A stretch of 64,000 bases of DNA from a virus. Numbering within the stretch: the first letter of the stretch is position 1; every line of letters begins with the position of its first letter. The stretch lies in the IMG/VR virus record IMGVR_UViG_3300010373_000003, positions 28,896 to 92,895 of that record. One strand, written 5' to 3'. Shown piece by piece: positions 1 to 64,000 of the stretch. Made by a program: the position numbers and the translations under genes. The notes under the pieces were generated by a model. The model searched no databases, had not been told where the DNA came from, and saw only the letters and a list, made by a program, of their open reading frames with translations.

Positions 1-695
1 ATGTTGACTACACAGAAACTATTTTAGTAGGTAACGTAGATAGACCTGCGGGTTATTGGAAGTTTAAGATTAAAGCTGCTCTTCCAGGAAGGAACGAAAG
101 TTCTATTGTTAGTAGTCCTGTATTTACAGCTGCGGAAGAGGATAATCTTATTCATCCATTAGTGTTTACTATCTTAAGTAGTGGTATAGTTTATAATGCT
201 GCTGCTAATAGTTACAAATCTACTTATGTGGCTAGTGAAGGATGGGGACATGGTGTTATGAATGCAGGTAAGAAACTAGCAGCTGGTGCTGATGGAGGTA
301 TTTATCTGAAGTTTGAAGACTTACCTAATGAGACTACACTTTTAAGTGGTGTAGGTTTTTCTACTACTAATACTACTGGTGCTTTCTTAGGAGCTTACGA
401 TGTTGGTTTCTATTTTGGAAATAGACAATATCCTGATCTTGGAATTGTAGAAGGTGGAAGTATGAGTGTTGCTGATGGTATTAAGCATATTGTAGGATAT
501 GACTATAGACTATATAGAACTGCTGGAGTTTGGAAGCTTCAAAGAAGTAATGATGAATGGGTTACTGTTCAAGATCTAAAAATATATAGCTATACTTCTA
601 ATGTAGACTTATATCCAAAAGCTGATATAAGAACTGGTTCTACTAATCTACCTATACTAGTTAATCCTAGACAAAGTAAATTAATTAATATATAA
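1..695 (+). CDS. Tail fibre/receptor-binding-type protein, 3' part only
   Basis: The reading frame is open from the first bases of the window to a TAA at 693-695, so the gene's start lies upstream; the GTG at 162 is internal and should not be used as a start. The first ~45 visible residues (VGNVDRPAGYWKFKI and onwards) match a segment near residue 845-890 of the next gene (VGNVNRPEGYFKFKI), so the two proteins share a beta-sandwich module. The rest is rich in Gly, Thr, Ser and Tyr, as in phage fibre domains, with no enzyme motif. Only 3 nt separate it from the next gene. A virion fibre or adsorption role is inferred from position and the shared module. Confidence 0.6.
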   Translation, partial: VDYTETILVGNVDRPAGYWKFKIKAALPGRNESSIVSSPVFTAAEEDNLIHPLVFTILSSGIVYNAAANSYKSTYVASEGWGHGVMNAGKKLAAGADGGIYLKFEDLPNETTLLSGVGFSTTNTTGAFLGAYDVGFYFGNRQYPDLGIVEGGSMSVADGIKHIVGYDYRLYRTAGVWKLQRSNDEWVTVQDLKIYSYTSNVDLYPKADIRTGSTNLPILVNPRQSKLINI

Positions 696-698
696 CAA

Positions 699-3600
699 AT
701 GGGAATTGTAATAAAGAATAAAGTTAAAGTTAATAGGGCTAATACTTTTAATCCTATTCCTGTTGGAACATACTCTAGTCCAATTAAACTTAAACCTGAG
801 TTAGTATTTCATAATTTTCCTGCTTATGCTGTAGATAGTTTAGGTAAGAAATTAGCTGCTACTAATTTATGTGATATAAGTACTATAAATAATGTTAATG
901 GGGTTCCTTTGGGAACCCCTGCTAACCAAGGTATGGTACTAAGTGCTTATAATCTAATCAAATCTGATTGGTATAATGTAGGTTCTTATAAAGTTATATT
1001 TGATCTTGACGGTGTGTATGATTTAGATTATGCATATGTTTGGATTGAAGGTTCTAATAGAGGACCTGTACGTATGGCTTGTTCTGAAGATGGTACTACA
1101 TGGAAAGAACTATTTGGACCTCAAGACCAATTAAATAGTAATGGTTGGAGAAAGATAGAGTTTAATATAGCTTCTAAAGGTGGTAACAAATTCTTCATGT
1201 TAGGTTGTGATTGGGCTGATATGGGTATTAGAAGTTTAGTTGTCTATGGAAGACCTGTAGGAACTAAACTAAATCATGGTGTTAAACTAAATAGAAAGGT
1301 ACCTAGTAGAAAAGCAGATGAATCTATTGGTACTAATGGGTTTTATTTTGAACATCCTGAGGAGATGTATAAAGTAAGTTCTATTCAACGTTTTTATGTT
1401 GAGCCAGATTGGTTTATGGGAGACGCTTTTAGACGTACTGGCGATGCTATTGGTAAACATCCTGATGATCTAACATTTAAGTTTAGTACTTCTCATATGG
1501 GTAGTATTGATCAACTACTTCAAGGCTTTAAGAATACTGGTGCTAAAGTTATGTTTACTCAGGTAAGTCAACCTGTTTGTTATAGACCTGTTGGTACATC
1601 AAGAGCGGGACAAAGTAAACCTGTTGATCCTGGGTTTAGTTCTACTGTACTCGCTCATACTGTTAATCCTCTTAACTATAAGTTCATAGCTAGAGTAGGA
1701 TATAATATAGCTGCTAGATATGGTAGTAATAAGAATGTAGATCAGACTTATATACAATTACAAGAAGGTCAACAAGTTAAAGTTGGTCTTAATCTTATAT
1801 ATTGTATGGAGATTGGTAACGAGATGGATAAATGGTGGTTAGGAGAACAAGCTTATGCTAATCCTGAAGAAATGGCTGCTTATATGTCTGCTCTATATGA
1901 TGGACATAAAGGAGCAATGGGACCTGGGTATGGTATTAAAGCTGCTGATCCATCTATGAAAGTATCTATGATTTCTTTAGCTGCCGGAGATAATACTGCT
2001 TATATTAGACAAATGCTTTGGTGGTTTGATAAGTATAGAGGTGAAGGTGATTATGCTTTTGATGTTATTAACTATCACTGGTATAATTCCTCACAAGGTT
2101 CTCAAGATGTTGGAGATAGTTCATATGCTCTACAACCTGAAAGAGCTCAACTTATGGATGTTAATCAAAGATGGTGTACTATTAGAGATACCTATTGTCA
2201 ATCTGCTGAACTATGGCTAACTGAAACAGGGTATGATGAACATCTTGGAGGTGTATACGCTCCTAAGTTTAATACTCAATTCTTAAGGTCTAGGTATAAG
2301 TCTTATTGGCTAGTTAGAACTCATCTAGTTGATATATACGGTGCTGTTGACGTTACTAACCAATATTGGTATGCTACTACAGGAGGTCAAAAGCTACAAG
2401 AACTAAATCCTAATGAGCCTAATCCGGCTAAGTTTATTAGTTCTGCTATGGCTGAAGGTATACAGAATACTGAGGATTGGAATAGACAACCTCTTATGTC
2501 GTTTTGGTATATGGCTAATATTAAGAGTGCTTTAGAAGGATATACATATTCTCATGAAGTGTTTGTAAAAGGAGAACTAAAAGCAGAAGATAGATTAATA
2601 AATTCTACTAGCGAATATCTTTGGGCTTTAGCTTTTAAGAATGTTGTTGATGGTACTGGTCTATTAGTTATTTGGTTAGATTCTGCTGAACAAAGAACAG
2701 AGTCTACTACTGTAAAGGTTATAGAATCTACTGTTCAAGTTGTTAATATAGACAATGCAGAAGTAAGACAATCTATAACTGGAACTATTACTAATGTTAC
2801 ACCTCTTGATGGCTTAATAGGTATTACTATATCTGAATGTCCTATAATTGTTAAAACTACTAATTTAAGTGTTCCTTTAGTTATTCAACCTCTTAATATT
2901 GAGAAACAAGTATTAGAAGATTCTTCTGTTCTACTTACATGGTTAGATAGAAATATAGAAGAAACTGATGCTATTATTAGTAGAAGTCTTACTCTTAATG
3001 GTGTGTATGATGATATATACCAAGGTAAAACTTATAAAGCTCAATATGTAGATGAAACAGCTTTACCTAATGTTAATTATTTCTATAAGATAAAGCTTAT
3101 AAGAGCAGGAGGTTCTGTACCAATTATAGTACCTAGTCCTCCTACAATTGTTGCTAATGACCAATTAGATACTATTGAAGCTACTCATCAAGTTTATCCT
3201 AATAACATTGTTGTTAGTATAAATAATAACAGTTATGAGAAATATAATGGTCATTTATCTGTTGGTAATGTTAATAGACCTGAAGGATACTTTAAGTTTA
3301 AAATAGAAGCAGGTTTTAATAGAACTGAATCTAGTATTGTTTATAGTCCTGCGTTTACTGTTTCAAATGATCCTGTTCCTGAATTATGGAAAACTAACTT
3401 TGATCATGCTTACTTAGGTAATAAAGTTCTAAATTATTCTAATGTTCAAGCAGAAGATGGTGAAGAAGTTAAAACTATAATAGATCAAATAGGTGCTTTG
3501 AATATGAACTATAACGGAGTTGCTGTTCCTAATTTAACAGAGAGTAAGCCTAGGTTCTATGATAACTTAAATGGTTATGTATTCCTACCTAATGAGACTA

Positions 3601-4385
3601 ACGTTAAGTATTCTACTGCTTATATTCAAGGAGGTAATTATCCTAGTGAAAGATGGATAATTGGTGTTATTTCTAACTTCCAATTATATGAAGCTTTTGT
3701 TAATAACTTCTTTAGTCCTTATATTGGAGACTTAGGTCAAGAAGGTTTAAGAACTAAGAATGCTGCTGACTTCCCAGGAGATACTAGTTGGAAAACTAAT
3801 GTACCTATTGCTCTAAATAGACCTTTTCTTATTAGACAGAAGTTTACAGATAATGCTAGTATACCTGATAGGGTCTCTACAGATATGTGGGTAAATGGTG
3901 TGTATGTTGGTCAAACTATGACTACATATAAAAATACTAATATGTCTCTTGTTATAGGAGCTGATACTAATAACTCACATTGGGGTTTCATGTTCTATGG
4001 TTTTAATAAAGGTCATATTAATGAAAGTATTGCTAGTGTTATGACTTCTCAGTTAATGGCTAAGTATAATGTTAATTTACCTATTGAATTACCTTATGCT
4101 GGTAACTTAAATGTTGTTAAGTCTGGTAGTACTTACACTGCTACATTTGTTTACAAAGGTATTAATAATATTCCAGAGAATATTTCTAAGAGGAAGGTAA
4201 GATGGATTATCTTTATAAGTGGTCCTACTATTGCTTATTATATGCCTGAACTAGAAGGTCTATTAACTTTTAATGCTAATGATTATCCTCAATATGATAT
4301 GGCTAATAAACGAGTTAGAGTAGAGATTACATGTGAGGATACTGCTGAGAACAAATTCTCTATTCCTCAATCATTTTTAAAATAA
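699..4385 (+). CDS. Multidomain tail protein with glycoside-hydrolase-like core, FN3 and lectin-like domains
   Basis: 1228 aa. The first ~190 residues resemble a galactose-binding (F5/8C-type) sandwich. Residues ~205-620 look like a (beta/alpha)8 glycosidase: GNE at 373-375 fits the acid/base Glu and LTETG around Glu509 fits the nucleophile of clan GH-A enzymes. A fibronectin-III-like domain follows (~735-815), then the module shared with the preceding gene (~830-890), a LamG/concanavalin-like region (~900-1100) and an Ig-like C-terminus. This fits a fibre or spike that binds and trims Bacteroidota surface glycans. The ATG lies 3 nt after the previous stop. The two Glu assignments come from motif context only. 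Confidence 0.6.
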   Translation: MGIVIKNKVKVNRANTFNPIPVGTYSSPIKLKPELVFHNFPAYAVDSLGKKLAATNLCDISTINNVNGVPLGTPANQGMVLSAYNLIKSDWYNVGSYKVIFDLDGVYDLDYAYVWIEGSNRGPVRMACSEDGTTWKELFGPQDQLNSNGWRKIEFNIASKGGNKFFMLGCDWADMGIRSLVVYGRPVGTKLNHGVKLNRKVPSRKADESIGTNGFYFEHPEEMYKVSSIQRFYVEPDWFMGDAFRRTGDAIGKHPDDLTFKFSTSHMGSIDQLLQGFKNTGAKVMFTQVSQPVCYRPVGTSRAGQSKPVDPGFSSTVLAHTVNPLNYKFIARVGYNIAARYGSNKNVDQTYIQLQEGQQVKVGLNLIYCMEIGNEMDKWWLGEQAYANPEEMAAYMSALYDGHKGAMGPGYGIKAADPSMKVSMISLAAGDNTAYIRQMLWWFDKYRGEGDYAFDVINYHWYNSSQGSQDVGDSSYALQPERAQLMDVNQRWCTIRDTYCQSAELWLTETGYDEHLGGVYAPKFNTQFLRSRYKSYWLVRTHLVDIYGAVDVTNQYWYATTGGQKLQELNPNEPNPAKFISSAMAEGIQNTEDWNRQPLMSFWYMANIKSALEGYTYSHEVFVKGELKAEDRLINSTSEYLWALAFKNVVDGTGLLVIWLDSAEQRTESTTVKVIESTVQVVNIDNAEVRQSITGTITNVTPLDGLIGITISECPIIVKTTNLSVPLVIQPLNIEKQVLEDSSVLLTWLDRNIEETDAIISRSLTLNGVYDDIYQGKTYKAQYVDETALPNVNYFYKIKLIRAGGSVPIIVPSPPTIVANDQLDTIEATHQVYPNNIVVSINNNSYEKYNGHLSVGNVNRPEGYFKFKIEAGFNRTESSIVYSPAFTVSNDPVPELWKTNFDHAYLGNKVLNYSNVQAEDGEEVKTIIDQIGALNMNYNGVAVPNLTESKPRFYDNLNGYVFLPNETNVKYSTAYIQGGNYPSERWIIGVISNFQLYEAFVNNFFSPYIGDLGQEGLRTKNAADFPGDTSWKTNVPIALNRPFLIRQKFTDNASIPDRVSTDMWVNGVYVGQTMTTYKNTNMSLVIGADTNNSHWGFMFYGFNKGHINESIASVMTSQLMAKYNVNLPIELPYAGNLNVVKSGSTYTATFVYKGINNIPENISKRKVRWIIFISGPTIAYYMPELEGLLTFNANDYPQYDMANKRVRVEITCEDTAENKFSIPQSFLK
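900..919. repeat. Perfect GC-rich hairpin inside the tail gene
   Basis: GGGGTTCC / TTTG / GGAACCCC is an 8-bp perfect stem with a 4-nt loop, in DNA that is otherwise very AT-rich. It codes for GVPLGTP between the start and the first domain. No U-tract follows, so it is not a canonical terminator. Confidence 0.5.
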
Positions 4386-4403
4386 GTAATAGTTATAGTT
4401 TAT

Positions 4404-4739
4404 ATGGAATATATTGATATTGTTATTAAGCAAATCATTGATAACTTTGATTTTGCTTTTATGTTTATTATTAATGTGCTTTCTTATCTTATTGTTAGAT
4501 TTGTCTATTCTATTAAGAAAGGTGCTTATGTTAATACTTGGTCAAAAAGATTTATTCTTATGGCTTGTACTGTAGCAGTTGGTATTGTTTATTGGCTTGC
4601 TGGATATGATAAGATTATTGTTATTATCAATTCTGCTATTCTTGCTCCTGTTTTTTGGGATTGGATTCTTCGTCCTATATTTGTTAAACTTGGTGTTGAT
4701 TATAAAAAGTTTGAGAGATATGATGATGTTGAAGGTTAA
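4404..4739 (+). CDS. Small three-helix membrane protein, possible holin
   Basis: 111 aa with three hydrophobic segments: about 15-35 (FDFAFMFIINVLSYLIVRFV), 46-66 (FILMACTVAVGIVYWLAGY) and 68-90 (IIVIINSAILAPVFWDWIL). These are followed by a charged C-terminus. It sits 18 nt after the tail gene and is the last gene before a terminator. Small multi-helix proteins among late genes are often holins, but no lysin gene is adjacent and no family signature is recognised, so holin is only a guess; membrane location is well supported. Confidence 0.55.
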   Translation: MEYIDIVIKQIIDNFDFAFMFIINVLSYLIVRFVYSIKKGAYVNTWSKRFILMACTVAVGIVYWLAGYDKIIVIINSAILAPVFWDWILRPIFVKLGVDYKKFERYDDVEG

Positions 4740-4768
4740 TATCTTATTATAAATATTACTATTGCTTA

Positions 4769-4802
4769 GGCAGTACTTCTTAATTGAGGTACTGCCTTTT
4801 TT
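4769..4802 (+). terminator. Intrinsic terminator after the tail-fibre block
   Basis: GGCAGTACTTC pairs with GAGGTACTGCC (11 bp including one G-U) around the loop TTAATT, followed at once by six T's. It lies 30 nt after the membrane-protein gene. Confidence 0.85.
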
Positions 4803-4841
4803 CGTATAGATAGTGCTAGTATAAATAATTATTAAAATTAA

Positions 4842-4872
4842 CTTGCATATAAATATTAAAATATTATATTTG
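4842..4872 (+). promoter_or_regulatory. Bacteroides-type promoter for the tail-hub block
   Basis: TATATTTG (4865-4872) is a perfect TAnnTTTG -7 element. CTTG (4842-4845) matches three of four bases of the -33 TTTG element, with a 19-bp spacer, as in Bacteroides primary-sigma promoters. It lies 40 nt after an intrinsic terminator and predicts a start near 4880, ~30 nt before the ATG at 4909. Confidence 0.6.
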
Positions 4873-4908
4873 TTACTACTGTTAATCATAATAATAATAA
4901 TATTGCTT

Positions 4909-5592
4909 ATGAGTTCTATTAATCAACTAGTTTCTGAACTTGCTCATTCTGTGCAGCAAGCTGATAGTGTTCCTGTACGTCGAGCTCTTAAACTTAGTAT
5001 AATTCATTCTCGTAATGAACTTATACGTAAGAGTTATGACAATAATAAAGTGCTAGACAAAGTTCTACAACAAAGATTTAGAATTAGTCTTATTGATGTT
5101 CCTGATGGAGATAATACTATTTCTAAAGATCTTCCTGTAGGTCAAATTAAAAGAAGTACTAATAAAGTACCTAGACCTGTTAGACTTAGTAATGGTATGC
5201 CTTTTAATTCTGTTCGTACCATGGGTGTTGAATATCCTCAATCTATAGCTTTTGTTAAAGAGGCTGTTTCTAACTTCTATGGAAGTCTTCCCGGTATGTG
5301 TTCTGTTGCTACTTATGATTATATAAATGAATATATTTATATAGACACTATGAGAAGTAAAAGGCTGTTAGACCTTGGACACATTATTGTTGAATCACCT
5401 TTTGAATATCCTCATCTTATAAAGACTGAAACTCAGGATGGTATTCTAGATATTAATTCAATTGATGATGATGACGAATTCCTACTTCCTGAAGATATGA
5501 TTAATGCTATTAAGAAACTTACTCTAGAAACATTTAATCCACAAGTTAATCGTCAGACTAATGAAATACCTACTCCTAATTTAGTAAAATAA
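4909..5592 (+). CDS. Probable tail-hub/connector structural protein
   Basis: 227 aa from the ATG at 4909. A TTG at 4843 would add a run of Leu and Ile, but it falls inside the predicted promoter and is rejected. The protein is soluble, starts with a helical segment and ends in an acidic stretch (SIDDDDEF). No enzyme motif is visible. It is followed after 9 nt by the next gene and sits between the tail-fibre genes and the muzzle-like gene, where crAss-like phages place ring and hub components. The role is inferred from synteny alone. Confidence 0.45.
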   Translation: MSSINQLVSELAHSVQQADSVPVRRALKLSIIHSRNELIRKSYDNNKVLDKVLQQRFRISLIDVPDGDNTISKDLPVGQIKRSTNKVPRPVRLSNGMPFNSVRTMGVEYPQSIAFVKEAVSNFYGSLPGMCSVATYDYINEYIYIDTMRSKRLLDLGHIIVESPFEYPHLIKTETQDGILDINSIDDDDEFLLPEDMINAIKKLTLETFNPQVNRQTNEIPTPNLVK

Positions 5593-5601
5593 GATACACC
5601 T

Positions 5602-6549
5602 ATGACCCCTGATGTTAATTTAAAAAGTTATTATCTCCAATATATCAGTAATGCTAAAGCTGATATTATAAAGTATAATGAAGCTATTGCTCAAACTATA
5701 GAGATAAAAGAAAAACTATATGAATATTTAGATAAACATATTGTTGATATTAAAATTCATTATAATATTAATCTTGCTGATTATGATAAAGAATGGAATC
5801 ATAAAGAGTATGATAATGAAGTTCTCTATAATAAAGTTATAACAACTCTTAATGTTGTATCTAGTACAGATGTTAATAGAATTAAACTTATTCAACTTAT
5901 CAAATATTGTAATGCTCTTCGTTCTGAATATAAGAATAGACAACTAATAACTATTTGTGATACTCGTAAGAATATTACTTTTGGTAAATATCGTACTTAC
6001 GTTGTTAATTATTATAATCAAGTTCATAAGGTTGTATTAGAAGGTGATGGTTATAAGTTTGGTCATGGTATCGGAACTTATTGTATTAATCATTGGAAGA
6101 TTGATCTAGATAAGCATAACAAAGTTAAACGTTTAGACTTTGCTGCTACTAATGCTAAGAAGAAAGAACTTATAGCTAAAGGAGTTAAACTTTATGATGA
6201 TAAAGAAGCTACTTGGTATGCTGCTAGAAATATACCGTATGATGGTGTACATTATAGAGTGTTTAAAAATGAAAGTTCTTTCTATGATTTTACTTTTGTT
6301 AAATCTTCTATTTTTCCTGCTAAGACTCTTGAATATAAGAGAACTGAATATATTGCTACTAAGTATAGAGGTCTGTCATATAAAGATATGTACGACGCTC
6401 TATGTACAAGTATAAAAGATGTTTATACTTTACAAGTTGATATTAAGTATAAACTTAATATTCTTTTACATAAAGATCCTAATATTTATTTAAACTTTAT
6501 TCGTAATGCTGAACAACACAAGTATAAGCGTGGAGCACATAATAGCTAA
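5602..6549 (+). CDS. Tail structural protein, unassigned
   Basis: 315 aa, rich in Lys, Tyr, Asn and Ile, with a long helical N-terminus and mixed alpha/beta content later. No catalytic motif or membrane segment is seen. It starts 9 nt after the previous stop, and its 3' end overlaps the next gene's start by 44 nt, which suggests coupled translation. A ring, hub or adaptor role is inferred from its place just before the muzzle-like gene. Confidence 0.45.
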   Translation: MTPDVNLKSYYLQYISNAKADIIKYNEAIAQTIEIKEKLYEYLDKHIVDIKIHYNINLADYDKEWNHKEYDNEVLYNKVITTLNVVSSTDVNRIKLIQLIKYCNALRSEYKNRQLITICDTRKNITFGKYRTYVVNYYNQVHKVVLEGDGYKFGHGIGTYCINHWKIDLDKHNKVKRLDFAATNAKKKELIAKGVKLYDDKEATWYAARNIPYDGVHYRVFKNESSFYDFTFVKSSIFPAKTLEYKRTEYIATKYRGLSYKDMYDALCTSIKDVYTLQVDIKYKLNILLHKDPNIYLNFIRNAEQHKYKRGAHNS

Positions 6550-7339
6550 GTTAGACAATGACTTTAATATAGATCATGGTGATTGGATACCTCGTGTTGG
6601 TGCGTGGATTATAGATGCTATGGGTCAGCTAAATGTTCTTCGTAAGAAACGTAGTAAAATAAAGCTAGATGTTCATAACTGTATAGCTTATTCTAATTGT
6701 CCTATTAATAGTCCTAATCTTATAGTTACTGATTCTAATGGTTGCCCAATTGTCAAACATAAATCTAATGCTAGTGGTTGTTGTTCTTCCTCTACGGGGG
6801 AGGTAACAAAGCTAGGTGATGTAACTCCCTCAACGGTAGATGCTATCTATAATCCTAATGCTGCTTATGTCCCAGATCATACTGTAGCTGAAACTGTCAA
6901 TGGTAGTAATAAACCTCCTAGATATAATATTGTTAACTATGATAACTCTGGAGGACAACCTAGAAATTATGTTCTATTAGATGATAACAAACTTGAATTA
7001 AACTTTAATACAAGTTGTGTTTATGTTGAAACTGATGTAGTTGAAACTGTATGGAGTAAAACCTATGAATGCGATATTCCTGTTGTTCCTAATGTTGGTA
7101 TTCTTATAGAAGCTATTGGTTTTTATTGTATGTATAAAATGTTAACTCGTGGATATAAACATCCTGTATTTAATCTTAATGCTAGTCAATATGGAACTAA
7201 TCCTTATTATGAGTGGAAGACTCTAAAACCTGAAGCTAAGAGAGCTGTTACTATTGATGCTCAGGGTAATATACTGGTTACTGATGGAGGTCTATTTAAA
7301 AGTTCATTCTTTATCACTACATTCCCCAATAGTAAATAG
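6506..7339 (+). CDS. Tail-hub-type structural protein carrying one copy of the dispersed motif
   Basis: 277 aa. The N-terminus (VEHIIAKLDNDFNIDHGDW) looks like a conserved structural domain. A Cys/Ser-rich linker around residues 90-105 includes SSSTGEV, which is encoded by dispersed-repeat copy 1, so the peptide was probably gained by insertion. The C-terminal half is globular. ATG 6506 overlaps the previous gene by 44 nt; a GTG at 6530 is the alternative start. It ends with TAG and is followed by a 123-nt gap before the 1486-aa gene. Function is inferred from position. Confidence 0.45.
   Translation: MLNNTSISVEHIIAKLDNDFNIDHGDWIPRVGAWIIDAMGQLNVLRKKRSKIKLDVHNCIAYSNCPINSPNLIVTDSNGCPIVKHKSNASGCCSSSTGEVTKLGDVTPSTVDAIYNPNAAYVPDHTVAETVNGSNKPPRYNIVNYDNSGGQPRNYVLLDDNKLELNFNTSCVYVETDVVETVWSKTYECDIPVVPNVGILIEAIGFYCMYKMLTRGYKHPVFNLNASQYGTNPYYEWKTLKPEAKRAVTIDAQGNILVTDGGLFKSSFFITTFPNSK
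6785..6804 (+). repeat. Dispersed GC-rich motif, copy 1 (forward)
   Basis: TCTTCCTCTACGGGGGAGGT matches the consensus. It is in frame and codes for SSSTGEV. About 20 nt downstream, CCTCAACGG (6828-6836) matches the core CCTCTACGG at 8 of 9 bases and could be a decayed partial copy or chance. Confidence 0.85.
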
Positions 7340-7462
7340 CCATTAATATCTCATATAATAGCAATTTAAAGCTGTATACTGGACGATATTAATTTAACTG
7401 TATAATAACGTATATCGACTTTAGATAGTCGCTTATATGAACTTAAAATAAGATGTAAGCAA
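7340..7462 (+). promoter_or_regulatory. Leader region of the 1486-aa gene with a hairpin
   Basis: This 123-nt noncoding gap holds CGACT/AGTCG (7416-7420 and 7427-7431) with a 6-nt loop, extendable by TATA/TATA arms across a small mismatch. CTGTATA occurs twice (near 7373 and 7399). No good match to TAnnTTTG is present. A promoter or 5' leader is plausible because the next gene is a major virion gene. Confidence 0.3.
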
Positions 7463-10400
7463 ATGAGCGTTAATACAAAACTTAATCTCAATAAACATCC
7501 AAAAGATAATGATAATTTATCTCTTGTTAATGCTCAGGCTGTAAAGATTAGCCACGATGGGAGTTGTATTACTAGTGAAGATTCTATTAAAGAGAATTCT
7601 TTTATTCATAATTATCTTAGTGCTTTTTATGGTACTAACCCTGTTATTGGTTATAAGATAGTAGGTATTATACCTTGTAATAACGAATTAGTTATTGTAG
7701 TTAAACCTTCTAATACTGTTGATGATGCTGATATATTTAGATATCAAGAACCTATCAATGACAATATTGAAAAGATGTATTGTGCTTATGGAGGATTAGG
7801 TAGTCCTAATAGATTTAAATATCAAGGAGGTCTTATTAAAGGAGCTTTTACTTATAACGTAGAGAATAGTTTAGTTATAGCTATTAGTGAGTATGGTAAT
7901 TCTAATATTAGAATACCTTTACGTACTATTAATCTTGGTAACTCTGACGACCCTACTGTTTATAATGATAAGGATTTATCTAATTCTAAATTATACATAT
8001 CTCCTGAAGTTAGACTACCTAGTGTTAATAATTTAGATTATACCGCAGGTAGTGCTTATAAAGGATGGTACTATATGTTTATTCGTTATAAGATTAATAG
8101 TGTTGATTATACTCAATGGTATTCTATTGGTCCTCCTATTTATATTGATACTTTAGAACAATATCAGATTATAAGGTATCCTTTTGGTAGAGATACTAAG
8201 TTTGCAGCTAGTGCATTAAATGATATAGTTAGTCCTGCTTGGCCAGATGATGGTTATGGAGCAGGTGCTTCTGATTATTTTAGTAATAGTTCTGATATAG
8301 CTAAAGAGACATTTAAAGTAGATTTATATTTTAATAAGAATATTGATTATACTAAATATCAAATAGGAGTAATTTGTGCTTCTAAGTCTTATACTAAAGC
8401 TTTTAGAACTGCTGATATTTACTTAGATAAAAACTATAATGAAGGTTTTAATGTTCGTATACAAAAGTATGTTCTTGATAATAAGTCTTTAATTGAGTAT
8501 AATGTTAGTAGTTTTATTACTGACAATGGTAATTACTTTAATAGTAAGAATGTAATTAATTATAAGAATAGATTATATATTAGTAACTATCTAGAAGATA
8601 ATGCTAATAATGATGATATACCTCAAAGTATTATTGATTCTATTAATGTTAATTTATATACTTCTTATGTAAGAGATTATGGTTTAGTATATGATACAGC
8701 TCTAATAGTAAATTGGGTTACTGGAGCTAATCAGTATGATACTTATAAGTTTACTGAAATACCTCTAGCTAGATTTCTAAACATATCAGAAGAAACTATT
8801 GTTACTATTAGTGCTTCTGGACATACTACTAAAATAAGTAAAGCTGGTCAATTTTATATTACTTCTGGTAATAGTGTTCCCGGATATGCTTATATTCAAT
8901 TAAGAGAACCGGGTCCACTTGGTAGTGTTTCTGTTACTAATTATGGAGTTCAACCTTATAGTGATTATATTTATTTAGCTATTGCTGATGTTAATAATAA
9001 TCCTCAAAGTAATTTTACATTTGATCCTGTTAGGTCTGCTATTAATGGCGGAATGATGTATACTAATACTAATATTGATTTTGATAGTCGTAAGAAACAA
9101 AGTTGTTTAATACCGGGTGAAGTTTATAATTTTAATATACATTTTACTAATAAGTATAGTGGTGCTACTAACGGTTATAGAATACCAAATAATACTAAAT
9201 GGATTGTAAATGGAGAACCTAATAGAGAAATAATACCTATTTCATTTAATCTTAGAGTTAATAGTGAAACTGTTACATATTATGCTGCTATGGATGTTGA
9301 TTCTAATGTAGCAAGAGAAGACTTTACTGTTAATGAAAGATATTCTATTAATGTAAATGGTATAAGGTTTTTTAAACAATATAATACATTTGGTACTAGT
9401 CCTACTTTAAGTAGTGAGGTTACTAGTCCTTCTGATTTACAAAGTTGTGTTGCTGCTTTTAAAGAGTTTTTCTCTTCTTATAATAGTGATAAGTTTTCTA
9501 CTACTAAATGGTATCAAGTATCATATGGACCGGGAGGAGATAAGTTTCATTTATTTATTAATAATAATGGAGATAGACTATTTAAGATTCCTACTATTGA
9601 ATCGTTTACTGGAGCATGGGATGGTTTCCCTGATGAAGTAGCACCTTTCAAACAATACAATCTTCATACTCTAATGAGAGCTTCTTTTGATAATATAGAA
9701 ATACCTGAAGGTTATGACGGATTCTATATATCTTATGAGAAGTTTGAGTCACAAGCTAGAGCTACTGGACTACTTACTCGTAATGATTTCCGTACTCAGG
9801 ATTGGATTGTTAAAGGAGGTAATACTGTACAACTAGGTACTAGAAACTCTGCTAAGTCTGATAAGATGTTCTTTTATAGCAGTACTTATGATATTTCTGA
9901 TACTATTAAATTAGATTATAGTATAATGAGAATTGAAGCTATTAATCCTTTTAAGAAAGAAGATATACCTGAATGGGATTATTTTCAAAGGAATAATACT
10001 TTTAACTTTCTTCATGATATGAATAAGCCTCAGGTTGCTTCTTATTTTGAGGATGTTCAAAGAACTTATGCTATGCCTGAATATAAGATAGCTGTAGCTG
10101 ATAGTGTTGCTGATGATAGAATGGGTGTAGGTACGGCTTTACAAATAAAGGATTCTTATAATCTATTTGCTAGTTATGTTACTAGTGCTGGTATACATGA
10201 TAGATTAAAAGTATATAGAGTTACTCTATTGAATACTACTCGTGACATTTATATGTCTGATAGTAAAACTCTTATTAGACTAGGTGATGTTGTTTATAGG
10301 TCTGAAGGTGCTCCTACTAATTATAAGTATTCACAATATATTAATTCTGGATATAATGGACATTATACTTATGATGGTATTCCTATTTATGAGAATGCAG

Positions 10401-11923
10401 GAGTTGTATTTAACACTGCTAATAATAGAGTTTTTAGAATTAATAATCATGATCATTATTATAAGTTTGAGGTTCCAAATGATAAACCTCATACTTATCA
10501 GAATGATGTTCCTTTTCTAGCTTATTTACAATTACCTATATGTACTGATGTATTCTTTGAAAGTAAGTCTTATAAGAATAGTCCTGTAGGATTTATGTCT
10601 TTAGTTAAAGGTTCAGATGAGAACTCTAATAAGTTTGCTAAAGGTACTATGGTTACTCCTGTTAATAGTATTGATTTATTTGAAAATAGACAAGGTTCTG
10701 CTGATCAGTTTAATCCTAAGACTTATGTTAACTTTAGAGAAGATTTAGTTTCTGTTGAACAATTTGATAAGACTATTCGTAGATCTAATGTTATACAGAA
10801 TGAAAGTAGAGTTAATGGTTGGAGAACTTTCCCTATTGAAGGTTATAAAAATATAACTGAGAATAAAGGAAAGATTACTAATATAATTGGAATAGGTACT
10901 GTTCTACTTGCACATACTGAACATAGTATGTTTATGTTTGATACTGATAATACTCTTAAGACTGAAGGTAAAGATATTCAATTATTACAACCTGATGCTT
11001 TTGAAGTATCGTACAATGAAGTGTTTACTTCTGATAAAGGTTTTGGTGGTTTACAAGATGATAAATCATATATTGTTAATGACTTTGGTTATATATTTTA
11101 TAGTGATGATACTAATCGTATTTATCGGTTTGACGATAAGCAGTTAGATAACATGGACGAAGATATAATACAATGGCTTAAAAAATATAAACCTTTTAAT
11201 GTTAGGATGGCTAACGATAAAGAAAATAATCGTATACTTATGAAATTCGATTATCTTGTTACTGGACTAACTAGAAGTACTGTTATTAGTTATAATTATA
11301 ATGAGAAGAATTTTGTATCTCAACATCCTTATTACTTTGACGAAGCTTTTAATACTAAAGTTGGTTTATACTTACAATGCACTAATGATCATAATGGATG
11401 CTCTTTACATAATTTTGATTATAAAGGAGATGTTTATGGTAGATATGATAATATCAAAGGTACATTAGGTCAATCAATTGTTGCTCATTCTAAACTTAGT
11501 TTTATTATTAATGATTCTTATAGTATTGTTAAGTTCTTAGAGTATATTACTTATAAACTTACTAAGTATGCCGAGTATTCCGGTACTGATTTTACTAACT
11601 TGCCCGTAGAGGAATACAAGACTCCTTATGCTGGATATACACTTGCTGTATATAATAATAATGTTAATACTGGTGTATTAAATATAACTACTGACATTGA
11701 AGCAAACAAAAACATGTTTGATGTTATTGACAAACCTTATTGGGATTTAGGAGTTTGGAACTTTAGTTATCTTCGTAATAGAATAAGTGAACTAAATAAT
11801 GGAGTTAGTGATGATAATATAACTAGATTATTTGGTAACTATTTCATTGTTGAATTTGTATTTGATAACGAGGACGGTCGTAAGATTGATTTTGAAGAAT
11901 TAAATTATAATGTTTCTGAGTAA
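7463..11923 (+). CDS. Large tail-tip protein, muzzle-like
   Basis: 1486 aa, rich in Tyr, Asn, Ser and Asp, with beta-rich composition throughout and no transmembrane segment or enzyme motif. A single very long beta-rich protein just upstream of the cargo genes is the expected place and size for the crAss-like muzzle protein that closes the tail tip. A short peptide (NLPVEEY, near residue 1380) is encoded by dispersed-repeat copy 2. It ends 9 nt before the first cargo gene. The assignment rests on size, composition and gene order. Confidence 0.5.
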   Translation: MSVNTKLNLNKHPKDNDNLSLVNAQAVKISHDGSCITSEDSIKENSFIHNYLSAFYGTNPVIGYKIVGIIPCNNELVIVVKPSNTVDDADIFRYQEPINDNIEKMYCAYGGLGSPNRFKYQGGLIKGAFTYNVENSLVIAISEYGNSNIRIPLRTINLGNSDDPTVYNDKDLSNSKLYISPEVRLPSVNNLDYTAGSAYKGWYYMFIRYKINSVDYTQWYSIGPPIYIDTLEQYQIIRYPFGRDTKFAASALNDIVSPAWPDDGYGAGASDYFSNSSDIAKETFKVDLYFNKNIDYTKYQIGVICASKSYTKAFRTADIYLDKNYNEGFNVRIQKYVLDNKSLIEYNVSSFITDNGNYFNSKNVINYKNRLYISNYLEDNANNDDIPQSIIDSINVNLYTSYVRDYGLVYDTALIVNWVTGANQYDTYKFTEIPLARFLNISEETIVTISASGHTTKISKAGQFYITSGNSVPGYAYIQLREPGPLGSVSVTNYGVQPYSDYIYLAIADVNNNPQSNFTFDPVRSAINGGMMYTNTNIDFDSRKKQSCLIPGEVYNFNIHFTNKYSGATNGYRIPNNTKWIVNGEPNREIIPISFNLRVNSETVTYYAAMDVDSNVAREDFTVNERYSINVNGIRFFKQYNTFGTSPTLSSEVTSPSDLQSCVAAFKEFFSSYNSDKFSTTKWYQVSYGPGGDKFHLFINNNGDRLFKIPTIESFTGAWDGFPDEVAPFKQYNLHTLMRASFDNIEIPEGYDGFYISYEKFESQARATGLLTRNDFRTQDWIVKGGNTVQLGTRNSAKSDKMFFYSSTYDISDTIKLDYSIMRIEAINPFKKEDIPEWDYFQRNNTFNFLHDMNKPQVASYFEDVQRTYAMPEYKIAVADSVADDRMGVGTALQIKDSYNLFASYVTSAGIHDRLKVYRVTLLNTTRDIYMSDSKTLIRLGDVVYRSEGAPTNYKYSQYINSGYNGHYTYDGIPIYENAGVVFNTANNRVFRINNHDHYYKFEVPNDKPHTYQNDVPFLAYLQLPICTDVFFESKSYKNSPVGFMSLVKGSDENSNKFAKGTMVTPVNSIDLFENRQGSADQFNPKTYVNFREDLVSVEQFDKTIRRSNVIQNESRVNGWRTFPIEGYKNITENKGKITNIIGIGTVLLAHTEHSMFMFDTDNTLKTEGKDIQLLQPDAFEVSYNEVFTSDKGFGGLQDDKSYIVNDFGYIFYSDDTNRIYRFDDKQLDNMDEDIIQWLKKYKPFNVRMANDKENNRILMKFDYLVTGLTRSTVISYNYNEKNFVSQHPYYFDEAFNTKVGLYLQCTNDHNGCSLHNFDYKGDVYGRYDNIKGTLGQSIVAHSKLSFIINDSYSIVKFLEYITYKLTKYAEYSGTDFTNLPVEEYKTPYAGYTLAVYNNNVNTGVLNITTDIEANKNMFDVIDKPYWDLGVWNFSYLRNRISELNNGVSDDNITRLFGNYFIVEFVFDNEDGRKIDFEELNYNVSE
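11599..11614 (-). repeat. Dispersed GC-rich motif, copy 2 (reverse)
   Basis: CTTGCCCGTAGAGGAA is the reverse complement of the motif in its GCCC variant. It is read in frame as LPVEE within the 1486-aa gene. Confidence 0.85.
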
Positions 11924-11932
11924 GATATAGAT

Positions 11933-12601
11933 ATGAAACGTAGAGTAGTTAAAAAGAATGGTCGTAAGGAAGCTTTCCTAGGGGCCATTATAGGTACAGT
12001 TGCAGGTATTGCAGGTAGTATTATTAGTGGTAAAAAGCAGAAGAAAGCTGATGAATTAGCTTTTAAGCAAGCACAAGCTGAACAGAATAGAATAGATGGT
12101 TTACAACAAGCCCAAGCTTTAAGTAGTAGTTATGCTAATCAAAGTTATGTTGATCAATACAAAGATAAAGTTGTTCTTAAAAATGGTGGTAAAATGAAAG
12201 TTAAAGCAGTTAAAAAAGGAGATCGTATAGATACTTTTAAAAAGTATAAAGTAGGAGGTAGAATACCTATTGGTAGCAATAAGAAAGAATATGGTTCCCT
12301 TATAGGTAAAGATGGTATTGGTGGTGTTGTTAGCGGTGGAATTGGAGGTGTTGGCAGTTTAATAAGTTCTATATTTAGTAAACCTAAAGCTCCTAAAACA
12401 ATTGTTAAATCTGATGGTTTTTCAGTTGCTGCACCTAAAACAGGCATTGCTCCTACTAGTTATACTTTAGATGCTGATGGTAATCCTTTAACTACTGTTC
12501 CTACTATTCCTGCTTCTATTGAACCTCAATTAGACGGACTTACTGGTCAGCGTATGAAATTGCCACAGGCTAAGGTAGGTAAGAGACTTATATTAAAATA
12601 G
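11933..12601 (+). CDS. Small virion cargo protein with glycine-zipper helix
   Basis: 222 aa. A basic start (MKRRVVKKNGRK) is followed by a glycine-zipper hydrophobic helix (AFLGAIIGTVAGIAGSII, ~15-32), an Ala/Gln-rich amphipathic helix, a Lys-rich stretch, a second Gly-rich segment (GIGGVVSGGIGGVGSLI) and a Pro-rich tail. Such helices are typical of phage proteins that are ejected and insert into membranes. It opens the run of five probable cargo genes. The stop is TAG at 12599-12601. Confidence 0.5.
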   Translation: MKRRVVKKNGRKEAFLGAIIGTVAGIAGSIISGKKQKKADELAFKQAQAEQNRIDGLQQAQALSSSYANQSYVDQYKDKVVLKNGGKMKVKAVKKGDRIDTFKKYKVGGRIPIGSNKKEYGSLIGKDGIGGVVSGGIGGVGSLISSIFSKPKAPKTIVKSDGFSVAAPKTGIAPTSYTLDADGNPLTTVPTIPASIEPQLDGLTGQRMKLPQAKVGKRLILK

Positions 12602-12624
12602 ATAGCTATTTAAGGCTATCTATT
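12597..12624 (+). terminator. Hairpin over the stop codon, weak terminator or processing site
   Basis: AATAGATAGC pairs perfectly with GCTATCTATT (10 bp) around an 8-nt loop and spans the stop of the 222-aa gene. Only a short, broken T-run follows, so termination would be weak. About 90 nt of AT-rich noncoding sequence follow before the next ATG. Confidence 0.4.
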
Positions 12625-12715
12625 ATAGTTTATATATGATCCTTTACATTTATATGGGATTATATAGTAATGCTCTTATACGCCATAATAGTTAGTCATA
12701 ATAATTAATAATTAT

Positions 12716-13993
12716 ATGAAGTCTAATAAAGTACTTAAGCCTAAAGTTGTTAGAGGAGGAGCTGCTGTTCCTCTTGGTAAGAACTTTTATTATATGAACG
12801 GTCGTAAACATGAAGATGGAGGTATTGCTATTGGTAAGAATCCTCGTACTGGTCTTGAAGTTGAAGACGGTGAAGTAATGCATTTAACTAATAAAGAAGT
12901 TAAAGTATTTAGTTCAGTTCCTTTTCTTAATAATGAATCACCTGCTCAAAGAGTAATGAAAGGTGAAGATGCTAATAAAGTCTTTAATGCTCAAGAAGAC
13001 TATAAACAAACTAATGGTATTAATGATGATGGTAGTTTAAAACAAAAAGGAAATAAAGATATGAAACGTAGTAAACACGCTATTGGAGGTAAAAAGAAAA
13101 GTCCTTCTCTTTCTCCTGTTGCTAATAATATTCAACTTGGAGGATATGATCCTACTCCTTACAATGATTTAAAACTAACAGCTGAAGCTGATATGTTAAC
13201 AGGTATGAGAGATGTTAATCCTGTTAATCCTGCTACTCCTAATAGATTCAATAGAGTCTTAACAGATGTTAAAATTGGAGCTCAAAGAGTAGGAGAAGGT
13301 ATTAACAAATTCTATAATGATAGACCTGGTGCTCTCGGTGATACTATTGGAGTTGGTGCTAACATAATTGGAGGACTTGTTGCTAATAGAGCTAACAATA
13401 AGATGTTAGACAAACTTGAATATTCTAAACAACCTACTCCTCGTAAAGCTACAAAGCTTAAAACTAATATTAATATTAATCCTCAACTTGATAAGATGCG
13501 AGAATCTCTTGCAGATTATGAAAGAGATATTGAGGGAAATACTGCTAGTTCTAGAGTATCTGTTGCTAGAAAACAAAGAGGTCGTGTTGCTAATACATTA
13601 CAGACTAATGAGTTGTATGGTAATAAAGAGAATCTAGAAACTGAATTGGTTAATAGAGATAGAATTAATCAACAACAAGTTGGTAATGCTAACATTGAAG
13701 ATTATAATCGTTGGCAAGAAGGTAAATCGGCATTTAATAATGCTGTTAGAGAAAAACGTTCTGAGAATACAGTTGGTCTTGTAGAAACACTTAATGCAGG
13801 TGTACAAGATGTTATAACTAGAGGTGAGAAACGTAGTGCTACCAGAGAAAACATGTTAACTATGGCTGCTGCTAGTCCTAATGTTAATCCTAGAATACTA
13901 AAAGATTTAGGAGTTAAAAACATAACGGATCAAATGGTTGCAGATTGGGATAGAGCTAATGCTAAGAAACGTAAGAAATCTAATAGTAAATAA
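12716..13993 (+). CDS. crAss-like capsid cargo protein
   Basis: 425 aa. The N-terminus (VPLGKNFYYMNGRKHEDGGI, then IGKNPRTGLEVEDGEVMHL and VFSSVPFLN) is of a type I recognise as recurring in crAss-like phages just upstream of the giant cargo genes. The middle is basic and low in complexity (GGKKKSPSLSPV); the C-terminal half is largely helical, with a basic end (AKKRKKSNSK). No enzymatic motif is seen. Co-packaging with the RNA polymerase is inferred from synteny. Confidence 0.55.
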   Translation: MKSNKVLKPKVVRGGAAVPLGKNFYYMNGRKHEDGGIAIGKNPRTGLEVEDGEVMHLTNKEVKVFSSVPFLNNESPAQRVMKGEDANKVFNAQEDYKQTNGINDDGSLKQKGNKDMKRSKHAIGGKKKSPSLSPVANNIQLGGYDPTPYNDLKLTAEADMLTGMRDVNPVNPATPNRFNRVLTDVKIGAQRVGEGINKFYNDRPGALGDTIGVGANIIGGLVANRANNKMLDKLEYSKQPTPRKATKLKTNININPQLDKMRESLADYERDIEGNTASSRVSVARKQRGRVANTLQTNELYGNKENLETELVNRDRINQQQVGNANIEDYNRWQEGKSAFNNAVREKRSENTVGLVETLNAGVQDVITRGEKRSATRENMLTMAAASPNVNPRILKDLGVKNITDQMVADWDRANAKKRKKSNSK

Positions 13994-14002
13994 TATCCTG
14001 AA

Positions 14003-16654
14003 ATGAAGAATTTTAATTATATTAATAGAGAATCTGTTAATCCTATTGACTTAAATGTTTTAGGAAGAACTTATAATACTCTTGAACAAGGACACCAAGA
14101 AGCAGTAAAGGCTGCTTCAGACCTTGAAGTTACAATGGCTAGTCTTGATCTTAATGAAGCTGAGTCTGGGTATAGACAACAGAAGCTTGCTGAGATTAGA
14201 CAGACTGTAGCTGATAATACTAATCACGGTAATGCTTATGGAGCATTAGATGATATTATTTCTAAAGCTGGTAATATTGCTTCTGATCATGGTATGATTG
14301 GAAGATTACAAGCACAAAAGGATTTTAAGACATATAGAGAAGGTCTTGAAAAACGAACTGATCTTCCTGAAGATTATAAAGATTATTATAGAGAAGCTAA
14401 TCCTTATCATTATAAAGATAAAGTAGATGAGACTACTGGTCAAGTTATAGGAGGTACTAAATGGCAACCTATGACTTCTCCAACTCAAGTAGTTCCTCTT
14501 AATGAGATTATATCCCAAGGTCTTAAGTGGGCAGCTAAAGAGAGTGGTGGAGGTGAAGCTACTAGATGGATTGATGTTCAAGGTAGAGTTACAAATGATC
14601 CTTCTCAAGCTTATGATGGTCAAGTATATAATAGTACTAGTAACCAATGGGAGAAGCTTAGTAAAGAGAAGATTAGACAAGGTATTAAAGCTTCTATAGC
14701 TGCTACTCCTGGCGCTAAAGAAAGTATTGCTCAAGATTATAAGATAGCTGAATGGAAACATGGTAAAAATGTTAGAGCTAATGGAGGTAAACCTGTTGTA
14801 GGTGATGTTACTGATAGAAATGGTATTCTTCTTAATGAAGATGAATATCTATTTAAACGTGTTGATCCTGCAGTTCAAGCTGCTTCTTATCATAATTCTG
14901 TTAGTAAAACTAATTATGGTCAAGGTTTAGCTACTTATAAAGCTGGAGTTAAAGCCGCTGCCAATGCTGCTGCTAATCAACAAAACACTATGACTGATGC
15001 TATGATTGGAGGTAGAGATACTCCTGTTAGTGTTCCTATAGATGCAGCTGCTAGTTTTGTTGCTGTTAAGAATACATCTGGTAATCAGCTTAAAGATATA
15101 TACAAAAAGATTACAGGTAGTGATCTACATATTGCAGATACTGGTGGTATTAGTAATATGGAAGGTTTGCTAGACAAATATAATGTTCCTGCTGCTGCTA
15201 GACAACAAGTTAGATCATTAGTTAAATCTTATAATGAAGGTGTTCATAATCTTCAAGCTTATACTAATAAAATGTCTCCTACTGATAAAGCAGAGTTTGA
15301 ATTTGCTGCTCGTATGAAGTCAGGAGGTGAACTTAAGTCTAGCGCTAACGGTGGTTCTAAATATGATGATCGTGCTATTGAACTTATTAATAAGTTATAT
15401 AAGAATGGTAATTCTATTGAAGTTGATCTAAGTGATGATAGTATTAGAAAAGAGTTTGAAAATATTATAGGCGGAGGTCAATATAATGGTTATAAGAACC
15501 TTGGTATAGAGGTTGCTAATAACAAAATTACTATTCCTAAGAGTTCTATGTATAGTACTCCTCTTATATTTGATGCTTTAGAGAAAGCTAAACAAAGTGC
15601 TAAGTCTGTTAGAAATGAAAAAGGTAGTTTCATAGATAAGTATTTTAGACCTGATCCAGTATATACTGTAAAAGGTGTTAATGCTTCAGGAGATGCTGTT
15701 GGAGTTAATAGATTGATTGATGAAAGTCATGATCTCATTGCTACTAGACTTCGTACTGGTTTTGCTAAAGCTGATGAAATAGGTAAGACTGTATCTAATA
15801 AATATAAGATTGCTAACAAAGAAGTTCAATTAAGTAGTTTAAATCTTGATGGTAATCATTTTACTGATGGTACTTTACTAGATCAATATAATAAAGGTAT
15901 TCTATCTAAAGAAGAGTATGGTGTTCAAAAGAAATACTATGATGACTCTTTTGATAATATTCTTTCTAATACTGACTTTAGTCAAATGGATATGTATCAT
16001 CTTGCAGATGGTGATAATGTTAAACGTAGAGTTGTAGATGGAGCTGAAAGATTTAACTTTGGTTCTGATATTCTTAAAGCTGTTAAAGATAAAAGAGTTA
16101 CAGTAACTCCTTCTATAGTCCCAGGTATTAGTGATCCTGTATCTGGTGCACCTATTGCAGGTTATAACATTACTGTTCTTCCTGAAAAGAAAGATGGTAA
16201 GAATAGTACTGAGGCTCCTAAACGTTTTTATATACCCGGAATGGTAAATGAAACTGCTTCTAAACATATGATGCAAGATCCTACTGTTCAAGCGTTTAAT
16301 GCTATTACAATAGCTGGTGCTACTAAATCTACTAAATCATTAACAGATACCAATGTTAACCCTAAGCTTGGTAATATATCTGTAAGTGGTATGGGAGATA
16401 ACAACTTTATGGTTGACTTTAACGGTATTAAGAAACAAGTTAATCAAGAGACTGCTGTAGGTTTAACTACTGCTCTTAATAACTATAACGCTGTTAAGAA
16501 TAGAGTTCTAGCTGAAAGTTATGGTAAATCTGATTATCAATTGAATCCTGCTATGAAAAGCACTATTGCTAATGCAGCTACTACAATTGGTAGAATAACA
16601 GGTACTAACCCTAATGCTGTTCTTGAGAAACTTATTGATGACATTAATAAATAA
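14003..16654 (+). CDS. Large virion cargo protein, helical N-terminus
   Basis: 883 aa, starting 9 nt after the previous gene. The first ~110 residues are helical (LEQGHQEAVKAASDLEVTM and onwards). The rest is soluble and mixed, with many Lys, Asn and Gly and no clear membrane segment, catalytic motif or repeat. It precedes the two giant ORFs, as in crAss-like cargo operons, and is probably ejected with the genome. Its molecular function is unknown. Confidence 0.5.
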   Translation: MKNFNYINRESVNPIDLNVLGRTYNTLEQGHQEAVKAASDLEVTMASLDLNEAESGYRQQKLAEIRQTVADNTNHGNAYGALDDIISKAGNIASDHGMIGRLQAQKDFKTYREGLEKRTDLPEDYKDYYREANPYHYKDKVDETTGQVIGGTKWQPMTSPTQVVPLNEIISQGLKWAAKESGGGEATRWIDVQGRVTNDPSQAYDGQVYNSTSNQWEKLSKEKIRQGIKASIAATPGAKESIAQDYKIAEWKHGKNVRANGGKPVVGDVTDRNGILLNEDEYLFKRVDPAVQAASYHNSVSKTNYGQGLATYKAGVKAAANAAANQQNTMTDAMIGGRDTPVSVPIDAAASFVAVKNTSGNQLKDIYKKITGSDLHIADTGGISNMEGLLDKYNVPAAARQQVRSLVKSYNEGVHNLQAYTNKMSPTDKAEFEFAARMKSGGELKSSANGGSKYDDRAIELINKLYKNGNSIEVDLSDDSIRKEFENIIGGGQYNGYKNLGIEVANNKITIPKSSMYSTPLIFDALEKAKQSAKSVRNEKGSFIDKYFRPDPVYTVKGVNASGDAVGVNRLIDESHDLIATRLRTGFAKADEIGKTVSNKYKIANKEVQLSSLNLDGNHFTDGTLLDQYNKGILSKEEYGVQKKYYDDSFDNILSNTDFSQMDMYHLADGDNVKRRVVDGAERFNFGSDILKAVKDKRVTVTPSIVPGISDPVSGAPIAGYNITVLPEKKDGKNSTEAPKRFYIPGMVNETASKHMMQDPTVQAFNAITIAGATKSTKSLTDTNVNPKLGNISVSGMGDNNFMVDFNGIKKQVNQETAVGLTTALNNYNAVKNRVLAESYGKSDYQLNPAMKSTIANAATTIGRITGTNPNAVLEKLIDDINK

Positions 16655-16663
16655 AATATCTAT

Positions 16664-19600
16664 ATGGATATTAATGACTTTTTAAATAACGGAGTTACGG
16701 TTAAGAACCCTAATTATAAGAAACCCACTAAGAGAGATCCTAGTGGGTCTCCTCGTTTTATACAATCTGGTGATTACAATGCAGCTGTTGATCGTGATAG
16801 TCGTATTGGTGGATTTCTTGCTGAAAATAGTTATGATCTAACAGGTCTTAACAATGACGAGAATAAGTATGCTGATTATGATGTCCGTATTAACCCAGTT
16901 AATACTAAAGATGAACTTGATCAACAACGTGCTAAGAACCAATCTGCTTGGGAACAAACAGGTAGACTTGTTACGCAAGCTGTAGGTAATGAAATAGTTC
17001 TAGGTACTGCTTTAGGATTATCCAATCTTGTAGATATGGGTGTTAATATTGGTAAAGAGGCTGGAAAAGATGATTATACTAATCCTTTTAGTACTTTCTT
17101 AGAAGGTAAACAAGATGAGATTAGAAAAGCTTTTGAGATATACCAAGAGAATCCTAATGAGACTTTTCAAGTTGGAGACTTTGGATGGTGGGCAGGTAAT
17201 GCTGTAAGTGTTGCTTCTACATTATCTATGCTTATACCTTCAATGGCAGTTACTAAAGGTTTAGGTGCAGCTGGTAAATTTGCTAAACTTGAAAGACTTA
17301 GTACTGGTATTGCTAAAGCAGCTAGTGGTGTAGGTCTAACAAAGAATACTGCTACATTAGCTAGAGCTATTAACTCTGGTGCTGAAATAGGTACCGCAGC
17401 GTTACTTAGTAGAACAATGGAAGGATATCTTGAAGCTAGAGGTGTTTATAAGGAAACTTATGATAAATCTTTAGGTAAACTTGAATCTATGACTGTTGAT
17501 GAGAAAGCTAAGCTTTTTAAGAATAATCCTCAGTTTGTTGGAATGTCTAATGAAGAAATGGCTAGTAATATGTCTAGTTTTTCTGCTGATGAAACCTTTA
17601 AGAATGATTATGCAATGTTACTATTTGATATTGCTCAATTTAAAGCTTTAGGTTCTATGTGGAAAGGTGTTGCTAATAAAGCAGTTAACTCTACTCTAAG
17701 AACAGCTAATAGAAATGCTATTGCTGGACTTGCTGATGATGGAGCAGCTGCTATTGGAAACATGGGATTCTTTGCTAAACGTGCTGAGATTATTAAACAT
17801 GCTATAAAGAATCCTATGAGTAGTCTTACAGCTATTCAACTTAGTGAAGGTCTTGAAGAAGGTTATCAAGGAGTTCAAACAGAGAAAGGTAAAGAGATTG
17901 CTGAAAAGATGCTTGATCCTAATTTTAATGCTAGAACTCTTGAAAGTTATCTTAAAGATGGTGCTATATGGGAACAAGCATTTTGGGGAGTAGTTGGAGG
18001 AATGGCTTTCCAATCTATAGGTACTGGTGTTGGTAATTTAGCTACAGCTGTTAAAGGTAAAGTTAATAAACGTACTATGTCTGAAGAAGATTATGCTCTT
18101 TCTCAAATGACTGATGAAAAGATCAGAGAACAAGAGATTGTAGGTCGTCAGGCTCGTATGCAAGACTTTACAGAGAGTATGCAGCTTCTTAATAATGGTA
18201 AGAATCCTTTTGGTTATAAGATTGATCCTGATACTAAACAACCTATTCTAGCAGACGGTAGTAAAGTCAATGAAGATGTTAGTCAAGAAGAAGCTGAATT
18301 GCTTAAGACTCAACTTACTAATGATTTTGTTACTAATATGGTATTAGATGCTACTGATAAAGGTAATTACGATCTATTCAAAGAATATGTTACTGATCAG
18401 AACTTTGATAAGTTCTTTCAAGATGCTGGACTAGAGTCTAACTCTGGTGATAAATCTTTTAGTAGAATGTTAGTTGATAAGATGGATCAAACATATGAAG
18501 AATACAATGGTGCTCTTTATGATGTTATGAATTCTATTAGTGTAGAGAATGAAAGTGTGGCTAAGATTGTGGCACGAAGTATTGCTAGAAGAAAACTACA
18601 AGTATCAGACTTATATAATAGTTCTGATGATCTAGCTAATCAAATAGCAACTAACGCAGATACTACTGATTATATAGATTATGAAGAGAATCAAAGAGTT
18701 AAATATGTAAAAGATCGTATAGCTGAAATAGATAAAAAAGAACAAGGTCTTCAAGAAATGTTAACTAATAAACAAATTAGTTCTCAAGCTGTAGATCAAA
18801 TTATTAAAGAAAATAATATTAGACGTAATCAACTTCTAGCATTTGCTTCTACTGGTAATATGTTTGGTAACCCTGATGTTATAAGCAATATCTTAAGTTC
18901 TAATATTAATGATGCTAATACTGGTGAATTCTTAGCAGAGTTTAATAAGTTCTTAGCAACTATTGATCAAGATGTTAAACCCGGTACTCCTAAGAAGTCT
19001 GTTCAAGATATTGTTAAAAAGAAGATTGAAGTAGATGATCATTTAGATTATATTGAGAAAACATTACCTACTACACAATCTAACTATCAAACAGAATATG
19101 ATGATGTTGCTAGAAATGTAGATAGACTTACTGTTGAAAGATATGATAAAGCTGTAGACATTGTAGGAGAATATATAGAATCTCAACCAGATCTAGATAC
19201 AGCTCATAACAATGTTATGACTAATAATGTTCCTGCTAATATAAAGGAACAATTAGATATACTTAAACTTGGACATCATAGTACTTCTAAATATACTAGT
19301 CAGATTAATTCTATATTCAGAGAAGTTAACAATGATAGAACAGCAGCTGCTGCTGAAGCTAGAAATGTTAATGTTGATAATACTGTTACTAATGATACTA
19401 CAGCTGAAAATGATATACTTGATATAGATGGTGTAGTTGCTGAAACTGACAATAGAGAATCTGTCACTGAGTCTTCCTCTACGGGGGAGGTTATACAATC
19501 AGATGTATCAAAACCGGCTGCTGTTGAAGAAGTAGTTAATCCTGAAACATTTATTGCTCCTTTTGACATAGTTGAAGAAGTTGCTTCTTTAGATAAAGCT

Positions 19601-22600
19601 ACTGAAAGTGTTATCAATGATCAAACTAATGATTTTATATTAGACAATGATGCAAGAGCTGTAGGTTTAGCAAGTAGTATTACTTTTAATCTATTTAAAA
19701 CTTCTCGTAATCTATTTGATAATCTAGAAGGTAAAGATGTTAATAGTTCTGAATTTAATAATATTGTTGATATAGTTGCTGATGATTTATTTACACAAGG
19801 TGTATCTAGAGGTTATACTAGACAAGCTGCTGTAGATGGTATTAGAATGGCAATGAATATGATACATCGTAGACTTAGTTCTAAGAATATTAGTGGTGCT
19901 GATATGTTTAAAGTATTAGCTGATCAGCTTGCTAATAAACAAAGAGTTGAAGTTGATAGTGAAGGTAAAGCTTCTACTACTACTCTTATTCCTGATAGTG
20001 AATTTAATCAAGTTATTGATCAGTTCATTGATAATTATATTCAAAATAGAGGAGTATATACTGTTAAAGGATTTAAGACTATTATTAATGTTGAAGATTT
20101 GTTTAGAGAACTATTAAATAATGATGGTATTACTTATGAGCAAGCTAAACATGTATTCTTTAATATAGCTGATTATATCAGAGCAAATAATCCTAAGTAT
20201 ATATTTATTAATAAGACTGATCTTAATAAGAATCTTAAGACTCCTAGTACTTTTTTTAATAATCTTATTAATAATAAATCAACTGTTGAAACAGTAGATA
20301 GTTATATGCATATAGCTGCTCCTTCTAATAAACCTGAAGGTTATGATAAAGCTGTAAATGAAGCTATTAATGGAGAACCAGTTGTTATTAGTTATTTTGA
20401 AGGAGAACGAGGTACTAGTAATAACTCTATTTCTATTAAAAGAAATGGTATTGAGATTGGTTATCTTGGTTCTGTTCAACCTAATCCTATTAATACTGGT
20501 TATAAATTAAAGAGACAGAATCAAGGTTTTGTTTATGATCTTGTTAATAACAATGGTAACATTGAAAGTAATTTAGATAAACTATTTATACCTCTTATTA
20601 ATAGAGAAACTACTAATTATTCTTATTTAATGGATATTGCTTATAAGCAATTTGCTTATGAAAGTGCTATTAAAAATGGATCTTCTAGTCAAGATATTAC
20701 TTCTGATGAAGTGAGAGACATTGTACATAATGCTATGATTAAATCATTAGTTGCTTCAGGAGATATTAAAATACCTGCTGATAAGATTACTGATAAGATG
20801 AAGGCTAAGTATATACTTAATCAAATTAATAACATTATCTTTTATGATAATGCTGCGATTACTACTCCTTTAATATTAGAGAGTTATGCTTATTGGAAGT
20901 CTTCTACTTTTAATAATTATGTTAATACTCATAAGATACAACAAGGTCTTGATACTAACAAAAAGATTAATACTAAGCTTGTAAATGTTGCTACTGGTAA
21001 AGTATTATTAGATAATACTAATCATAATATTTCTGATATAGGTTTTACTTATGAACAAAACCCTATTATGATAGTAGATGCTAATGGTAATATTATCAAT
21101 GAAAAAGCTAATACTAGTTATAGCAATGTAGCTGGATTTGAAGTAGGCACTATGGGTATGTTGATTACTGATAATCCTAGTGCTCCTATTATAGCTTTAT
21201 TTACAGAATCTAATAATGTTTCTAGTAATAAAGAACTTGCTAATAGAGTATATTCTGAACTTACAGATTTACTTACAGGTTTTCAAAATAGAGAAGTTAG
21301 TTTTGATAAACTAGCTACTTCATTAGGAGATATGTTTAGTGGTCCGGGTATTAGAAGTAATAATCTATTTAGTGGTTATAGTGTTATTAAAACTAATGAT
21401 AGAATAGCTCTTAATATACAAGGTCGTAAAGGAGAGTATAATCTTATTGTTCATAAGTTTGAAAAAGGTTCTAATACAGAAGGAACTGGTATTACTCATA
21501 TACCTAATGGTGATAAGAGTAAAGCTAATAGTTCTGTTACTACTAGTAAATCTTTTAATAATGCTATTGCTAAAGAGATTGTTTCTAATCTTACTTTTAA
21601 TAAAACATTCTATGCTATTAACAATAAGAATGTTGATAATGATAAATCTAATCAATATCTGTATAAAGAAGGAGGTAAACTAATAATTGAAATAGGAGGT
21701 AAGAAAGATAGTTATAATAGTTTTGGTCAGTTTGTTTTGACTAATAATGCTTTTAAGACTAATCAAGGTAAAAATAAAGATGGTGGTTTCTTTGACACAA
21801 CTGATGCTGTTAAGTCACTTTACATCAATACTGCAATCATTACCTCGCCCGTAGAGGAAACACCATTGACAGATCGTAATAGAACTGCTTCTGATGTTAT
21901 TAAATCAGCTACTAAGACTGAGAGTGTTAATACTTCTGAAATACTAAGTTTAGCAGGAGTTGAAGAAGATAAGATTGCTGTTCTTACTGGTACTAATCAG
22001 TTTGGTATAGAACTTATTCCTAAGGAATCGTACTTTGATAATCGTGCTACTAAAGCTGAAGCTTATTATAGTAAAGGTAAAATGTACTTTACTAATAAAG
22101 GTGCTAATAATATTAGAAGAAGTCCTAATAACCTTATGAGACTTCTTATTCATGAAAATCTTCATGCTAAGTTTGAAGAACAAGGTTTGTTTCAACAAGC
22201 TGGTATTGTAGATGATCTTATGAATACTTATAATAGTTTTATTGAAGCTGTTAATAATGATACTACAAGTGCTGAAGTTAAAGTTATTAAAAATTGGATT
22301 GAAACTAATAAATTTAATCCTATTGATTATATTAGTACTTTATCTGTCGAACAACAAAGAGCATGGATTAATCGTAGTGATGCTGATAAAGCTGCTCAAT
22401 TTGCTGAAGAATGGTTAGTTGAAAGTCTTACTCAACCTTCTATTATTAGATATCTTAATAATACTATTTATACTGGAGGAGATGTTTCTGTTGAAGGAAT
22501 TGATAATAGTGCTAAGACTATATGGCAACGTATTATAGATGTTCTATTAAAATTATTTGGTAGAAATAGTGGAAATATAAAAAATAATACTATATTAGCA

Positions 22601-23002
22601 CAACAGTATGCTATACTAGGTCGCCAGAACGATGTTAATGTAGCTACTGTAACTGATACTAATTATAATACTCCGGGAGAAACTCCATTGGAGAATGTTA
22701 CTGATGTGCCATTAATAGGAGATACACAAGTTGAAGATACTACTGATCTAGGTTTTGAGAATGAGAGCAAAAGGTTCGATGAACAAAGTGATGTAGATGA
22801 TCTTGATTTTGCTGTTACTTCTATGATAGAAGATGCTGATGAAGTTAGAATTGCCACTAGAGATATTAGTCCTAACCCTAATATGAGTGGTGTTCAAGTT
22901 GTTACTGATATGAATAAATATGTCAACCAATTCCCTGTACAGGATAGGCCGAGAATAAGCGAAATGCTTACGTCTGCTGAACTTAAATTTAGTTGTCAAT
23001 AG
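16664..23002 (+). CDS. Giant virion cargo protein with HExxH metalloprotease motif
   Basis: 2112 aa. Residues ~170-270 contain hydrophobic Gly/Ala-rich helices (VSVASTLSMLIPSMAVTKGL and AEIGTAALLSR) typical of ejection proteins; a second such helix (VVGGMAFQSIGTGVGNLATA) lies near 445. HENLH at 1830-1834, in RLLIHENLHAKFEEQ, is a zinc-protease motif; a distal Glu ligand would be needed for gluzincin activity and is not certain. Linkers near residues 937-942 and 1728-1732 are encoded by repeat copies 3 and 4. Gap 9 nt from the previous gene; stop TAG. The protease may mature cargo or act during entry. Confidence 0.55.
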   Translation: MDINDFLNNGVTVKNPNYKKPTKRDPSGSPRFIQSGDYNAAVDRDSRIGGFLAENSYDLTGLNNDENKYADYDVRINPVNTKDELDQQRAKNQSAWEQTGRLVTQAVGNEIVLGTALGLSNLVDMGVNIGKEAGKDDYTNPFSTFLEGKQDEIRKAFEIYQENPNETFQVGDFGWWAGNAVSVASTLSMLIPSMAVTKGLGAAGKFAKLERLSTGIAKAASGVGLTKNTATLARAINSGAEIGTAALLSRTMEGYLEARGVYKETYDKSLGKLESMTVDEKAKLFKNNPQFVGMSNEEMASNMSSFSADETFKNDYAMLLFDIAQFKALGSMWKGVANKAVNSTLRTANRNAIAGLADDGAAAIGNMGFFAKRAEIIKHAIKNPMSSLTAIQLSEGLEEGYQGVQTEKGKEIAEKMLDPNFNARTLESYLKDGAIWEQAFWGVVGGMAFQSIGTGVGNLATAVKGKVNKRTMSEEDYALSQMTDEKIREQEIVGRQARMQDFTESMQLLNNGKNPFGYKIDPDTKQPILADGSKVNEDVSQEEAELLKTQLTNDFVTNMVLDATDKGNYDLFKEYVTDQNFDKFFQDAGLESNSGDKSFSRMLVDKMDQTYEEYNGALYDVMNSISVENESVAKIVARSIARRKLQVSDLYNSSDDLANQIATNADTTDYIDYEENQRVKYVKDRIAEIDKKEQGLQEMLTNKQISSQAVDQIIKENNIRRNQLLAFASTGNMFGNPDVISNILSSNINDANTGEFLAEFNKFLATIDQDVKPGTPKKSVQDIVKKKIEVDDHLDYIEKTLPTTQSNYQTEYDDVARNVDRLTVERYDKAVDIVGEYIESQPDLDTAHNNVMTNNVPANIKEQLDILKLGHHSTSKYTSQINSIFREVNNDRTAAAAEARNVNVDNTVTNDTTAENDILDIDGVVAETDNRESVTESSSTGEVIQSDVSKPAAVEEVVNPETFIAPFDIVEEVASLDKATESVINDQTNDFILDNDARAVGLASSITFNLFKTSRNLFDNLEGKDVNSSEFNNIVDIVADDLFTQGVSRGYTRQAAVDGIRMAMNMIHRRLSSKNISGADMFKVLADQLANKQRVEVDSEGKASTTTLIPDSEFNQVIDQFIDNYIQNRGVYTVKGFKTIINVEDLFRELLNNDGITYEQAKHVFFNIADYIRANNPKYIFINKTDLNKNLKTPSTFFNNLINNKSTVETVDSYMHIAAPSNKPEGYDKAVNEAINGEPVVISYFEGERGTSNNSISIKRNGIEIGYLGSVQPNPINTGYKLKRQNQGFVYDLVNNNGNIESNLDKLFIPLINRETTNYSYLMDIAYKQFAYESAIKNGSSSQDITSDEVRDIVHNAMIKSLVASGDIKIPADKITDKMKAKYILNQINNIIFYDNAAITTPLILESYAYWKSSTFNNYVNTHKIQQGLDTNKKINTKLVNVATGKVLLDNTNHNISDIGFTYEQNPIMIVDANGNIINEKANTSYSNVAGFEVGTMGMLITDNPSAPIIALFTESNNVSSNKELANRVYSELTDLLTGFQNREVSFDKLATSLGDMFSGPGIRSNNLFSGYSVIKTNDRIALNIQGRKGEYNLIVHKFEKGSNTEGTGITHIPNGDKSKANSSVTTSKSFNNAIAKEIVSNLTFNKTFYAINNKNVDNDKSNQYLYKEGGKLIIEIGGKKDSYNSFGQFVLTNNAFKTNQGKNKDGGFFDTTDAVKSLYINTAIITSPVEETPLTDRNRTASDVIKSATKTESVNTSEILSLAGVEEDKIAVLTGTNQFGIELIPKESYFDNRATKAEAYYSKGKMYFTNKGANNIRRSPNNLMRLLIHENLHAKFEEQGLFQQAGIVDDLMNTYNSFIEAVNNDTTSAEVKVIKNWIETNKFNPIDYISTLSVEQQRAWINRSDADKAAQFAEEWLVESLTQPSIIRYLNNTIYTGGDVSVEGIDNSAKTIWQRIIDVLLKLFGRNSGNIKNNTILAQQYAILGRQNDVNVATVTDTNYNTPGETPLENVTDVPLIGDTQVEDTTDLGFENESKRFDEQSDVDDLDFAVTSMIEDADEVRIATRDISPNPNMSGVQVVTDMNKYVNQFPVQDRPRISEMLTSAELKFSCQ
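16723..16748. repeat. 8-bp inverted repeat near the start of the 2112-aa gene
   Basis: ACCCACTA (16723-16730) and TAGTGGGT (16741-16748) pair perfectly around a 10-nt loop, inside codons ~20-29. Being GC-richer than its surroundings, it could fold in the mRNA close to the start codon. Confidence 0.45.
19472..19490 (+). repeat. Dispersed GC-rich motif, copy 3 (forward)
   Basis: TCTTCCTCTACGGGGGAGG is identical to copy 1 over the core and in the same reading frame (SSSTGEV). It lies in an acidic, low-complexity linker of the 2112-aa protein. Confidence 0.85.
21843..21859 (-). repeat. Dispersed GC-rich motif, copy 4 (reverse)
   Basis: CCTCGCCCGTAGAGGAA is the reverse orientation with the GCCC variant. 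It codes for TSPVEET in the 2112-aa gene, 2.4 kb after forward copy 3. Confidence 0.85.
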
Positions 23003-23023
23003 TTTATACATATATTATATAAA

Positions 23024-23063
23024 ATTGTAGGATATGGCTTTAAAATAGGTCATATCCTACAAT
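23024..23063. terminator. 13-bp perfect hairpin between the two giant cargo genes
   Basis: ATTGTAGGATATG (23024-23036) pairs perfectly with CATATCCTACAAT (23051-23063) around a 14-nt loop. The following ACTTTTACG has only four T's, so it may be a partial terminator, an RNase-processing or stability element, or a translational control structure. Confidence 0.55.
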
Positions 23064-23082
23064 ACTTTTACGAAAACACATA

Positions 23083-23136
23083 ATGTTTATGTTGTTGATT
23101 ATATTGCCAAAACTTATAATAACAATAAAAGAATGA
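23083..23136 (+). CDS. Putative 17-codon leader ORF coupled to the polymerase gene
   Basis: ATG at 23083 reads MFMLLIILPKLIITIKE and stops at TGA 23134-23136, which overlaps the ATG of the 4532-aa gene as ATGA. Its own ATG overlaps a TAA (TAATG) that ends the in-frame extension of the 2112-aa ORF past its TAG. The arrangement suits termination-reinitiation. No homology is visible, and chance in AT-rich DNA is quite possible. Confidence 0.3.
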   Translation: MFMLLIILPKLIITIKE

Positions 23137-26100
23137 GTTGTATTGAATATGGTTTCACAATCCAAGGGGATGTGGATAACAAACTTGCTAGAAGTGTTGA
23201 ATATGTAGCTGGTGCTGATTATACCAAAGCTACTATACTCGCAAGTTATTTCGGGACTGAGGATTTTGCTCAGTACGTTGAACAAGAGACAGAGACAAGA
23301 GATTACGCTAATGTTAATGCTAACACTATGCGTAGGCTTCTTGGCTCTTTTTTTGTTTCTAGACATAATAGTATTAATAATACTATTAATAAAAAGAATG
23401 CTGATACTCTTAATGGTTTTTCTAGTGCTAAAGCTAAAACTATTGCTAAGGATCATACTGCTAATCTTATTATAGAATCTTATTATAATGAGATTAATAA
23501 ACCTAAAGCTGATAGGATTGGTAAAGATGCTATCATTAGAGAAGTTAGTAAGACTATTAATAATCATTTTAATTCTAAAGTAGCTGTTCCTCTTATTAAG
23601 AGAGTTCAAGCTGAAAATACTAATAAAGCTGCATTATCTCTTATAGAGAAAGCTTCTGCTATTAATGCTCAGATTAAAGATCTTAATAGACAAAGAACTA
23701 ATCTTGTTGCTCAATTTAATCAAGATCAAGAAGAAGGAGTTTCTACAATATTAGATACATCTATTGATGCTATAGGTACACAACTTGCTACTAAAGATTC
23801 TGAAAGATATGTTATATTTAAGAATATTATAGAACTTGCAGGTAATGTTCGTGAAAAGAATTATTCTACTCTTACTTCACAAGTTAGAGGTAATACTTAT
23901 AGTTGGTATGAATCAGTGTTTGCTACTTCTAAATTAGTTAACCTTGTTGACGAGTTTAATATTACTCTTGAAAATGATAAAATTATTGAGAGAAATTATA
24001 CTGATGAAAACGATGTTTCTAATCCTGATAGTGACAGTGTTGATGAAATGTCTAAATCTTGGGAAGATAGTCTGTATGGTTCTTTTGATAGACATGTTAA
24101 TGCTAAGCTTAAAGTTTATCTTGATAGAGTTTATAGATTAGCTACTCCTACACCTATTGGTAGTAATGAATATCAATTTGATGATAATAATGAATTAGGT
24201 GTTCCTATGACTATAGGTGCTAACTTTATTATTGCACAAATTAGTAACTATGCTACATTTAATTCTGTAGATGATTTTATTAATAGTGTTAGTAGAGTTA
24301 GTCAAATCAATCCTGCTTTATATGGTTTAAGTAAAGTTGTTAATGATATGCTTGCTGATAGAGTATTTGCTAATCAAGTATTTCAACAACTAGCTAATCC
24401 TAAGATTGCTAAAACTATTATTACTATAGCAGATAATGATATTAATTTTGATCAAAGTAATAAATCAGCTGATGCACTAAGTCATTTAGTATTTAACTTT
24501 ATTAATTCTGCTAAGTCTAATTATAGAAGTTCTTTTAGTCTTTCTGATAAAGAAAGTATTAAGGATGGATTACTTAATCTTAACAAGGTTAAAGATGTTA
24601 ATGTATTTAACAATGGTGCTATTATTAAATCTACTGATGATTTAATTAATGGTTTACTTGTTAAGTATTTCCCTAAGATAGATAGAAGTTCTGTTAACAA
24701 TTATTTACGTAATAATCCTGCTGATAGTGTTAATATTTATAAAGGAGTTTTACAAGATCTATCTGGGTTAATAAATTCTGTTGAAGATATTGTTGATGAT
24801 TATAATTCTAAGTGGGGTGATTATCTTGGACAATATAGAACTTGGGCTAATAAGAGAAAAATTGCTAATGAAATAGGTGAATCTTTTGGAGAACCTATGC
24901 CAGTATTTGATTATTCTAGTGTAGACTATAATAAACTATATCCTTCTGTTATTAGTTTAGCTAAGAAGTTAGTTAATTATACTGCTGTAAAGAATGAACT
25001 TAATAGTATCAATGCTGAAGGTAATATGGCTTCTGATCTTATTGGAAATAACTATATTACTAATTTCCTTAAACAGATACAGTATGGTACTGCTGAAGAA
25101 GCTGATGCAGGTCTTAATCGTCTTAAAGATTTTATAACTAAAAGTCCTCAATATAAATATTCTCCTTTTTACTTTGGTACTAAAGATTCTAGAGGTAATA
25201 CTTTAGTTGAAGGTTTATTTAATAGAGATATTAGTGGTAAAGTTACTGTAAATCCTAATGCTAGAAATATGATTAATATTTCTTTGTTTGACGGTGCTAA
25301 AGATAGAAGTAACTCTAAATCTACTATGTATAGCGGTATGAGTAAAGGTGATTACTTTCTTACTCAACTTGTAGCTTTTAATACTCCTATTAATTATGTA
25401 ACTCAAGAAGGTAATAATGTTCCTACTGCTGGATTCTTTATGCGTACTCCTTCAGATGCTCCTAAGAACTTTATAGTTCAAGCTCCTAAATATAATATAG
25501 ATGGTTTATGGCAAGTTGTTACTGCTAGTCGTAATCAATATGTTGCTGATATACAAAAGGAGTTAGGTAATAAGTTTACATTTACTAATGAAGGTCAGTA
25601 TATAGATATGTCTGAAGATATAATTACTGGTTCTATTAAAGGTAAGATATCTAATAATGTCATGACTGCTGAGCAGATTTATGATATGTTTAGAAATCCT
25701 ATTGATAATAAAACTTATACTAATTTATATCATACTTATGATCCTAATACTAATAAAGTATTAATACCTATTATATATAATACAGAAGAAGGACCTCTTA
25801 TTACTTATCTTGAAGGAGATAAAGTTGTAGGTACTGTTAATAACATAGCTGAAAACATTGTTATTAAAGAAGTATATACTTTTTCTAATATGTTAGATGG
25901 TGTTTTACCTTATGAATTTCTTATAGATATTGCTGATACTATTACACAAGATGGTATTAATGAAGGTAGGATACAAAGGTCTATTGATAAAAACAATCCT
26001 GCTTTTAGAGCTTTACATGCTCATGCTTTAGGAGAAGTTAATAACTTTGTTAACAATCTTAATAATGTATTTGAGAAGAAGGCTGGTAAATGGGTTACTA

Positions 26101-29100
26101 AAAGTAATACTCATAATCTAATAGATCGTGCTCACTATAATGGTGATAGTGTTGTAAAAGATGGAGTACTTACTGGTAATTTCTTTAACTTTATTAGACT
26201 ATTTGAAACACAAGGTTATAAAGCTAATGAAGAGATTAAGAATGCTTTCTTCCTCTACGGGGGAGATACAGCTAACGGTATTGATCCACTGCTCGTTAAG
26301 AATAAGAAAGGTGATCTAACTCTTAATATTAATAGAAAAGATCTTATTGCTATTAATAATAATCATATAGAGCTTAGTATATCTGATAATAACTTAGAAG
26401 TTATTGATTCTGTTGTTGAGAATTGGCTTAATAATTATTATAATGAAGTACTAGATAAAACTTCTCAGTTTAATACTATTATTGAAGATAGATATTCTAA
26501 TAATGATATTGTTGACTATGCTGTTAACAATGCTATTATGGAAATGAACTTTGATGATGTGTTTGAAGGTGATAGTAAGTTCTATAAAGGACCTCAGGAT
26601 TTCCTTAAGAGAGCAAAAGAAGTTCAAGCTGCTGGTAAAGCTTATACTGGTTTTAATATTAATGAAGCTATTGGTGGTCCAGTTCATCCTATTAAAGATG
26701 CAAGTGGTGGTGAGATTCCTATAATGGTTAATGGAGTTGAAGTTGCTAAGGCTAGAAATGGTTTTAAAGGTGTTACTATTTATAATACCGTTAGACCTTC
26801 TCAAAGTGCTGGTCAAATAAAACAAGAACTTGTAGGTATACTTACTCCTAGTGTTGGTAAGACTGAAGCTAATCGTATTGCTACTGAAATATCTCAAGGT
26901 TATTTTGATTCTACTAAAGTCAATGATGCTCAATCCTATATTACTCTTGATGAGTTTATAGCTAGACGTCATGCAGATGGTACATTGAATGATTATCAAG
27001 ATTTACTTGCTCAATTAACTGATGATAAAATCAGTGTTGGAGATATGAATCTTAAAGGTATTAATGCTCGTATTCAAGTACAGAAGAACTTCTATTTTGA
27101 TAAACAGTTTGATGATAATACTGGAACCTTTTATCCTAGACAGATTAAGAATGCTGAATTTGTTCTTATTCCTAAGTTGATTAAAGGTACTGATCTTGAA
27201 ACTCTTTATAACATAATGAAAGCTAATGGTGTTGACCAAGTTAATACTGTTGAAGCTTCTAAAGCTGCTAAAAAGAATATACTTACTTTTTGGGATAATC
27301 AAGGTGTTGCTAATGCTGAAGCGTTTGATGCTAGTCTTAAAGCTGATAACAATATAGCTATTGAAGACTACTACTATCAGTATCTTTATAAACAACAAGA
27401 TGTTGCTGATCATATGGTTAATGAGAAGAACAAAGCTGGTATTCAAATCATGAAGAAAATCATTGATAATGCTAATGCTGAAGTTCAAGGAGATATTGAT
27501 AATTTCTTTAATAGCTATGTTGCTAATATTAAAGATGACTTTAATATGCTTCTTAATCGTATGGGTTGGAGAGTTGAAAATGGTTCTTTAGTTGATAGTA
27601 GTGGTAAGACTAATGCTGATGGTAAGAATGTACTTCAATTTGAAGATTTTTATAAGAAAGCACGTGTTGAGGCTCAACGTCTTGGTATGGATTCTAACTT
27701 TATAGAATATCTTACTCCTGATCAGTTTGGTTCTCCTGTTATGCCTAACTATATGAACAATGTCTCTTCTAAGTTAGAAAGTATTGCTCAAAGTATATTT
27801 AATAATGGTGTTACTAGACAGACTCTTCCTGGATGGCATGCTGCTCAGGTTACTAGTGTTGGACATGGTGTTCCATCATTAGGAGAAGATGGTGTATGGA
27901 GAACTCTTAAGTATCACCCTCAAGTTACTAGAGAAGATGGTACAGTAGTTCAAGAAGCTTATGCTGAAGTTATGCTTCCTAGATGGAGTACTTTAATTCC
28001 TAAAGATTATGATATTTCTAAGTTAGAATCTGAAGGTATTGATATTCATTTAGGTTATCGTATTCCTACTGAAGGTAAACAATCTATTAGTAATCTAAAA
28101 GTTGTTGCTTTCTTAGATGAGGTTTATGGTTCTACTATTATGGTTCCTGATGAATGGGTAACTCAAACAGGTAGTGACTTTGACGTTGATAGTGTTTATG
28201 GTATTTCTCATGAAATATATAAAGACAGAGAGGGTACTATTAAGAAAGTACAGTTTGATAACTCTACAGAAGTTAAAGATGTTGAACGTAGATATGTTAA
28301 TTATATTAATGGAGCTATAGAACATCGTGTAGATAAAGATATTATACCTGATGAGTTTATAACTGATAAAGTTAATGAAGCTAGAGATCAAATTAAAGAC
28401 TTAGATATTGTTAGAAAAGAATCTAAATATCTTGGTGAATTGATTTCTAATCATGGTAGTATTTATAGACAACTTCCTACTGAGGTTCAAGATCAAGTTA
28501 AATCTATTAATAGAAGATTTAGAACTGGTAATATATATGATAGATACAATGCTTTAGCTGCTACATTTGAAGTACTATCTTCTCAGGAAACTGGAGAACT
28601 TAAAGATGTTTATGAAGAATTTGGTTCTTATAGTGAGGCTATTGCTAATGCTTATGAATATATTAAAAGTATAGATACTGATTCTATTCCTAAGTTTAAT
28701 AAGTCTGAAGTTATTAAAGGTATATTTGAAAATGCTCGTATTGAGTATTTAAATAAAGTTAAGAAAGCTGCTAAAGCTTCTAATCTTGTTACTTATGAAG
28801 AGTTTGCTAATTGGTCTATAGAAGATCAGAATAGTCGTAAGGCTCGTAATAATAGGATATTAGATAGTATGATTAATGTTATGAATAATAGTAATTCTCG
28901 TGAAGAGAACTATTCTCGTAGTAATTTTGATGATCTATCTAATGCTATGAAGAAAATGAATGCTCTTCGTGGTGCTTCCTCTATTGTTCGTAGTGCTTAT
29001 AATCCTTTAGATCAAGTTGATTTTATGGAGAATGCTATGAGTGGTGCTACTCTTAAAGCTTTCTCTGTTACTAGAGATACTTTTAATTCTGTTAATAACT

Positions 29101-32100
29101 ATACAAAATCTAAACTAGGTGAAGGTCATGAAATTAAAGTTGAGTATGATCTTAATCAATATGATATTAAACATTTAAATAGCGCTTATAATGGTGTACA
29201 ACTTGATAAATCTCGTAATGTGGCTATTGTTATGCATAATAGCTTGGCTAATAGTAATAACAACAGGAACGTTGTTGGTAAAATCCTTACAGTTTATAGT
29301 TCTCAAACTACAGCTCATATTCTAGATGCTGTTAAAGAAGGTACTATTTTCAATGAGAATGATTATACCTTTGGAACATTTAAAACTCTTATTGATGTAG
29401 GTATTGATTATGAAACTGCTATTGGTTTCTTAATGCAACCAGGAATTACTAAGATTGTAGATGCTTACTTCCAAAGTAAAAGTATTTATATTAATAGTAC
29501 TTCTAACCCTATTAATGTTGCTATTAAGTCTATAGCTACTGATCTAGGTATTACTATTGGAGGACGTGCTATTGATGACTATACCCCTGTTAAGAGTGTA
29601 GTACAAAGATTGAGTACTTACCCGAGATTGCAAATGGCGTATAGACAGCTGTTTGCAGCTAATCTAGGATATAATAATACTATTGACGTACAATCACAAA
29701 ACCTTAATGGTTTAATGCTTCAGAACCGCTTAAAAGGGGTTGAAATAACTAATACTTTAACATTAACACTAGATCAACAACAGTATCAAAATGCTGCTTT
29801 TGATTTAGCTATGATTGCTAACTTTGATAAGTATCGTAAGACTACTCGTAATATTGAAGCTTTAGCTAGAGTTAGTAATCCTGATAGGTTTGGTGCTAAG
29901 CAAACAATTAGAGGAACTAGAGTTACTTTAAATAATATTGCTAAATATGCTACTGATCCTAATGATATAGTTGGTGAAACTATAATGGTTGGAAATAAGA
30001 ATATTATTCAATCTTTATACCCAGGTTTTAATACTAGAGAAGGTATAGATATTACTAATAGTTCTTATCCATATCTTGCTGCGTTTTTAAAGTTTGCTAC
30101 TCAACCTAGTGTTGAAGCTAATAGTCAGTTGTTTCCTACTGAAAGTAATAGTTATAATGCTATTACAGATACTGTTCAAGCTAGAATGGGTATTAATTTT
30201 ACTGATGAACAGTATAAAGAATATAAACAATATATGATTTCTAATGTTTATGCTGGTGTTCCATTTTTAACATCACCTTTAACATTGAATGAATATGGTT
30301 TAATTACTTTAGATAATGTAGCTATTGAAGCTGAAGTTAATTTAAATAATCAATATTGGGATGTTGAACGTTCTAGAATATTTGGTTACGATGTTACCCA
30401 AAGTGGCAATATTACTATTAAAGATATTAATAATCCTAATGAGGAAGAAGTATTTAATTTTAATCAACTTACTCCTGCTCAGAAAGTTATATGGATTCAA
30501 CGTAATTTTAATGAAGGTAGAGGTGTATTTGATTTCTTAGATGTTAATACTTTTAATCAGTATGAGTTTAAGAATAAAGGATTTAGTAGTCAATCTATTA
30601 AATATAGTGATCAAATTGATGATATTGAAGAAGTGTATGTTGCTTTTAGAGATAGCTTCTTTAATAAGAATCCTTTAGTTAGACTTGCTACTATTGACTT
30701 AATTAAGTATTCTTTTGTTGCTGAAGGGTTTAAATTTAAACGTGGAAGTATTAGTAAAATTATTACTAATGATACGTTGTATTCTAATCTAGAAGATAAA
30801 GGTATTAATCTAATTGAAGCTATACAGCAACAATTTATGATTTATAATAATCCTCTTGAAGCTACTACTCAAAAGTTTATTGATAAGTTTATACGTAGTC
30901 ATAGTGAACTTGTTAAAGAAGTTTCTATTCCTAAAGGTAAAACTGATAAACAAGGTAATGAGAATATTGGTCGTAAGTTTAATAGACAAATACAAGGAGA
31001 GAATATAGTTTTTATTCCTTTTGCTGAGTCTACTAAAGAGTTACTAGAACATCTTAACATTATTGAAGATAGTCCTAAAGGTTATGTTAGAATTGGTAGA
31101 TATATCAATGATACTCAACGTAGAACTACTTTATATAAAGTTACTAATACTAGACAAGGTGTTTATTTAACTCCTTTGAATATACTTGAACGTAATGAGA
31201 CTTCTGAGTATTCAGTTAATGCTAAAAATAACTTATATAAAGCTACTGAATATTATGATGCTATAATTAATTTATCTGTAGATAATGGAGTTCCTGTTAA
31301 TGAGTTACTTAAAGATGGTAAAACTGTTGAACAACTTAATATTCTTAAAGATCAGTTTACTATAACTCCTCATAAGTCTAAACATATAATTGAAAGTGTT
31401 GAAAACACTAATGAAGTTATTAGAGTTATGCAGTATGGTACTAATATTGAGCAAGCTGAGACTGCTAAGTTTGTATCTGACATTGTAGATTACATAACTT
31501 CCCCTGTAGAGGAAGCAGGTAACTATGGCGTTATTAAAAATGATAATGGTTTTATTAATTCTCTTATCCCTCATGGTGTTTCTGTTATTCAGAACATACC
31601 TAATGGTGAAGATATTATAACTGTTAAGATTACTAAACATACTAAGAAGAATGGTTTAAGTAAACAATTTGAATATGTACTTAAAGGAGACAAACGTGGA
31701 GATCTTGCTAAGGTTAAACCTGAAGAAAGAAAGGCTTTACAGAACTCTATTGATGCTAAAAGTATTAGACCTACATTATATAAGATTGAAAGGGTTACCA
31801 GTGAACAAGAAAGAGAGAACTACGAAGAACTTAGAAAACAAGTAGAAGATCAAGCTGCTTCTCAAATGAATGCAGTTACTAATCTAATTGAAGACTTTGA
31901 TGTAGATGTTGTTTTCAATTATACTGAAACTGATAAGGTTGCTAAAGATATATTTAATGAACTTAATAAACGTGCTTTATCTAATGATGATAAACGTGCT
32001 GTTAAATTTAAGAAAGCTATGGATATAGCAGGTATAGATAGGACTAGTGCTAATTCTATACATGATAATAAGAGAAATATATATACTTCTGCTGCTAAGT

Positions 32101-35100
32101 ATTATACTGAACGTTCACATGAACTTCTTTCTAATATTGAAAGCTTTACAGGTATTAACGGAGAACAATACTCTATAGATAATCCTGATTTGTATAAACA
32201 TCTTACTGAATATCCTGAAGATTATCCTTTGTTACTTAAACTTATACTTGATGCTAAAACATTTGGTGATCAGTTTTATGATATATTTAATCTTAATTTA
32301 GTTGGAGAAGATGAAAGTACTAGTAAAGCTATTGAGAAAACAAGAGCGGCAATTAATAATGTTCGTACTAGTTCTAAGCTTAAGAACGCTGTTAATCTTA
32401 TGTTCAATGATTATATTGCTAACAATTATTCTACTAATTCTTTAGTTCGTCATGGTATTATTGAACTTAAAACTCAATTTGGAGATACAGACTGGTTTGA
32501 TTCTATATTTAGTGATGTTGGTGAGTTAAATCATAAACAAGTTCAATCTGTTGTTAAATATGTTAATACTGTTATTAATGAAGCTACTAAAGTTATAGCT
32601 CCTAAATCTATTAATACTTTTAATAAACAATATGAGACTATAGAGAAGTCTACTGGTCCTTTTGATATTAATAATATTATAACTAAACAAGGTAAGTTTG
32701 TAACTCCTTATACTGAACAGTTTTTAGAAGATAGAGAGAAGATTGTTAGTGATGTTAAAGTTGCTAAGGATACATATGGTATTGATAGTATACAGTATGT
32801 TAAAGCTAAATTAGCTAGAGACGAATGGAGAGCAAAGAATGTTCATCAAGATATTATTTCTACATACTATAATGAGAATAATGCTTTACTTCGTAATGTT
32901 ATTAATCAAGCTCCTGATGAGTATATTGAATACATGAGACTTATTCATGAGTTATATGGTGATCAACGTAGTCCTAGTCTTTTAACTAAAGAAGAGAAAG
33001 ATTATCGTAAAGAACTTAATACTAAGATACGTAATATTACTTCTGACTTTAATCAATCTGGTGAACTTAAATCTGATAAGCAACGTTTTCAAGCTGCTAG
33101 ACTTAAGAACTATATTAATGCTAAAAAGCTTCTTAATGAAGAGTATTTTGATTATAATGAGACTGATGGATTTAAAGATACAGTTGAGTATTATACTAAT
33201 ATTATTAAACAGTATGAAAAGAAACATCCTTTAGAGACTTTAGATCAGAAGCTTAATAATAGTAATTATGCTGAAGCTTATGAATGGATTAAAGGTAATA
33301 CTATTTATACTTTAGATGCAGCTACACAAAAGATTATTAGTGATTCTTTTGCTGCGTTAAAATCTAAAGATAACACTAGTTCTTTTGAAGTTAAGAAGAT
33401 TCTTAAAGATAGTGATGCTTATGATAGATATGGTAACATTGATGCTCGTAAGTTATCAACTGAACAGCTTACTAAGATTAAACAACTTACTGAACATAAG
33501 TTTTCATGGACTTATGAGAGTAATGCTGGTGAGGCTATTTTAATTAAAGATGTTCCTTCTGATCTACCTGTACTTAGTGATAAGTTCTATAGAATGCTTC
33601 GTGGTTCTAGTGAGAATGATAGCGGAGTCAATGTTGAAAGGATTGCTGTTATAGGTAAAATTAATGCATTATTAGGTAGAGCTGTTGATCGTAATACTGG
33701 TCAGATTAATTCTAAAGATCTATTTGATAAACTTACTGAAGACGAACTTAATGATTTAGGTTCATATTATAGAAGATTACATAATATTAAAGGTGATCGT
33801 AACAATAAAGAGTTAGCTGAGAAGTTTAAAGCTAATGTTGATTTTAAAGTTAATGATGCTGCTTTTAATAGAGAATGGGCTTATGCTCAATCTAATCTTA
33901 AGAATACTAAACATTATGATACTTGGTTAAATATCTTTATTCAAACTAATAAAGATGGAGAATACGTTACTGATGAGCAAGGTAAATTTGTAGCTAATAA
34001 TGATATTTTTGGTTATATTGAACCTAAGGACAAAACTTATATAGATGCTGAAAGAACAGCGGCTAGACAAGTTTTAGAAAATGATATAGAATATGTACCT
34101 ACTGAATACTATTATGCTGCTTTAAAGGAAGCTTCTAACAATGGTACTTTCAATGAATGGTATAATGCTAATCATGTATTCAATCCTTATTCTCATAGAA
34201 TGGAACCTCTTAAGGTTTGGACTGAAATGCAAGTTAATCCTAATGGTAATCTTAATGGAACATATAGTTATGCTCCTACTTATGAGAATACTGAACGTAC
34301 TGTTAAAGATGATTTTATAAATCCTAATCATAAACAATACTCTACTAATTATAATACTGATAGTGGTGATTATAATAATCTATCTAAACTTTCTACTAAA
34401 GAAAGAGATATGTTAGATCTATTACAATCTACTATAAATGCTCATGCTAGTACTCACTCTATGAGAATGTTTGCAGAACAAGGTTATTTACCTAGACGTG
34501 CTAGACATACTCCTGATGCTAAATGGTATGTTGGTCAAGCTTTAGGTTCAATGGGTTTAGAGTTTAGAAATACTGGTGAACAGCAATGGACTGATAAGAT
34601 TGATTATACTAATGATTTTGATACAGACTTTGACATGATGTCATTGATTAAACAAAAAGGGTATAAAGAACGTATCAAAATTGATAGTAAAGGTACTAGA
34701 GAGTCTGATGAAGATTATGCTAAACGTGTAGAGGATATTCGTAAAGAGAATAAACTTATAGATGAAGCTAATCTTAAACTAGATAATGAGATATTAGATA
34801 ATGATTGGAAAAGTGTATTTAATGACTTTATAAATAAGTCTACTGAATATAATGCTAAACAACGTGCTAAGAATACTGTATATTTATTACTAGAAGATCT
34901 TAAAGATTCTCCTGCTTTTAAAGAAAGTGCTTGGGGTAGAAACCTTAAGAGAGATGGAGCTAGAAGTACTAACGAACAAGATAGTTATCAAACAGTTGGA
35001 CAAACTAATACTCATAAGACTGTTGAGAACTGGGCTAGACGTATTTTGTTTGATCAGTTTAAGAAAGGTAGTCCTTATAGTAAATATGCTGATTTAGCAC

Positions 35101-36731
35101 AAAACATTACTTCTGCTAAATATATGATAGCTAACGTTACTGGTGGTATAGCCAACGTTGGTACAGGTATGGCTAACGTATTAGGTGAAACTTTTGCTAG
35201 TGATTATTTTGGTAAAGATGCTTTCACTAAAGGTCAGCAAAGATACTTTAGTAATAGTCTTAGTTTCCTATCTGATATGTATAGTGATACTACTAATAAT
35301 CCTACAGTTGGTATTTCTAAACTATTTGATGTAGTTGACTTTGATGCGTTTACTGAACGTAGACCTAATGAGAAAGCTACTGAAATGGTTAAGAGAGTTA
35401 GAGATAGTTTATATTCTATGCAAAGTGGTGGTGAACATTATATGCAGAATAGTGTTCTATTTGCTATACTTAAGTCTCATAGACTATTTAAAGATACTGA
35501 TGGTCAAATGAGAGTTGGTAGTATTTCTAACTATAATTGGGAACTAGAAGTTCAAACACTTATGGGGATGCTTAATGGTAAAGAAGATTTACTTATTAGG
35601 TATAAGAGTTTTATTAAGGATGTTAAAAGTGACCTTAATGAACTACGTAAGTATGATAGTTTTACTAGAGATTTTAATGAAGAGTTTCTAAGAGATATAG
35701 GAGATAGACAACTTATTAAAGAATATATTGCTGAAAGAAGTAAAGCTCTTGCTAATTCTGAAGAAGAATTTAATAAGAATCCTTTAGCTGAAGATCAATT
35801 CGAATTAGTTGATGGGCAAACAGTTATTAAAGCTGGAAGTCTTATGGACGGTAGAATGTTTGGAGAACTTAGACAAAAGGTTATTTCTATTAATAAGAAA
35901 ATACATGGTGTATATGATAAGATAGGTGCTGCTAGTATTGAAAAAGAATGGTGGGGTGGTTTAGCTATGCAATATCATAAACATATATATCCCGGTATTA
36001 TGAAAAGATATCGTATGAAAGGTTATTATAATGAATCTCGTTCTAGTGTAGAAAAAGGTTCTTATGTTTCTCTTGCTGATTATCTTTCTACTGAGTTTAG
36101 AGGTTTAGGTAAACGTGTTAATAGTAGAGTTGAAACTGATAATGAGAATGTTGCACTTGCTTCATTCCAAGAAGTTATCAAAGCTTCAGTTGATACTGTT
36201 CTTAACCTTAAAACTAATTACCAGTTAATGCCTGTTTGGGAACAGAATAATATTAGACGTGCATTAGGTGATTTACTAGGTATAACATCTGCTTTTATGG
36301 TAGCTATATCTATTCATTTAATGACTGATGATGATGAGATTAAAGAAAGTGAATTACTATCTACTGCTTTATATATGGCAGATAGACTTAATTCAGAGTC
36401 TGCAATGTATACTCCTTGGGGATTATTTGCTGAAGCTGGAACTCTTTGGTCTTCTCCTATTGCTGCCCAGAATGGACCTAAGGATTTGTTTAAAGGTTTA
36501 GGTATTGCTACTGGTATGTTGTTTGATTCTGAATATAATCCTAACTATACTACAGGATTATATAAAGGAGAGAATAAACTTGCAGTACTACTTTATCGTA
36601 ATACTCCTATTTATAGAGTTGCTCAACGTCTAAGTACTATGACTAAGAATAACAATTACTATAAGATTAATGAGAATGCTCTTAATATTAAATTTGCTAA
36701 AAGTATTGCTAATACTATTAATCCTGACTAA
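23133..36731 (+). CDS. Giant virion-packaged single-subunit RNA polymerase polyprotein
   Basis: 4532 aa. Residues ~1560-1700 carry the polymerase core: a conserved stretch with GYRIPTEGKQSISNLKVVAF, then TQTGSDFDVDSVYG, with DFDVD at 1682-1686. This matches the DxDxD loop of double-psi beta-barrel RNA polymerases, as in Cellulophaga phage phi14:2 gp66 and YonO. The ORF is about twice as long as phi14:2 gp66, so other cargo domains are probably fused. The C-terminus (~4370-4532) has a hydrophobic helix (ITSAFMVAISIHLM) and a basic tail. In relatives this enzyme is packaged and injected to transcribe early genes. Repeat copies 5 and 6 lie near residues 1039-1044 and 2789-2794. The frame is open upstream to 23049, so a non-ATG start is possible. 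Confidence 0.85.
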   Translation: MSCIEYGFTIQGDVDNKLARSVEYVAGADYTKATILASYFGTEDFAQYVEQETETRDYANVNANTMRRLLGSFFVSRHNSINNTINKKNADTLNGFSSAKAKTIAKDHTANLIIESYYNEINKPKADRIGKDAIIREVSKTINNHFNSKVAVPLIKRVQAENTNKAALSLIEKASAINAQIKDLNRQRTNLVAQFNQDQEEGVSTILDTSIDAIGTQLATKDSERYVIFKNIIELAGNVREKNYSTLTSQVRGNTYSWYESVFATSKLVNLVDEFNITLENDKIIERNYTDENDVSNPDSDSVDEMSKSWEDSLYGSFDRHVNAKLKVYLDRVYRLATPTPIGSNEYQFDDNNELGVPMTIGANFIIAQISNYATFNSVDDFINSVSRVSQINPALYGLSKVVNDMLADRVFANQVFQQLANPKIAKTIITIADNDINFDQSNKSADALSHLVFNFINSAKSNYRSSFSLSDKESIKDGLLNLNKVKDVNVFNNGAIIKSTDDLINGLLVKYFPKIDRSSVNNYLRNNPADSVNIYKGVLQDLSGLINSVEDIVDDYNSKWGDYLGQYRTWANKRKIANEIGESFGEPMPVFDYSSVDYNKLYPSVISLAKKLVNYTAVKNELNSINAEGNMASDLIGNNYITNFLKQIQYGTAEEADAGLNRLKDFITKSPQYKYSPFYFGTKDSRGNTLVEGLFNRDISGKVTVNPNARNMINISLFDGAKDRSNSKSTMYSGMSKGDYFLTQLVAFNTPINYVTQEGNNVPTAGFFMRTPSDAPKNFIVQAPKYNIDGLWQVVTASRNQYVADIQKELGNKFTFTNEGQYIDMSEDIITGSIKGKISNNVMTAEQIYDMFRNPIDNKTYTNLYHTYDPNTNKVLIPIIYNTEEGPLITYLEGDKVVGTVNNIAENIVIKEVYTFSNMLDGVLPYEFLIDIADTITQDGINEGRIQRSIDKNNPAFRALHAHALGEVNNFVNNLNNVFEKKAGKWVTKSNTHNLIDRAHYNGDSVVKDGVLTGNFFNFIRLFETQGYKANEEIKNAFFLYGGDTANGIDPLLVKNKKGDLTLNINRKDLIAINNNHIELSISDNNLEVIDSVVENWLNNYYNEVLDKTSQFNTIIEDRYSNNDIVDYAVNNAIMEMNFDDVFEGDSKFYKGPQDFLKRAKEVQAAGKAYTGFNINEAIGGPVHPIKDASGGEIPIMVNGVEVAKARNGFKGVTIYNTVRPSQSAGQIKQELVGILTPSVGKTEANRIATEISQGYFDSTKVNDAQSYITLDEFIARRHADGTLNDYQDLLAQLTDDKISVGDMNLKGINARIQVQKNFYFDKQFDDNTGTFYPRQIKNAEFVLIPKLIKGTDLETLYNIMKANGVDQVNTVEASKAAKKNILTFWDNQGVANAEAFDASLKADNNIAIEDYYYQYLYKQQDVADHMVNEKNKAGIQIMKKIIDNANAEVQGDIDNFFNSYVANIKDDFNMLLNRMGWRVENGSLVDSSGKTNADGKNVLQFEDFYKKARVEAQRLGMDSNFIEYLTPDQFGSPVMPNYMNNVSSKLESIAQSIFNNGVTRQTLPGWHAAQVTSVGHGVPSLGEDGVWRTLKYHPQVTREDGTVVQEAYAEVMLPRWSTLIPKDYDISKLESEGIDIHLGYRIPTEGKQSISNLKVVAFLDEVYGSTIMVPDEWVTQTGSDFDVDSVYGISHEIYKDREGTIKKVQFDNSTEVKDVERRYVNYINGAIEHRVDKDIIPDEFITDKVNEARDQIKDLDIVRKESKYLGELISNHGSIYRQLPTEVQDQVKSINRRFRTGNIYDRYNALAATFEVLSSQETGELKDVYEEFGSYSEAIANAYEYIKSIDTDSIPKFNKSEVIKGIFENARIEYLNKVKKAAKASNLVTYEEFANWSIEDQNSRKARNNRILDSMINVMNNSNSREENYSRSNFDDLSNAMKKMNALRGASSIVRSAYNPLDQVDFMENAMSGATLKAFSVTRDTFNSVNNYTKSKLGEGHEIKVEYDLNQYDIKHLNSAYNGVQLDKSRNVAIVMHNSLANSNNNRNVVGKILTVYSSQTTAHILDAVKEGTIFNENDYTFGTFKTLIDVGIDYETAIGFLMQPGITKIVDAYFQSKSIYINSTSNPINVAIKSIATDLGITIGGRAIDDYTPVKSVVQRLSTYPRLQMAYRQLFAANLGYNNTIDVQSQNLNGLMLQNRLKGVEITNTLTLTLDQQQYQNAAFDLAMIANFDKYRKTTRNIEALARVSNPDRFGAKQTIRGTRVTLNNIAKYATDPNDIVGETIMVGNKNIIQSLYPGFNTREGIDITNSSYPYLAAFLKFATQPSVEANSQLFPTESNSYNAITDTVQARMGINFTDEQYKEYKQYMISNVYAGVPFLTSPLTLNEYGLITLDNVAIEAEVNLNNQYWDVERSRIFGYDVTQSGNITIKDINNPNEEEVFNFNQLTPAQKVIWIQRNFNEGRGVFDFLDVNTFNQYEFKNKGFSSQSIKYSDQIDDIEEVYVAFRDSFFNKNPLVRLATIDLIKYSFVAEGFKFKRGSISKIITNDTLYSNLEDKGINLIEAIQQQFMIYNNPLEATTQKFIDKFIRSHSELVKEVSIPKGKTDKQGNENIGRKFNRQIQGENIVFIPFAESTKELLEHLNIIEDSPKGYVRIGRYINDTQRRTTLYKVTNTRQGVYLTPLNILERNETSEYSVNAKNNLYKATEYYDAIINLSVDNGVPVNELLKDGKTVEQLNILKDQFTITPHKSKHIIESVENTNEVIRVMQYGTNIEQAETAKFVSDIVDYITSPVEEAGNYGVIKNDNGFINSLIPHGVSVIQNIPNGEDIITVKITKHTKKNGLSKQFEYVLKGDKRGDLAKVKPEERKALQNSIDAKSIRPTLYKIERVTSEQERENYEELRKQVEDQAASQMNAVTNLIEDFDVDVVFNYTETDKVAKDIFNELNKRALSNDDKRAVKFKKAMDIAGIDRTSANSIHDNKRNIYTSAAKYYTERSHELLSNIESFTGINGEQYSIDNPDLYKHLTEYPEDYPLLLKLILDAKTFGDQFYDIFNLNLVGEDESTSKAIEKTRAAINNVRTSSKLKNAVNLMFNDYIANNYSTNSLVRHGIIELKTQFGDTDWFDSIFSDVGELNHKQVQSVVKYVNTVINEATKVIAPKSINTFNKQYETIEKSTGPFDINNIITKQGKFVTPYTEQFLEDREKIVSDVKVAKDTYGIDSIQYVKAKLARDEWRAKNVHQDIISTYYNENNALLRNVINQAPDEYIEYMRLIHELYGDQRSPSLLTKEEKDYRKELNTKIRNITSDFNQSGELKSDKQRFQAARLKNYINAKKLLNEEYFDYNETDGFKDTVEYYTNIIKQYEKKHPLETLDQKLNNSNYAEAYEWIKGNTIYTLDAATQKIISDSFAALKSKDNTSSFEVKKILKDSDAYDRYGNIDARKLSTEQLTKIKQLTEHKFSWTYESNAGEAILIKDVPSDLPVLSDKFYRMLRGSSENDSGVNVERIAVIGKINALLGRAVDRNTGQINSKDLFDKLTEDELNDLGSYYRRLHNIKGDRNNKELAEKFKANVDFKVNDAAFNREWAYAQSNLKNTKHYDTWLNIFIQTNKDGEYVTDEQGKFVANNDIFGYIEPKDKTYIDAERTAARQVLENDIEYVPTEYYYAALKEASNNGTFNEWYNANHVFNPYSHRMEPLKVWTEMQVNPNGNLNGTYSYAPTYENTERTVKDDFINPNHKQYSTNYNTDSGDYNNLSKLSTKERDMLDLLQSTINAHASTHSMRMFAEQGYLPRRARHTPDAKWYVGQALGSMGLEFRNTGEQQWTDKIDYTNDFDTDFDMMSLIKQKGYKERIKIDSKGTRESDEDYAKRVEDIRKENKLIDEANLKLDNEILDNDWKSVFNDFINKSTEYNAKQRAKNTVYLLLEDLKDSPAFKESAWGRNLKRDGARSTNEQDSYQTVGQTNTHKTVENWARRILFDQFKKGSPYSKYADLAQNITSAKYMIANVTGGIANVGTGMANVLGETFASDYFGKDAFTKGQQRYFSNSLSFLSDMYSDTTNNPTVGISKLFDVVDFDAFTERRPNEKATEMVKRVRDSLYSMQSGGEHYMQNSVLFAILKSHRLFKDTDGQMRVGSISNYNWELEVQTLMGMLNGKEDLLIRYKSFIKDVKSDLNELRKYDSFTRDFNEEFLRDIGDRQLIKEYIAERSKALANSEEEFNKNPLAEDQFELVDGQTVIKAGSLMDGRMFGELRQKVISINKKIHGVYDKIGAASIEKEWWGGLAMQYHKHIYPGIMKRYRMKGYYNESRSSVEKGSYVSLADYLSTEFRGLGKRVNSRVETDNENVALASFQEVIKASVDTVLNLKTNYQLMPVWEQNNIRRALGDLLGITSAFMVAISIHLMTDDDEIKESELLSTALYMADRLNSESAMYTPWGLFAEAGTLWSSPIAAQNGPKDLFKGLGIATGMLFDSEYNPNYTTGLYKGENKLAVLLYRNTPIYRVAQRLSTMTKNNNYYKINENALNIKFAKSIANTINPD
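26248..26265 (+). repeat. Dispersed GC-rich motif, copy 5 (forward)
   Basis: TCTTCCTCTACGGGGGAG, read here in a different frame from copies 1 and 3, giving FLYGGD in the RNA polymerase polyprotein. Confidence 0.85.
31498..31514 (-). repeat. Dispersed GC-rich motif, copy 6 (reverse, diverged)
   Basis: CTTCCCCTGTAGAGGAA has the reverse-orientation core with one C-to-T change, and codes for TSPVEEA in the RNA polymerase polyprotein. Confidence 0.7.
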
Positions 36732-36750
36732 GTAGTAGTTCCTGTTAATA

Positions 36751-36797
36751 AAAAAAGGCCAACTAACTAGATTTTACTCTAGTCGGTTGGCCTTTTC
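36751..36797. terminator. Bidirectional terminator between the convergent late and early blocks
   Basis: Stem GGCCAACTAACTAG / CTAGTCGGTTGGCC (36757-36770 and 36779-36792, one mismatch and one wobble) has an A-run on its left and a T-run on its right, so it can act on both strands. It lies 20 nt after the polymerase stop and ~100 nt from the end of the facing - strand gene. Confidence 0.85.
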
Positions 36798-36835
36798 TTG
36801 TTTATGGTGGTTATAGTATTGGTTGGAATGCTGAT

Positions 36836-36879
36836 CTATGGTCAAGCCATAGTATTCGATTTAATAGCTGTTTCCAGCT
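36836..36879. repeat. Two small hairpins downstream of the - strand block
   Basis: CTATGG/CCATAG (36836-36852, 5-nt loop) and AGCTG/CAGCT (36866-36879) lie side by side. Read on the - strand the second has a GAAA tetraloop. They follow the stop of the 133-aa gene and may stabilise or end that transcript. Confidence 0.4.
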
Positions 36880-36894
36880 TCACAATACATTTTA

Positions 36895-37296
36895 TTATGA
36901 TTTAGGTGTATTACGTTCAGATCGAGGTTTATTCGGGTAGGCACGCTTATGTGGCTTCGGCTTACTAGAACTAATAATACTCATAGTCTTAGCACTATAA
37001 ACTTCAATACCTTTAGCAATAGTATCTAACATATCTTTAATAGATGTTTGTTTAGAATCAATAATAACAGTTTTAGAAGATATCTCCTTAAAGTTATTCA
37101 TAATAACTTCATCACTTGTAGCAACAGTAGTATTCAACTTTTTAATAGCATCAACAACACTTTCAACACAGTCTAAAATTCTAGACTGCTTCTTCTTTAA
37201 GTGTAAGAATAACATCACGATAACTAGTAACATGATGGTCACAATGAAGACTCCTAGAGCCATCATTATATTTATATTGGTTTCAATCATAAGCAT
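36895..37296 (-). CDS. Small single-pass membrane protein with coiled-coil region
   Basis: 133 aa. A transmembrane helix at ~10-32 (IMMALGVFIVTIMLLVIVML) is followed by KKK, a predicted coiled coil (~35-105) and a basic Pro/Ser-rich tail (SSSKPKPHKRAYPNKPRSER). It is the last gene of the - strand block and faces the bidirectional terminator. The architecture resembles an inner-membrane spanin or a phage membrane-anchored regulator; no family is recognised. Its start is preceded by the 95-bp element bounded by dispersed-motif copies. Confidence 0.55.
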   Translation of the reverse strand: MLMIETNINIMMALGVFIVTIMLLVIVMLFLHLKKKQSRILDCVESVVDAIKKLNTTVATSDEVIMNNFKEISSKTVIIDSKQTSIKDMLDTIAKGIEVYSAKTMSIISSSKPKPHKRAYPNKPRSERNTPKS

Positions 37297-37317
37297 AATA
37301 AGGTATTAGCAATGTGT

Positions 37318-37412
37318 CTTCCTCTACGGGGGAGGTACAGCTCTCTATTACTAGAGGTTCAATCAAGACGGTTAAGACGATTAAGATCATATAACCTTGC
37401 CCGTAGAGGAAG
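37318..37412. mobile_element. 95-bp MITE-like element bounded by dispersed-motif copies 7 and 8
   Basis: The left end CTTCCTCTACGGGGGAGGT (37318-37336) and the reverse complement of the right end, CTTCCTCTACGGGCAAGGT (37394-37412), agree at 17 of 19 bases. The 57 bp inside hold a small hairpin (CTCTA/TAGAG, 37343-37356) and three 9-bp near-repeats (TCAATCAAG, ACGGTTAAG, ACGATTAAG; 37359-37385). No convincing target duplication flanks it and there is no ORF of substance. It lies between two - strand genes. A non-autonomous element, an iteron-like site or a regulatory cassette are all possible. Confidence 0.5.
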
Positions 37413-37436
37413 TACTCATATAATATCAATAACTAT

Positions 37437-37598
37437 TTACTTAAACTTCTCTATAAGATACAGCTTATATAACTCTAAAGTAGTAAGATGTCCTTTTGTA
37501 TGAACATACCATTTACCTAGTTTAGAGTCATAACTAAACCAACTATCTTTAGTAAGTTTATCACCAATCCATTGAGCAAAGCCTATAGTATTAGTCAT
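37437..37598 (-). CDS. Small early protein of unknown function
   Basis: 53 aa from the ATG at 37596-37598 (MTNTIGFAQWIGDKL and onwards), chosen because it overlaps the upstream stop by 8 nt; an upstream start would add 17 hydrophobic residues read in another frame of that gene. Aromatic-rich (WFSYDSKLGKWYV), soluble and slightly basic. No family recognised. Confidence 0.6.
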   Translation of the reverse strand: MTNTIGFAQWIGDKLTKDSWFSYDSKLGKWYVHTKGHLTTLELYKLYLIEKFK

Positions 37599-38067
37599 TA
37601 TTAGATTTAGCTTTAAGACCATTCTTAGCCCATTGTAGAACAAAACCAAGATGACCCCAAATCTTATTAGTAATATCTCTACGAGCTATTTCATTACCAA
37701 TTTCTTGATCATAATTAGCAGGATCTACACAAGCAGATGTACCTAATGTATCAAAACCTGTAATAGTAGTATCTAGGACAACAGTAGTTTTCTCACCAAG
37801 TTTAGTACTTGTACCTTGAACTATAAACGATTCAACATCGCTAAAAGAAATCTTAGTACTATCTTCAATAGCTAGATAGTTATTATCAAATCTATCTTTA
37901 GTAGCCCACTCTTTGTAGTTACCATAATCAACTAGATAACCTTCGTCATCAGCTTCTTCACCAAGATCACTAAGATCAGCTTTAAAATAACCAGACTCAA
38001 TAGCTTCTTTTCTAATCATAGGTTCAGCAGAAACAAGCTCTACACCTATATAATGTTTTTTATTCAT
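37591..38067 (-). CDS. N4 Gp49 / Sf6 gene 66 family phage protein
   Basis: 158 aa. The N-terminal YIGVELVSAEPMIRKEAIE, the GYLVDYGNYKEWATKD segment and the C-terminal signature GTSACVDPANYDQEIGNEIA followed by NKIWGHLGFVLQ match the phage family named after N4 Gp49 and Sf6 gene 66. Its function is unknown; it is common among phage early genes. Start and stop overlap both neighbours slightly, as expected in an operon. Confidence 0.75.
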   Translation of the reverse strand: MNKKHYIGVELVSAEPMIRKEAIESGYFKADLSDLGEEADDEGYLVDYGNYKEWATKDRFDNNYLAIEDSTKISFSDVESFIVQGTSTKLGEKTTVVLDTTITGFDTLGTSACVDPANYDQEIGNEIARRDITNKIWGHLGFVLQWAKNGLKAKSNND

Positions 38068-38317
38068 TAGGATTTTTATAATTAAGTTTACATATTACTA
38101 TATTAACATTCTTACCAACAGGTTCGGTAGAACTAAATAGAGTAGGATTAACACCAGTAATATAATGATGACCAGGTTCCCAACCTTTATGATTAGCTCC
38201 TTCAGGAGAATCATAGGATCCTTCACTATAATCATGAATAACCTCTCCACACATAACACATTTTTGTGTTTTAGTATTAGGATTATAAGCAGCTAGATAA
38301 TGTTTAATAACTCTCAT
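38060..38317 (-). CDS. Small zinc-ribbon-like protein
   Basis: 85 aa from the ATG at 38315-38317, directly after the upstream stop. KCVMCGEVIH provides one CxxC pair, and a later His cluster (GHHY) could complete a metal site. No family is recognised; nucleic-acid or protein binding is possible. Confidence 0.55.
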   Translation of the reverse strand: MRVIKHYLAAYNPNTKTQKCVMCGEVIHDYSEGSYDSPEGANHKGWEPGHHYITGVNPTLFSSTEPVGKNVNIVICKLNYKNPNE

Positions 38318-38318
38318 A

Positions 38319-38711
38319 TTATGTATAGTCTTCAATAATTTCCCTGCTACCAATCATACAAACTCCCCATTTAGGAGGAATTTCTCCTAGTACAGAAATA
38401 GCACCATTAAAATAAATCAATTGATACTTATAATAAGTCTTAGATTTATATTTAATATTATTAGTAATACAAAAGCTTTTAAAAGCTTCTTCAACTTTAA
38501 GTTGTTTAATTTTAGCTTCTTCTAGTTTAGCTTTTTCATCTATAAGTTCAGCCCATTCAAATAATGGAGTACCTATAAGTTTACCTATAGATTCATCAGG
38601 TATTTTAACAGTTTCATCTATAGCTAAAGAATTATGATCTATAAGCCATCTATTACCATGTTTAGTACGAGCAATACCTCTTCTTTTAGTATATTTTATT
38701 TCAGTACTCAT
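38319..38711 (-). CDS. Hypothetical early protein
   Basis: 130 aa. A basic N-terminus (YTKRRGIARTKHGNRW), a charged helical middle (~55-80) and a globular C-terminus (IPPKWGVCMIG). No motif or family recognised. Spaced 3 nt after thyX in the same operon. Confidence 0.55.
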   Translation of the reverse strand: MSTEIKYTKRRGIARTKHGNRWLIDHNSLAIDETVKIPDESIGKLIGTPLFEWAELIDEKAKLEEAKIKQLKVEEAFKSFCITNNIKYKSKTYYKYQLIYFNGAISVLGEIPPKWGVCMIGSREIIEDYT

Positions 38712-38714
38712 AAC

Positions 38715-39977
38715 TTAAGATTTAAAAGTTTCTTCAATAAGATGACGACGTTGTATAAAACCACGATAGTTTCTACACCAACCTAATTCTATAACATCTT
38801 TTATCTCTTCAATAGTTCCTTGTACAACAACATCAGGTCTTTTTCCTTTGGATGTACTAACATATTCTTTATCATCCATAGCACGAGAACAATGTTCCAT
38901 AGGAGAACTATGAGGAGGTTGTTGAATAAGAAGTTTATCATCAAGAGTATATAAATCTCCCCATTTAACTTCTTTCTCATCACCAACTATAGTATAAGAA
39001 GTTCTAGCTCCCATAGCAGTAGAAATCTTAATCTTATCTCTAAGCCATTGTATCCCAGTACTTCTGTTACCAGAATTAACATCTGATAATATAGAGATAA
39101 TTTTATTATCAAAAGGAATATGCCATTCACCAGCTTTAAGTTGTTTAGGAATACTTTCATTAACAGTATCATAAATAAGTTCAGCAAGATACATCATATG
39201 TATTTCAGCTTGACCTGTATTTTGTTTAAGTCTATCTAAAACAGAAAACTCATTAAGCCATTTAGCTCCTGCAATACGATCAACATGTTCAGGATTAGAT
39301 GAAGTAATTTCTTCATTATGTTTAATAACATCTTTCCAAGACTTAAATCTCATATCTACAGAAGCAGCTCTAGGAAGAATATATTGAGGACAACGAAGAT
39401 TAAAGAAGTTATCCCAACCTCCTTCAAGACTACCAGTAATAAGCATAGTAGTCCACATAAAGGTTTCAAGTAGTCTATTACATAACTGTTTAGTAACATT
39501 AAGTACATAAAGAATGGTAGCACATTCTACAGCTTTATCTCTAGCAAATAACCACCAATCAATAAGAGACTTAACCTTATTTTTATAATCAACAAGGATA
39601 GTTTCAACAAGTTCAACTCTTTCTTTTATTTTAGCTTCAAGTAAAACATATTCTTTAGAATCTTTAGGATAAGTATTTAAAGTATCATAAAGAATAACTA
39701 TAAATTCATCAAGAGTAACTTTCTTATCAGGATTAAGATATTCACTACCTTGCATACCAGAATGATCTTTCTGCCAAGCAATAGGAATAAAAGGATTATC
39801 TTTAACAGATTGAACCATTTTCTTAAATGGTATAGCACGACTGCTAGAAGTATTCTTACTTAGCATTCTATGAGTATTAACTTCTGCAAGTATAATACGA
39901 GGAAATGTACATAGTATAGAAATAAGTCTATCTCCTTGTGGAGAAAGACTATCAGCAACAATTTCAGCTTTAAACAT
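38715..39977 (-). CDS. thyX: Flavin-dependent thymidylate synthase
   Basis: 420 aa. THRMLSKNTSSSRAIP (~36-50) is the ThyX signature RHRxxSxNxxSxR with the first Arg replaced, and NRLLETFMWTTMLITG ... WDNFFNLR is the second conserved region. ThyX makes dTMP from dUMP using FAD, NADPH and methylene-THF. The protein is longer than typical ThyX (~220-330 aa); the extra part includes a helical stretch around 60-130 and an extended C-terminus. The ATG at 39975-39977 overlaps the previous small gene by 8 nt; a TTG two codons earlier is less likely. Fits the nucleotide-synthesis set with dNMP kinase and the MazG-like enzyme. Confidence 0.85.
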   Translation of the reverse strand: MFKAEIVADSLSPQGDRLISILCTFPRIILAEVNTHRMLSKNTSSSRAIPFKKMVQSVKDNPFIPIAWQKDHSGMQGSEYLNPDKKVTLDEFIVILYDTLNTYPKDSKEYVLLEAKIKERVELVETILVDYKNKVKSLIDWWLFARDKAVECATILYVLNVTKQLCNRLLETFMWTTMLITGSLEGGWDNFFNLRCPQYILPRAASVDMRFKSWKDVIKHNEEITSSNPEHVDRIAGAKWLNEFSVLDRLKQNTGQAEIHMMYLAELIYDTVNESIPKQLKAGEWHIPFDNKIISILSDVNSGNRSTGIQWLRDKIKISTAMGARTSYTIVGDEKEVKWGDLYTLDDKLLIQQPPHSSPMEHCSRAMDDKEYVSTSKGKRPDVVVQGTIEEIKDVIELGWCRNYRGFIQRRHLIEETFKS

Positions 39978-40116
39978 TATCAAAGTTTAATTTCTTAATT
40001 AATTCAATTATTTTAGCAGCAGCAACTTCAGCAGCAGTATTTTGATTATTAGAATTACAAATAGATACTGTTTCGTTTAGTACACTAATAGCGTTTATTA
40101 TAGTTTGATTTTCCAT
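39970..40116 (-). CDS. 48-aa early protein upstream of thyX
   Basis: ATG at 40114-40116 (MENQTIINAISVLNETVSI and onwards, ending in KLNFDNV) and a TAA that overlaps the thyX start by 8 nt. Helical, Ala/Ile-rich and soluble, with one Cys. The tight overlap with thyX and the good fit into the gap support it as a real gene. Function unknown. Confidence 0.55.
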   Translation of the reverse strand: MENQTIINAISVLNETVSICNSNNQNTAAEVAAAKIIELIKKLNFDNV

Positions 40117-40125
40117 GATATAATA

Positions 40126-40335
40126 TTATATTCTTTCTACTTTATAAACTCCTTTAATTTCATCTTCAAAATAGTTGCCAGGAGAAGCACTATCTAATAG
40201 TTTTTCTAATACTTCTCTAGGAACACCTAAATATTTATATTGAGCTCCTCTATTAAAAGTTAAATATAAAGTATTATCTTCCCAACCCGCATAACTAATA
40301 CGAGTTGAGTTAACAGGATGCATTGGAACTGGCAT
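40126..40335 (-). CDS. KTSC-domain protein
   Basis: 69 aa. The pattern NSTRISYAGWEDNTLYLTF, then GAQYKYLGVPREVLEKLLDS, then GNYFEDEIKGVY, matches the KTSC domain (about 60 residues, found alone or fused to nucleic-acid enzymes). The characteristic Ser/Lys positions are partly altered (NSTR). Its molecular role is not settled; it is common among phage early genes. Confidence 0.75.
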   Translation of the reverse strand: MPVPMHPVNSTRISYAGWEDNTLYLTFNRGAQYKYLGVPREVLEKLLDSASPGNYFEDEIKGVYKVERI

Positions 40336-40338
40336 AAC

Positions 40339-40605
40339 TTATAATTCAATAGTTGCAATTTCCCAATCTTCAGCAAAAATATCATTAATGCTAGGAACCC
40401 AAGTACTAACAGTATCATTAACATTTTTAATAGCTAAATACTCATTATAATTAACATACTCACCAAATACCATTTTAGCAAGTTCTGTCATAGAAGGATA
40501 TGTAGCAGCAGGAACATAATATACAAACATCCCTTTTCCATTCCAACCTTTTCTGCAAATAGGTTTACCTTCTTTAGCAGCTTTTGTAGCTTCTCCAAAA
40601 TTCAT
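40339..40605 (-). CDS. DUF2829 protein, Tad2-like anti-Thoeris candidate
   Basis: 88 aa. MNFGEATKAAKEGKPICRKG followed by WNGKGMFVYYV, the YLAIKNVNDTVSTWVPS segment and the closing FAEDWEI match DUF2829. Members of this family include Tad2, which sequesters the Thoeris signal molecule (1''-3' gcADPR). Start and stop are close to both neighbours (3 and 6 nt). Binding of a nucleotide signal is inferred from family membership; not every DUF2829 protein has been tested. It neighbours an Acb2-like gene, which strengthens an anti-defence reading. Confidence 0.7.
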   Translation of the reverse strand: MNFGEATKAAKEGKPICRKGWNGKGMFVYYVPAATYPSMTELAKMVFGEYVNYNEYLAIKNVNDTVSTWVPSINDIFAEDWEIATIEL

Positions 40606-40611
40606 AATAAC

Positions 40612-40818
40612 TTATATTTTATGGTTACGTTCAAGATCTAAATTACAATAAAGCCAAGCTTCCTCTAATTTAGAATTAACAATAGCTCTTTCACGAGCTT
40701 TAGGTAAAGTAGCAACTTTAGACATTAATACTGCAATATCAGCAGCAATACTGTACATAACATCAGCGTTATCTATTTGTTCTTTAGTAGCAAGAGGTTT
40801 ATTTACTTGTTCGCTCAT
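40612..40818 (-). CDS. Acb2-like helical-hairpin protein, anti-CBASS candidate
   Basis: 68 aa, all-helical. The C-terminal part LPKARERAIVNSKLEEAWLY resembles the Acb2/Tad1 hairpin pattern (roughly P-x-SRExSLAxTxLEEAxxWA), in which hexamers bind cyclic di- and trinucleotides and block CBASS. The gene overlaps its upstream neighbour by 20 nt and precedes the Tad2-like gene. The match is by pattern only and the sequence is short; an unrelated helical hairpin is possible. Confidence 0.5.
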   Translation of the reverse strand: MSEQVNKPLATKEQIDNADVMYSIAADIAVLMSKVATLPKARERAIVNSKLEEAWLYCNLDLERNHKI

Positions 40819-41878
40819 TATTAGTTTCTTTCTTTAATTTATAAATTATAACATCAATATCAATATCAGCACTTTCATTATCTCTACAATAATTCTTTTT
40901 AAAAGTATTAAGCAAAGTAATTACTTTCTTGTTTTTAGCAGCAATTCTAGCAGAAGTAAATTTATCTTTACGATTAGTTACATTATCTTTTTTAAACTTA
41001 GGATGATTCTTAAGAACATCTTTAACACGTTGATTATTAATAACCTCTTTATGATAAGTATCATAAAATTGTATTTTATTATCAACAGTTATAGCTTTAA
41101 TAGGTTTAACTTCTTCATCTGTAAGTCTAGAAACATAACTATAATCTCTAGAATTATAATTAACAGGTTTACGAACAACTACTTTAGACCTGTTATAAGC
41201 TTCTAGTATTTTAGAAGTAGAACGATCTATATCCCAATCATAAGGAACTCGTCTATCTCTATCTAAACTGAGATGCTCAGGATTAATATTATAGGAATAA
41301 TTAAGATTTGGTATATTACATACAAATAAATTACCTGAATAAATATTACCAGTACTTTTGTTATTGTTAATAAGTTGGCCATAATAGTCATCATCAAATA
41401 GTATATCGTCTTTAGTAATAATATTAGAAACAAAAGTATTATATATTTCTCTAGGACAATTAAACGTAGTTTTAAATAGTTTATCATTAAAATCTACAGA
41501 AGTATAAGTAATATGAAATGATTCACCAATAGCAACACTTCTATCAAAACCTCCAATAAGTCTGTAATGATATGTGTCTAAAGCAAAATAATGATTTTCT
41601 CTAGTAAATATAAGAAAAGCAGCTTTAAGACCTTCACCATGATGACCAATTGATTTACCATCTGATTTACTAGTATTACCTAATCTTAGAAACTCTAATG
41701 AATTAGGATTATAATCATTAGAAATGGTAACATTAACAATATTAGGATTAGGAGTATCTTTGACTTTTAAGTCATATTTACCATAATCAATATAATTTTG
41801 AAATACTTCTCTGAGAGCATCTTCTATAGTCCAAGACTCTAGATAATCTCTACCAAAAGCATATTGTACTTTATTCAT
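40799..41878 (-). CDS. GHKL-type ATPase
   Basis: 359 aa. REVFQNYIDYG (Glu24, Asn28, Asp31) is the N-box and GHHGEGLKAA (78-87) the ATP-lid G-box of the gyrase/Hsp90/histidine kinase/MutL superfamily. No kinase or DNA-binding domain follows; the C-terminal third is Lys/Asn-rich (KFKKDNVTNRKDKFTS). Stand-alone GHKL proteins in phages include rIIA-like membrane-integrity and anti-exclusion factors, but no closer match is evident. Located directly upstream of the anti-defence candidates. Confidence 0.65.
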   Translation of the reverse strand: MNKVQYAFGRDYLESWTIEDALREVFQNYIDYGKYDLKVKDTPNPNIVNVTISNDYNPNSLEFLRLGNTSKSDGKSIGHHGEGLKAAFLIFTRENHYFALDTYHYRLIGGFDRSVAIGESFHITYTSVDFNDKLFKTTFNCPREIYNTFVSNIITKDDILFDDDYYGQLINNNKSTGNIYSGNLFVCNIPNLNYSYNINPEHLSLDRDRRVPYDWDIDRSTSKILEAYNRSKVVVRKPVNYNSRDYSYVSRLTDEEVKPIKAITVDNKIQFYDTYHKEVINNQRVKDVLKNHPKFKKDNVTNRKDKFTSARIAAKNKKVITLLNTFKKNYCRDNESADIDIDVIIYKLKKETNNERTSK

Positions 41879-41881
41879 AAT

Positions 41882-42115
41882 TTACAATAATATAGTATTA
41901 TTAGGATTATATTTAAGATCTGTAAATACTCTACAAAAATTATGTTTATTCATACAATATCCTTTGTTATCAGCAGTACTTTTATAATAAACACCATTAT
42001 AAAAAGATCCAGTAAAAGGATCTAAGCACTCTACAAAATCAATTAATCTGTAAGTTATATTAGACCTTATATGAGTATAATACATACCTCTTTGAATAGT
42101 ATCTATATCTAACAT
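41882..42115 (-). CDS. Hypothetical small early protein
   Basis: 77 aa, with a beta-rich pattern (GMYYTHIRSNITYRLIDFVE) loosely like DUF1653-type folds, then FYNGVYYKS. Two Cys (CMNKHNFC) are spaced by six residues. No confident family. It lies 3 nt from each neighbour. Confidence 0.5.
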   Translation of the reverse strand: MLDIDTIQRGMYYTHIRSNITYRLIDFVECLDPFTGSFYNGVYYKSTADNKGYCMNKHNFCRVFTDLKYNPNNTILL

Positions 42116-42117
42116 AT

Positions 42118-42450
42118 CTAATCTATAAGTTCTTTAAACCTATTATAAATATGATCAAGTTCTTGTTCATTAACAAGAATACTACCACCTATTCCCATAA
42201 TACGATACTTATCTTTAGTACCATTATGATCTCTTTTAAATAAGAATTCATATACAGGAATAATAATAGTTTCACCTCCTTTAACAATTTCTAAAGCTGA
42301 GTTAAGATCATCTTTAGAAATATCAACAGTATCAACTTCTTTAGTTGTATCCATCTTCTGCATTTCACCAACTTTTTCATCAGTGTTAACAGTTTTACCT
42401 ACTCCTTGAATAGGAGTTACTTTAGTTTTATCAAATTTAAATTGAGTCAT
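42118..42450 (-). CDS. Hypothetical early protein
   Basis: 110 aa from the ATG at 42448-42450 (MTQFKFDKTKVTPIQGVGKT), just after the upstream stop at 42452; the longer reading adds a hydrophobic leader from another frame of that gene and is rejected. A charged, disordered first half (EMQKMDTTKEVDTVDISKDD) is followed by a small beta domain (YRIMGIGGSILVNEQ). No family recognised. Confidence 0.5.
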   Translation of the reverse strand: MTQFKFDKTKVTPIQGVGKTVNTDEKVGEMQKMDTTKEVDTVDISKDDLNSALEIVKGGETIIIPVYEFLFKRDHNGTKDKYRIMGIGGSILVNEQELDHIYNRFKELID

Positions 42451-42451
42451 C

Positions 42452-42940
42452 TTAATATTCTTTAACAAATGATAAATTAGCAGGACTATAATTAATAGAT
42501 TTAAGAGTCTTGCCATCAGGTTGACGAACTATAATATAAATAGTTTTATAATCTAAACTATTTACATCATAAATCTCTTTAGCAATATAACCACACTCAA
42601 CACCTTCTCTTTCATACTTAGCAACAGTAAGTTCAGCTTCTTCTTTAGAAATACAAGCTTTACTCATATTAGAACGTTGAACTTCAGCAAATATACTAGG
42701 GAATAAATCAACCATTCCACATTCAACAACAGTACCATCTAAGAAGTATCTAGCATCTGCTAAAGCATCAGCAACCTCTACAATATCTTTATTAGCTAAA
42801 GCTTGTTTTAATTCTTCTAGTTCATCAATTATCCATTGAATCCTAGTAGCAAGTCTTGCTTCATCAATAAGAGTAGGTTTTGTTTCAACAGGATGGTTAA
42901 ACGTTTCATGAAACACTTTAACAGCTTCTAATGTATTCAT
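42452..42940 (-). CDS. MazG-like / PRA-PH-type NTP pyrophosphohydrolase
   Basis: 162 aa. IIDELEELKQAL (Glu40, Glu42, Glu43) and VEVADALADARYFLDG (Glu55, Asp58) form the EExxE ... ExxD metal site of all-alpha NTP pyrophosphohydrolases. Such phage enzymes hydrolyse non-canonical or excess (d)NTPs and may lower the alarmone response. The C-terminal ~60 residues are an extra beta region. It is grouped with thyX and dNMP kinase in nucleotide metabolism. Confidence 0.75.
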   Translation of the reverse strand: MNTLEAVKVFHETFNHPVETKPTLIDEARLATRIQWIIDELEELKQALANKDIVEVADALADARYFLDGTVVECGMVDLFPSIFAEVQRSNMSKACISKEEAELTVAKYEREGVECGYIAKEIYDVNSLDYKTIYIIVRQPDGKTLKSINYSPANLSFVKEY

Positions 42941-42945
42941 ATTAA

Positions 42946-43980
42946 TTATAAAGTTAAAATTAAATTACCAGCAGTCTCTATTTTCTTAGATTTATCTCCA
43001 TAAAGAAGACTATCCATACGCTTAAGACCAACAGCGCTATCTACATTTGAATAGTATCCAGTAATAGCACCATATACTCCCCATCCAGTATCAAGTATTT
43101 CTCTTTGACCGGGACCAGTATAATAGTACTTATTGATCTCATGTATAGTATTAACTTTCTTCATACTAATACCGCTATCTTCAATAGCAGACCAATTCTT
43201 AGCAACAATTTGTTCAATAGTATGACCTGTAACTTTAATAGCTTCAAGTTCAGCATCATTTAAAATAACAGAAGCAAATACACTTTGAGCTTTCTTTTCA
43301 GGATAAGCTCTTTTATACATAGCTTCATAAGATTGACTAACAGCATCTATCCTATCTTTACATATACCAAGTATTTCATTGGCAGTATCTATATTATTAA
43401 GTACAGATTTAGTATGACGGAAAGATACATAATTACTAGTACTAGCAATAGCAGCATTTAGTGTATTTCCACAAATAACTCTAATAGGAGTAAGTAGAAT
43501 TTTAACACCTCCAGTACCATCATGAGTAGTTGTAAATACAAGATAAGTATCTACAGGATCTTGTCCATTAATAAGCATTCCAGTGGGAAGTTTAGCAGAA
43601 ACAAATACTCTTTCTCCATTACCAAAACATCCAGCAGTTTGCCAAATAGCTTTGTTTTTACCTATAGCACCATCAAAGAATTTAAAAGCTTCAACGTTTT
43701 GTACAGGAGTATAACGACCTTTAACAACACCTAATGGTATATTATTATCAGTACGATATACAGAGAAAGCATTAGGACAATCTATATAGAAATCTCCACC
43801 ACGAGTAAATCCATCTTCTCTTTCAGAATCAGATGATTTAGCAGGAGTTTTAGCAACAAGTTCACATTTAGCAACTTCCCAATCTAACTTTGCTGCAATC
43901 ATTACTTCTTCAGCAGTGCGACAATTTTCAACATTAACAACACCTTTAAATGCGAAAGGTATACCTTTAATAAAACTCAT
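42946..43980 (-). CDS. DUF932 phage/plasmid protein
   Basis: 344 aa. The family signature DGTGGVKILLTPIRVICGNT followed by LNAAIAS, with a C-terminal GVYGAITGYYSNVDS, identifies the DUF932 phage/plasmid-like family, which is common next to recombination and replication genes. Its biochemical role is not established. Start ATG 43980, 6 nt after the upstream gene. Confidence 0.8.
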   Translation of the reverse strand: MSFIKGIPFAFKGVVNVENCRTAEEVMIAAKLDWEVAKCELVAKTPAKSSDSEREDGFTRGGDFYIDCPNAFSVYRTDNNIPLGVVKGRYTPVQNVEAFKFFDGAIGKNKAIWQTAGCFGNGERVFVSAKLPTGMLINGQDPVDTYLVFTTTHDGTGGVKILLTPIRVICGNTLNAAIASTSNYVSFRHTKSVLNNIDTANEILGICKDRIDAVSQSYEAMYKRAYPEKKAQSVFASVILNDAELEAIKVTGHTIEQIVAKNWSAIEDSGISMKKVNTIHEINKYYYTGPGQREILDTGWGVYGAITGYYSNVDSAVGLKRMDSLLYGDKSKKIETAGNLILTL

Positions 43981-43986
43981 ATCTAC

Positions 43987-44730
43987 TTATTTATTTAACT
44001 TGGTATATTTACGAATATCATACGTACCTTTAATAGATTCATCTACTTCGGTAATAACAATATATTTACTTCTAAGAACTTTTAGCATAGGATCTCTAGC
44101 ATCAACAGTATAAATATGATTAGTATTAAAATCATTTATAACATCTTGTATAACACTAACTCCTAGCTTAACAGATGTAAATAAATCTATATCTTTAGAT
44201 CTATTTATATCAATAGTACAATAACTAATATATTCTCCAGTAACAACTCCTCCTTTAGTAATATAAACTTTACCAGTCATAGTCCAATCTGGAGCTGGTA
44301 CAAATTCTTTATTATGATTATGGTCATAAGCTGACTTTACATAACCTATATAAGGACTAATATGAATATATATAGCAATACCTTGATAGACCTCTTTCCT
44401 AATTTGATCATATCTTTTATTAAAATATACTTCAAATTTATCTCCATCAATCACATCACTATCATCCAAATAAAACTCATTATCATCAAAAGTTAAAGGA
44501 GATAAAGGTTTACCTAATATTAAAGTATAAAGATCATTAATATTAGCAGCTATTTCTTTATGATTAAAATAGTTAAAATTAATAATCTCTGCTATACGAA
44601 GTAAAGTATTAAAATTATTTAATACTTTAAGACCTTCTTCACTAGTTTGATCAAGAGAAGCTAATTTAATATTAGCCTCTCTTGCAATTCTAGTAGCAAG
44701 TTCATTCTCGTTATCTAACGTGTCATACAT
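43987..44730 (-). CDS. Hypothetical protein
   Basis: 247 aa. A helical N-terminal half (~1-75), then an acidic patch (FYLDDSDVIDGDKFEVYFN) and a beta-rich C-terminal half. No recognisable motif, Cys cluster or membrane segment. It is embedded in the operon between DUF932 and Gp157, with a 1-nt gap upstream. Confidence 0.5.
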   Translation of the reverse strand: MYDTLDNENELATRIAREANIKLASLDQTSEEGLKVLNNFNTLLRIAEIINFNYFNHKEIAANINDLYTLILGKPLSPLTFDDNEFYLDDSDVIDGDKFEVYFNKRYDQIRKEVYQGIAIYIHISPYIGYVKSAYDHNHNKEFVPAPDWTMTGKVYITKGGVVTGEYISYCTIDINRSKDIDLFTSVKLGVSVIQDVINDFNTNHIYTVDARDPMLKVLRSKYIVITEVDESIKGTYDIRKYTKLNK

Positions 44731-44731
44731 A

Positions 44732-45553
44732 CTATTTCATTTGTATAGATTCATTTTTAACAATCTTAGCAACAGAAGGATAACTGAATTGTTTATCATT
44801 ACCTTCTGTATTATTAATAGTATCAGCGGTAACAATAACAGATTTCCAATCATCTTTAGCTGTATGATCTCTCATACTAGTATTTATAGGATTTTTAGCA
44901 TAAAGAATTAAAGCATCTTTACCAGTTCTAAACAAATCATAAATAGATTGAGTAGTAGTAATCTCTATTTTAAGAGTAGTAAGATCAGAAAGAGTATAAG
45001 GTATAAATTCACCTTTTAATTCTAAACCAAGTACCTCAGTGTTTTGGGCGTCATGTTCAGCTTTAAGATTAGCATTAACACTATCAAGGATACCTTGTAG
45101 TTCAACATCTTGTCCTGTATATAATACTCCATTATCAACAAGTTCACGTACATATCTTTCAAATTCTCCTATAAGAATTCTAATTCTAGCGTCATTAGTT
45201 TCAACAGATTGACTACCTTTAGTAAATAATCTTACAGTAGGTAGATCAATAAACTTATTAGTCTTACCTTCAGTACCAAACATCTGTACAGCACCAAGCA
45301 TAGCTTTCTTAAGTTGAGTAATTCTAGTCTCCTTAGTTTTAGCTTTAGCTTGAAGTCTCTTAACTTCTTTCTTAACAACATCTACATCTCCATCTAGCGA
45401 AATGATATATTTAACATAGTTGTCAAGCTTAACATTAAGATTCTCTTTAGTAATATTTAATTGAGCATAAGTTTCATCACTTATCTCCCCATCGTTTTCC
45501 TCTATCTCCGCAAAGATACGAAGTAACTCTTCTTCAATATTATATAAACTCAT
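44732..45553 (-). CDS. Siphovirus Gp157-like protein
   Basis: 273 aa. The first ~110 residues (LYNIEEELLRIFAEIEENDG, EISDETY, then a long coiled coil with KRLQAKAKTKETRITQLKKA) match the Gp157 family linked in some phages to infection phenotypes and found near recombination genes. The C-terminal part is unlike the family core and may be a phage-specific extension. Function unknown. Confidence 0.65.
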   Translation of the reverse strand: MSLYNIEEELLRIFAEIEENDGEISDETYAQLNITKENLNVKLDNYVKYIISLDGDVDVVKKEVKRLQAKAKTKETRITQLKKAMLGAVQMFGTEGKTNKFIDLPTVRLFTKGSQSVETNDARIRILIGEFERYVRELVDNGVLYTGQDVELQGILDSVNANLKAEHDAQNTEVLGLELKGEFIPYTLSDLTTLKIEITTTQSIYDLFRTGKDALILYAKNPINTSMRDHTAKDDWKSVIVTADTINNTEGNDKQFSYPSVAKIVKNESIQMK

Positions 45554-45565
45554 ACAAATATTATA

Positions 45566-46309
45566 TTAGTAACCGTAATTATGAGTAAGACGTTTAATAG
45601 GTTGGTTCTTAATATCAGGAACCTCAATATACTCAATATTATAATTAGCAATTATCTCCTGATATTTAAGACTTTTAACATCAACAAACATTAACCAATC
45701 ATCAGAAGTAACTTCAATTTGAGTTACAGGTAGATAAATAATTCCTTTGGGAATATATCCACCTTCTGTATGTTCAGGTTTAACATAACAACGTCTAAAA
45801 GCTTGACCTGTAGCTAAACCAGCTCTACATAGAAAGACAGTACCAGTATAAGTGCCACCATTATGATCTATAACATCTTTTTCATTTATAAACTTACTCT
45901 TAACAACTTGTTTAACAAAAGCATTGACATTATAGATACCTTTATCATCCATAAATATGTGACCATATCTATTATTTTGTTTAACATTAATATCTCTATC
46001 AACTTTATTCCATTCATCATCATTAAGTTTAAGAGCAGATATTATTTTAAAATTAGCAAGTTTACTAAATAGATCAATACCCATACCAGAACTAAACCCA
46101 CTATGACCGAATGTACTAAACAACTTAAGTAATTTAATAGTCTGATCAGCAATAAGTTTATTCATAGAATCTCCTGTATAGAATCCAGCTAAAGTAAGTT
46201 CTCTTGTAGCATGATTAATTGTACCACTTTTCTTACTTAAATGGTCAAGAGCAAAATTTAGCATAAACATTAACACTTTATACCTAAAACGAGCAATAGT
46301 ATTTTTCAT
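45566..46309 (-). CDS. Conserved phage protein of unknown function
   Basis: 247 aa. ELTLAGFYTGDSMNKLIADQ, then KLLKLFSTFGHSGFSSG and DDEWNKVDRD followed by NNRYGHIFMD, is a recurring pattern in small phage proteins of unknown role; here a longer N-terminus and a C-terminal beta domain are added. No catalytic motif is certain. Confidence 0.55.
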   Translation of the reverse strand: MKNTIARFRYKVLMFMLNFALDHLSKKSGTINHATRELTLAGFYTGDSMNKLIADQTIKLLKLFSTFGHSGFSSGMGIDLFSKLANFKIISALKLNDDEWNKVDRDINVKQNNRYGHIFMDDKGIYNVNAFVKQVVKSKFINEKDVIDHNGGTYTGTVFLCRAGLATGQAFRRCYVKPEHTEGGYIPKGIIYLPVTQIEVTSDDWLMFVDVKSLKYQEIIANYNIEYIEVPDIKNQPIKRLTHNYGY

Positions 46310-46312
46310 AAT

Positions 46313-46492
46313 TTAATTATAACTGGGTTCAACTGTTTTAACTTTAGTGTGAGTAATCTTACCACAATTATCACATCTATTAATAATTACTAGACCAACA
46401 ACTGTTCCTTTAAGATCAGTTAGATCTATTTCTTTGTGAATATCAGATTTATGTAATCCAATCCAACAAGCAGACTTTTTATTATCTGGCAT
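46313..46492 (-). CDS. 59-aa protein with a CxxC zinc-finger-like motif
   Basis: ATG at 46490-46492 (MPDNKKSACWIGLHKSD) to TAA at 46313-46315. NRCDNCGKITH gives a CxxC...H motif near the C-terminus. It fits the gap between its neighbours with the operon's usual spacing. A small metal-binding protein is likely; the partner is unknown. Confidence 0.6.
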   Translation of the reverse strand: MPDNKKSACWIGLHKSDIHKEIDLTDLKGTVVGLVIINRCDNCGKITHTKVKTVEPSYN

Positions 46493-46504
46493 AATAGTTT
46501 TAAT

Positions 46505-46777
46505 TTAAATTTTAATATTAAACTTAGTATAAACTCTAGAAGCAGGAATATTAGTAGCAACTTTATAATTAAAAGGTTTAACACATTCAATGCAAATACC
46601 TCTTTCATAAACGTTATATCTTACACAAAGCTTTCCTTTACCAATCTTACCATTACTAACAAGTTTAGATTTAACAACATGTTCGCTATTATAAGAATGA
46701 CAAATGTGTACATACTTTTTATAAACCTTACGTTTACTAAAAAGATTAACAATAAAAACAATAATAAAATCAAACAT
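46505..46777 (-). CDS. Small protein with N-terminal hydrophobic helix and Cys pairs
   Basis: 90 aa. MFDFIIVFIVNLFSKRK looks like a short membrane anchor or signal-like helix. Cys occurs at CVRY and in CIEC, with basic residues throughout. A longer antisense-frame reading at 46621-46935 is a shadow of this gene and dNMP kinase. No family recognised. Confidence 0.5.
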   Translation of the reverse strand: MFDFIIVFIVNLFSKRKVYKKYVHICHSYNSEHVVKSKLVSNGKIGKGKLCVRYNVYERGICIECVKPFNYKVATNIPASRVYTKFNIKI

Positions 46778-46780
46778 ATC

Positions 46781-47533
46781 TTAATAACATTTAAGCATAT
46801 GATTAGCAAAACCAACAGCTTTATAAAATAGCTGCATTTTAGTACCATTATTCTGAATAGGAAAAGTAGATTTAAAATCAATATCTTCACTATCATGTTT
46901 AGCAACTTGATCAGTACTTTCTCTTCTGATCTCAATGTCTCCCCCGTAGAGGATATGCTTTACTATAGCGTTGTTCTCATTCCTGTATCTTACATCAGGG
47001 ATAATACAAAGACCAGTAGTTTCAGCAATATCAGCAGCTCTATACATAGTAGAATTAATCCAAAGATTATTACCAAGTAGTTTTCTACCAATTTCAGTAC
47101 CAAAATATTGCATAAGAGTACGAAGCCTAATAACAGGAGTTTTACCCTTTCTTTCAATATCTTCAATAATATAATTTAAATTATATTTAACAGTAAGAGA
47201 TTCTATAGTAATACCTACATATTCACTAAAACTAGCTTCAGCTTCTGTAAGAAACCTACGCTGACTAAATGAATACCACTCTACATCTTTCTTATCTCTA
47301 TCGTCAAAATACTTACGAGGAATATTATAAATAATAGACAAACAATCCTTCATAGGATCAGCGAAATGAGTAATACGATGTTCATTAGTTAAATCCCATT
47401 TAACACGATGAGTTAACCAATCTGAATAATTAGCTTTAGCTACACCTTTATAAAAGATATAATTAAGCATAGAAGCAAAAGTATCTTTACCTGAATTAAG
47501 TTGTCCAGATATACCAACAATATAACTTTTCAT
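46781..47533 (-). CDS. Deoxynucleoside monophosphate kinase
   Basis: 250 aa. GISGQLNSGKDTFASML holds the P-loop (Gly10-Lys16-Asp-Thr). The later HFADPMKDCL and PVIRLRTLMQYFGTE segments fit T4 gp1-type dNMP kinases, which phosphorylate dNMPs for phage DNA synthesis. ILYGGDIE near residues 194-201 is encoded by repeat copy 9, in the C-terminal part between a beta-strand (CIIPDVRYRNE) and the next. The start overlaps the upstream stop as ATGA. Confidence 0.8.
   Translation of the reverse strand: MKSYIVGISGQLNSGKDTFASMLNYIFYKGVAKANYSDWLTHRVKWDLTNEHRITHFADPMKDCLSIIYNIPRKYFDDRDKKDVEWYSFSQRRFLTEAEASFSEYVGITIESLTVKYNLNYIIEDIERKGKTPVIRLRTLMQYFGTEIGRKLLGNNLWINSTMYRAADIAETTGLCIIPDVRYRNENNAIVKHILYGGDIEIRRESTDQVAKHDSEDIDFKSTFPIQNNGTKMQLFYKAVGFANHMLKCY
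46938..46953 (-). repeat. Dispersed GC-rich motif, copy 9 (reverse on +)
   Basis: TCTCCCCCGTAGAGGA on the + strand; read on the coding strand it gives ILYGGD in the dNMP kinase gene. Confidence 0.8.
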
Positions 47534-47781
47534 ATAGTGTTTTTAAATTCAATGTTTATCTTTATCATATTCTTTAGTTCAAGAATATTAGTATCAATTA
47601 TAGAATGAAAGTCTTTAATAATGGCAACGTTAACTTCGTTTTTCCAATCTATTCTAGACTCTTGAAAGTAATAACTATCTTTTAGCATTTTAAAATGTAT
47701 TATAACTTCAGAATAAGCAATACATCTATCAGTAGCATTATCTATGTTTTCAATATCACAAATTATATTAAAAAGATCCAT
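47530..47781 (-). CDS. Small helical protein upstream of dNMP kinase
   Basis: 83 aa, mostly helical (LFNIICDIENIDNATDRCIA), two Cys, no motif. It is the first gene after the 246-nt noncoding region, so it is probably the first of the operon running down to 36895. Its stop overlaps the kinase ATG (ATGA). Confidence 0.55.
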   Translation of the reverse strand: MDLFNIICDIENIDNATDRCIAYSEVIIHFKMLKDSYYFQESRIDWKNEVNVAIIKDFHSIIDTNILELKNMIKINIEFKNTI

Positions 47782-47801
47782 ATGTTTATAAGTATTAATT
47801 C

Positions 47802-47831
47802 AATATATAAATAATTAATTATTATTGTCAA
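47802..47831 (-). promoter_or_regulatory. Candidate promoter of the left early operon
   Basis: On the - strand, TTGACA (47826-47831) and TATATT (47802-47807) are separated by 18 bp, with TTTTGACA also giving a TTTG at the far end. The predicted start near 47794 leaves a very short leader before the ATG at 47781. The sequence is AT-rich, so chance similarity is possible. Confidence 0.45.
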
Positions 47832-47861
47832 AATATTATTAATTATTATGACTTAATTTAA

Positions 47862-47990
47862 AGCCATTTAAGACAGCTTTTAGCATTCTGACACTGTTAT
47901 CCATATACTAGCCCATACTATAACACAGGTCACCAAAATGGCATTCAGTGGCAAATCATGGTTCATCCTGACTGGCTACAAACACAAATA
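47862..47990. ncRNA. GC-richer noncoding block, possible structured RNA or replication site
   Basis: Between two - strand genes there is ~130 nt without a credible ORF in which G+C rises to 23/60 (47881-47940) and 29/60 (47941-48000), well above the surroundings. It holds GCATTC twice (47883, 47941) and an imperfect stem (TGTTAT at 47894-47899 with ATAACA about 24 nt later). A small RNA, a leader or an origin-type site could explain it; none is proven. Confidence 0.3.
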
Positions 47991-48017
47991 GGGAGCCACC
48001 ATAAGCAACTCCCTATT
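47977..48017 (-). terminator. Terminator of the replication operon
   Basis: AATAGGGAG / CTCCCTATT (47987-47995 and 48009-48017) is a perfect 9-bp stem with a 13-nt loop, followed on the - strand by TTTGTGTTTG. It lies 11 nt after the stop of the 115-aa gene. Confidence 0.7.
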
Positions 48018-48027
48018 CAATATATAG

Positions 48028-48375
48028 TTATTCAATACTATAAACATCATAACCTTCAACAGATTCAATGTACACTACATTAACATTTCCTCTTTCAATT
48101 GATTCTTTGATAACATAATCTAATACTTCTCCTCTAAGTTTAATCTGTACTCTACCATAATCATCAGTATGACAAAGTCTACAGTTAATATCAAACTTCT
48201 CTTTACTTAAAAGAATATAATAATTAACTCCACCTTGACCATCTTCAATAACAGCTTCTACATAATAACGATATTTAGTTTTTAAAGGAATATAAAATAT
48301 ACCTTTTTTATCGTCATAAAAAGGTAGTTTAGGAATCTTTACAGGATTTATAACTTTATACTTATGTATAGCCAT
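48028..48375 (-). CDS. Hypothetical protein, last gene of the replication operon
   Basis: 115 aa, beta-rich (YYVEAVIEDGQGGVNYYILL), with CRLC and no recognised family. It starts 2 nt after the ligase stop and is followed by a strong terminator. Confidence 0.5.
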   Translation of the reverse strand: MAIHKYKVINPVKIPKLPFYDDKKGIFYIPLKTKYRYYVEAVIEDGQGGVNYYILLSKEKFDINCRLCHTDDYGRVQIKLRGEVLDYVIKESIERGNVNVVYIESVEGYDVYSIE

Positions 48376-48377
48376 AT

Positions 48378-49598
48378 TTAATCCTCCAGTATAATAACAG
48401 TTTTAATGTGAAAAGGAACTTGTTCAACACCGCTTCTTTCTCCATACTCAACAAGAGCTTTTCTGTACATGTATTTATCTTTATTAGCAATAACACTACG
48501 TTGATAATCAAATGATCCATTAACACTAGCTTTAAAAGTAGCATTATTAATATCATTCTTAAGTACTAATAAAGGAAGATCTCTCTTTTCATCTTCAGGT
48601 ACAATATCAACTATAGTAAACTTACCATCAGTCATAGCTTTAAACTTCCACATAGCAGAATTACGTTTACCAAACTGATATTCATCATTAGGATTACGAC
48701 CAACAATGCCTTCAAATCCTAATTTAATAAACTTATTTCTAAGACTTCTAGCAGAACTATCTGAAGTACAAAGATAATCAGGAACTCTAACTAATCTTTC
48801 AGTATTATTAGAGTGGCTACCTTCTTTATTTAAATTAATAGCACAATATCCTATATGTTTATCAAGAGTAGATAGTCTAGCATTTTGAGTCATATTAGCA
48901 ACAGCTATATCATAACACCAGAACTGTAAAAGTTTATTCTTAGGATCTTTAGGGTCTTTAACAAGATGATTTATCTCATTAACAGCATGACCATAAAGAT
49001 ATACTTCTCCATCAAGAATATAATCTTCATTTATCATTAAGTTCAATAAATCAATAGGTAATACTTTAAGTAAATATTCTTCAAGATCACCTAGACTATC
49101 CCAATAGTTACCTTCACGAGATTGAAAGGTTAAAGCAATAGGTTTAAATAAATCACCTTCGTTATTCTTAGCACCAATACCACATCTAAGACCATTAATC
49201 TTAGGTTGAACTATATAAGAACTTTGTTTATTGAATATCTTATTATTCTTATTATCATACAGTTTAGCAAGCATATGAAGCATAGCACCAGTATGACTTT
49301 GTCTATCATAAGGCAGATAAGTATCAAGATAAGCTATTACTTGTGTTTCCTCTACGGGCAAGGTATTGCTATCAGCAACGTCAGCAAGTAACATATATCC
49401 ACTCTTACGTTTAGTATTAACCCGAGACTTTAATTCATCTTCAAGAGTTCTCTTAGTATGGATAATTTCAGAACTAATAGTTTTCCCTAATATCCCATAA
49501 TATAATTCTAAACAATAAGCAGAATTATTAACTCTAGCATACCATACAGTAGGTTGACCTGCATTATTTCTCCTATAAAGAGCTTTATTATAATCCAT
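48378..49598 (-). CDS. ATP-dependent DNA ligase
   Basis: 406 aa. PKINGLRCG (Lys133 as AMP acceptor, KxNGxR motif I), LDGEVYLYG (motif III), EGIVGRNP (motif IV) and WKFKAMTDGKF (motif V) define the nucleotidyltransferase core; an OB-fold follows. Seals nicks in phage DNA. The N-terminal ~110 residues are an added domain, and LPVEE at 80-84 within it is encoded by repeat copy 10. The start overlaps the preceding gene by 11 nt. Confidence 0.85.
   Translation of the reverse strand: MDYNKALYRRNNAGQPTVWYARVNNSAYCLELYYGILGKTISSEIIHTKRTLEDELKSRVNTKRKSGYMLLADVADSNTLPVEETQVIAYLDTYLPYDRQSHTGAMLHMLAKLYDNKNNKIFNKQSSYIVQPKINGLRCGIGAKNNEGDLFKPIALTFQSREGNYWDSLGDLEEYLLKVLPIDLLNLMINEDYILDGEVYLYGHAVNEINHLVKDPKDPKNKLLQFWCYDIAVANMTQNARLSTLDKHIGYCAINLNKEGSHSNNTERLVRVPDYLCTSDSSARSLRNKFIKLGFEGIVGRNPNDEYQFGKRNSAMWKFKAMTDGKFTIVDIVPEDEKRDLPLLVLKNDINNATFKASVNGSFDYQRSVIANKDKYMYRKALVEYGERSGVEQVPFHIKTVIILED
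49346..49364 (+). repeat. Dispersed GC-rich motif, copy 10 (forward on +)
   Basis: TTTCCTCTACGGGCAAGGT, the CAAGG variant, identical over 18 bases to the right end of the 95-bp element. On the coding strand it gives TLPVEE in the ligase. Confidence 0.85.
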
Positions 49599-50232
49599 CT
49601 TTTTTCTTATTAAAACTAAATGTCATAGCAGACATATTAACTGGTACAACTTTAGATTGTTTAACTTTCTTTTCTTTCTTAGGTTTTAAACCATTAAGGC
49701 TACTAAGCAAGTTAGGATCACTACTATTAATAGTTTCACCAGTTTTACTATTAGAGTAAATATATGCTTCTTCATTAGTAATTAAATCAGTAGTAACTTG
49801 TCTAACAAACTTACCTTTAGTATTAGCTTTTTTAACAATAGCTTTAGTCTTCTCCTTAGTAACATTTAATATTACAGGATTAGCAATTTCAAAATCTACA
49901 TTAATTTGATGAGTTTTAAGTAATTCATCAAACCAATAATTATACTCAATTTGATCATCAACACGAAGTAGATAATAGTAATAATCAGTAATATAACTTT
50001 GATAAGTCATATTACTAGTTTTAATAACTCGTTTACCATCTAGTTCAATAGAACAATCCATATACATAAGTAGATCACTTAATATATAAGGTAATTCATC
50101 TTGATCAAAAGGACAAAGACCTTTCCAGTAACTATATGTTACATTAGGATAACGAATAATAAGTGTACAATTATCTAACTGTACACTTATATCATGAGAA
50201 TCATACTTAATAAAATCAATTGAGTTCATCAT
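49588..50232 (-). CDS. Hypothetical protein with basic C-terminus
   Basis: 214 aa from the tandem ATGs at 50227-50232 (MMNSIDFIKYDSHD). The longer reading adds a hydrophobic stretch that is the 3' end of the upstream gene read in another frame. The N-terminal ~110 residues are Tyr-rich and globular; the C-terminus is basic (KPKKEKKVKQSK), possibly nucleic-acid binding. No family recognised. Confidence 0.5.
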   Translation of the reverse strand: MMNSIDFIKYDSHDISVQLDNCTLIIRYPNVTYSYWKGLCPFDQDELPYILSDLLMYMDCSIELDGKRVIKTSNMTYQSYITDYYYYLLRVDDQIEYNYWFDELLKTHQINVDFEIANPVILNVTKEKTKAIVKKANTKGKFVRQVTTDLITNEEAYIYSNSKTGETINSSDPNLLSSLNGLKPKKEKKVKQSKVVPVNMSAMTFSFNKKKDGL

Positions 50233-50461
50233 TGCTATTATAATAGTAAACATTACAATCTTTGTCATAATCAAATATAACAACTAGAACTTCTTGATCA
50301 GTATACATAGTATTCTCTATAACTTTATCATAAGTATTCTTTAACTCTTCAAGATTATTACTAGTATTAGAATAACCATTACTGTCTATTTGAACACTTA
50401 TACGATAACGATCTACTTCCTCTAGAAAGAAGATGTTATCTTCGTCCGATAAAGAAGTCAT
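50216..50461 (-). CDS. Small acidic hypothetical protein
   Basis: 81 aa from the ATG at 50459-50461 (MTSLSDEDNIFFLEEVDRYR), acidic, ending in DYDKDCNVYYYNSNDELN. It overlaps both neighbours by 14-26 nt. An anti-host-protein or DNA-mimic role is thinkable from its acidity but nothing supports it directly. Confidence 0.45.
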   Translation of the reverse strand: MTSLSDEDNIFFLEEVDRYRISVQIDSNGYSNTSNNLEELKNTYDKVIENTMYTDQEVLVVIFDYDKDCNVYYYNSNDELN

Positions 50462-50897
50462 GATAATTATCATTATAAACCATCACCTTATCAGGCTTAC
50501 CAAGAAGGCAATGATTATACTTTAACCAAGCAACAGGATCATTACAAGGTCCCCATTTAATAACCTTTTCTAATTTACCCATCTCATAATTATCAACTAG
50601 ACCAAATAGACCTTCTTCATAATTAAAATTAGAATAAATCAATCCACGATTATTAGTTTCTACAAGACCATATCTCTTAATAGAATCTATATCAGAAGCT
50701 TTATTAAAATCTAAATCTCCATAGAAATATATAGCAGACTTATCACTATACTTATCTAGTCTATCTTCTTCTTTTTGAGTAATAGCTCGCATATACACAT
50801 TAAGACCTCCTTTATTAGGACTATCAGAATGGACTAATATTACCTTCTTTCTTATCCCTAATAAGTTTACTGTATCGCCTAACAAAACTTGTTTCAT
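50436..50897 (-). CDS. Hypothetical protein overlapping the primase gene
   Basis: 153 aa. VILVHSDSPNKGGLNVYMRA and IKWGPCNDPVAWLKYNHCL are distinctive but not recognised. Its start overlaps the primase 3' end by 74 nt, unusually long for this genome; a later start would cut into what looks like its first beta-strands. Confidence 0.45.
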   Translation of the reverse strand: MKQVLLGDTVNLLGIRKKVILVHSDSPNKGGLNVYMRAITQKEEDRLDKYSDKSAIYFYGDLDFNKASDIDSIKRYGLVETNNRGLIYSNFNYEEGLFGLVDNYEMGKLEKVIKWGPCNDPVAWLKYNHCLLGKPDKVMVYNDNYHDFFIGRR

Positions 50898-52029
50898 ATT
50901 CTTTTATATTAGTAGTTATATTAATAATAGGATCAACGATCCCTTTAATTCCTTTTTTTTCTCTCCACTCGGAGAAGTCTTTTGCACCATCTTTAACAGG
51001 TATAAGAACAGGCATTATAATAAAGTTGTTACGAAGCCATATAGTCTGCATCTTTCCAACTCTATCATTATCCATAAGAGATAGCATAATACCTCCTTTT
51101 TTTAGTTTACCATGTAACCAATCATATTCACTCTGCCTAAGTTTATAAGTTTCATGAGGTAGATTGATAACGCCGATGTTGACTTTAATGGCTCCCCCGT
51201 AGAGGAAGTTAATCTCTTTAATAGCTGCTTTTATAGCAACTCTATCTTTAGTAGACTTAGTAATAACAATTATATCATACTCATCTTGATTCAATGTATA
51301 AATACCTTCAAGATGATTACAATTAGTTATAAATCTAGTAAAACCTTTTTCACGTTTAGGAAAATAAAGTTTAATATTATAAAGTCCATTACGATCTTGA
51401 CCAAGTAAATAAGCATAACAAGGGTCAGTAGGATTATAATAATATTTAGGATCAGGATTAACATTTCTATTAATATAGTACTGATCTATAGGATATATAA
51501 ATTCAATATTTAACAAATGAGGACTAACACCTATACGTTTCCAATCATTAATATCATTATTATTCCATTCTCGAATAACCAATTCAATATTAGGTTTAGT
51601 ATTACGTAAATTAACAATAGCAGTGTTTATATCTGTAATAAGATTAATATCTTTTTCTTGTCCATAAAATATATCTTTAAACATAAACGTGATATGTCTA
51701 AGAACTTTAAGGAAATCTTCTTTATTGGATATATTAATAGGTCTATTATAAGTAGTAGTCATAACTAATGCTACAAGATCAAAACAGTCACCCCAGAAAT
51801 ATCCAGCAAAGTCTTTAAATTTAAGTCTATCCTGAGTATATTTAAACCCACAAGTAGGATTAATATCATATCTAATAGGAGAATGTATAAAGTCTCCAGT
51901 ATCAATACAATGTTGAACTATAGCATCAGAAAGATTTAAATAAGTACTAAAAATACTAACTTGACTTACTTTACTAAGAATATATTTTTTATTAAGAGTT
52001 CCAGTATTAATATTTCTAGCCATTGGCAA
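50824..52029 (-). CDS. DnaG-type primase with Toprim domain
   Basis: 401 aa. The N-terminus (SPIRYDINPTCGFKYTQDRL and a later FAGYFWGDCFDLVALV) resembles the primase zinc/CHC2 region although only scattered Cys remain. The Toprim domain shows YDIIVITKSTKDRVAIKAA (~255) in place of the usual EG motif and SLMDNDRVGKM (~316) as DxD. It synthesises replication primers. INFLYGGAIK between these motifs is encoded by repeat copy 11. It is followed by genes overlapping its end and preceded by the SSB terminator. Confidence 0.75.
   Translation of the reverse strand: MPMARNINTGTLNKKYILSKVSQVSIFSTYLNLSDAIVQHCIDTGDFIHSPIRYDINPTCGFKYTQDRLKFKDFAGYFWGDCFDLVALVMTTTYNRPINISNKEDFLKVLRHITFMFKDIFYGQEKDINLITDINTAIVNLRNTKPNIELVIREWNNNDINDWKRIGVSPHLLNIEFIYPIDQYYINRNVNPDPKYYYNPTDPCYAYLLGQDRNGLYNIKLYFPKREKGFTRFITNCNHLEGIYTLNQDEYDIIVITKSTKDRVAIKAAIKEINFLYGGAIKVNIGVINLPHETYKLRQSEYDWLHGKLKKGGIMLSLMDNDRVGKMQTIWLRNNFIIMPVLIPVKDGAKDFSEWREKKGIKGIVDPIINITTNIKEYETSFVRRYSKLIRDKKEGNISPF
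51191..51210 (-). repeat. Dispersed GC-rich motif, copy 11 (reverse on +)
   Basis: GCTCCCCCGTAGAGGAAGTT on the + strand; the coding strand reads NFLYGGA within the primase Toprim region. Confidence 0.85.
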
Positions 52030-52041
52030 TAATTAGAGGAT

Positions 52042-52081
52042 AAAAAAAAGACCAATAACTAAATAGCTATTGGTCTTTTTT
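52042..52081 (-). terminator. Terminator after the SSB gene
   Basis: AAAAAAGACCAATA / TATTGGTCTTTTTT (52044-52057 and 52068-52081) is a perfect 14-bp pairing around a 10-nt loop, with A/T tracts on both sides. It lies 24 nt after the SSB stop and just before the primase gene. Confidence 0.8.
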
Positions 52082-52104
52082 ACGTAGATAATAAAGTTTA
52101 TATA

Positions 52105-53076
52105 TTAGAATGGCATATCTTCAGCAGCATCAGCATTAATACTTCCAAAGCTATCCCCCATACCCGGCATACCACCCATCATAGGTGATCCCATTGCAGG
52201 AACTCCACCTCCCATATTAGGAGCTTTAGCTTTTTCAATATTCATTGGAATGATAGCTTCTTTAACAGCATCCAATCTAATAGAAGGATTAGCATTTTGT
52301 TTAAATACTTCAATACAACCTTCTCCAACAAAAGTAGGGAAGCTTAAATCTCCATTATTAACATTTTGCCAACCTTTCTTATTGTGCTTAACATGACGAA
52401 GAAGTTTAATCCAAAGAGCAATAACTTTACCGTCTTTAGTTTTATAAACAGGTTTGTCATCATTTCCTCTATTAAGCATATTCTCAATATTTTCAAACAA
52501 TGCTCTCCAACCTGCAATAACAACTTCAGATTCAACAGGAACATAATCTCCTTGCTCATCAAAGTCTTCAAAGTTAAGACTCAATGCATCAGCTTCAGCA
52601 TCAGTTAATTCACGACCTTTAAGAACAAACACATTCATAATATGTTTAACCCAGTCAAAGATAGCATTAACTTTCCATTCATCCTTAGCACCTGGAATAG
52701 TGTTAACATTAGATTCTACAGCAGTAAAAGATAATGTTTGATAATGGCGTTTATTAGGATCTTCTTCGTTAGAAGCAAAAGTAAGAACTAGTCTAGGAAT
52801 TTCTAGACCATTAAAGGAAGGCATTCCACTTGTGCTTTCGCCAATAAGAATATTAGTAACTTCTACACTAACAAGATGAGCCATAAATAACCCATTAACA
52901 TTATTAGCTAATTGATGTGTAAACTTAAGACGTTGAGTTCCTCTTGCAGAACTTACACCTCTACGATTTACTTTTTTAGTTTCTGCTGGTTGAGCAGCAC
53001 CTTCTGTTACTTTACCTTCAGCATTAGTTGTAGCAGCTTGTTGCGCAACAGCCGCTTTATCAGTGTTATCCGACAT
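52105..53076 (-). CDS. Single-stranded DNA-binding protein
   Basis: 323 aa. A low-complexity Ala/Thr/Glu N-terminus (~1-45) is followed by a beta-rich core (~50-250), a Gly/Met/Pro-rich linker (GGGVPAMGSPMMGGMPGMGD) and an acidic tip ending DAAEDMPF. The linker and tip mirror the C-terminal tail that SSBs use to recruit replication proteins. It has its own promoter and terminator, as expected for an abundant protein. The core is not clearly an OB-fold by eye, so the call relies mainly on tail and context. Confidence 0.7.
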   Translation of the reverse strand: MSDNTDKAAVAQQAATTNAEGKVTEGAAQPAETKKVNRRGVSSARGTQRLKFTHQLANNVNGLFMAHLVSVEVTNILIGESTSGMPSFNGLEIPRLVLTFASNEEDPNKRHYQTLSFTAVESNVNTIPGAKDEWKVNAIFDWVKHIMNVFVLKGRELTDAEADALSLNFEDFDEQGDYVPVESEVVIAGWRALFENIENMLNRGNDDKPVYKTKDGKVIALWIKLLRHVKHNKKGWQNVNNGDLSFPTFVGEGCIEVFKQNANPSIRLDAVKEAIIPMNIEKAKAPNMGGGVPAMGSPMMGGMPGMGDSFGSINADAAEDMPF

Positions 53077-53085
53077 AAATATATA

Positions 53086-53118
53086 ATTATAAAATTAAAC
53101 GTTTAATATACAAAAATA
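53086..53118 (-). promoter_or_regulatory. SSB promoter with a perfect 14-bp palindrome (candidate operator)
   Basis: On the - strand, TTGTAT (53108-53113) and TATAAT (53086-53091) have a 16-bp spacer; ATTAAACGTTTAAT (53094-53107) fills the spacer and is a perfect palindrome. TATTTTTG at 53111-53118 also fits the Bacteroides TAnnTTTG box, which would place the start inside the palindrome. Either reading makes the palindrome a good repressor or autoregulatory site. Confidence 0.5.
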
Positions 53119-53155
53119 ACCGATAGCGTTACTAGAGTTAGCAACACTATCGGTT
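53112..53155 (-). terminator. Terminator after the 275-aa gene
   Basis: AACCGATAGCGTT / AACACTATCGGTT (53118-53130 and 53143-53155) pair at 12 of 13 positions around a 12-nt loop, followed on the - strand by ATTTTTG. The U-tract overlaps the SSB promoter. Confidence 0.8.
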
Positions 53156-53185
53156 TAAATAAAATCTCTATGAGAGAGAATAATA

Positions 53186-54013
53186 TTAGTCTTCTTGAGA
53201 CTCCTCAGCAACAGCACCTACACGAGCAGGAACTTTATCTGAATAATCACCAAGTACTAAAGCTTTAACAGTAACTTCTTCGTAACCATTAGACATAACA
53301 ACATCTTGAATGTTATCAAGATCAATTTCAAATACACGGTTTAAAGCAGTAGCTTCTTCACCCATATCAGCTTTCAATTGTTTCCACACGTTAGAATCAG
53401 TGAAAGTAAGAGAAGTACCCGGGCCAGTAACACCACCTGGGTTAGCTAATTTAGAACCTTTGAATTTAGGTAAATCCTTAGGAATAACAAACGCTGTTAA
53501 AATATCAGCTTGTTCTTCAGGAGTAATACCTTCACGAGATAAAGCAGCTTTAACTTCTTCGTTATCGCTAGCTAATGCTCCTTCAAGCATAGCTTCAAAC
53601 TGTTGTGCAACAAATTTAAGTTTATCACCTTTAGATAGACGCTCAGCAGTAGTTTTAGCTAAACCTTTAGCGTCAAATTCTTTAACACCTTTAGCAATAG
53701 CCCAGCTATCAAATTCTCTATGGATAGCAATTAATGCTTCAGGAGAATCAATTTCTAAACCAGCTTCTTCACAGAAAGCAACAAGCGAAGGATCTTTTTC
53801 ACGAATAGCAGCATCAAGTTGATCAATATTAGATAAGAACATGATGTTATCACCATGACCAATACCTAATACTTTACTAACAATAGAAGTTAATCTAAAG
53901 TTACCTTCAGTAGATACAGCAATTACTTGAGGTTCAGAAGTAGTGTTACGTTGACCAGCAGTTACAGCACTAAATCCAAAAGATAATCCGGCAGTTGATT
54001 TTACAGTTTTCAT
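53186..54013 (-). CDS. Abundant-type early protein of unknown function
   Basis: 275 aa, with less AT-biased codons than its neighbours and its own terminator, both signs of high expression. The N-terminus (LTSIVSKVLGIGHGDNIMFL) could hold an AbrB-like or small beta-barrel fold; the middle is helical and acidic; the C-terminus ends in AVAEESQED. It lies between RecT-like and SSB genes, so a DNA-binding or replication-accessory role is plausible but not shown. Confidence 0.5.
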   Translation of the reverse strand: MKTVKSTAGLSFGFSAVTAGQRNTTSEPQVIAVSTEGNFRLTSIVSKVLGIGHGDNIMFLSNIDQLDAAIREKDPSLVAFCEEAGLEIDSPEALIAIHREFDSWAIAKGVKEFDAKGLAKTTAERLSKGDKLKFVAQQFEAMLEGALASDNEEVKAALSREGITPEEQADILTAFVIPKDLPKFKGSKLANPGGVTGPGTSLTFTDSNVWKQLKADMGEEATALNRVFEIDLDNIQDVVMSNGYEEVTVKALVLGDYSDKVPARVGAVAEESQED

Positions 54014-54070
54014 AAATTGTTTTTTAAATTATTAAATAATATTATTTTTATTTGTATAAAGAGAATGAGG

Positions 54071-55051
54071 TTAACCTACTTCAACGAAAGGTGTCTCTTC
54101 AGCACCATTAGCAAAGTCTTTGTTAGAAAGTTCAACACCAGATACAATCTTAAGTTCTGTAGTTTCAGAAACTCCAAATAGAATATCAGATGCAACTTCT
54201 CTTGCACAGTAAGTAAAAGCTCTATGTCCAATTAAAATACGAGCATATTTAACATAAGTGTCTTTAGTTAGTAAGTCAGCTTTAACAGCTTCACTATAAG
54301 AAAACCTGCCAATAGCAGTTATTTCTTTTCCTCTGACATTACGAGTAATTTCATACTCGGTCATATAGTCAACAGGAACATTAGGAATACGGTATACAGG
54401 TATTTTATTAGCTCTAGTAATTTCAGCCATTTGAGCTGCATTAATAGCTATACCAAATTTAACAGTGTTTAATTGATAATCTCTATAAACATTGTTTGCA
54501 CCGTCTTTATAAAATTTAACAGGATAAGCATATTGACTATCTCCATCAGGATCAGCCTTTAACCTATCTTCTGCTTCTTTTTGATTTCTACATCTTACAA
54601 CATATTCAGGAAAACTCCCGTCTACATATACATTAATACCGTCTGTATATTCATACAGAGGTTGATAATCTTTAATTGTTCTCCAAGTACAACCTGCCCT
54701 CGATAATAATGCTTTAATAATATGAATATCAACACCAGTCTTTCCATTAATAACATGGATGTGTTCAATACAAGTGCTAAAAGGTAGATTAAGGTCATTA
54801 GCTCTCATAAGGATAGCTAAACCATCAGCAACCGTAGTTATACCACCTTTAGCACTTTTCATAACTTTCGTTAGAAAGACCTCAGCAGCAGCAAGCTGTT
54901 TCTCATCAAAGAGATTCAGTGCATTTATACCTACATTAGCATTATATTGAGCAACTTCTTTAGACTGTTGTTTAACTTCATCTTTGATTTGATTAGCGGC
55001 AGGAGAATTAGCCGCATCATCAGAAACAATAGTTTCTTTATTCTCGCTCAT
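54071..55051 (-). CDS. RecT-like single-strand annealing protein
   Basis: 326 aa. LAILMRANDLNLPFSTCIEH, IHVINGKTGVDIHIIKALLS, and the C-terminal YARILIGHRAFTYCAREVAS with DILFGVSETTEL follow the order of conserved regions in RecT/Red-beta-type proteins. Such proteins anneal complementary strands in phage recombination. The N-terminus (~1-45) is disordered and acidic. No partner exonuclease gene is evident nearby. Confidence 0.7.
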   Translation of the reverse strand: MSENKETIVSDDAANSPAANQIKDEVKQQSKEVAQYNANVGINALNLFDEKQLAAAEVFLTKVMKSAKGGITTVADGLAILMRANDLNLPFSTCIEHIHVINGKTGVDIHIIKALLSRAGCTWRTIKDYQPLYEYTDGINVYVDGSFPEYVVRCRNQKEAEDRLKADPDGDSQYAYPVKFYKDGANNVYRDYQLNTVKFGIAINAAQMAEITRANKIPVYRIPNVPVDYMTEYEITRNVRGKEITAIGRFSYSEAVKADLLTKDTYVKYARILIGHRAFTYCAREVASDILFGVSETTELKIVSGVELSNKDFANGAEETPFVEVG

Positions 55052-55102
55052 ATTTCAAAGTACTAGATATTTGTTATCTTTAACAATAGTACACTTTATT
55101 AT

Positions 55103-55129
55103 TAACAGTACCAAATATTTTCACTGTTA
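55103..55129. promoter_or_regulatory. 7-bp inverted repeat upstream of the recT-like gene
   Basis: TAACAGT (55103-55109) and ACTGTTA (55123-55129) are symmetric around 13 bp in the 81-nt gap between the SNF2-like and RecT-like genes. No U-tract follows on the - strand, so an operator or leader hairpin is more likely than a terminator. Confidence 0.35.
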
Positions 55130-55132
55130 TTT

Positions 55133-56518
55133 TTATAGTACTACTGCATCATTATCATTATTGTAATCAATTTCGTCCTCATCATCAGGTATAACTTTAA
55201 TCAATGATGACTCCTTTTGATTACTAAGGTGTTTGTTCTCAATTGTACCTCTACAATAAACCTTATAATTAATCGTTGGTACACTATTAAATGTAACATC
55301 AGTAAAACGCGTCTTAAAAGCAATAATGTCATCTACAAAAGGTGAGGTGAAAATCACTAAATCAATAGCTGTTTTCAGCTTCACATTAGAACTACTTTTG
55401 ATCGACAATACATTGACTTGCTTTGAGTTAAACGCTGTCAGATTCATTGTACTGATCGACTGGGCGCCTACTATTTTAGGTTGACCTTTACTAGCACCAC
55501 TCTTAACAAGAACAGGTTCATTAGTAGCACTATCAATAAGTATAGAGCTTTCTATATTATCATGATAGTCAGCACATTTAAGATCAGTAAATTCATTTAG
55601 GTATTTAGTAACCTTAGAAGCAAATTCTCCACGTTTAGACACAATAAGTATTTGCATTGTAGAATGAAAAGTACATATAGCAAGTATACTATGTAGCTTT
55701 GCTTCATTATCAGTAACTAGATCTCTTCTCTGTTTAGTAATAGTAAAGAAATTATTAGCTCTCTCAAATAGATTATTAGGATTATAAATATCATCAATCT
55801 TCTTATTCCATTCAATAGAAGTATTAAGTTCAGAACTCCAACCATTATTCGCAGCTATTTCTTCACGAAATTGAACAGCACTAATGTTTAGTTTAGAATC
55901 ACCATATTTACATTTATCAATGATACTAATATCACCAAATATAGAAACAGATGTAGCAATATATTCATTATACTTTTCGTATAACTCATGATCTTCAGCC
56001 GATAGACTGATTGCAATCCTGCGTTCCTCTACGGGGGAGTAAATGTTATCTGTACGAACAGAATTGTTAGATACAGTAACATGGATGTTAGGTAATATAC
56101 TCCTAACAGAAGTAATATAATTAGAATCCATTATATTCTTAGTAAATATAGAAAGTATAAACTTTCCTTGTCTACTTAAGAAATTAATAAGATCAAGATT
56201 ATCATTAAGACCTACTGCAATGATTAGTTTATAATCATATAAGTAAGAAGTTTTAACATAATCAGCACTTAATATTGTAGTATTATATCCAGCATTAGGT
56301 TTACTAGCTAAAGCATTAATAATAGCAGTTCTAGTTTTAAATGAATCTACAACTATGAATACTTTCACACCGTGAGACTTAATATAAAACTGATCTATAA
56401 GTTTAATAATTAGATCTGCAAAATCAATAGGATGAAAACAATAAACACTTGCTCTACCTCTATTAGCTTGAAATCCATTAATAACTTCTTTAACATACTT
56501 ATCTTGATTAGTTTTCAT
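55133..56518 (-). CDS. SNF2/SF2-helicase-like protein lacking the Walker motifs
   Basis: 461 aa from the ATG at 56516-56518, which overlaps polB by 11 nt. VKVFIVVDSFKTRTAIINAL resembles motif Ia, QILIVSKRGEFASKVTKYLN motif IV, and the region with AIDLVIFTSPFVDDIIAFK and a late Arg (FTDVTFNS) motifs V-VI of SNF2-type helicases that sit next to PolB in crAss-like phages. The expected GxGKT and DExx are not seen, so ATPase activity is doubtful. YSPVEERR near residue 160 is encoded by repeat copy 12. The C-terminus is strongly acidic. Confidence 0.5.
   Translation of the reverse strand: MKTNQDKYVKEVINGFQANRGRASVYCFHPIDFADLIIKLIDQFYIKSHGVKVFIVVDSFKTRTAIINALASKPNAGYNTTILSADYVKTSYLYDYKLIIAVGLNDNLDLINFLSRQGKFILSIFTKNIMDSNYITSVRSILPNIHVTVSNNSVRTDNIYSPVEERRIAISLSAEDHELYEKYNEYIATSVSIFGDISIIDKCKYGDSKLNISAVQFREEIAANNGWSSELNTSIEWNKKIDDIYNPNNLFERANNFFTITKQRRDLVTDNEAKLHSILAICTFHSTMQILIVSKRGEFASKVTKYLNEFTDLKCADYHDNIESSILIDSATNEPVLVKSGASKGQPKIVGAQSISTMNLTAFNSKQVNVLSIKSSSNVKLKTAIDLVIFTSPFVDDIIAFKTRFTDVTFNSVPTINYKVYCRGTIENKHLSNQKESSLIKVIPDDEDEIDYNNDNDAVVL
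56023..56040 (+). repeat. Dispersed GC-rich motif, copy 12 (forward on +)
   Basis: GTTCCTCTACGGGGGAGT; the coding strand reads YSPVEE in the SNF2-like gene. This is the only SPVEE-type copy with the full CCCCCG core. Confidence 0.85.
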
Positions 56519-58856
56519 TATCGTCAAATAAAGTATTAAATTGATTACCGTATTTCTTAATAAGAACTTTACCACTTACAGTTTTATTATTCTTATCACC
56601 TTTTTGTTTAGGAGAAATACCGAGTTTAATAGGATTAATAATTTTCATAGCTTCTTCATAATAATAAGTATAATTAACATTACGAAGTTCTATACGTTTA
56701 TCATCAAGAGTGTTAAGAACTATAACCTTTTTACCAGCAGCTAAATTACTCTTAGATTTAGCTACATTGTTAACTTTATGGATAGATCCACCTAAGTTAG
56801 CAACATAAAACCTAACATTTCTTTGTAGTTCAGTAACTTCACCATTTTTAGTAAACTCAACATGATATTGTCTACCAACATTCTGTGTTTTACAGAAGTC
56901 AAGTATATTACGACAATCATAAAGAGTCTCTAGTACAGGTTTCTTATCAACAAAGAAGTTAACAACCGCTGCGGCAACTATAGGCATATCATAACCTTTA
57001 GATAAATCATTAGCATACATAGTAGGATGCAAAGCACCTTTATATATCATCTTACCGTTGAACTCTTTAACTAGATAGTTATTTATATCCCTGTTAATAT
57101 AACATTCATATTCTTCACTATCAGCTTCAAGATTAGTTTGCTTCTTCCAAGTATCAACAATATAGTCAAACTTTTCTTTATCTTTCTTGTATAGTTTAAC
57201 AACTATACCATCGGTGTTAGCACTAATAACTTCTATCCCTCCGAGTTCCAAAGCTTCACATACCATCATAATCATTAACTGACCATTAATGGTTACTTTA
57301 AGAACAGCAAGTTTATCCATTAAATCTCCATATTGATAACCAAGTTTACCATATATACTATTGATAACAATCTTGAGAACCTCCGCAAGTATCTCTTTAG
57401 GTATACCATCAATAATAGGTTCTATAGAATGTTTAGCATCAATACGAGTATTCATAATCCATGCTACAAGTTTAACAAATGTTCTTGCATCAAGGTGAGC
57501 AGGAGCAATGTCTCTTGTAACTATAAGACGAGGATAAAAACTAGATATATCAAAGTGTACAAGTACATAACTATCTTCAGTTAGTTTACACCAATCAATA
57601 TTACCTTTAGCATCTAAATAAGTATCTCCCTCTATAATAGGAATAGGTTTACTTCTCAACTCTCTAGGAGTATCTTTACTATGCAAGCCACCCGTTGCAA
57701 CAGTATAATCAAGTTTACCTAATTTGATATCTTTAGTAAAGGAGTCTTTACTGACAGAATGTACAACAACTTTCTTCATTTCAGCTAGTGCTTGTTGAAG
57801 TTCAGGAGTCTTAAATTCAATCATATCAAGGATAACTCTTTTAAATGACATAGCGGTACGATCAGTCTTTTGTCTACCCCATTGTTTATAATCTAGTCCA
57901 CTAAACTCTGAATAGAACTTAGTAAATAGTTTATCAGCAATATCACTACGAGAACTACTTAATACATTAACACCATAGTTCTTAGAAATATTATATCTAA
58001 GCCTAACTTCATCAATATATAACCTAACCATTTCACATACAATGAAAACATCATTATCATTATACTGCATAGTTGTAGGTATATACTCAGGAATCATATA
58101 TCTATCCCACTTATCTATAATAGTATTAAGCATCTCAGCATTAATACCTTTATGTCTAAGATCAGACCAATACAATTTGTAGTCTTTGTCTCCAATAGGA
58201 GGAAGTTCATGTTCAAGCAGTTGATACCATTGTAAATTAATGGAAGTTTGCTTAAGACTTTTAGGAAAATATATAGTCTCACCAGTATTCTTATCGAAAC
58301 CTTTACCACATTTGTTTAAAGCAAACATAGTCATAACATCAATATCATTATACGGTAAACTATACTTTTTAAGATTATTAAGAAAATAGTCAGTTCTAGC
58401 TAATTCTTTATTATCTTGAATCTCTATAATTCTTTTAGAAGTATTATACAATTTAGTAATAAGTTCTTTACTTGTATTAGTTTGACCAGCATGCATAAGA
58501 AAAGCAGCCATCATCAACCTATCATATCTAGAACTATTATAACCAAACATATCACTACGTATGGCTACATTCTTTTCATTAAGATGAGGAGCCATTTGAG
58601 AAATATAACCAAGCATCTCAAATAATTGACTATCATCAGTATCAGTAATATAGAAAGATTTCTTTTTAACTCTAGATAATCTCTCTATAATTTCTTCAAC
58701 ACTAAGACACTGAACTAAAGGTACAGGAGTCTTCTTACCTTTATGATTAACTGTAACACAATCAGAAAACATACTGAGATAGTCAGCTAAATCTACAATG
58801 CACATAGAGAAGAAGTTTGGAAGTATCTCCAAGTCGTACCCGTAACTAAGTATCAT
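56508..58856 (-). CDS. Family B DNA polymerase
   Basis: 782 aa. Exonuclease motifs: YDLEIL (Asp8, Glu10), FGYNSSRYD (Asn107, Tyr111, Asp112) and YNDNDVF. Polymerase motifs: A HFDISSFYP (~435), B KIVINSIYGKLG (~499) and C SANTDGIVV (~547; the usual DTD is reduced to NTD plus G). It is the replicative enzyme with proofreading. The first Asp of motif C is replaced by Asn, though the second Asp is kept as in some protein-primed relatives. The gene precedes the SNF2-like gene with an 11-nt overlap. Confidence 0.9.
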   Translation of the reverse strand: MILSYGYDLEILPNFFSMCIVDLADYLSMFSDCVTVNHKGKKTPVPLVQCLSVEEIIERLSRVKKKSFYITDTDDSQLFEMLGYISQMAPHLNEKNVAIRSDMFGYNSSRYDRLMMAAFLMHAGQTNTSKELITKLYNTSKRIIEIQDNKELARTDYFLNNLKKYSLPYNDIDVMTMFALNKCGKGFDKNTGETIYFPKSLKQTSINLQWYQLLEHELPPIGDKDYKLYWSDLRHKGINAEMLNTIIDKWDRYMIPEYIPTTMQYNDNDVFIVCEMVRLYIDEVRLRYNISKNYGVNVLSSSRSDIADKLFTKFYSEFSGLDYKQWGRQKTDRTAMSFKRVILDMIEFKTPELQQALAEMKKVVVHSVSKDSFTKDIKLGKLDYTVATGGLHSKDTPRELRSKPIPIIEGDTYLDAKGNIDWCKLTEDSYVLVHFDISSFYPRLIVTRDIAPAHLDARTFVKLVAWIMNTRIDAKHSIEPIIDGIPKEILAEVLKIVINSIYGKLGYQYGDLMDKLAVLKVTINGQLMIMMVCEALELGGIEVISANTDGIVVKLYKKDKEKFDYIVDTWKKQTNLEADSEEYECYINRDINNYLVKEFNGKMIYKGALHPTMYANDLSKGYDMPIVAAAVVNFFVDKKPVLETLYDCRNILDFCKTQNVGRQYHVEFTKNGEVTELQRNVRFYVANLGGSIHKVNNVAKSKSNLAAGKKVIVLNTLDDKRIELRNVNYTYYYEEAMKIINPIKLGISPKQKGDKNNKTVSGKVLIKKYGNQFNTLFDDNEN

Positions 58857-58867
58857 AAGTATTATTA

Positions 58868-59431
58868 TTAGTTTAACATTGAAGACAATATAGTTTTCAA
58901 TTCATTAAAGAACTTATCTTTAACAATAATATTATCATAAAGTAAAACAGCAGGACTGTAAGCTTTATAAACATATTTATTATGTAAATACATAGCAACA
59001 GTATTGTTGTTTTGATAATCATCAAAAGTAGAACCAAAAAAGATAATGTGTTTAGCAACTAATCTATTAACTTCATAAGTAAGATAATGACTACAAGGAC
59101 TTATAGCAGACTCATAAAGATTAAAAGTTGTATTTTTACTACATTTAACTAATCTAGTAACATATACATCATTAAATATATCTCTATTAAAAACATCAGA
59201 ATATGCATCCTTAAGTATAGTTAACAGATTAACATAACCTAGTTTAGACTTAGGATCATAACTAGGAAGTATGAATATAAAATTAGAATGAATATTTCCA
59301 ATACCTAAAGTAACAGTTTCTTCGTCTTTAGCATATAATTTATATACACAATTACTACAAACATCATTAGCTTTAATCTTAATTTTAGTACCCATATGAT
59401 CAAATGCAACTTCAATAGTCTTTTTACTCAT
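58868..59431 (-). CDS. Family 4-type uracil-DNA glycosylase-like protein
   Basis: 187 aa. Four Cys (25, 28, 97, 113) have the C-x2-C ... C-x15-C spacing of [4Fe-4S] UDGs. YVTRLVKCSKN and the later CSHYLTYEVNRLVAKHIIFF with FGST match the family's conserved C-L-E-I and G motifs. The catalytic Gly/Glu motif near residue 44 (GIGNIHSNFIFI) is degenerate, so it may bind rather than excise uracil. It lies between polB and the helicase in the replication operon. Confidence 0.65.
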   Translation of the reverse strand: MSKKTIEVAFDHMGTKIKIKANDVCSNCVYKLYAKDEETVTLGIGNIHSNFIFILPSYDPKSKLGYVNLLTILKDAYSDVFNRDIFNDVYVTRLVKCSKNTTFNLYESAISPCSHYLTYEVNRLVAKHIIFFGSTFDDYQNNNTVAMYLHNKYVYKAYSPAVLLYDNIIVKDKFFNELKTILSSMLN

Positions 59432-59432
59432 A

Positions 59433-60896
59433 TTATCTCCCGTAACACAATATCAATTGCTTCTTGGCTCTCGAACATCCAACATATAACCTTCTTAGAA
59501 GATCATCTTGATTATTATGAGGCTGACCATGTTTATTATAAACCATATTATTAACATCAACAAATACAGAATTATATGTAGAACCTTGTGACTTATGAGC
59601 AGTTAAACTAAATCCATAATCAATATCTCTACTATGTAAAACTATACCACTTCTATCAACAATATTAGCAGCAATAAGATACTTCTTTTTAAAAGCATAA
59701 TACTCTTTCCATTTACTAACTCTAGTTCCACCATTTGCAGTTTTAGCTGCGGAAACTAAAGAGTTAACAATAGTATGATAAGCCATAACAGTACCTCTAT
59801 CTCTATGATCTATAACAAATAAAGGTCTAGTAATATGTCCACCATGAACTAATTGGAATCTAACAAGAAAACCTTTAAATTTATGAGTCTCATCAACAAA
59901 GTTAAGTATATCATTAATAATATACTCTTCACTATTATTAATGATAGGTTGCATAAACTCATCAACAATAGTCTCATAAGACATAACTAAATCGTTTTTA
60001 GTAATAATATTCTTATGAGCATCAGTAATAATAGTATTACGTATATAACTATTCCATTCAGTAACACAAGGATTGGTATAAGCAATGATACGATACATAT
60101 CTATATTCTTAGTATAATTCTCATCAGAGAAACTACTATCAACATTAGCTTTAAAATCATGAGGAGATAGTATACTAAATCCTTCACCTATTTCATTATA
60201 TTGATAACCTCCAACTCTTTTACTAATATATTCTAAAAACTTATAAGTTTTATTTTGTATATCATTACGAAGAAGTTGTAACAATGGAGTAACAGGATTG
60301 TTAATATCTTGTCTAACAATTTCAGTAAGATTATATACTATATAACACCTATCAAAAGCAATAGAACGACTTTCACCCGGAGGACTAAGTTGGAAAGGAT
60401 CTCCAACAAATATAACTTTAATTTCAAGTTCTTTACATTTATTACAAATATAAGTTACCAATTTAGCAGGTAACATAGAACCTTCATCAATAACAAGAAG
60501 TTTAATATTATCTAACTTAGCTTTAGACATAGGATTAAACTGAGGACGACTAGGATTAAAATCCTCTAGCCTCATATCTAATCTTAATCCAAAGACACTT
60601 TGAATAGTATCAACTTCTTTACTAATAGCTTCACTTAGAACTCTATTAGCTTTATGTGTAGGAGTAGCACATTTGATAACACTAAGAGAATACTTACACT
60701 TATTAATAATAAACTTAAGAGTATATGTTTTACCAACACCTCCAGGTCCAGTCAAACCTACAATATACTTAGTAGGATCAAAAGGTTTACCTACAAAATC
60801 TATAATATTAAGTGCAGCAAATTCTTGTCCTTTAGTTAAATTATAAGAAGTATTATCAGAACCTTTTCCTACAACAGTTAAATCATTCAATCCCAT
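59433..60896 (-). CDS. SF1B helicase, RecD/Dda type
   Basis: 487 aa from the ATG at 60894-60896, 1 nt after the upstream stop. GPGGVGKTYTLK is Walker A, LLVIDEGSMLP Walker B, FVGDPFQLSPP motif III, and FSLTAHKSQGSTYNSVFVDV with LYVGCSRAKKQLIL motifs V-VI of 5'-3' SF1B helicases. In phages this enzyme opens origins or moves forks and is probably the main helicase, since no DnaB-type gene is present in the window. Confidence 0.85.
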   Translation of the reverse strand: MGLNDLTVVGKGSDNTSYNLTKGQEFAALNIIDFVGKPFDPTKYIVGLTGPGGVGKTYTLKFIINKCKYSLSVIKCATPTHKANRVLSEAISKEVDTIQSVFGLRLDMRLEDFNPSRPQFNPMSKAKLDNIKLLVIDEGSMLPAKLVTYICNKCKELEIKVIFVGDPFQLSPPGESRSIAFDRCYIVYNLTEIVRQDINNPVTPLLQLLRNDIQNKTYKFLEYISKRVGGYQYNEIGEGFSILSPHDFKANVDSSFSDENYTKNIDMYRIIAYTNPCVTEWNSYIRNTIITDAHKNIITKNDLVMSYETIVDEFMQPIINNSEEYIINDILNFVDETHKFKGFLVRFQLVHGGHITRPLFVIDHRDRGTVMAYHTIVNSLVSAAKTANGGTRVSKWKEYYAFKKKYLIAANIVDRSGIVLHSRDIDYGFSLTAHKSQGSTYNSVFVDVNNMVYNKHGQPHNNQDDLLRRLYVGCSRAKKQLILCYGR

Positions 60897-60897
60897 A

Positions 60898-61491
60898 CTA
60901 TCTTCTATTAAAACTAAAACCAATACTTCTAGCAGTATCTGCTAAAACTACATCTTTAGTATCATCTTCTATTACCTCAGGTATAATCGTTTGACTATCT
61001 TCAGCAATATAATTGTCTATCCAATCTTTATTAAGAGCCTTTCTAATAATAGTATAATTCTCTCTATAGAATTTAATAGCTTTTCTAGCAATATTACAAT
61101 CTACATCAATATATACTTTCTTAATCTTGAATAAAGTAATACCAGCAGTCCTATGTTTAACAATATTACCCTTAACAGAACAACCTGCTACAAATGGTAA
61201 ATACATAGATCTATCTCTATCATCTCTATCTCTATCAGAACGAATATGTCTAACTCTAGTTAAATCATTAACTAGAACTTGTTCATATATCTCAGCAACA
61301 TTTTTACAAGAATAATCTTCAGAAGCAATAGTATATTCATCATCACCTATGACTACAATATACTTTCCATCTAAAGTTATAAATACTACACCTTCAACAT
61401 TAGCTGTCAAAATTTCATATTTACTACTAGGTGCAGAACTAGTCTTAGCCTTAGTAGTTTTAACAATTGGAGCAAATGAAAAATCAGGCAT
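60898..61491 (-). CDS. Hypothetical protein upstream of the helicase
   Basis: 197 aa. A disordered Lys/Ser N-terminus (IVKTTKAKTSSAPSSK), a beta-rich part (VVFITLDGKYIVVIGDDEYT), an unusual Arg/Asp repeat (SDRDRDDRDRS, ~95-105) and an acidic C-terminal third. No motif for catalysis; a helicase or replication accessory role is suggested only by adjacency. Stop is TAG. Confidence 0.45.
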   Translation of the reverse strand: MPDFSFAPIVKTTKAKTSSAPSSKYEILTANVEGVVFITLDGKYIVVIGDDEYTIASEDYSCKNVAEIYEQVLVNDLTRVRHIRSDRDRDDRDRSMYLPFVAGCSVKGNIVKHRTAGITLFKIKKVYIDVDCNIARKAIKFYRENYTIIRKALNKDWIDNYIAEDSQTIIPEVIEDDTKDVVLADTARSIGFSFNRR

Positions 61492-61497
61492 AATATA

Positions 61498-61824
61498 TTA
61501 TCCTATAGCACCATTTTTCATAGCACTTTTAGACATATTAGATAGATTAATACCTCCAATGTTATTTTTACCAACATTAGGTTGTTTTACTTCTCTAACC
61601 TTAGGATGTCTACTAGCACCTTTAGGAGTAAATTGTTTTTCAACTTTACCAATGCTATAGTTATATCCATGTTCTTTACATAGATAATCTATTTTACCCC
61701 AAGTACCATTTCCAACAGTATTCCTTGTATCATCTACAGTAATAGTTTTACCATTAATGTTACAACCATTATTCTTAGAAAGAATACGAACAACACTTAC
61801 TTCATCATAAGGTTTTTTAGCCAT
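61498..61824 (-). CDS. First gene of the replication operon, hypothetical
   Basis: 108 aa, basic (predicted high pI), with VRILSKNNGCNINGKTITVD and a Lys/Gly/Asn-rich C-terminus (VKQPNVGKNNIGGINLSNMS). A small DNA-binding role is possible. It follows a candidate promoter 40 nt upstream and leads the operon that runs to 48028. Confidence 0.5.
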   Translation of the reverse strand: MAKKPYDEVSVVRILSKNNGCNINGKTITVDDTRNTVGNGTWGKIDYLCKEHGYNYSIGKVEKQFTPKGASRHPKVREVKQPNVGKNNIGGINLSNMSKSAMKNGAIG

Positions 61825-62085
61825 AATTTTACGTAATTTAATTTGTTTAACAATGACCTTTTAATAAACATGATTTTCTCAATGTTCAACTAATAACAAT
61901 CCATATATAATAATACATATGTTTGCCATACATAACATACAACGCTTAAATTTGTACATTATGATATTGTTTATTAGAGGTTTCAACTTTTATTTTAACA
62001 CGTTTAAGTCTTATAAAACGACATAAAGTCCGGTCTTATATTAATCATCAGATTGATTTCGTGTATCTCCGCTAAGAGAATATTA
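61825..62085 (-). promoter_or_regulatory. Upstream region of the replication operon with candidate promoter
   Basis: 261 nt without a gene. On the - strand TTGAAC (61884-61889) and TATTAA (61861-61866) are separated by 17 bp and sit ~40 nt before the ATG at 61824. GTCTTATA occurs twice (62008 and 62033, 25 bp apart). CTTAGCGG near the right end is locally GC-rich. Nothing else is distinct. Confidence 0.45.
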
Positions 62086-62466
62086 TTAATTAAATTCAGG
62101 TTCCCATTGAAGTGTATCCTTATTATAAGATTTAAAATAAGTTTCTAAATCAGAAACTTTACTATCTATAATAAGAAATTCAATAAGATCTCCTACAAAA
62201 GCTTTATAAATATTATTATTAGGTAGAAGATGTTTAATCTTATTATTATAATAATTTTCAACATTTACATAATCTTGCTCAGTATATCTAAATTTAATAA
62301 CTAAATCATTCCTACTATAATTATGATTATCTTCTTCTTTAAATCCTAATTCAATAAGCATATTTTGAATAGCTTTATATTTATCAAAAGAAGGATTAAA
62401 TATATCATTAACTGTAATTATAGTATTTACAAGATTATATCCTGCATAAATAGTATTTATAAACAT
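62086..62466 (-). CDS. Hypothetical early protein
   Basis: 126 aa, helical-beta mix, rich in Asn/Tyr/Ile (IIDSKVSDLETYFKSYNKDT), no recognised family. It is flanked upstream by the inverted-repeat element at 62482-62531 and downstream by the promoter region of the replication operon. Confidence 0.5.
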   Translation of the reverse strand: MFINTIYAGYNLVNTIITVNDIFNPSFDKYKAIQNMLIELGFKEEDNHNYSRNDLVIKFRYTEQDYVNVENYYNNKIKHLLPNNNIYKAFVGDLIEFLIIDSKVSDLETYFKSYNKDTLQWEPEFN

Positions 62467-62481
62467 ATTATTAAAATTTAT

Positions 62482-62531
62482 ATTAACTTCCCCGCCTACG
62501 TGGCGTTAATGTTCACCAAAAGGAAGTTAAT
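62482..62531. repeat. Nested inverted repeat between two early genes
   Basis: Outer arms ATTAACTTCC (62482-62491) and GGAAGTTAAT (62522-62531) are perfect 10-mers, 30 nt apart. Inside them CGCC / GGCG (62493-62505, loop TACGT) forms a second hairpin. The inner part is GC-rich, unlike the surroundings. Confidence 0.5.
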
Positions 62532-62535
62532 GTTT

Positions 62536-62790
62536 TTAATATCTACTTTCTAGATAATCAAGATGATCATCAGCAGCAGTTTGATCAGTAGAAGAATCAT
62601 CTAATTCTTTATTAGTTTCAATATAATCATCAACAGCTTCTTCAAAATTATATTTAATTAATTCTTTAGTATCTGTTTCAAAAGTAACTAAATCTTTAAT
62701 ATTAGTAATTTTACCATAGTAACAATTATCTTCAGTTGAATAACTATATTCTCCTGTATAACCTTTGTAGTTTAATACAATCTTATCCAT
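62536..62790 (-). CDS. HicB-like protein, lone antitoxin-type
   Basis: 84 aa. VLNYKGYTGEYSYSTEDNCY, then YGKITNIKDLVTFETDTKEL and FEEAVDDYIE match the HicB partial RNase H fold. No HicA-like toxin gene lies next to it, so it may block a host toxin or act as a regulator. The acidic tail (DDSSTDQTAADDHLDYLESRY region) lacks a visible HTH. Its start overlaps the upstream gene by 8 nt. Confidence 0.65.
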   Translation of the reverse strand: MDKIVLNYKGYTGEYSYSTEDNCYYGKITNIKDLVTFETDTKELIKYNFEEAVDDYIETNKELDDSSTDQTAADDHLDYLESRY

Positions 62791-62947
62791 ACCATTTCTT
62801 TATCTTTTTAAACTCTTTAACAACATCTTCATAACCTAATGAATTAAGTAGATCACAAAGTATATCATCAGCTTCACCATGAGCTTGTTCAGTATCACTA
62901 TTGATTTGTTCAGTTTTAAGCAGTTTAATAGCTTCTTCTCTAGTCAT
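62783..62947 (-). CDS. 54-aa conserved-type phage protein
   Basis: ATG at 62945-62947 (MTREEAIKLLKTEQINSD) to TAA at 62783-62785, overlapping the HicB-like start by 8 nt. TEQAHGEADDILCDLLNSLG and VVKEFKKIKKWYG match a short protein widespread in phages. It is helical and may bind proteins. Function unknown. Confidence 0.6.
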   Translation of the reverse strand: MTREEAIKLLKTEQINSDTEQAHGEADDILCDLLNSLGYEDVVKEFKKIKKWYG

Positions 62948-62953
62948 AGTATA

Positions 62954-63142
62954 TTATTTAAGTTTAGTAACAACAAAACCATATTTAGCATTAAATATAC
63001 TAGCATATCTAATTCTAGAACCAACAGTATTAATAAAATTATTGCCAAAATTATTAACAATCAGATCATCACAATTATTATAAACAAATATAATATCTCC
63101 AACTTCTAAAGATTTTTGTTTACCTATATAAATAGTTTCCAT
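62954..63142 (-). CDS. Small early protein
   Basis: 62 aa from the ATG at 63140-63142 (METIYIGKQKSLEVGDIIFV), starting 1 nt after the upstream stop. The longer in-frame reading adds a hydrophobic stretch that is the upstream gene in another frame. Beta-rich; no family recognised. Confidence 0.5.
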   Translation of the reverse strand: METIYIGKQKSLEVGDIIFVYNNCDDLIVNNFGNNFINTVGSRIRYASIFNAKYGFVVTKLK

Positions 63143-63143
63143 A

Positions 63144-63401
63144 TTACTTAATATTATGAACAGTTTTATATCTAGTAATAAAATCAGCAGGATATTGACT
63201 AACCCAACCACAATCAGGACATTGAAATTGGCTAAGTTCAGGAATCCATTTAGTTCTAGGCATAGAACAATTCTTATTCCAAGCTTCTCCACAATATCCT
63301 CTATAAAACTTATTATTCATCATATTACTACGAACAACAGAATTAACATCATCTGGATGTAAATCATTACCGTTTATATCTTTTCTCATAATAACAGTCA
63401 T
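63144..63401 (-). CDS. Small protein with a zinc-ribbon-like CxxC
   Basis: 85 aa. QFQCPDCGWVSQYPADF near the C-terminus is a CPxCGW zinc-ribbon motif; two more Cys (GYCGEAWNKNC) precede it and could give the second ligand pair. A nucleic-acid-binding or protein-contact role is possible. Confidence 0.55.
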   Translation of the reverse strand: MTVIMRKDINGNDLHPDDVNSVVRSNMMNNKFYRGYCGEAWNKNCSMPRTKWIPELSQFQCPDCGWVSQYPADFITRYKTVHNIK

Positions 63402-63417
63402 ATTAGTAAATTAATAA

Positions 63418-63759
63418 TTAATATAGCATTTCACTAATAAGAATTCTATTTTCTGCATCTACAGCTTTTGCACCATATTTAATTTGATTATATGCATTAG
63501 CTATTTCATAAGCTTCGTCTCTAAATACAAATCTATTAGTATTAGTAATAAAACCTTGATTTTGTCTAAGACTTAAGGATTCAATGTAATCATAAGATTC
63601 TTCTTTACCTATAACTAATAGTACATTGTTAATAATTTCATAACAATCGGAATGACGTCTACCAGTTACTACAAATCCACAAGTAATACCTTTAGGTTGA
63701 TCTTTAAATTCTCCTATAGCATTTACATGAATAGCAGAACAAATAATAAATTCTTTCAT
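63418..63759 (-). CDS. Conserved-type phage protein
   Basis: 113 aa. FIICSAIHVNAIGEFKDQPK, then ITCGFVVTGRRHSDCYEII, match a common phage early protein of unknown role with a GRRHxxC motif. No neighbouring enzyme hints at its job. Confidence 0.6.
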   Translation of the reverse strand: MKEFIICSAIHVNAIGEFKDQPKGITCGFVVTGRRHSDCYEIINNVLLVIGKEESYDYIESLSLRQNQGFITNTNRFVFRDEAYEIANAYNQIKYGAKAVDAENRILISEMLY

Positions 63760-63771
63760 AATATTAGTAAA

Positions 63772-63987
63772 TTAATAATTAGTAGAAATATCTATGGCAG
63801 CCTTATGCATACCTTCAAGAACTTTAACAGAATAATTAATATTTTGATAATTATTAAGAAGTTCTTTTTGTTTATCAGTAAGACTATAATGAAACTTTTC
63901 TCTAGCTTTAATACGTTCTTTCTTTTTAGTATCTAATAGACTACTAACATTACTAAGAATTTGTATTACACTTTCAGGTTTACCCAT
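63772..63987 (-). CDS. Small helical early protein
   Basis: 71 aa, basic and helical (KKKERIKAREKFHYSLTDKQ), with a short start MGKPESVIQILSNVSSL. It is complete, the last feature before the window's end, with 12 nt after its ATG. No family recognised. Confidence 0.5.
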   Translation of the reverse strand: MGKPESVIQILSNVSSLLDTKKKERIKAREKFHYSLTDKQKELLNNYQNINYSVKVLEGMHKAAIDISTNY

Positions 63988-64000
63988 AACATTAACATTA

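Follow-up and report, generated by a model that had tools for sequence, protein, structure and literature searches.

An asymmetric DNA motif dispersed on both strands of Intestiviridae phage genomes, a putative strand-specific signal

The crAssphage family is among the commonest of human gut viruses. Here we describe an asymmetric DNA motif of the Intestiviridae that keeps many orthologous places from genome to genome while its sequence drifts in step. The motif is best read as a strand-specific, orientation-dependent DNA signal that would be recognized by a phage-encoded reader in replication or recombination. Our leading account of its function, to which we assign a probability of about 0.3, is that of a putative Chi-like site at which the ends of circularly permuted genomes would be processed.

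RESULTS

Twelve copies of a motif in a crAss-like phage genome

The window (the whole 64,000-nt stretch analyzed) comprises bases 28896-92895 of G000, an IMG/VR virus record of 92,895 bases. A preliminary description, made from the letters of the window, had listed 12 copies of a GC-rich motif, and all 12 were found within 0–2 bases of where it placed them. The 12-mer CCTCTACGGGGG, with up to two mismatches, matches the window exactly 12 times; dinucleotide shuffles gave a mean of 0.24 matches and a maximum of 2, far below that number. A 19-mer with up to three mismatches matched 10 times in the window and never in the shuffles. The core is CCTCTACGGG (CCTCTACAGG in one copy), mostly followed by [GC][GA]AGGT, with weaker positions up to about +25; it spans ∼10 bp, and 15–19 bp are conserved. 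ORF mapping confirmed that ten of the copies lie inside open frames, on both strands and in differing frames. The other two fall in a gap at 37.3–37.4 kb. Copy orientation flips at 10 of the 11 steps along the window. Scanning the whole 92.9-kb record with its own matrix gave 18 sites. The window copies are as follows.

Site 1, 6786..6804, plus strand: sense in ORF 6506-7339 (277 aa), read SSTGEV; exact 19-mer; orthologous sites in G001 and G005.
Site 2, 11597..11615, minus strand: antisense in ORF 7463-11923 (1486 aa), LPVEE; 12-mer with 2 mismatches; orthologous sites in G001 and G005.
Site 3, 19473..19491, plus strand: sense in ORF 16664-23002 (2112 aa), SSTGEV; exact 19-mer.
Site 4, 21842..21860, minus strand: antisense in ORF 16664-23002, SPVEE; 2 mismatches; no orthologous site in G005.
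Site 5, 26249..26267, plus strand: sense in ORF 23133-36731 (4532 aa, RNAP-like), FLYGG; 1 mismatch; orthologous site in G001, not in G005.
Site 6, 31497..31515, minus strand: antisense in ORF 23133-36731, SPVEE, core CCTCTACAGG; 2 mismatches; no orthologous site in G001 or G005.
Site 7, 37318..37336, plus strand: intergenic, forming with site 8 a tight inverted (convergent) pair by a gene-strand switch; exact 19-mer.
Site 8, 37394..37412, minus strand: intergenic, pairs with site 7; 2 mismatches.
Site 9, 46937..46955, minus strand: sense in ORF 46781-47533 (dNMP kinase), ILYGG; 12-mer exact; orthologous site in G001.
Site 10, 49346..49364, plus strand: antisense in ORF 48378-49598 (ATP-dependent ligase), LPVEE; 3 mismatches.
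Site 11, 51190..51208, minus strand: sense in ORF 50824-52029 (primase), FLYGG; 2 mismatches; orthologous site in 13 of 14 genomes.
Site 12, 56023..56041, plus strand: antisense in ORF 55133-56575 (SNF2-like), IYSPVEE; 3 mismatches; orthologous site in 14 of 14 genomes.

Several gene calls of the preliminary description were backed by matches: the kinase of site 9 by PF21448, the ATP ligase of site 10 by PF01068, the primase of site 11 by phrog_12622, and the RNAP-like ORF by a DNA match to an annotated RNAP. The SNF2-like call for site 12 comes from tblastn to annotated SWI2/SNF2 ATPases, with no Pfam or PHROG match, and a related-locus search with this protein as query found no relative. The suspected crAss-like source is likewise supported. 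G000, together with records G001 and G005, probably belongs to the Intestiviridae, a placement made on the basis of protein similarity.

Distribution among phages and hosts

With a second-order Markov model as background, we ranked 8-mers by over-representation. Part of the motif came out as the top 8-mer in all 14 Intestiviridae genomes scanned (G000, G001, G005 and 11 named Crassvirales). It ranked second in G003; this fragment and another, G002, stand outside the 14-genome counts, and the near-duplicates cr107_1 and cr11_1 stand outside the 12-genus statistics below. Sites were listed with a per-genome matrix at a threshold of the best reversed-genome match plus one unit (floor 11), a cut-off that by construction leaves zero control matches above it. 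This gave 25, 11, 15 and 41 sites for the IMG/VR records G001, G002, G003 and G005. Among the named phages we counted 33 in p-crAssphage (BK010471), 35 each in cr3_1, cr110_1 and cr11_1, 31 in crAss002, 36 in cr107_1, 23 each in ctbg_1 and ctcc615, 24 in cr271_1, 29 in cr8_1 and 28 in Rudgehvirus. Four more p-crAssphage strains carry 28, 30, 29 and 30 copies of the exact pattern. IMG/VR records G004 and G006–G010 have one or two copies each.

The 8-mer scan showed nothing comparable in eight Steigviridae and Suoliviridae genomes (crAss001, DAC15, cr116_1, cr10_1, cr50_1, cr4_1, cr273_1 and ProJPt-Bp1), of which crAss001, cr10_1 and cr116_1 were scanned up to their last 0.4–3 kb. One of them, cr4_1 (Suoliviridae), has a single, chance-like pattern match. 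The Crevaviridae genome cr127_1 has a dispersed GC-rich element of its own, different in sequence, at 11 sites; searching viral contigs for this element gave no match.

The motif does not appear to come from the host, as it is not enriched in Bacteroides or Phocaeicola DNA. Six such genomes contain CYTCTACGGGG 5, 0, 0, 2, 3 and 4 times, compared with 4, 6, 1, 0, 2 and 11 in the reversed control. In 400 kb of B. fragilis, TACGGGG is near expectation (33 seen versus 29.9 expected); one variant, TTACGGGG, was seen 14 times versus 7.9 expected. The lack of host enrichment argues that the reader is probably phage-encoded. As the preliminary description surmised, no earlier account of the motif was found in the literature searched, whose coverage is incomplete for subscription journals.

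Positions are kept while the sequence drifts

All-against-all protein alignments of the 14 genomes gave 2245 alignable pairwise comparisons. A same-orientation site lay within 15 residues in 847 of these and an opposite-orientation site in 49. The SNF2-like and primase sites (window 56023 and 51190) are shared by 14/14 and 13/14 genomes, respectively, and the ligase site recurs in 7 of the 13 other genomes, p-crAssphage included. What is conserved at these sites is DNA, not peptide, because one site yields different peptides in different genomes. Translated, the primase site gives LYGG or something near it in several genomes but PLRG or PLQG in cr110_1, cr11_1, crAss002, cr107_1 and Rudgehvirus. 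The ligase site gives PVEE or similar peptides in most carriers and PRRG in G005. Selection on nucleic acid had been proposed from the use of several frames within the window, and the reading of one and the same site in different frames across genomes bears this out. The pattern is thus the opposite of peptides retained in relatives without the DNA motif: the motif stays and the peptide changes. Among p-crAssphage strains (96–97% identical), core columns –2 to +5 differ at 0–1.5%, compared with ∼4% in the flanks; one free pyrimidine within the core columns differs at 10.7%.

Across genomes the core varies (TACGGGG, TATGGGG, TACAGGGG, TACGGGC, TTTTACGGGGCGG), and each genome uses its own version at most sites: TTCCTCTACGGGGGAGGT in G000, ATCCTCYACGGGGRGT in p-crAssphage, TCCCTCTACGGGCRGAGT in G001, CTCCTYTAYGGGGGAA in crAss002, TCCTYTACAGGGG in Rudgehvirus and CTTTTACGGGGCGG in cr8_1. 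Because the version drifts in concert genome-wide, these data suggest one trans-acting reader per lineage. Such drift of many asymmetric sites would also fit a binding protein and its sites, as for a dispersed, stoperator-like repressor or a DNA-organizing protein, and two IHF-like proteins annotated in p-crAssphage are conserved in 14/14 genomes. Yet gene orientation has little bearing on the sites, most of which are inside genes, and this model gives no reason for the same-strand spacing described below; we consider it unlikely.

The preliminary description spoke of inserted copies and saw a kinship with Rickettsia palindromic elements. The first idea holds in part. Homologous proteins are often gapped where sites sit, and one apparent gain involves an insertion: site 68501 (minus strand) of p-crAssphage is present in the reference only, with a near-match or less in the other four strains, and the reference differs there by substitutions plus a 9-nt insertion, all within ∼30 bp. 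The simplest reading is a recent gain in the reference. It falls about half-way along what would otherwise be a same-strand gap of ∼9 kb (63709 to 72722). But many sites occupy orthologous positions in many genomes, and the motif is non-palindromic, with neither hairpin conservation nor covariation. The kinship is therefore not upheld, and we give next to no credence to a mobile mini-element inserting into genes.

Sites are evenly spaced on each strand

Neither the even spacing on each strand nor the family-wide distribution figured in the preliminary description. In the 12 genus representatives, the CV of same-strand gaps was 0.28–0.67, compared with ∼0.9 for random placement, and the mean same-strand interval was 4–10 kb; these statistics treat all genomes as circular, including IMG/VR records of unestablished ends. 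The combined p was 1.8e-25 when positions were randomized and 3e-18 when strand labels were permuted. Both values overstate the evidence, since genomes with orthologous sites in common are not independent. Taken alone, cr271_1 was not significant (p 0.08) and G000 gave p 0.0006 (random positions) and 0.02 (permuted strand labels). Both tails are depleted. Among 345 same-strand gaps, 76.3 would be expected to fall short of one quarter of the mean and 46.7 to exceed double the mean; the observed numbers were 7 and 11, respectively. On each strand, the longest gap between same-strand sites was 6.5–38 kb. Strands alternate at 237 of 333 steps across genomes, largely as a result of the same-strand spacing.

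Could such spacing be a by-product, with close direct copies lost by repeat recombination and inverted ones kept? Repulsion is indeed confined to the same strand, and by our estimate a dead zone could also produce the shortage of long gaps. However, that zone, estimated at ∼3 kb, seems long for slippage between ∼16-bp repeats, and the existence of the sites themselves would be left unexplained. We regard this explanation as very unlikely.

Opposite-strand sites, on the other hand, often lie close together. Of the site pairs <150 bp apart in the 14 genomes, 33 are opposite-strand and 1 is same-strand, and in several genomes opposite-strand partners are only 25–38 bp apart. Tight opposite-strand pairs numbered 25, versus 8.3 under a rotation null. 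Among paired sites 33 of 50 are intergenic, and among single sites 48 of 295; permissive places may account for part of the excess. Ten of the 33 tight pairs, a count that includes two near-duplicate genome pairs, are no more than 1.2 kb from a main gene-strand switch, although such regions make up 3.7% of the sequence (p 2e-7).

Even per-strand spacing and paired sites at switches are what strand-specific priming would give. A primase, helicase loader or initiator would read the site and start DNA synthesis on one strand; each strand would need a site every few kilobases, and inverted pairs at switches would be bidirectional starts. The replication mode is termed unknown in a review (PMC10136315). 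Several observations weigh against priming. A conserved hairpin, usual for initiation sites, is unsupported (see below). Primase is found in 8 of 9 outgroup genomes and PolB in 5 of 9 (cr127_1 and four of five Suoliviridae), so neither tracks the motif, and RepL (PF05732) occurs in just 1 of 16 records. We therefore see priming as a serious alternative, though a doubtful one.

Gene strand, folding and base composition around sites

The two strands carry the motif about equally. The 416 sites divide into 178 sense, 142 antisense and 96 intergenic; the excess of sense over antisense is slight (borderline, p 0.05), and gene strand matters little to site orientation. Intergenic sites make up 23% of the total, compared with 6.7% non-coding sequence, a three-fold excess in gaps. 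Since placement largely ignores gene strand, a promoter or mRNA element was rejected. Of the earlier suggestion that selection acts on DNA or RNA, the DNA part stands; an RNA-level role is disfavored.

Folding points the same way. As RNA, the window consensus forms a C-UACG-G loop (–9.8 kcal/mol), and the variants tried fold more weakly. Mean DNA fold energies were –0.3 to –2.2 across 15 site sets, none of which surpassed column-permuted controls in stability by over ∼1.5 sd, so a conserved hairpin was rejected. Rfam at the gathering threshold gave 0 matches in the window. An apparent 9-bp periodicity downstream of sites proved to be mostly coding period 3, with only G003 peaking near 9. Strand skew around sites reached |z| 4–5 in single bins, with no coherent step. 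Rates of C>T and G>A between sites of p-crAssphage strains vary, with no consistent gradient by eye.

Sites on both strands also bear on the possibility that the motif marks site-specific single-strand nicks in virion DNA, on both strands, like those of T5, phiKMV-like phages and phage tf. The phage tf consensus is similar in style (PMC3517423), and an exonuclease-family protein has the right distribution, though 17 of 31 proteins share it. In all three known groups, however, the nicks are on one strand only (PMC3517423), and nicks at opposite-strand pairs 25–38 bp apart would come near to double-strand breaks. Nicking is, with priming, the chief competitor of the Chi-like reading discussed below, but we consider it improbable.

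Candidate genes

For a co-occurrence test we took 31 p-crAssphage proteins, each having an ortholog in 12 or more of the 14 genomes, and searched their profiles against 9 outgroup genomes, where a missed match is not proof that a gene is absent. By BLAST, all 14 motif-bearing genomes encode orthologs of RecT (gp18 in p-crAssphage), an exonuclease (gp83; phrog_298; annotated PD-(D/E)XK in BK010471), a Gam-like protein, SNF2 (gp17) and ligase, and their profiles matched at most cr127_1 among the outgroups. The profile of a RecD/Dda-like helicase (gp14) matched cr127_1 and cr50_1. This presence pattern is shared by 17 of the 31 conserved proteins, several virion proteins included. Because so many proteins share it and the comparison is a single phylogenetic contrast, co-occurrence is weak evidence that can do little but name candidates. 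Two candidates were dropped: RepL as a general reader, given its presence in a single record, and PolB, which looked specific by Pfam (13/14 versus 0/9) but whose sensitive profile matches four of five motif-less Suoliviridae.

DISCUSSION

An end-processing or recombination role of the Chi type fits these data slightly better than priming. For crAss002, headful packaging and a circularly permuted genome have been predicted, and for crAss001 fixed terminal repeats (PMC8042965 and PMC10136315). If the crAss002 prediction extends to the whole family, the end of the linear genome could fall anywhere. A correctly oriented stop or loading signal would then be met every few kilobases on each strand. 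A phage end-processing set, putatively comprising the RecD/Dda-like helicase, the PD-(D/E)XK-type exonuclease, the Gam-like protector and the RecT annealing protein, would resect any end, halt within a few kilobases and recombine without gene loss.

We favor the Chi-like reading because spacing is even on each strand with little regard to gene strand, because the motif drifts in concert and is not enriched in host DNA, because of the permuted headful genome predicted for crAss002, and because the site gained in p-crAssphage sits mid-way in a 9-kb same-strand gap. Against it, the longest gaps (6.5–38 kb) exceed plausible terminal redundancy; tight opposite-strand pairs and their clustering at gene-strand switches are not predicted by Chi; the motif is longer than known Chi sites; and no consistent C>T/G>A gradient runs between sites by eye. 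The unspecific gene co-occurrence (17/31) lowered our estimate from 0.35 to 0.30. It has also been suggested that p-crAssphage is a phage-plasmid (PMC11652158), a lifestyle that lies outside the Chi-like model.

More broadly, this phage family may have a strand-specific signalling code of its own that extends over the whole genome. A dispersed sequence and its phage-encoded reader would have co-evolved throughout the Intestiviridae examined (and perhaps, using another sequence, in the Crevaviridae), keeping most of either strand within a few kilobases of a processing signal. We put this forward tentatively, at somewhat short of even odds. If true, viral genome architecture would gain a new class of element, set apart from host Chi, one-strand nick sites, origins and operators. 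A putative signal role points to how Intestiviridae copy or repair their DNA. A family-wide signal of conserved orientation and even spacing offers a direct experimental handle in cultured crAss002 (31 sites) and cultured Rudgehvirus (28 sites). Moreover, the constraint on DNA crosses coding sequences and dictates peptide in loops of conserved enzymes.

Comparison with known systems

Rickettsia palindromic elements, like the motif, are short DNA in open frames, read in several frames. Our motif differs in being non-palindromic, in showing no sign of mobility and in having many orthologous copies, with place and orientation shared in 847/2245 comparisons rather than palindromes at non-orthologous places. 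Single-strand initiation sites (phiX174 PAS, G4-type, IncQ ssi) are hairpins in one or two copies. Strand-specific use would be a common feature; the motif, in contrast, is present in many copies, and its 15 site sets have no conserved stem-loop.

Cluster A mycobacteriophage stoperators are 20–30 dispersed asymmetric copies of a lineage-specific motif that follow transcription and lie mostly in gaps. The asymmetric dispersed copies and the difference of motif between lineages are common to both. Unlike stoperators, our sites largely ignore the direction of transcription (178 sense versus 142 antisense, p 0.05) and gaps, save for the three-fold gap excess.

Phage tf has 14 copies of a 9-bp asymmetric consensus at its nicks, and its relatives have similar nick positions with a main consensus that differs between them (PMC3517423). 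The interruptions of T5, phiKMV-like phages and tf resemble our motif in their short asymmetric consensus, dozen or so copies, similar positions and drift. They differ in occupying one strand only; our motif is about equal on both, with inverted pairs 25–38 bp apart.

The closest likeness, on our reading, is to Chi. Chi sites are recombination hotspots of RecBCD and AddAB. Like the motif, they are short and asymmetric and run on both strands through genes. Chi sites act in one orientation and are thought to bound end resection, as the motif may do. The motif differs in being longer, specific to phage and family, evenly spaced and not enriched in Bacteroides, where a host's own Chi would be. 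It shares the over-representation of Chi in its genome, as the top 8-mer in 14/14 Intestiviridae, and its asymmetry and same-strand spacing are consistent with use in one orientation. Candidates for a Chi-type helicase–nuclease system (helicase, exonuclease, Gam-like and RecT proteins) appear to be encoded by the phages themselves.

Features adjoining sites

By eye, a GC-rich hairpin could be read within a few bases after many copies (sites) of the dispersed motif, mostly intergenic ones. The stems differ in sequence between sites and are often built around GCGAAGC-like repeats.

Sites adjoined by a hairpin, read by eye
p-crAssphage (L153/L154): 6026, 28083, 28177, 44959, 58733, 93673, 95869
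crAss002: 64747, 64780, 89652
cr3_1: 44008, 77149

Both repL genes of p-crAssphage have a tight divergent pair of sites a few hundred bases upstream.

Divergent site pairs upstream of the two repL genes (+/–, strand)
28083-/28177+
95751-/95869+

An intergenic site is followed, ~30–55 bases downstream, by a AGTATATATAAT box in each of five records, among them the source record, G000, and three further IMG/VR records (G001–G003). This box is possibly a promoter adjoining the site.

Intergenic site with downstream AGTATATATAAT box
G000: 18465+
G001: 51397-
G002: 30200+
G003: 12857-
cr3_1: 86847+

Other genomes

An exact-core search of G004 (IMGVR_UViG_3300028833_000116, 91,933 bases) returned just two copies. 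For the Steigviridae genomes crAss001 and DAC15, CTTCTGGAG- and CTTCTGGTG-type 8-mers were ~4–5-fold over-represented, which may reflect a codon effect or another signal.

The Crevaviridae genome cr127_1 (MT774393) carries a different element of ~30 bp, TAATGGCCACAAGGGCGAGAGGTGTTCCGAA, at 11 sites on both strands; inverted pairs occur, and a test of site spacing gave p = 0.08.

Inverted pairs of the cr127_1 element, examples
28705-/28872+
42047-/42233+

GGGCGAG is common to this element and to G000 variants of the motif. The cr127_1 element may be a distant counterpart.

Follow-up and report, generated by a model that had tools for sequence, protein, structure and literature searches.

A 95-bp intergenic element of a crAss-like phage is one close pair of a sequence signal dispersed on both strands throughout the Intestiviridae

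Introduction

The closest known thing to the signal reported here is the group of nick motifs of T5-, phiKMV-, and tf/LUZ24-like phages, which are likewise short, asymmetric, and dispersed, with a maximum of about 14 copies and partly conserved positions (Kulakov 2009; PMC3517423; PMC11780129). Unlike the tf/LUZ24 nick motifs, the sites of Intestiviridae occur on both strands, are evenly distributed on each, extend over the whole family, and exist in dialects. Another type of strand-specific site is represented by the ssi sites of the G4 type and of RSF1010, at which a primase starts without the usual helicase loading, and which are present as one or two hairpins per replicon. Intestiviridae, in contrast, have 7 to 24 sites per strand, and the hairpin of a single site is not significant.

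Similarities also exist to the stoperators of cluster A mycobacteriophages, where 20 or more asymmetric sites of about 13 bp are distributed over the genome of a temperate phage and read by a phage protein (PMC9283540, PMC6550527). However, stoperators are intergenic and follow the direction of transcription, whereas the sites of Intestiviridae are mostly coding and display no strong link to orientation. REP/BIME sequences resemble them in their alternating copies and inverted pairs but are extragenic hairpins of bacterial chromosomes (PMC2817692), whereas the phage sites are mostly coding, hairpin-less, and conserved in place.

Crassvirales encode a DnaG-type primase, and core replication genes such as that for DnaB have been differentially lost in some of their groups (Yutin 2021, PMC7886860). 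Their exact replication mode has been stated to be unknown (PMC10136315). A literature search yielded no description of the motif, and the site looks like an undescribed signal that is read by the crAss-like phage's own DNA machinery.

Results

Copies of the site in the source genome

The window, which is the whole stretch of 64,000 nucleotides analyzed here, corresponds to positions 28,896 to 92,895 of a virus record of 92,895 bases. Its capsid and other proteins placed the record with the crAss-like phages, family Intestiviridae. Allowing up to three mismatches, 15 matches to CTTCCTCTACGGG were found in the window, compared with an expected 4.4 ± 2.0, and none of 100 shuffled sequences reached 15. 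The arm motif had been described as dispersed, and this was confirmed for the whole record, which contains 17 matches at two mismatches or fewer versus 1 for the reversed pattern. An iterated weight matrix identified 18 sites in the record, on both strands and mostly intragenic, with the consensus t.cTTCCTCTACGGGGGAGgTA.Ta..ATCag. The site, TTCCTCTACGGGGGAGGTA, is approximately 14 to 20 bp long and is present in about 18 copies across the source genome.

Several of these copies occupy positions that are common to other genomes. They include one at 6786 to 6798 (plus strand, in gene 6506 to 7339; 8 genomes), one at 11603 to 11615 (minus strand, in gene 7463 to 11923; 5 genomes), and two in gene 16664 to 23002, at 19473 to 19485 on the plus strand (11 genomes) and at 21848 to 21860 on the minus strand (10 genomes). 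The same applies to copies in the dNMP kinase gene (46943 to 46955, minus strand; 3 genomes) and, in antisense orientation, in the ligase gene (49346 to 49358, plus strand; 8 genomes). The giant RNA polymerase gene contains a motif match at 26249 to 26261 on the plus strand and a copy reading CTTCCTCTACAGG at 31503 to 31515 on the minus strand. Comparison of the source sequence with Rfam returned sub-threshold matches only, such as a Trp leader at 37482 to 37572 of the window (minus strand), which scored 26.7 bits against a cut-off of 41 and is probably due to chance.

Occurrence in the family and dialects

Variants of the site were the top or among the top over-represented 9-mers in all 14 Intestiviridae analyzed, crAss002 and p-crAssphage, the prototype from the human gut, included. 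Seed-free word statistics likewise had a site variant heading the over-represented 9-mers in 12 genomes and in three more. The exact 9-mer CTCTACGGG was counted 18, 16, 28, and 26 times in cr3_1, p-crAssphage (BK010471), cr11_1, and cr110_1, respectively, and its reversed pattern 0 times. Using weight matrices trained per genome, 428 sites were obtained over the 14 genomes, ranging from 18 to 47 per genome. Control counts were 0 in reversed genomes, where these were run, and no higher than 1 with a training-free pattern. The training-free pattern undercounts GGGC-type dialects, such as those of G002 and ctbg_1, with an overall picture similar to that from the matrices. Ten further IMG/VR genomes contained 10 to 30 pattern matches each, versus 0 to 3 for the reversed-pattern control. 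Dispersed copies were thus present in every member of the Intestiviridae examined. The motif was absent from crAss001 (Steigviridae) and from cr10_1 and cr6_1 (Suoliviridae). Host assignment via MAGs was discarded; the bins with capsid relatives were all of the Bacilli/Tenericutes type or otherwise mixed, which was judged to be binning noise.

The dialects were CTCTACGGG, together with CTCCACGGG in p-crAssphage; CTTTACGGGCC in ctbg_1; CTTCTACGGGGG in cr271_1 and G021; TTCTACGGGGG in ctcc615; CTTTATGGGGG in cr107_1 and crAss002; CTTTTACGGGGC in cr8_1; and CTTTACAGGGG in jaberico. Aligned sites read YYYYYYTAYRGGGRR, with about 15 informative positions per site, and vary almost exclusively by transitions. 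Therefore, the site comes close to a palindrome when read as purines and pyrimidines, but not in its actual bases. Covariation between the two arms, evaluated for all 428 sites, amounted to low mutual information and left a conserved stem unsupported. A weak purine-rich stretch is located 17 to 33 nt upstream on the same strand, reaching a maximum of 72% purine at position −23 (14 genomes), and the sites of some genomes have further weak letters at the 3′ side. Immediately 3′ of some sites in p-crAssphage, G021, and crAss002, GC-rich hairpin-like words (GCGAAGC/GGAGCG) were observed.

The 95-bp element

The element at 37318 to 37412 had been reported to carry facing motif copies at its ends, and this is correct. 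Its left arm (37318 to 37336, plus strand) is the exact copy CTTCCTCTACGGGGGAGGT, and its right arm (37394 to 37412) reads CTTCCTCTACGGGCAAGGT on the minus strand. The arms are complementary at 17 of 19 positions and separated by 57 nt. It also holds that no other pair in the source genome is less than 200 bp apart and that this one is intergenic. As single-stranded DNA, the region of the element, in which a hairpin had been noted, folds far better than shuffled sequences (z = −4.4). Single sites, represented by one p-crAssphage and four G000 sequences, showed no such advantage over shuffled DNA (z = −0.5 to −1.2), and the strong fold is therefore attributed to the arms of the element. The three related 9-mers that had been noted between the arms, at 37359 to 37385 with no strand assigned, are weak repeats: identity was at best 7 of 9 in one register and 5 to 8 of 9 in the register originally given. 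The repeat finder did not call them, and they are probably incidental.

In G002, a relative with about 75% identity, the homologous gap also harbors an opposite-strand pair (89794 on the plus and 89893 on the minus strand), so the element is not a product of chance. Nor is it the parental form of the dispersed copies, as the preliminary description had suggested. Aligned sites of cr11_1 and cr110_1 revealed no insertion or deletion of the unit. Furthermore, 42 close opposite-strand pairs were located in many places, in all 14 genomes, and in both convergent and divergent arrangement, so the pair at 37318 to 37412 is not a master copy. An origin-like site had also been suggested as a possibility for it; no feature distinguishes it from the other close pairs. 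The 95-bp element is one close opposite-strand pair of a YYYYYYTAYRGGGG-type signal that is both genome wide and family wide.

Position, coding context, and conservation

With open reading frames called simply, 78% of the sites were coding and 93 of the 428 were intergenic. Intergenic positions were nevertheless over-used, harboring 22% of the sites versus 6.7% of the genome. Relative to the gene, 186 sites had the same and 149 the opposite orientation, indicating no strong link. All reading frames were used except the antisense frame that gives TAG (1 of 149).

Two genes illustrate how the positions are maintained. In the primase gene, 13 of 14 genomes have the site in one shared variable loop (51196 to 51208, minus strand, in the window), where it is read in different frames as FLYGG, PLRG, or LQG. 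In the SNF2-like gene, where it is antisense (56023 to 56035, plus strand), codon and orientation are identical in all 14 genomes. Between cr11_1 and cr110_1, every site with alignable flanks was in the same position, with no unit gained or lost, and core mismatch was 1.9% compared with about 8% in the flanks. On account of this orthologous placement, the frame changes, the lack of indels, and the low divergence of the core, the copies are conserved DNA sites and not insertions. The signal is read as DNA, regardless of genes, frame, and transcription.

Spacing on each strand and close pairs

The gaps between neighboring sites on a strand were more even than random in 26 of 28 strand sets from the 14 genomes (P < 0.05; these P values are not independent, since the genomes are related). 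The coefficient of variation (CV) of the gaps was 0.25 to 0.6 in most strand sets, versus about 0.9 for random placement. The mean same-strand gap was 4 to 13 kb, corresponding to about one site per 5 kb per strand. Evenness was also visible in many genomes with the training-free pattern, with loss of significance in some strand sets. Strand orientation alternated 308 times, compared with 316 ± 6.7 under rotation. Two independent per-strand combs are sufficient to produce this value and therefore fully explain the alternation.

Same-strand neighbors less than 600 bp apart occurred 4 times across the 14 genomes. The 42 opposite-strand pairs within 200 bp compare with 14.7 ± 3.7 expected when one strand was rotated, an enrichment of about 3-fold. 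It is probably caused in part by the preference of sites for intergenic gaps. It should be noted that records were handled as circular and that spacing and pair figures vary with score thresholds. We propose, with confidence evenly balanced between acceptance and doubt, that Intestiviridae genomes carry on each strand an independent, even comb of sequence-specific sites, which act at the DNA level, lie in genes family wide, and co-evolve with a phage protein.

Replication genes and candidate readers

Two proteins encoded in the window are candidates for interaction with the site. The DNA primase (50824 to 52029, minus strand; PHROG 12622, E = 4e-75) is a candidate user. A conserved 275-aa protein, whose gene adjoins that of RecT (53186 to 54013, minus strand), is a candidate binder and was found in 14 of 14 genomes, in cr3_1 via tblastn. 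It had no convincing match in three motif-less genomes from two families. Its structural model was confident (pLDDT of 86.5), without a fold match in the PDB or a detectable DNA-binding fold. An AbrB-like assignment made by eye was dropped, Pfam giving no support. The correlation of dialect distance with protein distance singled out no protein (partial r of 0.22 for the primase and 0.30 for the ligase). The suggestion that the element is a protein-binding hub survives as an inference from the sites being conserved DNA-level signals, with a binder that is a candidate only.

A search of 11 Intestiviridae records and of cr127_1 (Crevaviridae; MT774393, loci L179-L183) turned up no DnaB_C. The cr127_1 genome has its own dispersed repeat of about 40 bp, GAATTTCGGAACACCTCTCGCCCTTGTGGCCATTAAAC, unrelated in sequence and present in 10 copies, 5 per strand. 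In two Suoliviridae with DnaB, a comparable motif was absent. This correlation covers few families, and the other Crevaviridae records are fragments only. A partial exception is crAss001, which lacks the motif and detectable DnaB_C, yet has an annotated replicative helicase. In cr10_1 (Suoliviridae; MT774382, loci L184-L188), TTACTYTGGA and TTACTCAGGA words were over-represented, with 79 matrix matches versus 7 in the reversed control.

Discussion

The even comb on each strand would suit a process on single strands that needs a site within several kilobases, such as priming, nicking, or a Chi-like function. We tentatively favor a strand-specific site for a DnaB-less phage replication machinery, most likely an ssi-like priming site, and give this reading a probability of roughly one in three. 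Phage replication proteins would recognize the site strand by strand, and the DnaG-type primase may start complementary-strand synthesis there without DnaB helicase. If each strand requires one site per several kilobases, surplus sites would decay and the survivors would be evenly spaced. The dialect of each genome may reflect co-evolution with the reading protein, and pairs would form where sites of both strands land in one permissive gap, a step supported by the intergenic enrichment. A strand-specific site is present on each template strand, as in ssi systems; this is consistent with ssi but not specific to it. The template-strand hairpin of ssi sites was not found in the four G000 sequences and one p-crAssphage sequence compared with shuffles. 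The family-wide sites in the primase and SNF2-like genes and the DnaB_C results speak for priming. To our knowledge, no primase uses a site of about 15 bp every 5 kb, which counts against priming, as do the partial exception of crAss001 and the dialect correlation that favors no protein.

The main rival, possible but rather unlikely, is that these are programmed nick sites like those of T5, phiKMV-like, and tf/LUZ24-like phages, where a phage nickase cuts one strand and ligase reseals it. Such motifs are likewise short, asymmetric, dispersed, and position conserved; the phiKMV consensus, CGACxxxxxCCTA/CTCCGG, loosely resembles CCTCTACGGG (PMC3517423); and density is similar, with 14 nicks in the 46 kb of tf. 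Moreover, Intestiviridae encode an ATP-dependent ligase, the divergence of which follows dialect slightly best. However, nick motifs are confined to one strand in tf, phiKMV, and LUZ24, whereas all 14 Intestiviridae genomes have sites on both. Nick spacing is as uneven as random (CV of 0.85 for tf and 0.90 for LUZ24), whereas the combs described here are even on both strands.

We consider it unlikely that the sites belong to a phage-plasmid and bind a protein with an architectural, partition, or silencing role, in the manner of parS or the N15 centromere or of P1 C1 or L5 stoperators. In favor of this reading, p-crAssphage has been suggested to be a phage-plasmid (PMC11652158), the site forms a pseudo-palindrome when reduced to purines and pyrimidines, and opposite-strand close pairs are about 3-fold enriched. 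Condensation or partition, however, would not require strand-specific spacing. Stoperators, moreover, are intergenic and transcription oriented (PMC9283540), unlike these mostly coding sites with no strong link to orientation. The family-specific, conserved 275-aa protein could serve as the binder but is without a detectable DNA-binding fold match.

Directional reading by a recombination enzyme or terminase, i.e., Chi-like or packaging-start sites, appears more doubtful still. Chi is likewise strand-specific and is required on both strands at intervals, and Intestiviridae phages encode RecT, a Dda/RecD-like helicase, and a PD-(D/E)XK exonuclease. On the other hand, Chi is 5 to 8 bp long and host encoded, whereas the sites of Intestiviridae have about 15 informative positions and phage-specific dialects. 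As for packaging, circular permutation has been predicted for crAss002 (PMC10136315), but packaging starts would not require even spacing.

A 95-bp parent pair that spread as a miniature mobile element or as a selfish repeat of the RPE, REP/BIME, or MITE type would fit copies that are dispersed, homogeneous per genome, partly in coding genes, and in inverted pairs, but is very improbable. Close relatives show neither gain nor loss of a unit at the aligned sites, the core is under purifying selection, orthologous positions are kept across the family despite frame changes, and same-strand neighbors within 600 bp are nearly absent. Insertion and REP/BIME readings fail on the lack of unit indels, and the stoperator reading fails on orientation and on the mostly coding location.

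The priming site that we favor and its rivals can be approached experimentally, since crAss002 and jaberico are cultured and the signal is open to testing in them. The signal also flags a coding constraint, whereby variable protein loops are fixed by a DNA site and misread by protein-level analyses. For the Intestiviridae, it offers a handle on replication, segregation, and persistence and predicts where nicks, RNA-primed ends, binding proteins, and recombination joints should be sought. If true, the combs would amount to a novel type of strand-resolved genome organization among the most abundant viruses of the human gut, serving priming, nicking, or another strand-wise process.
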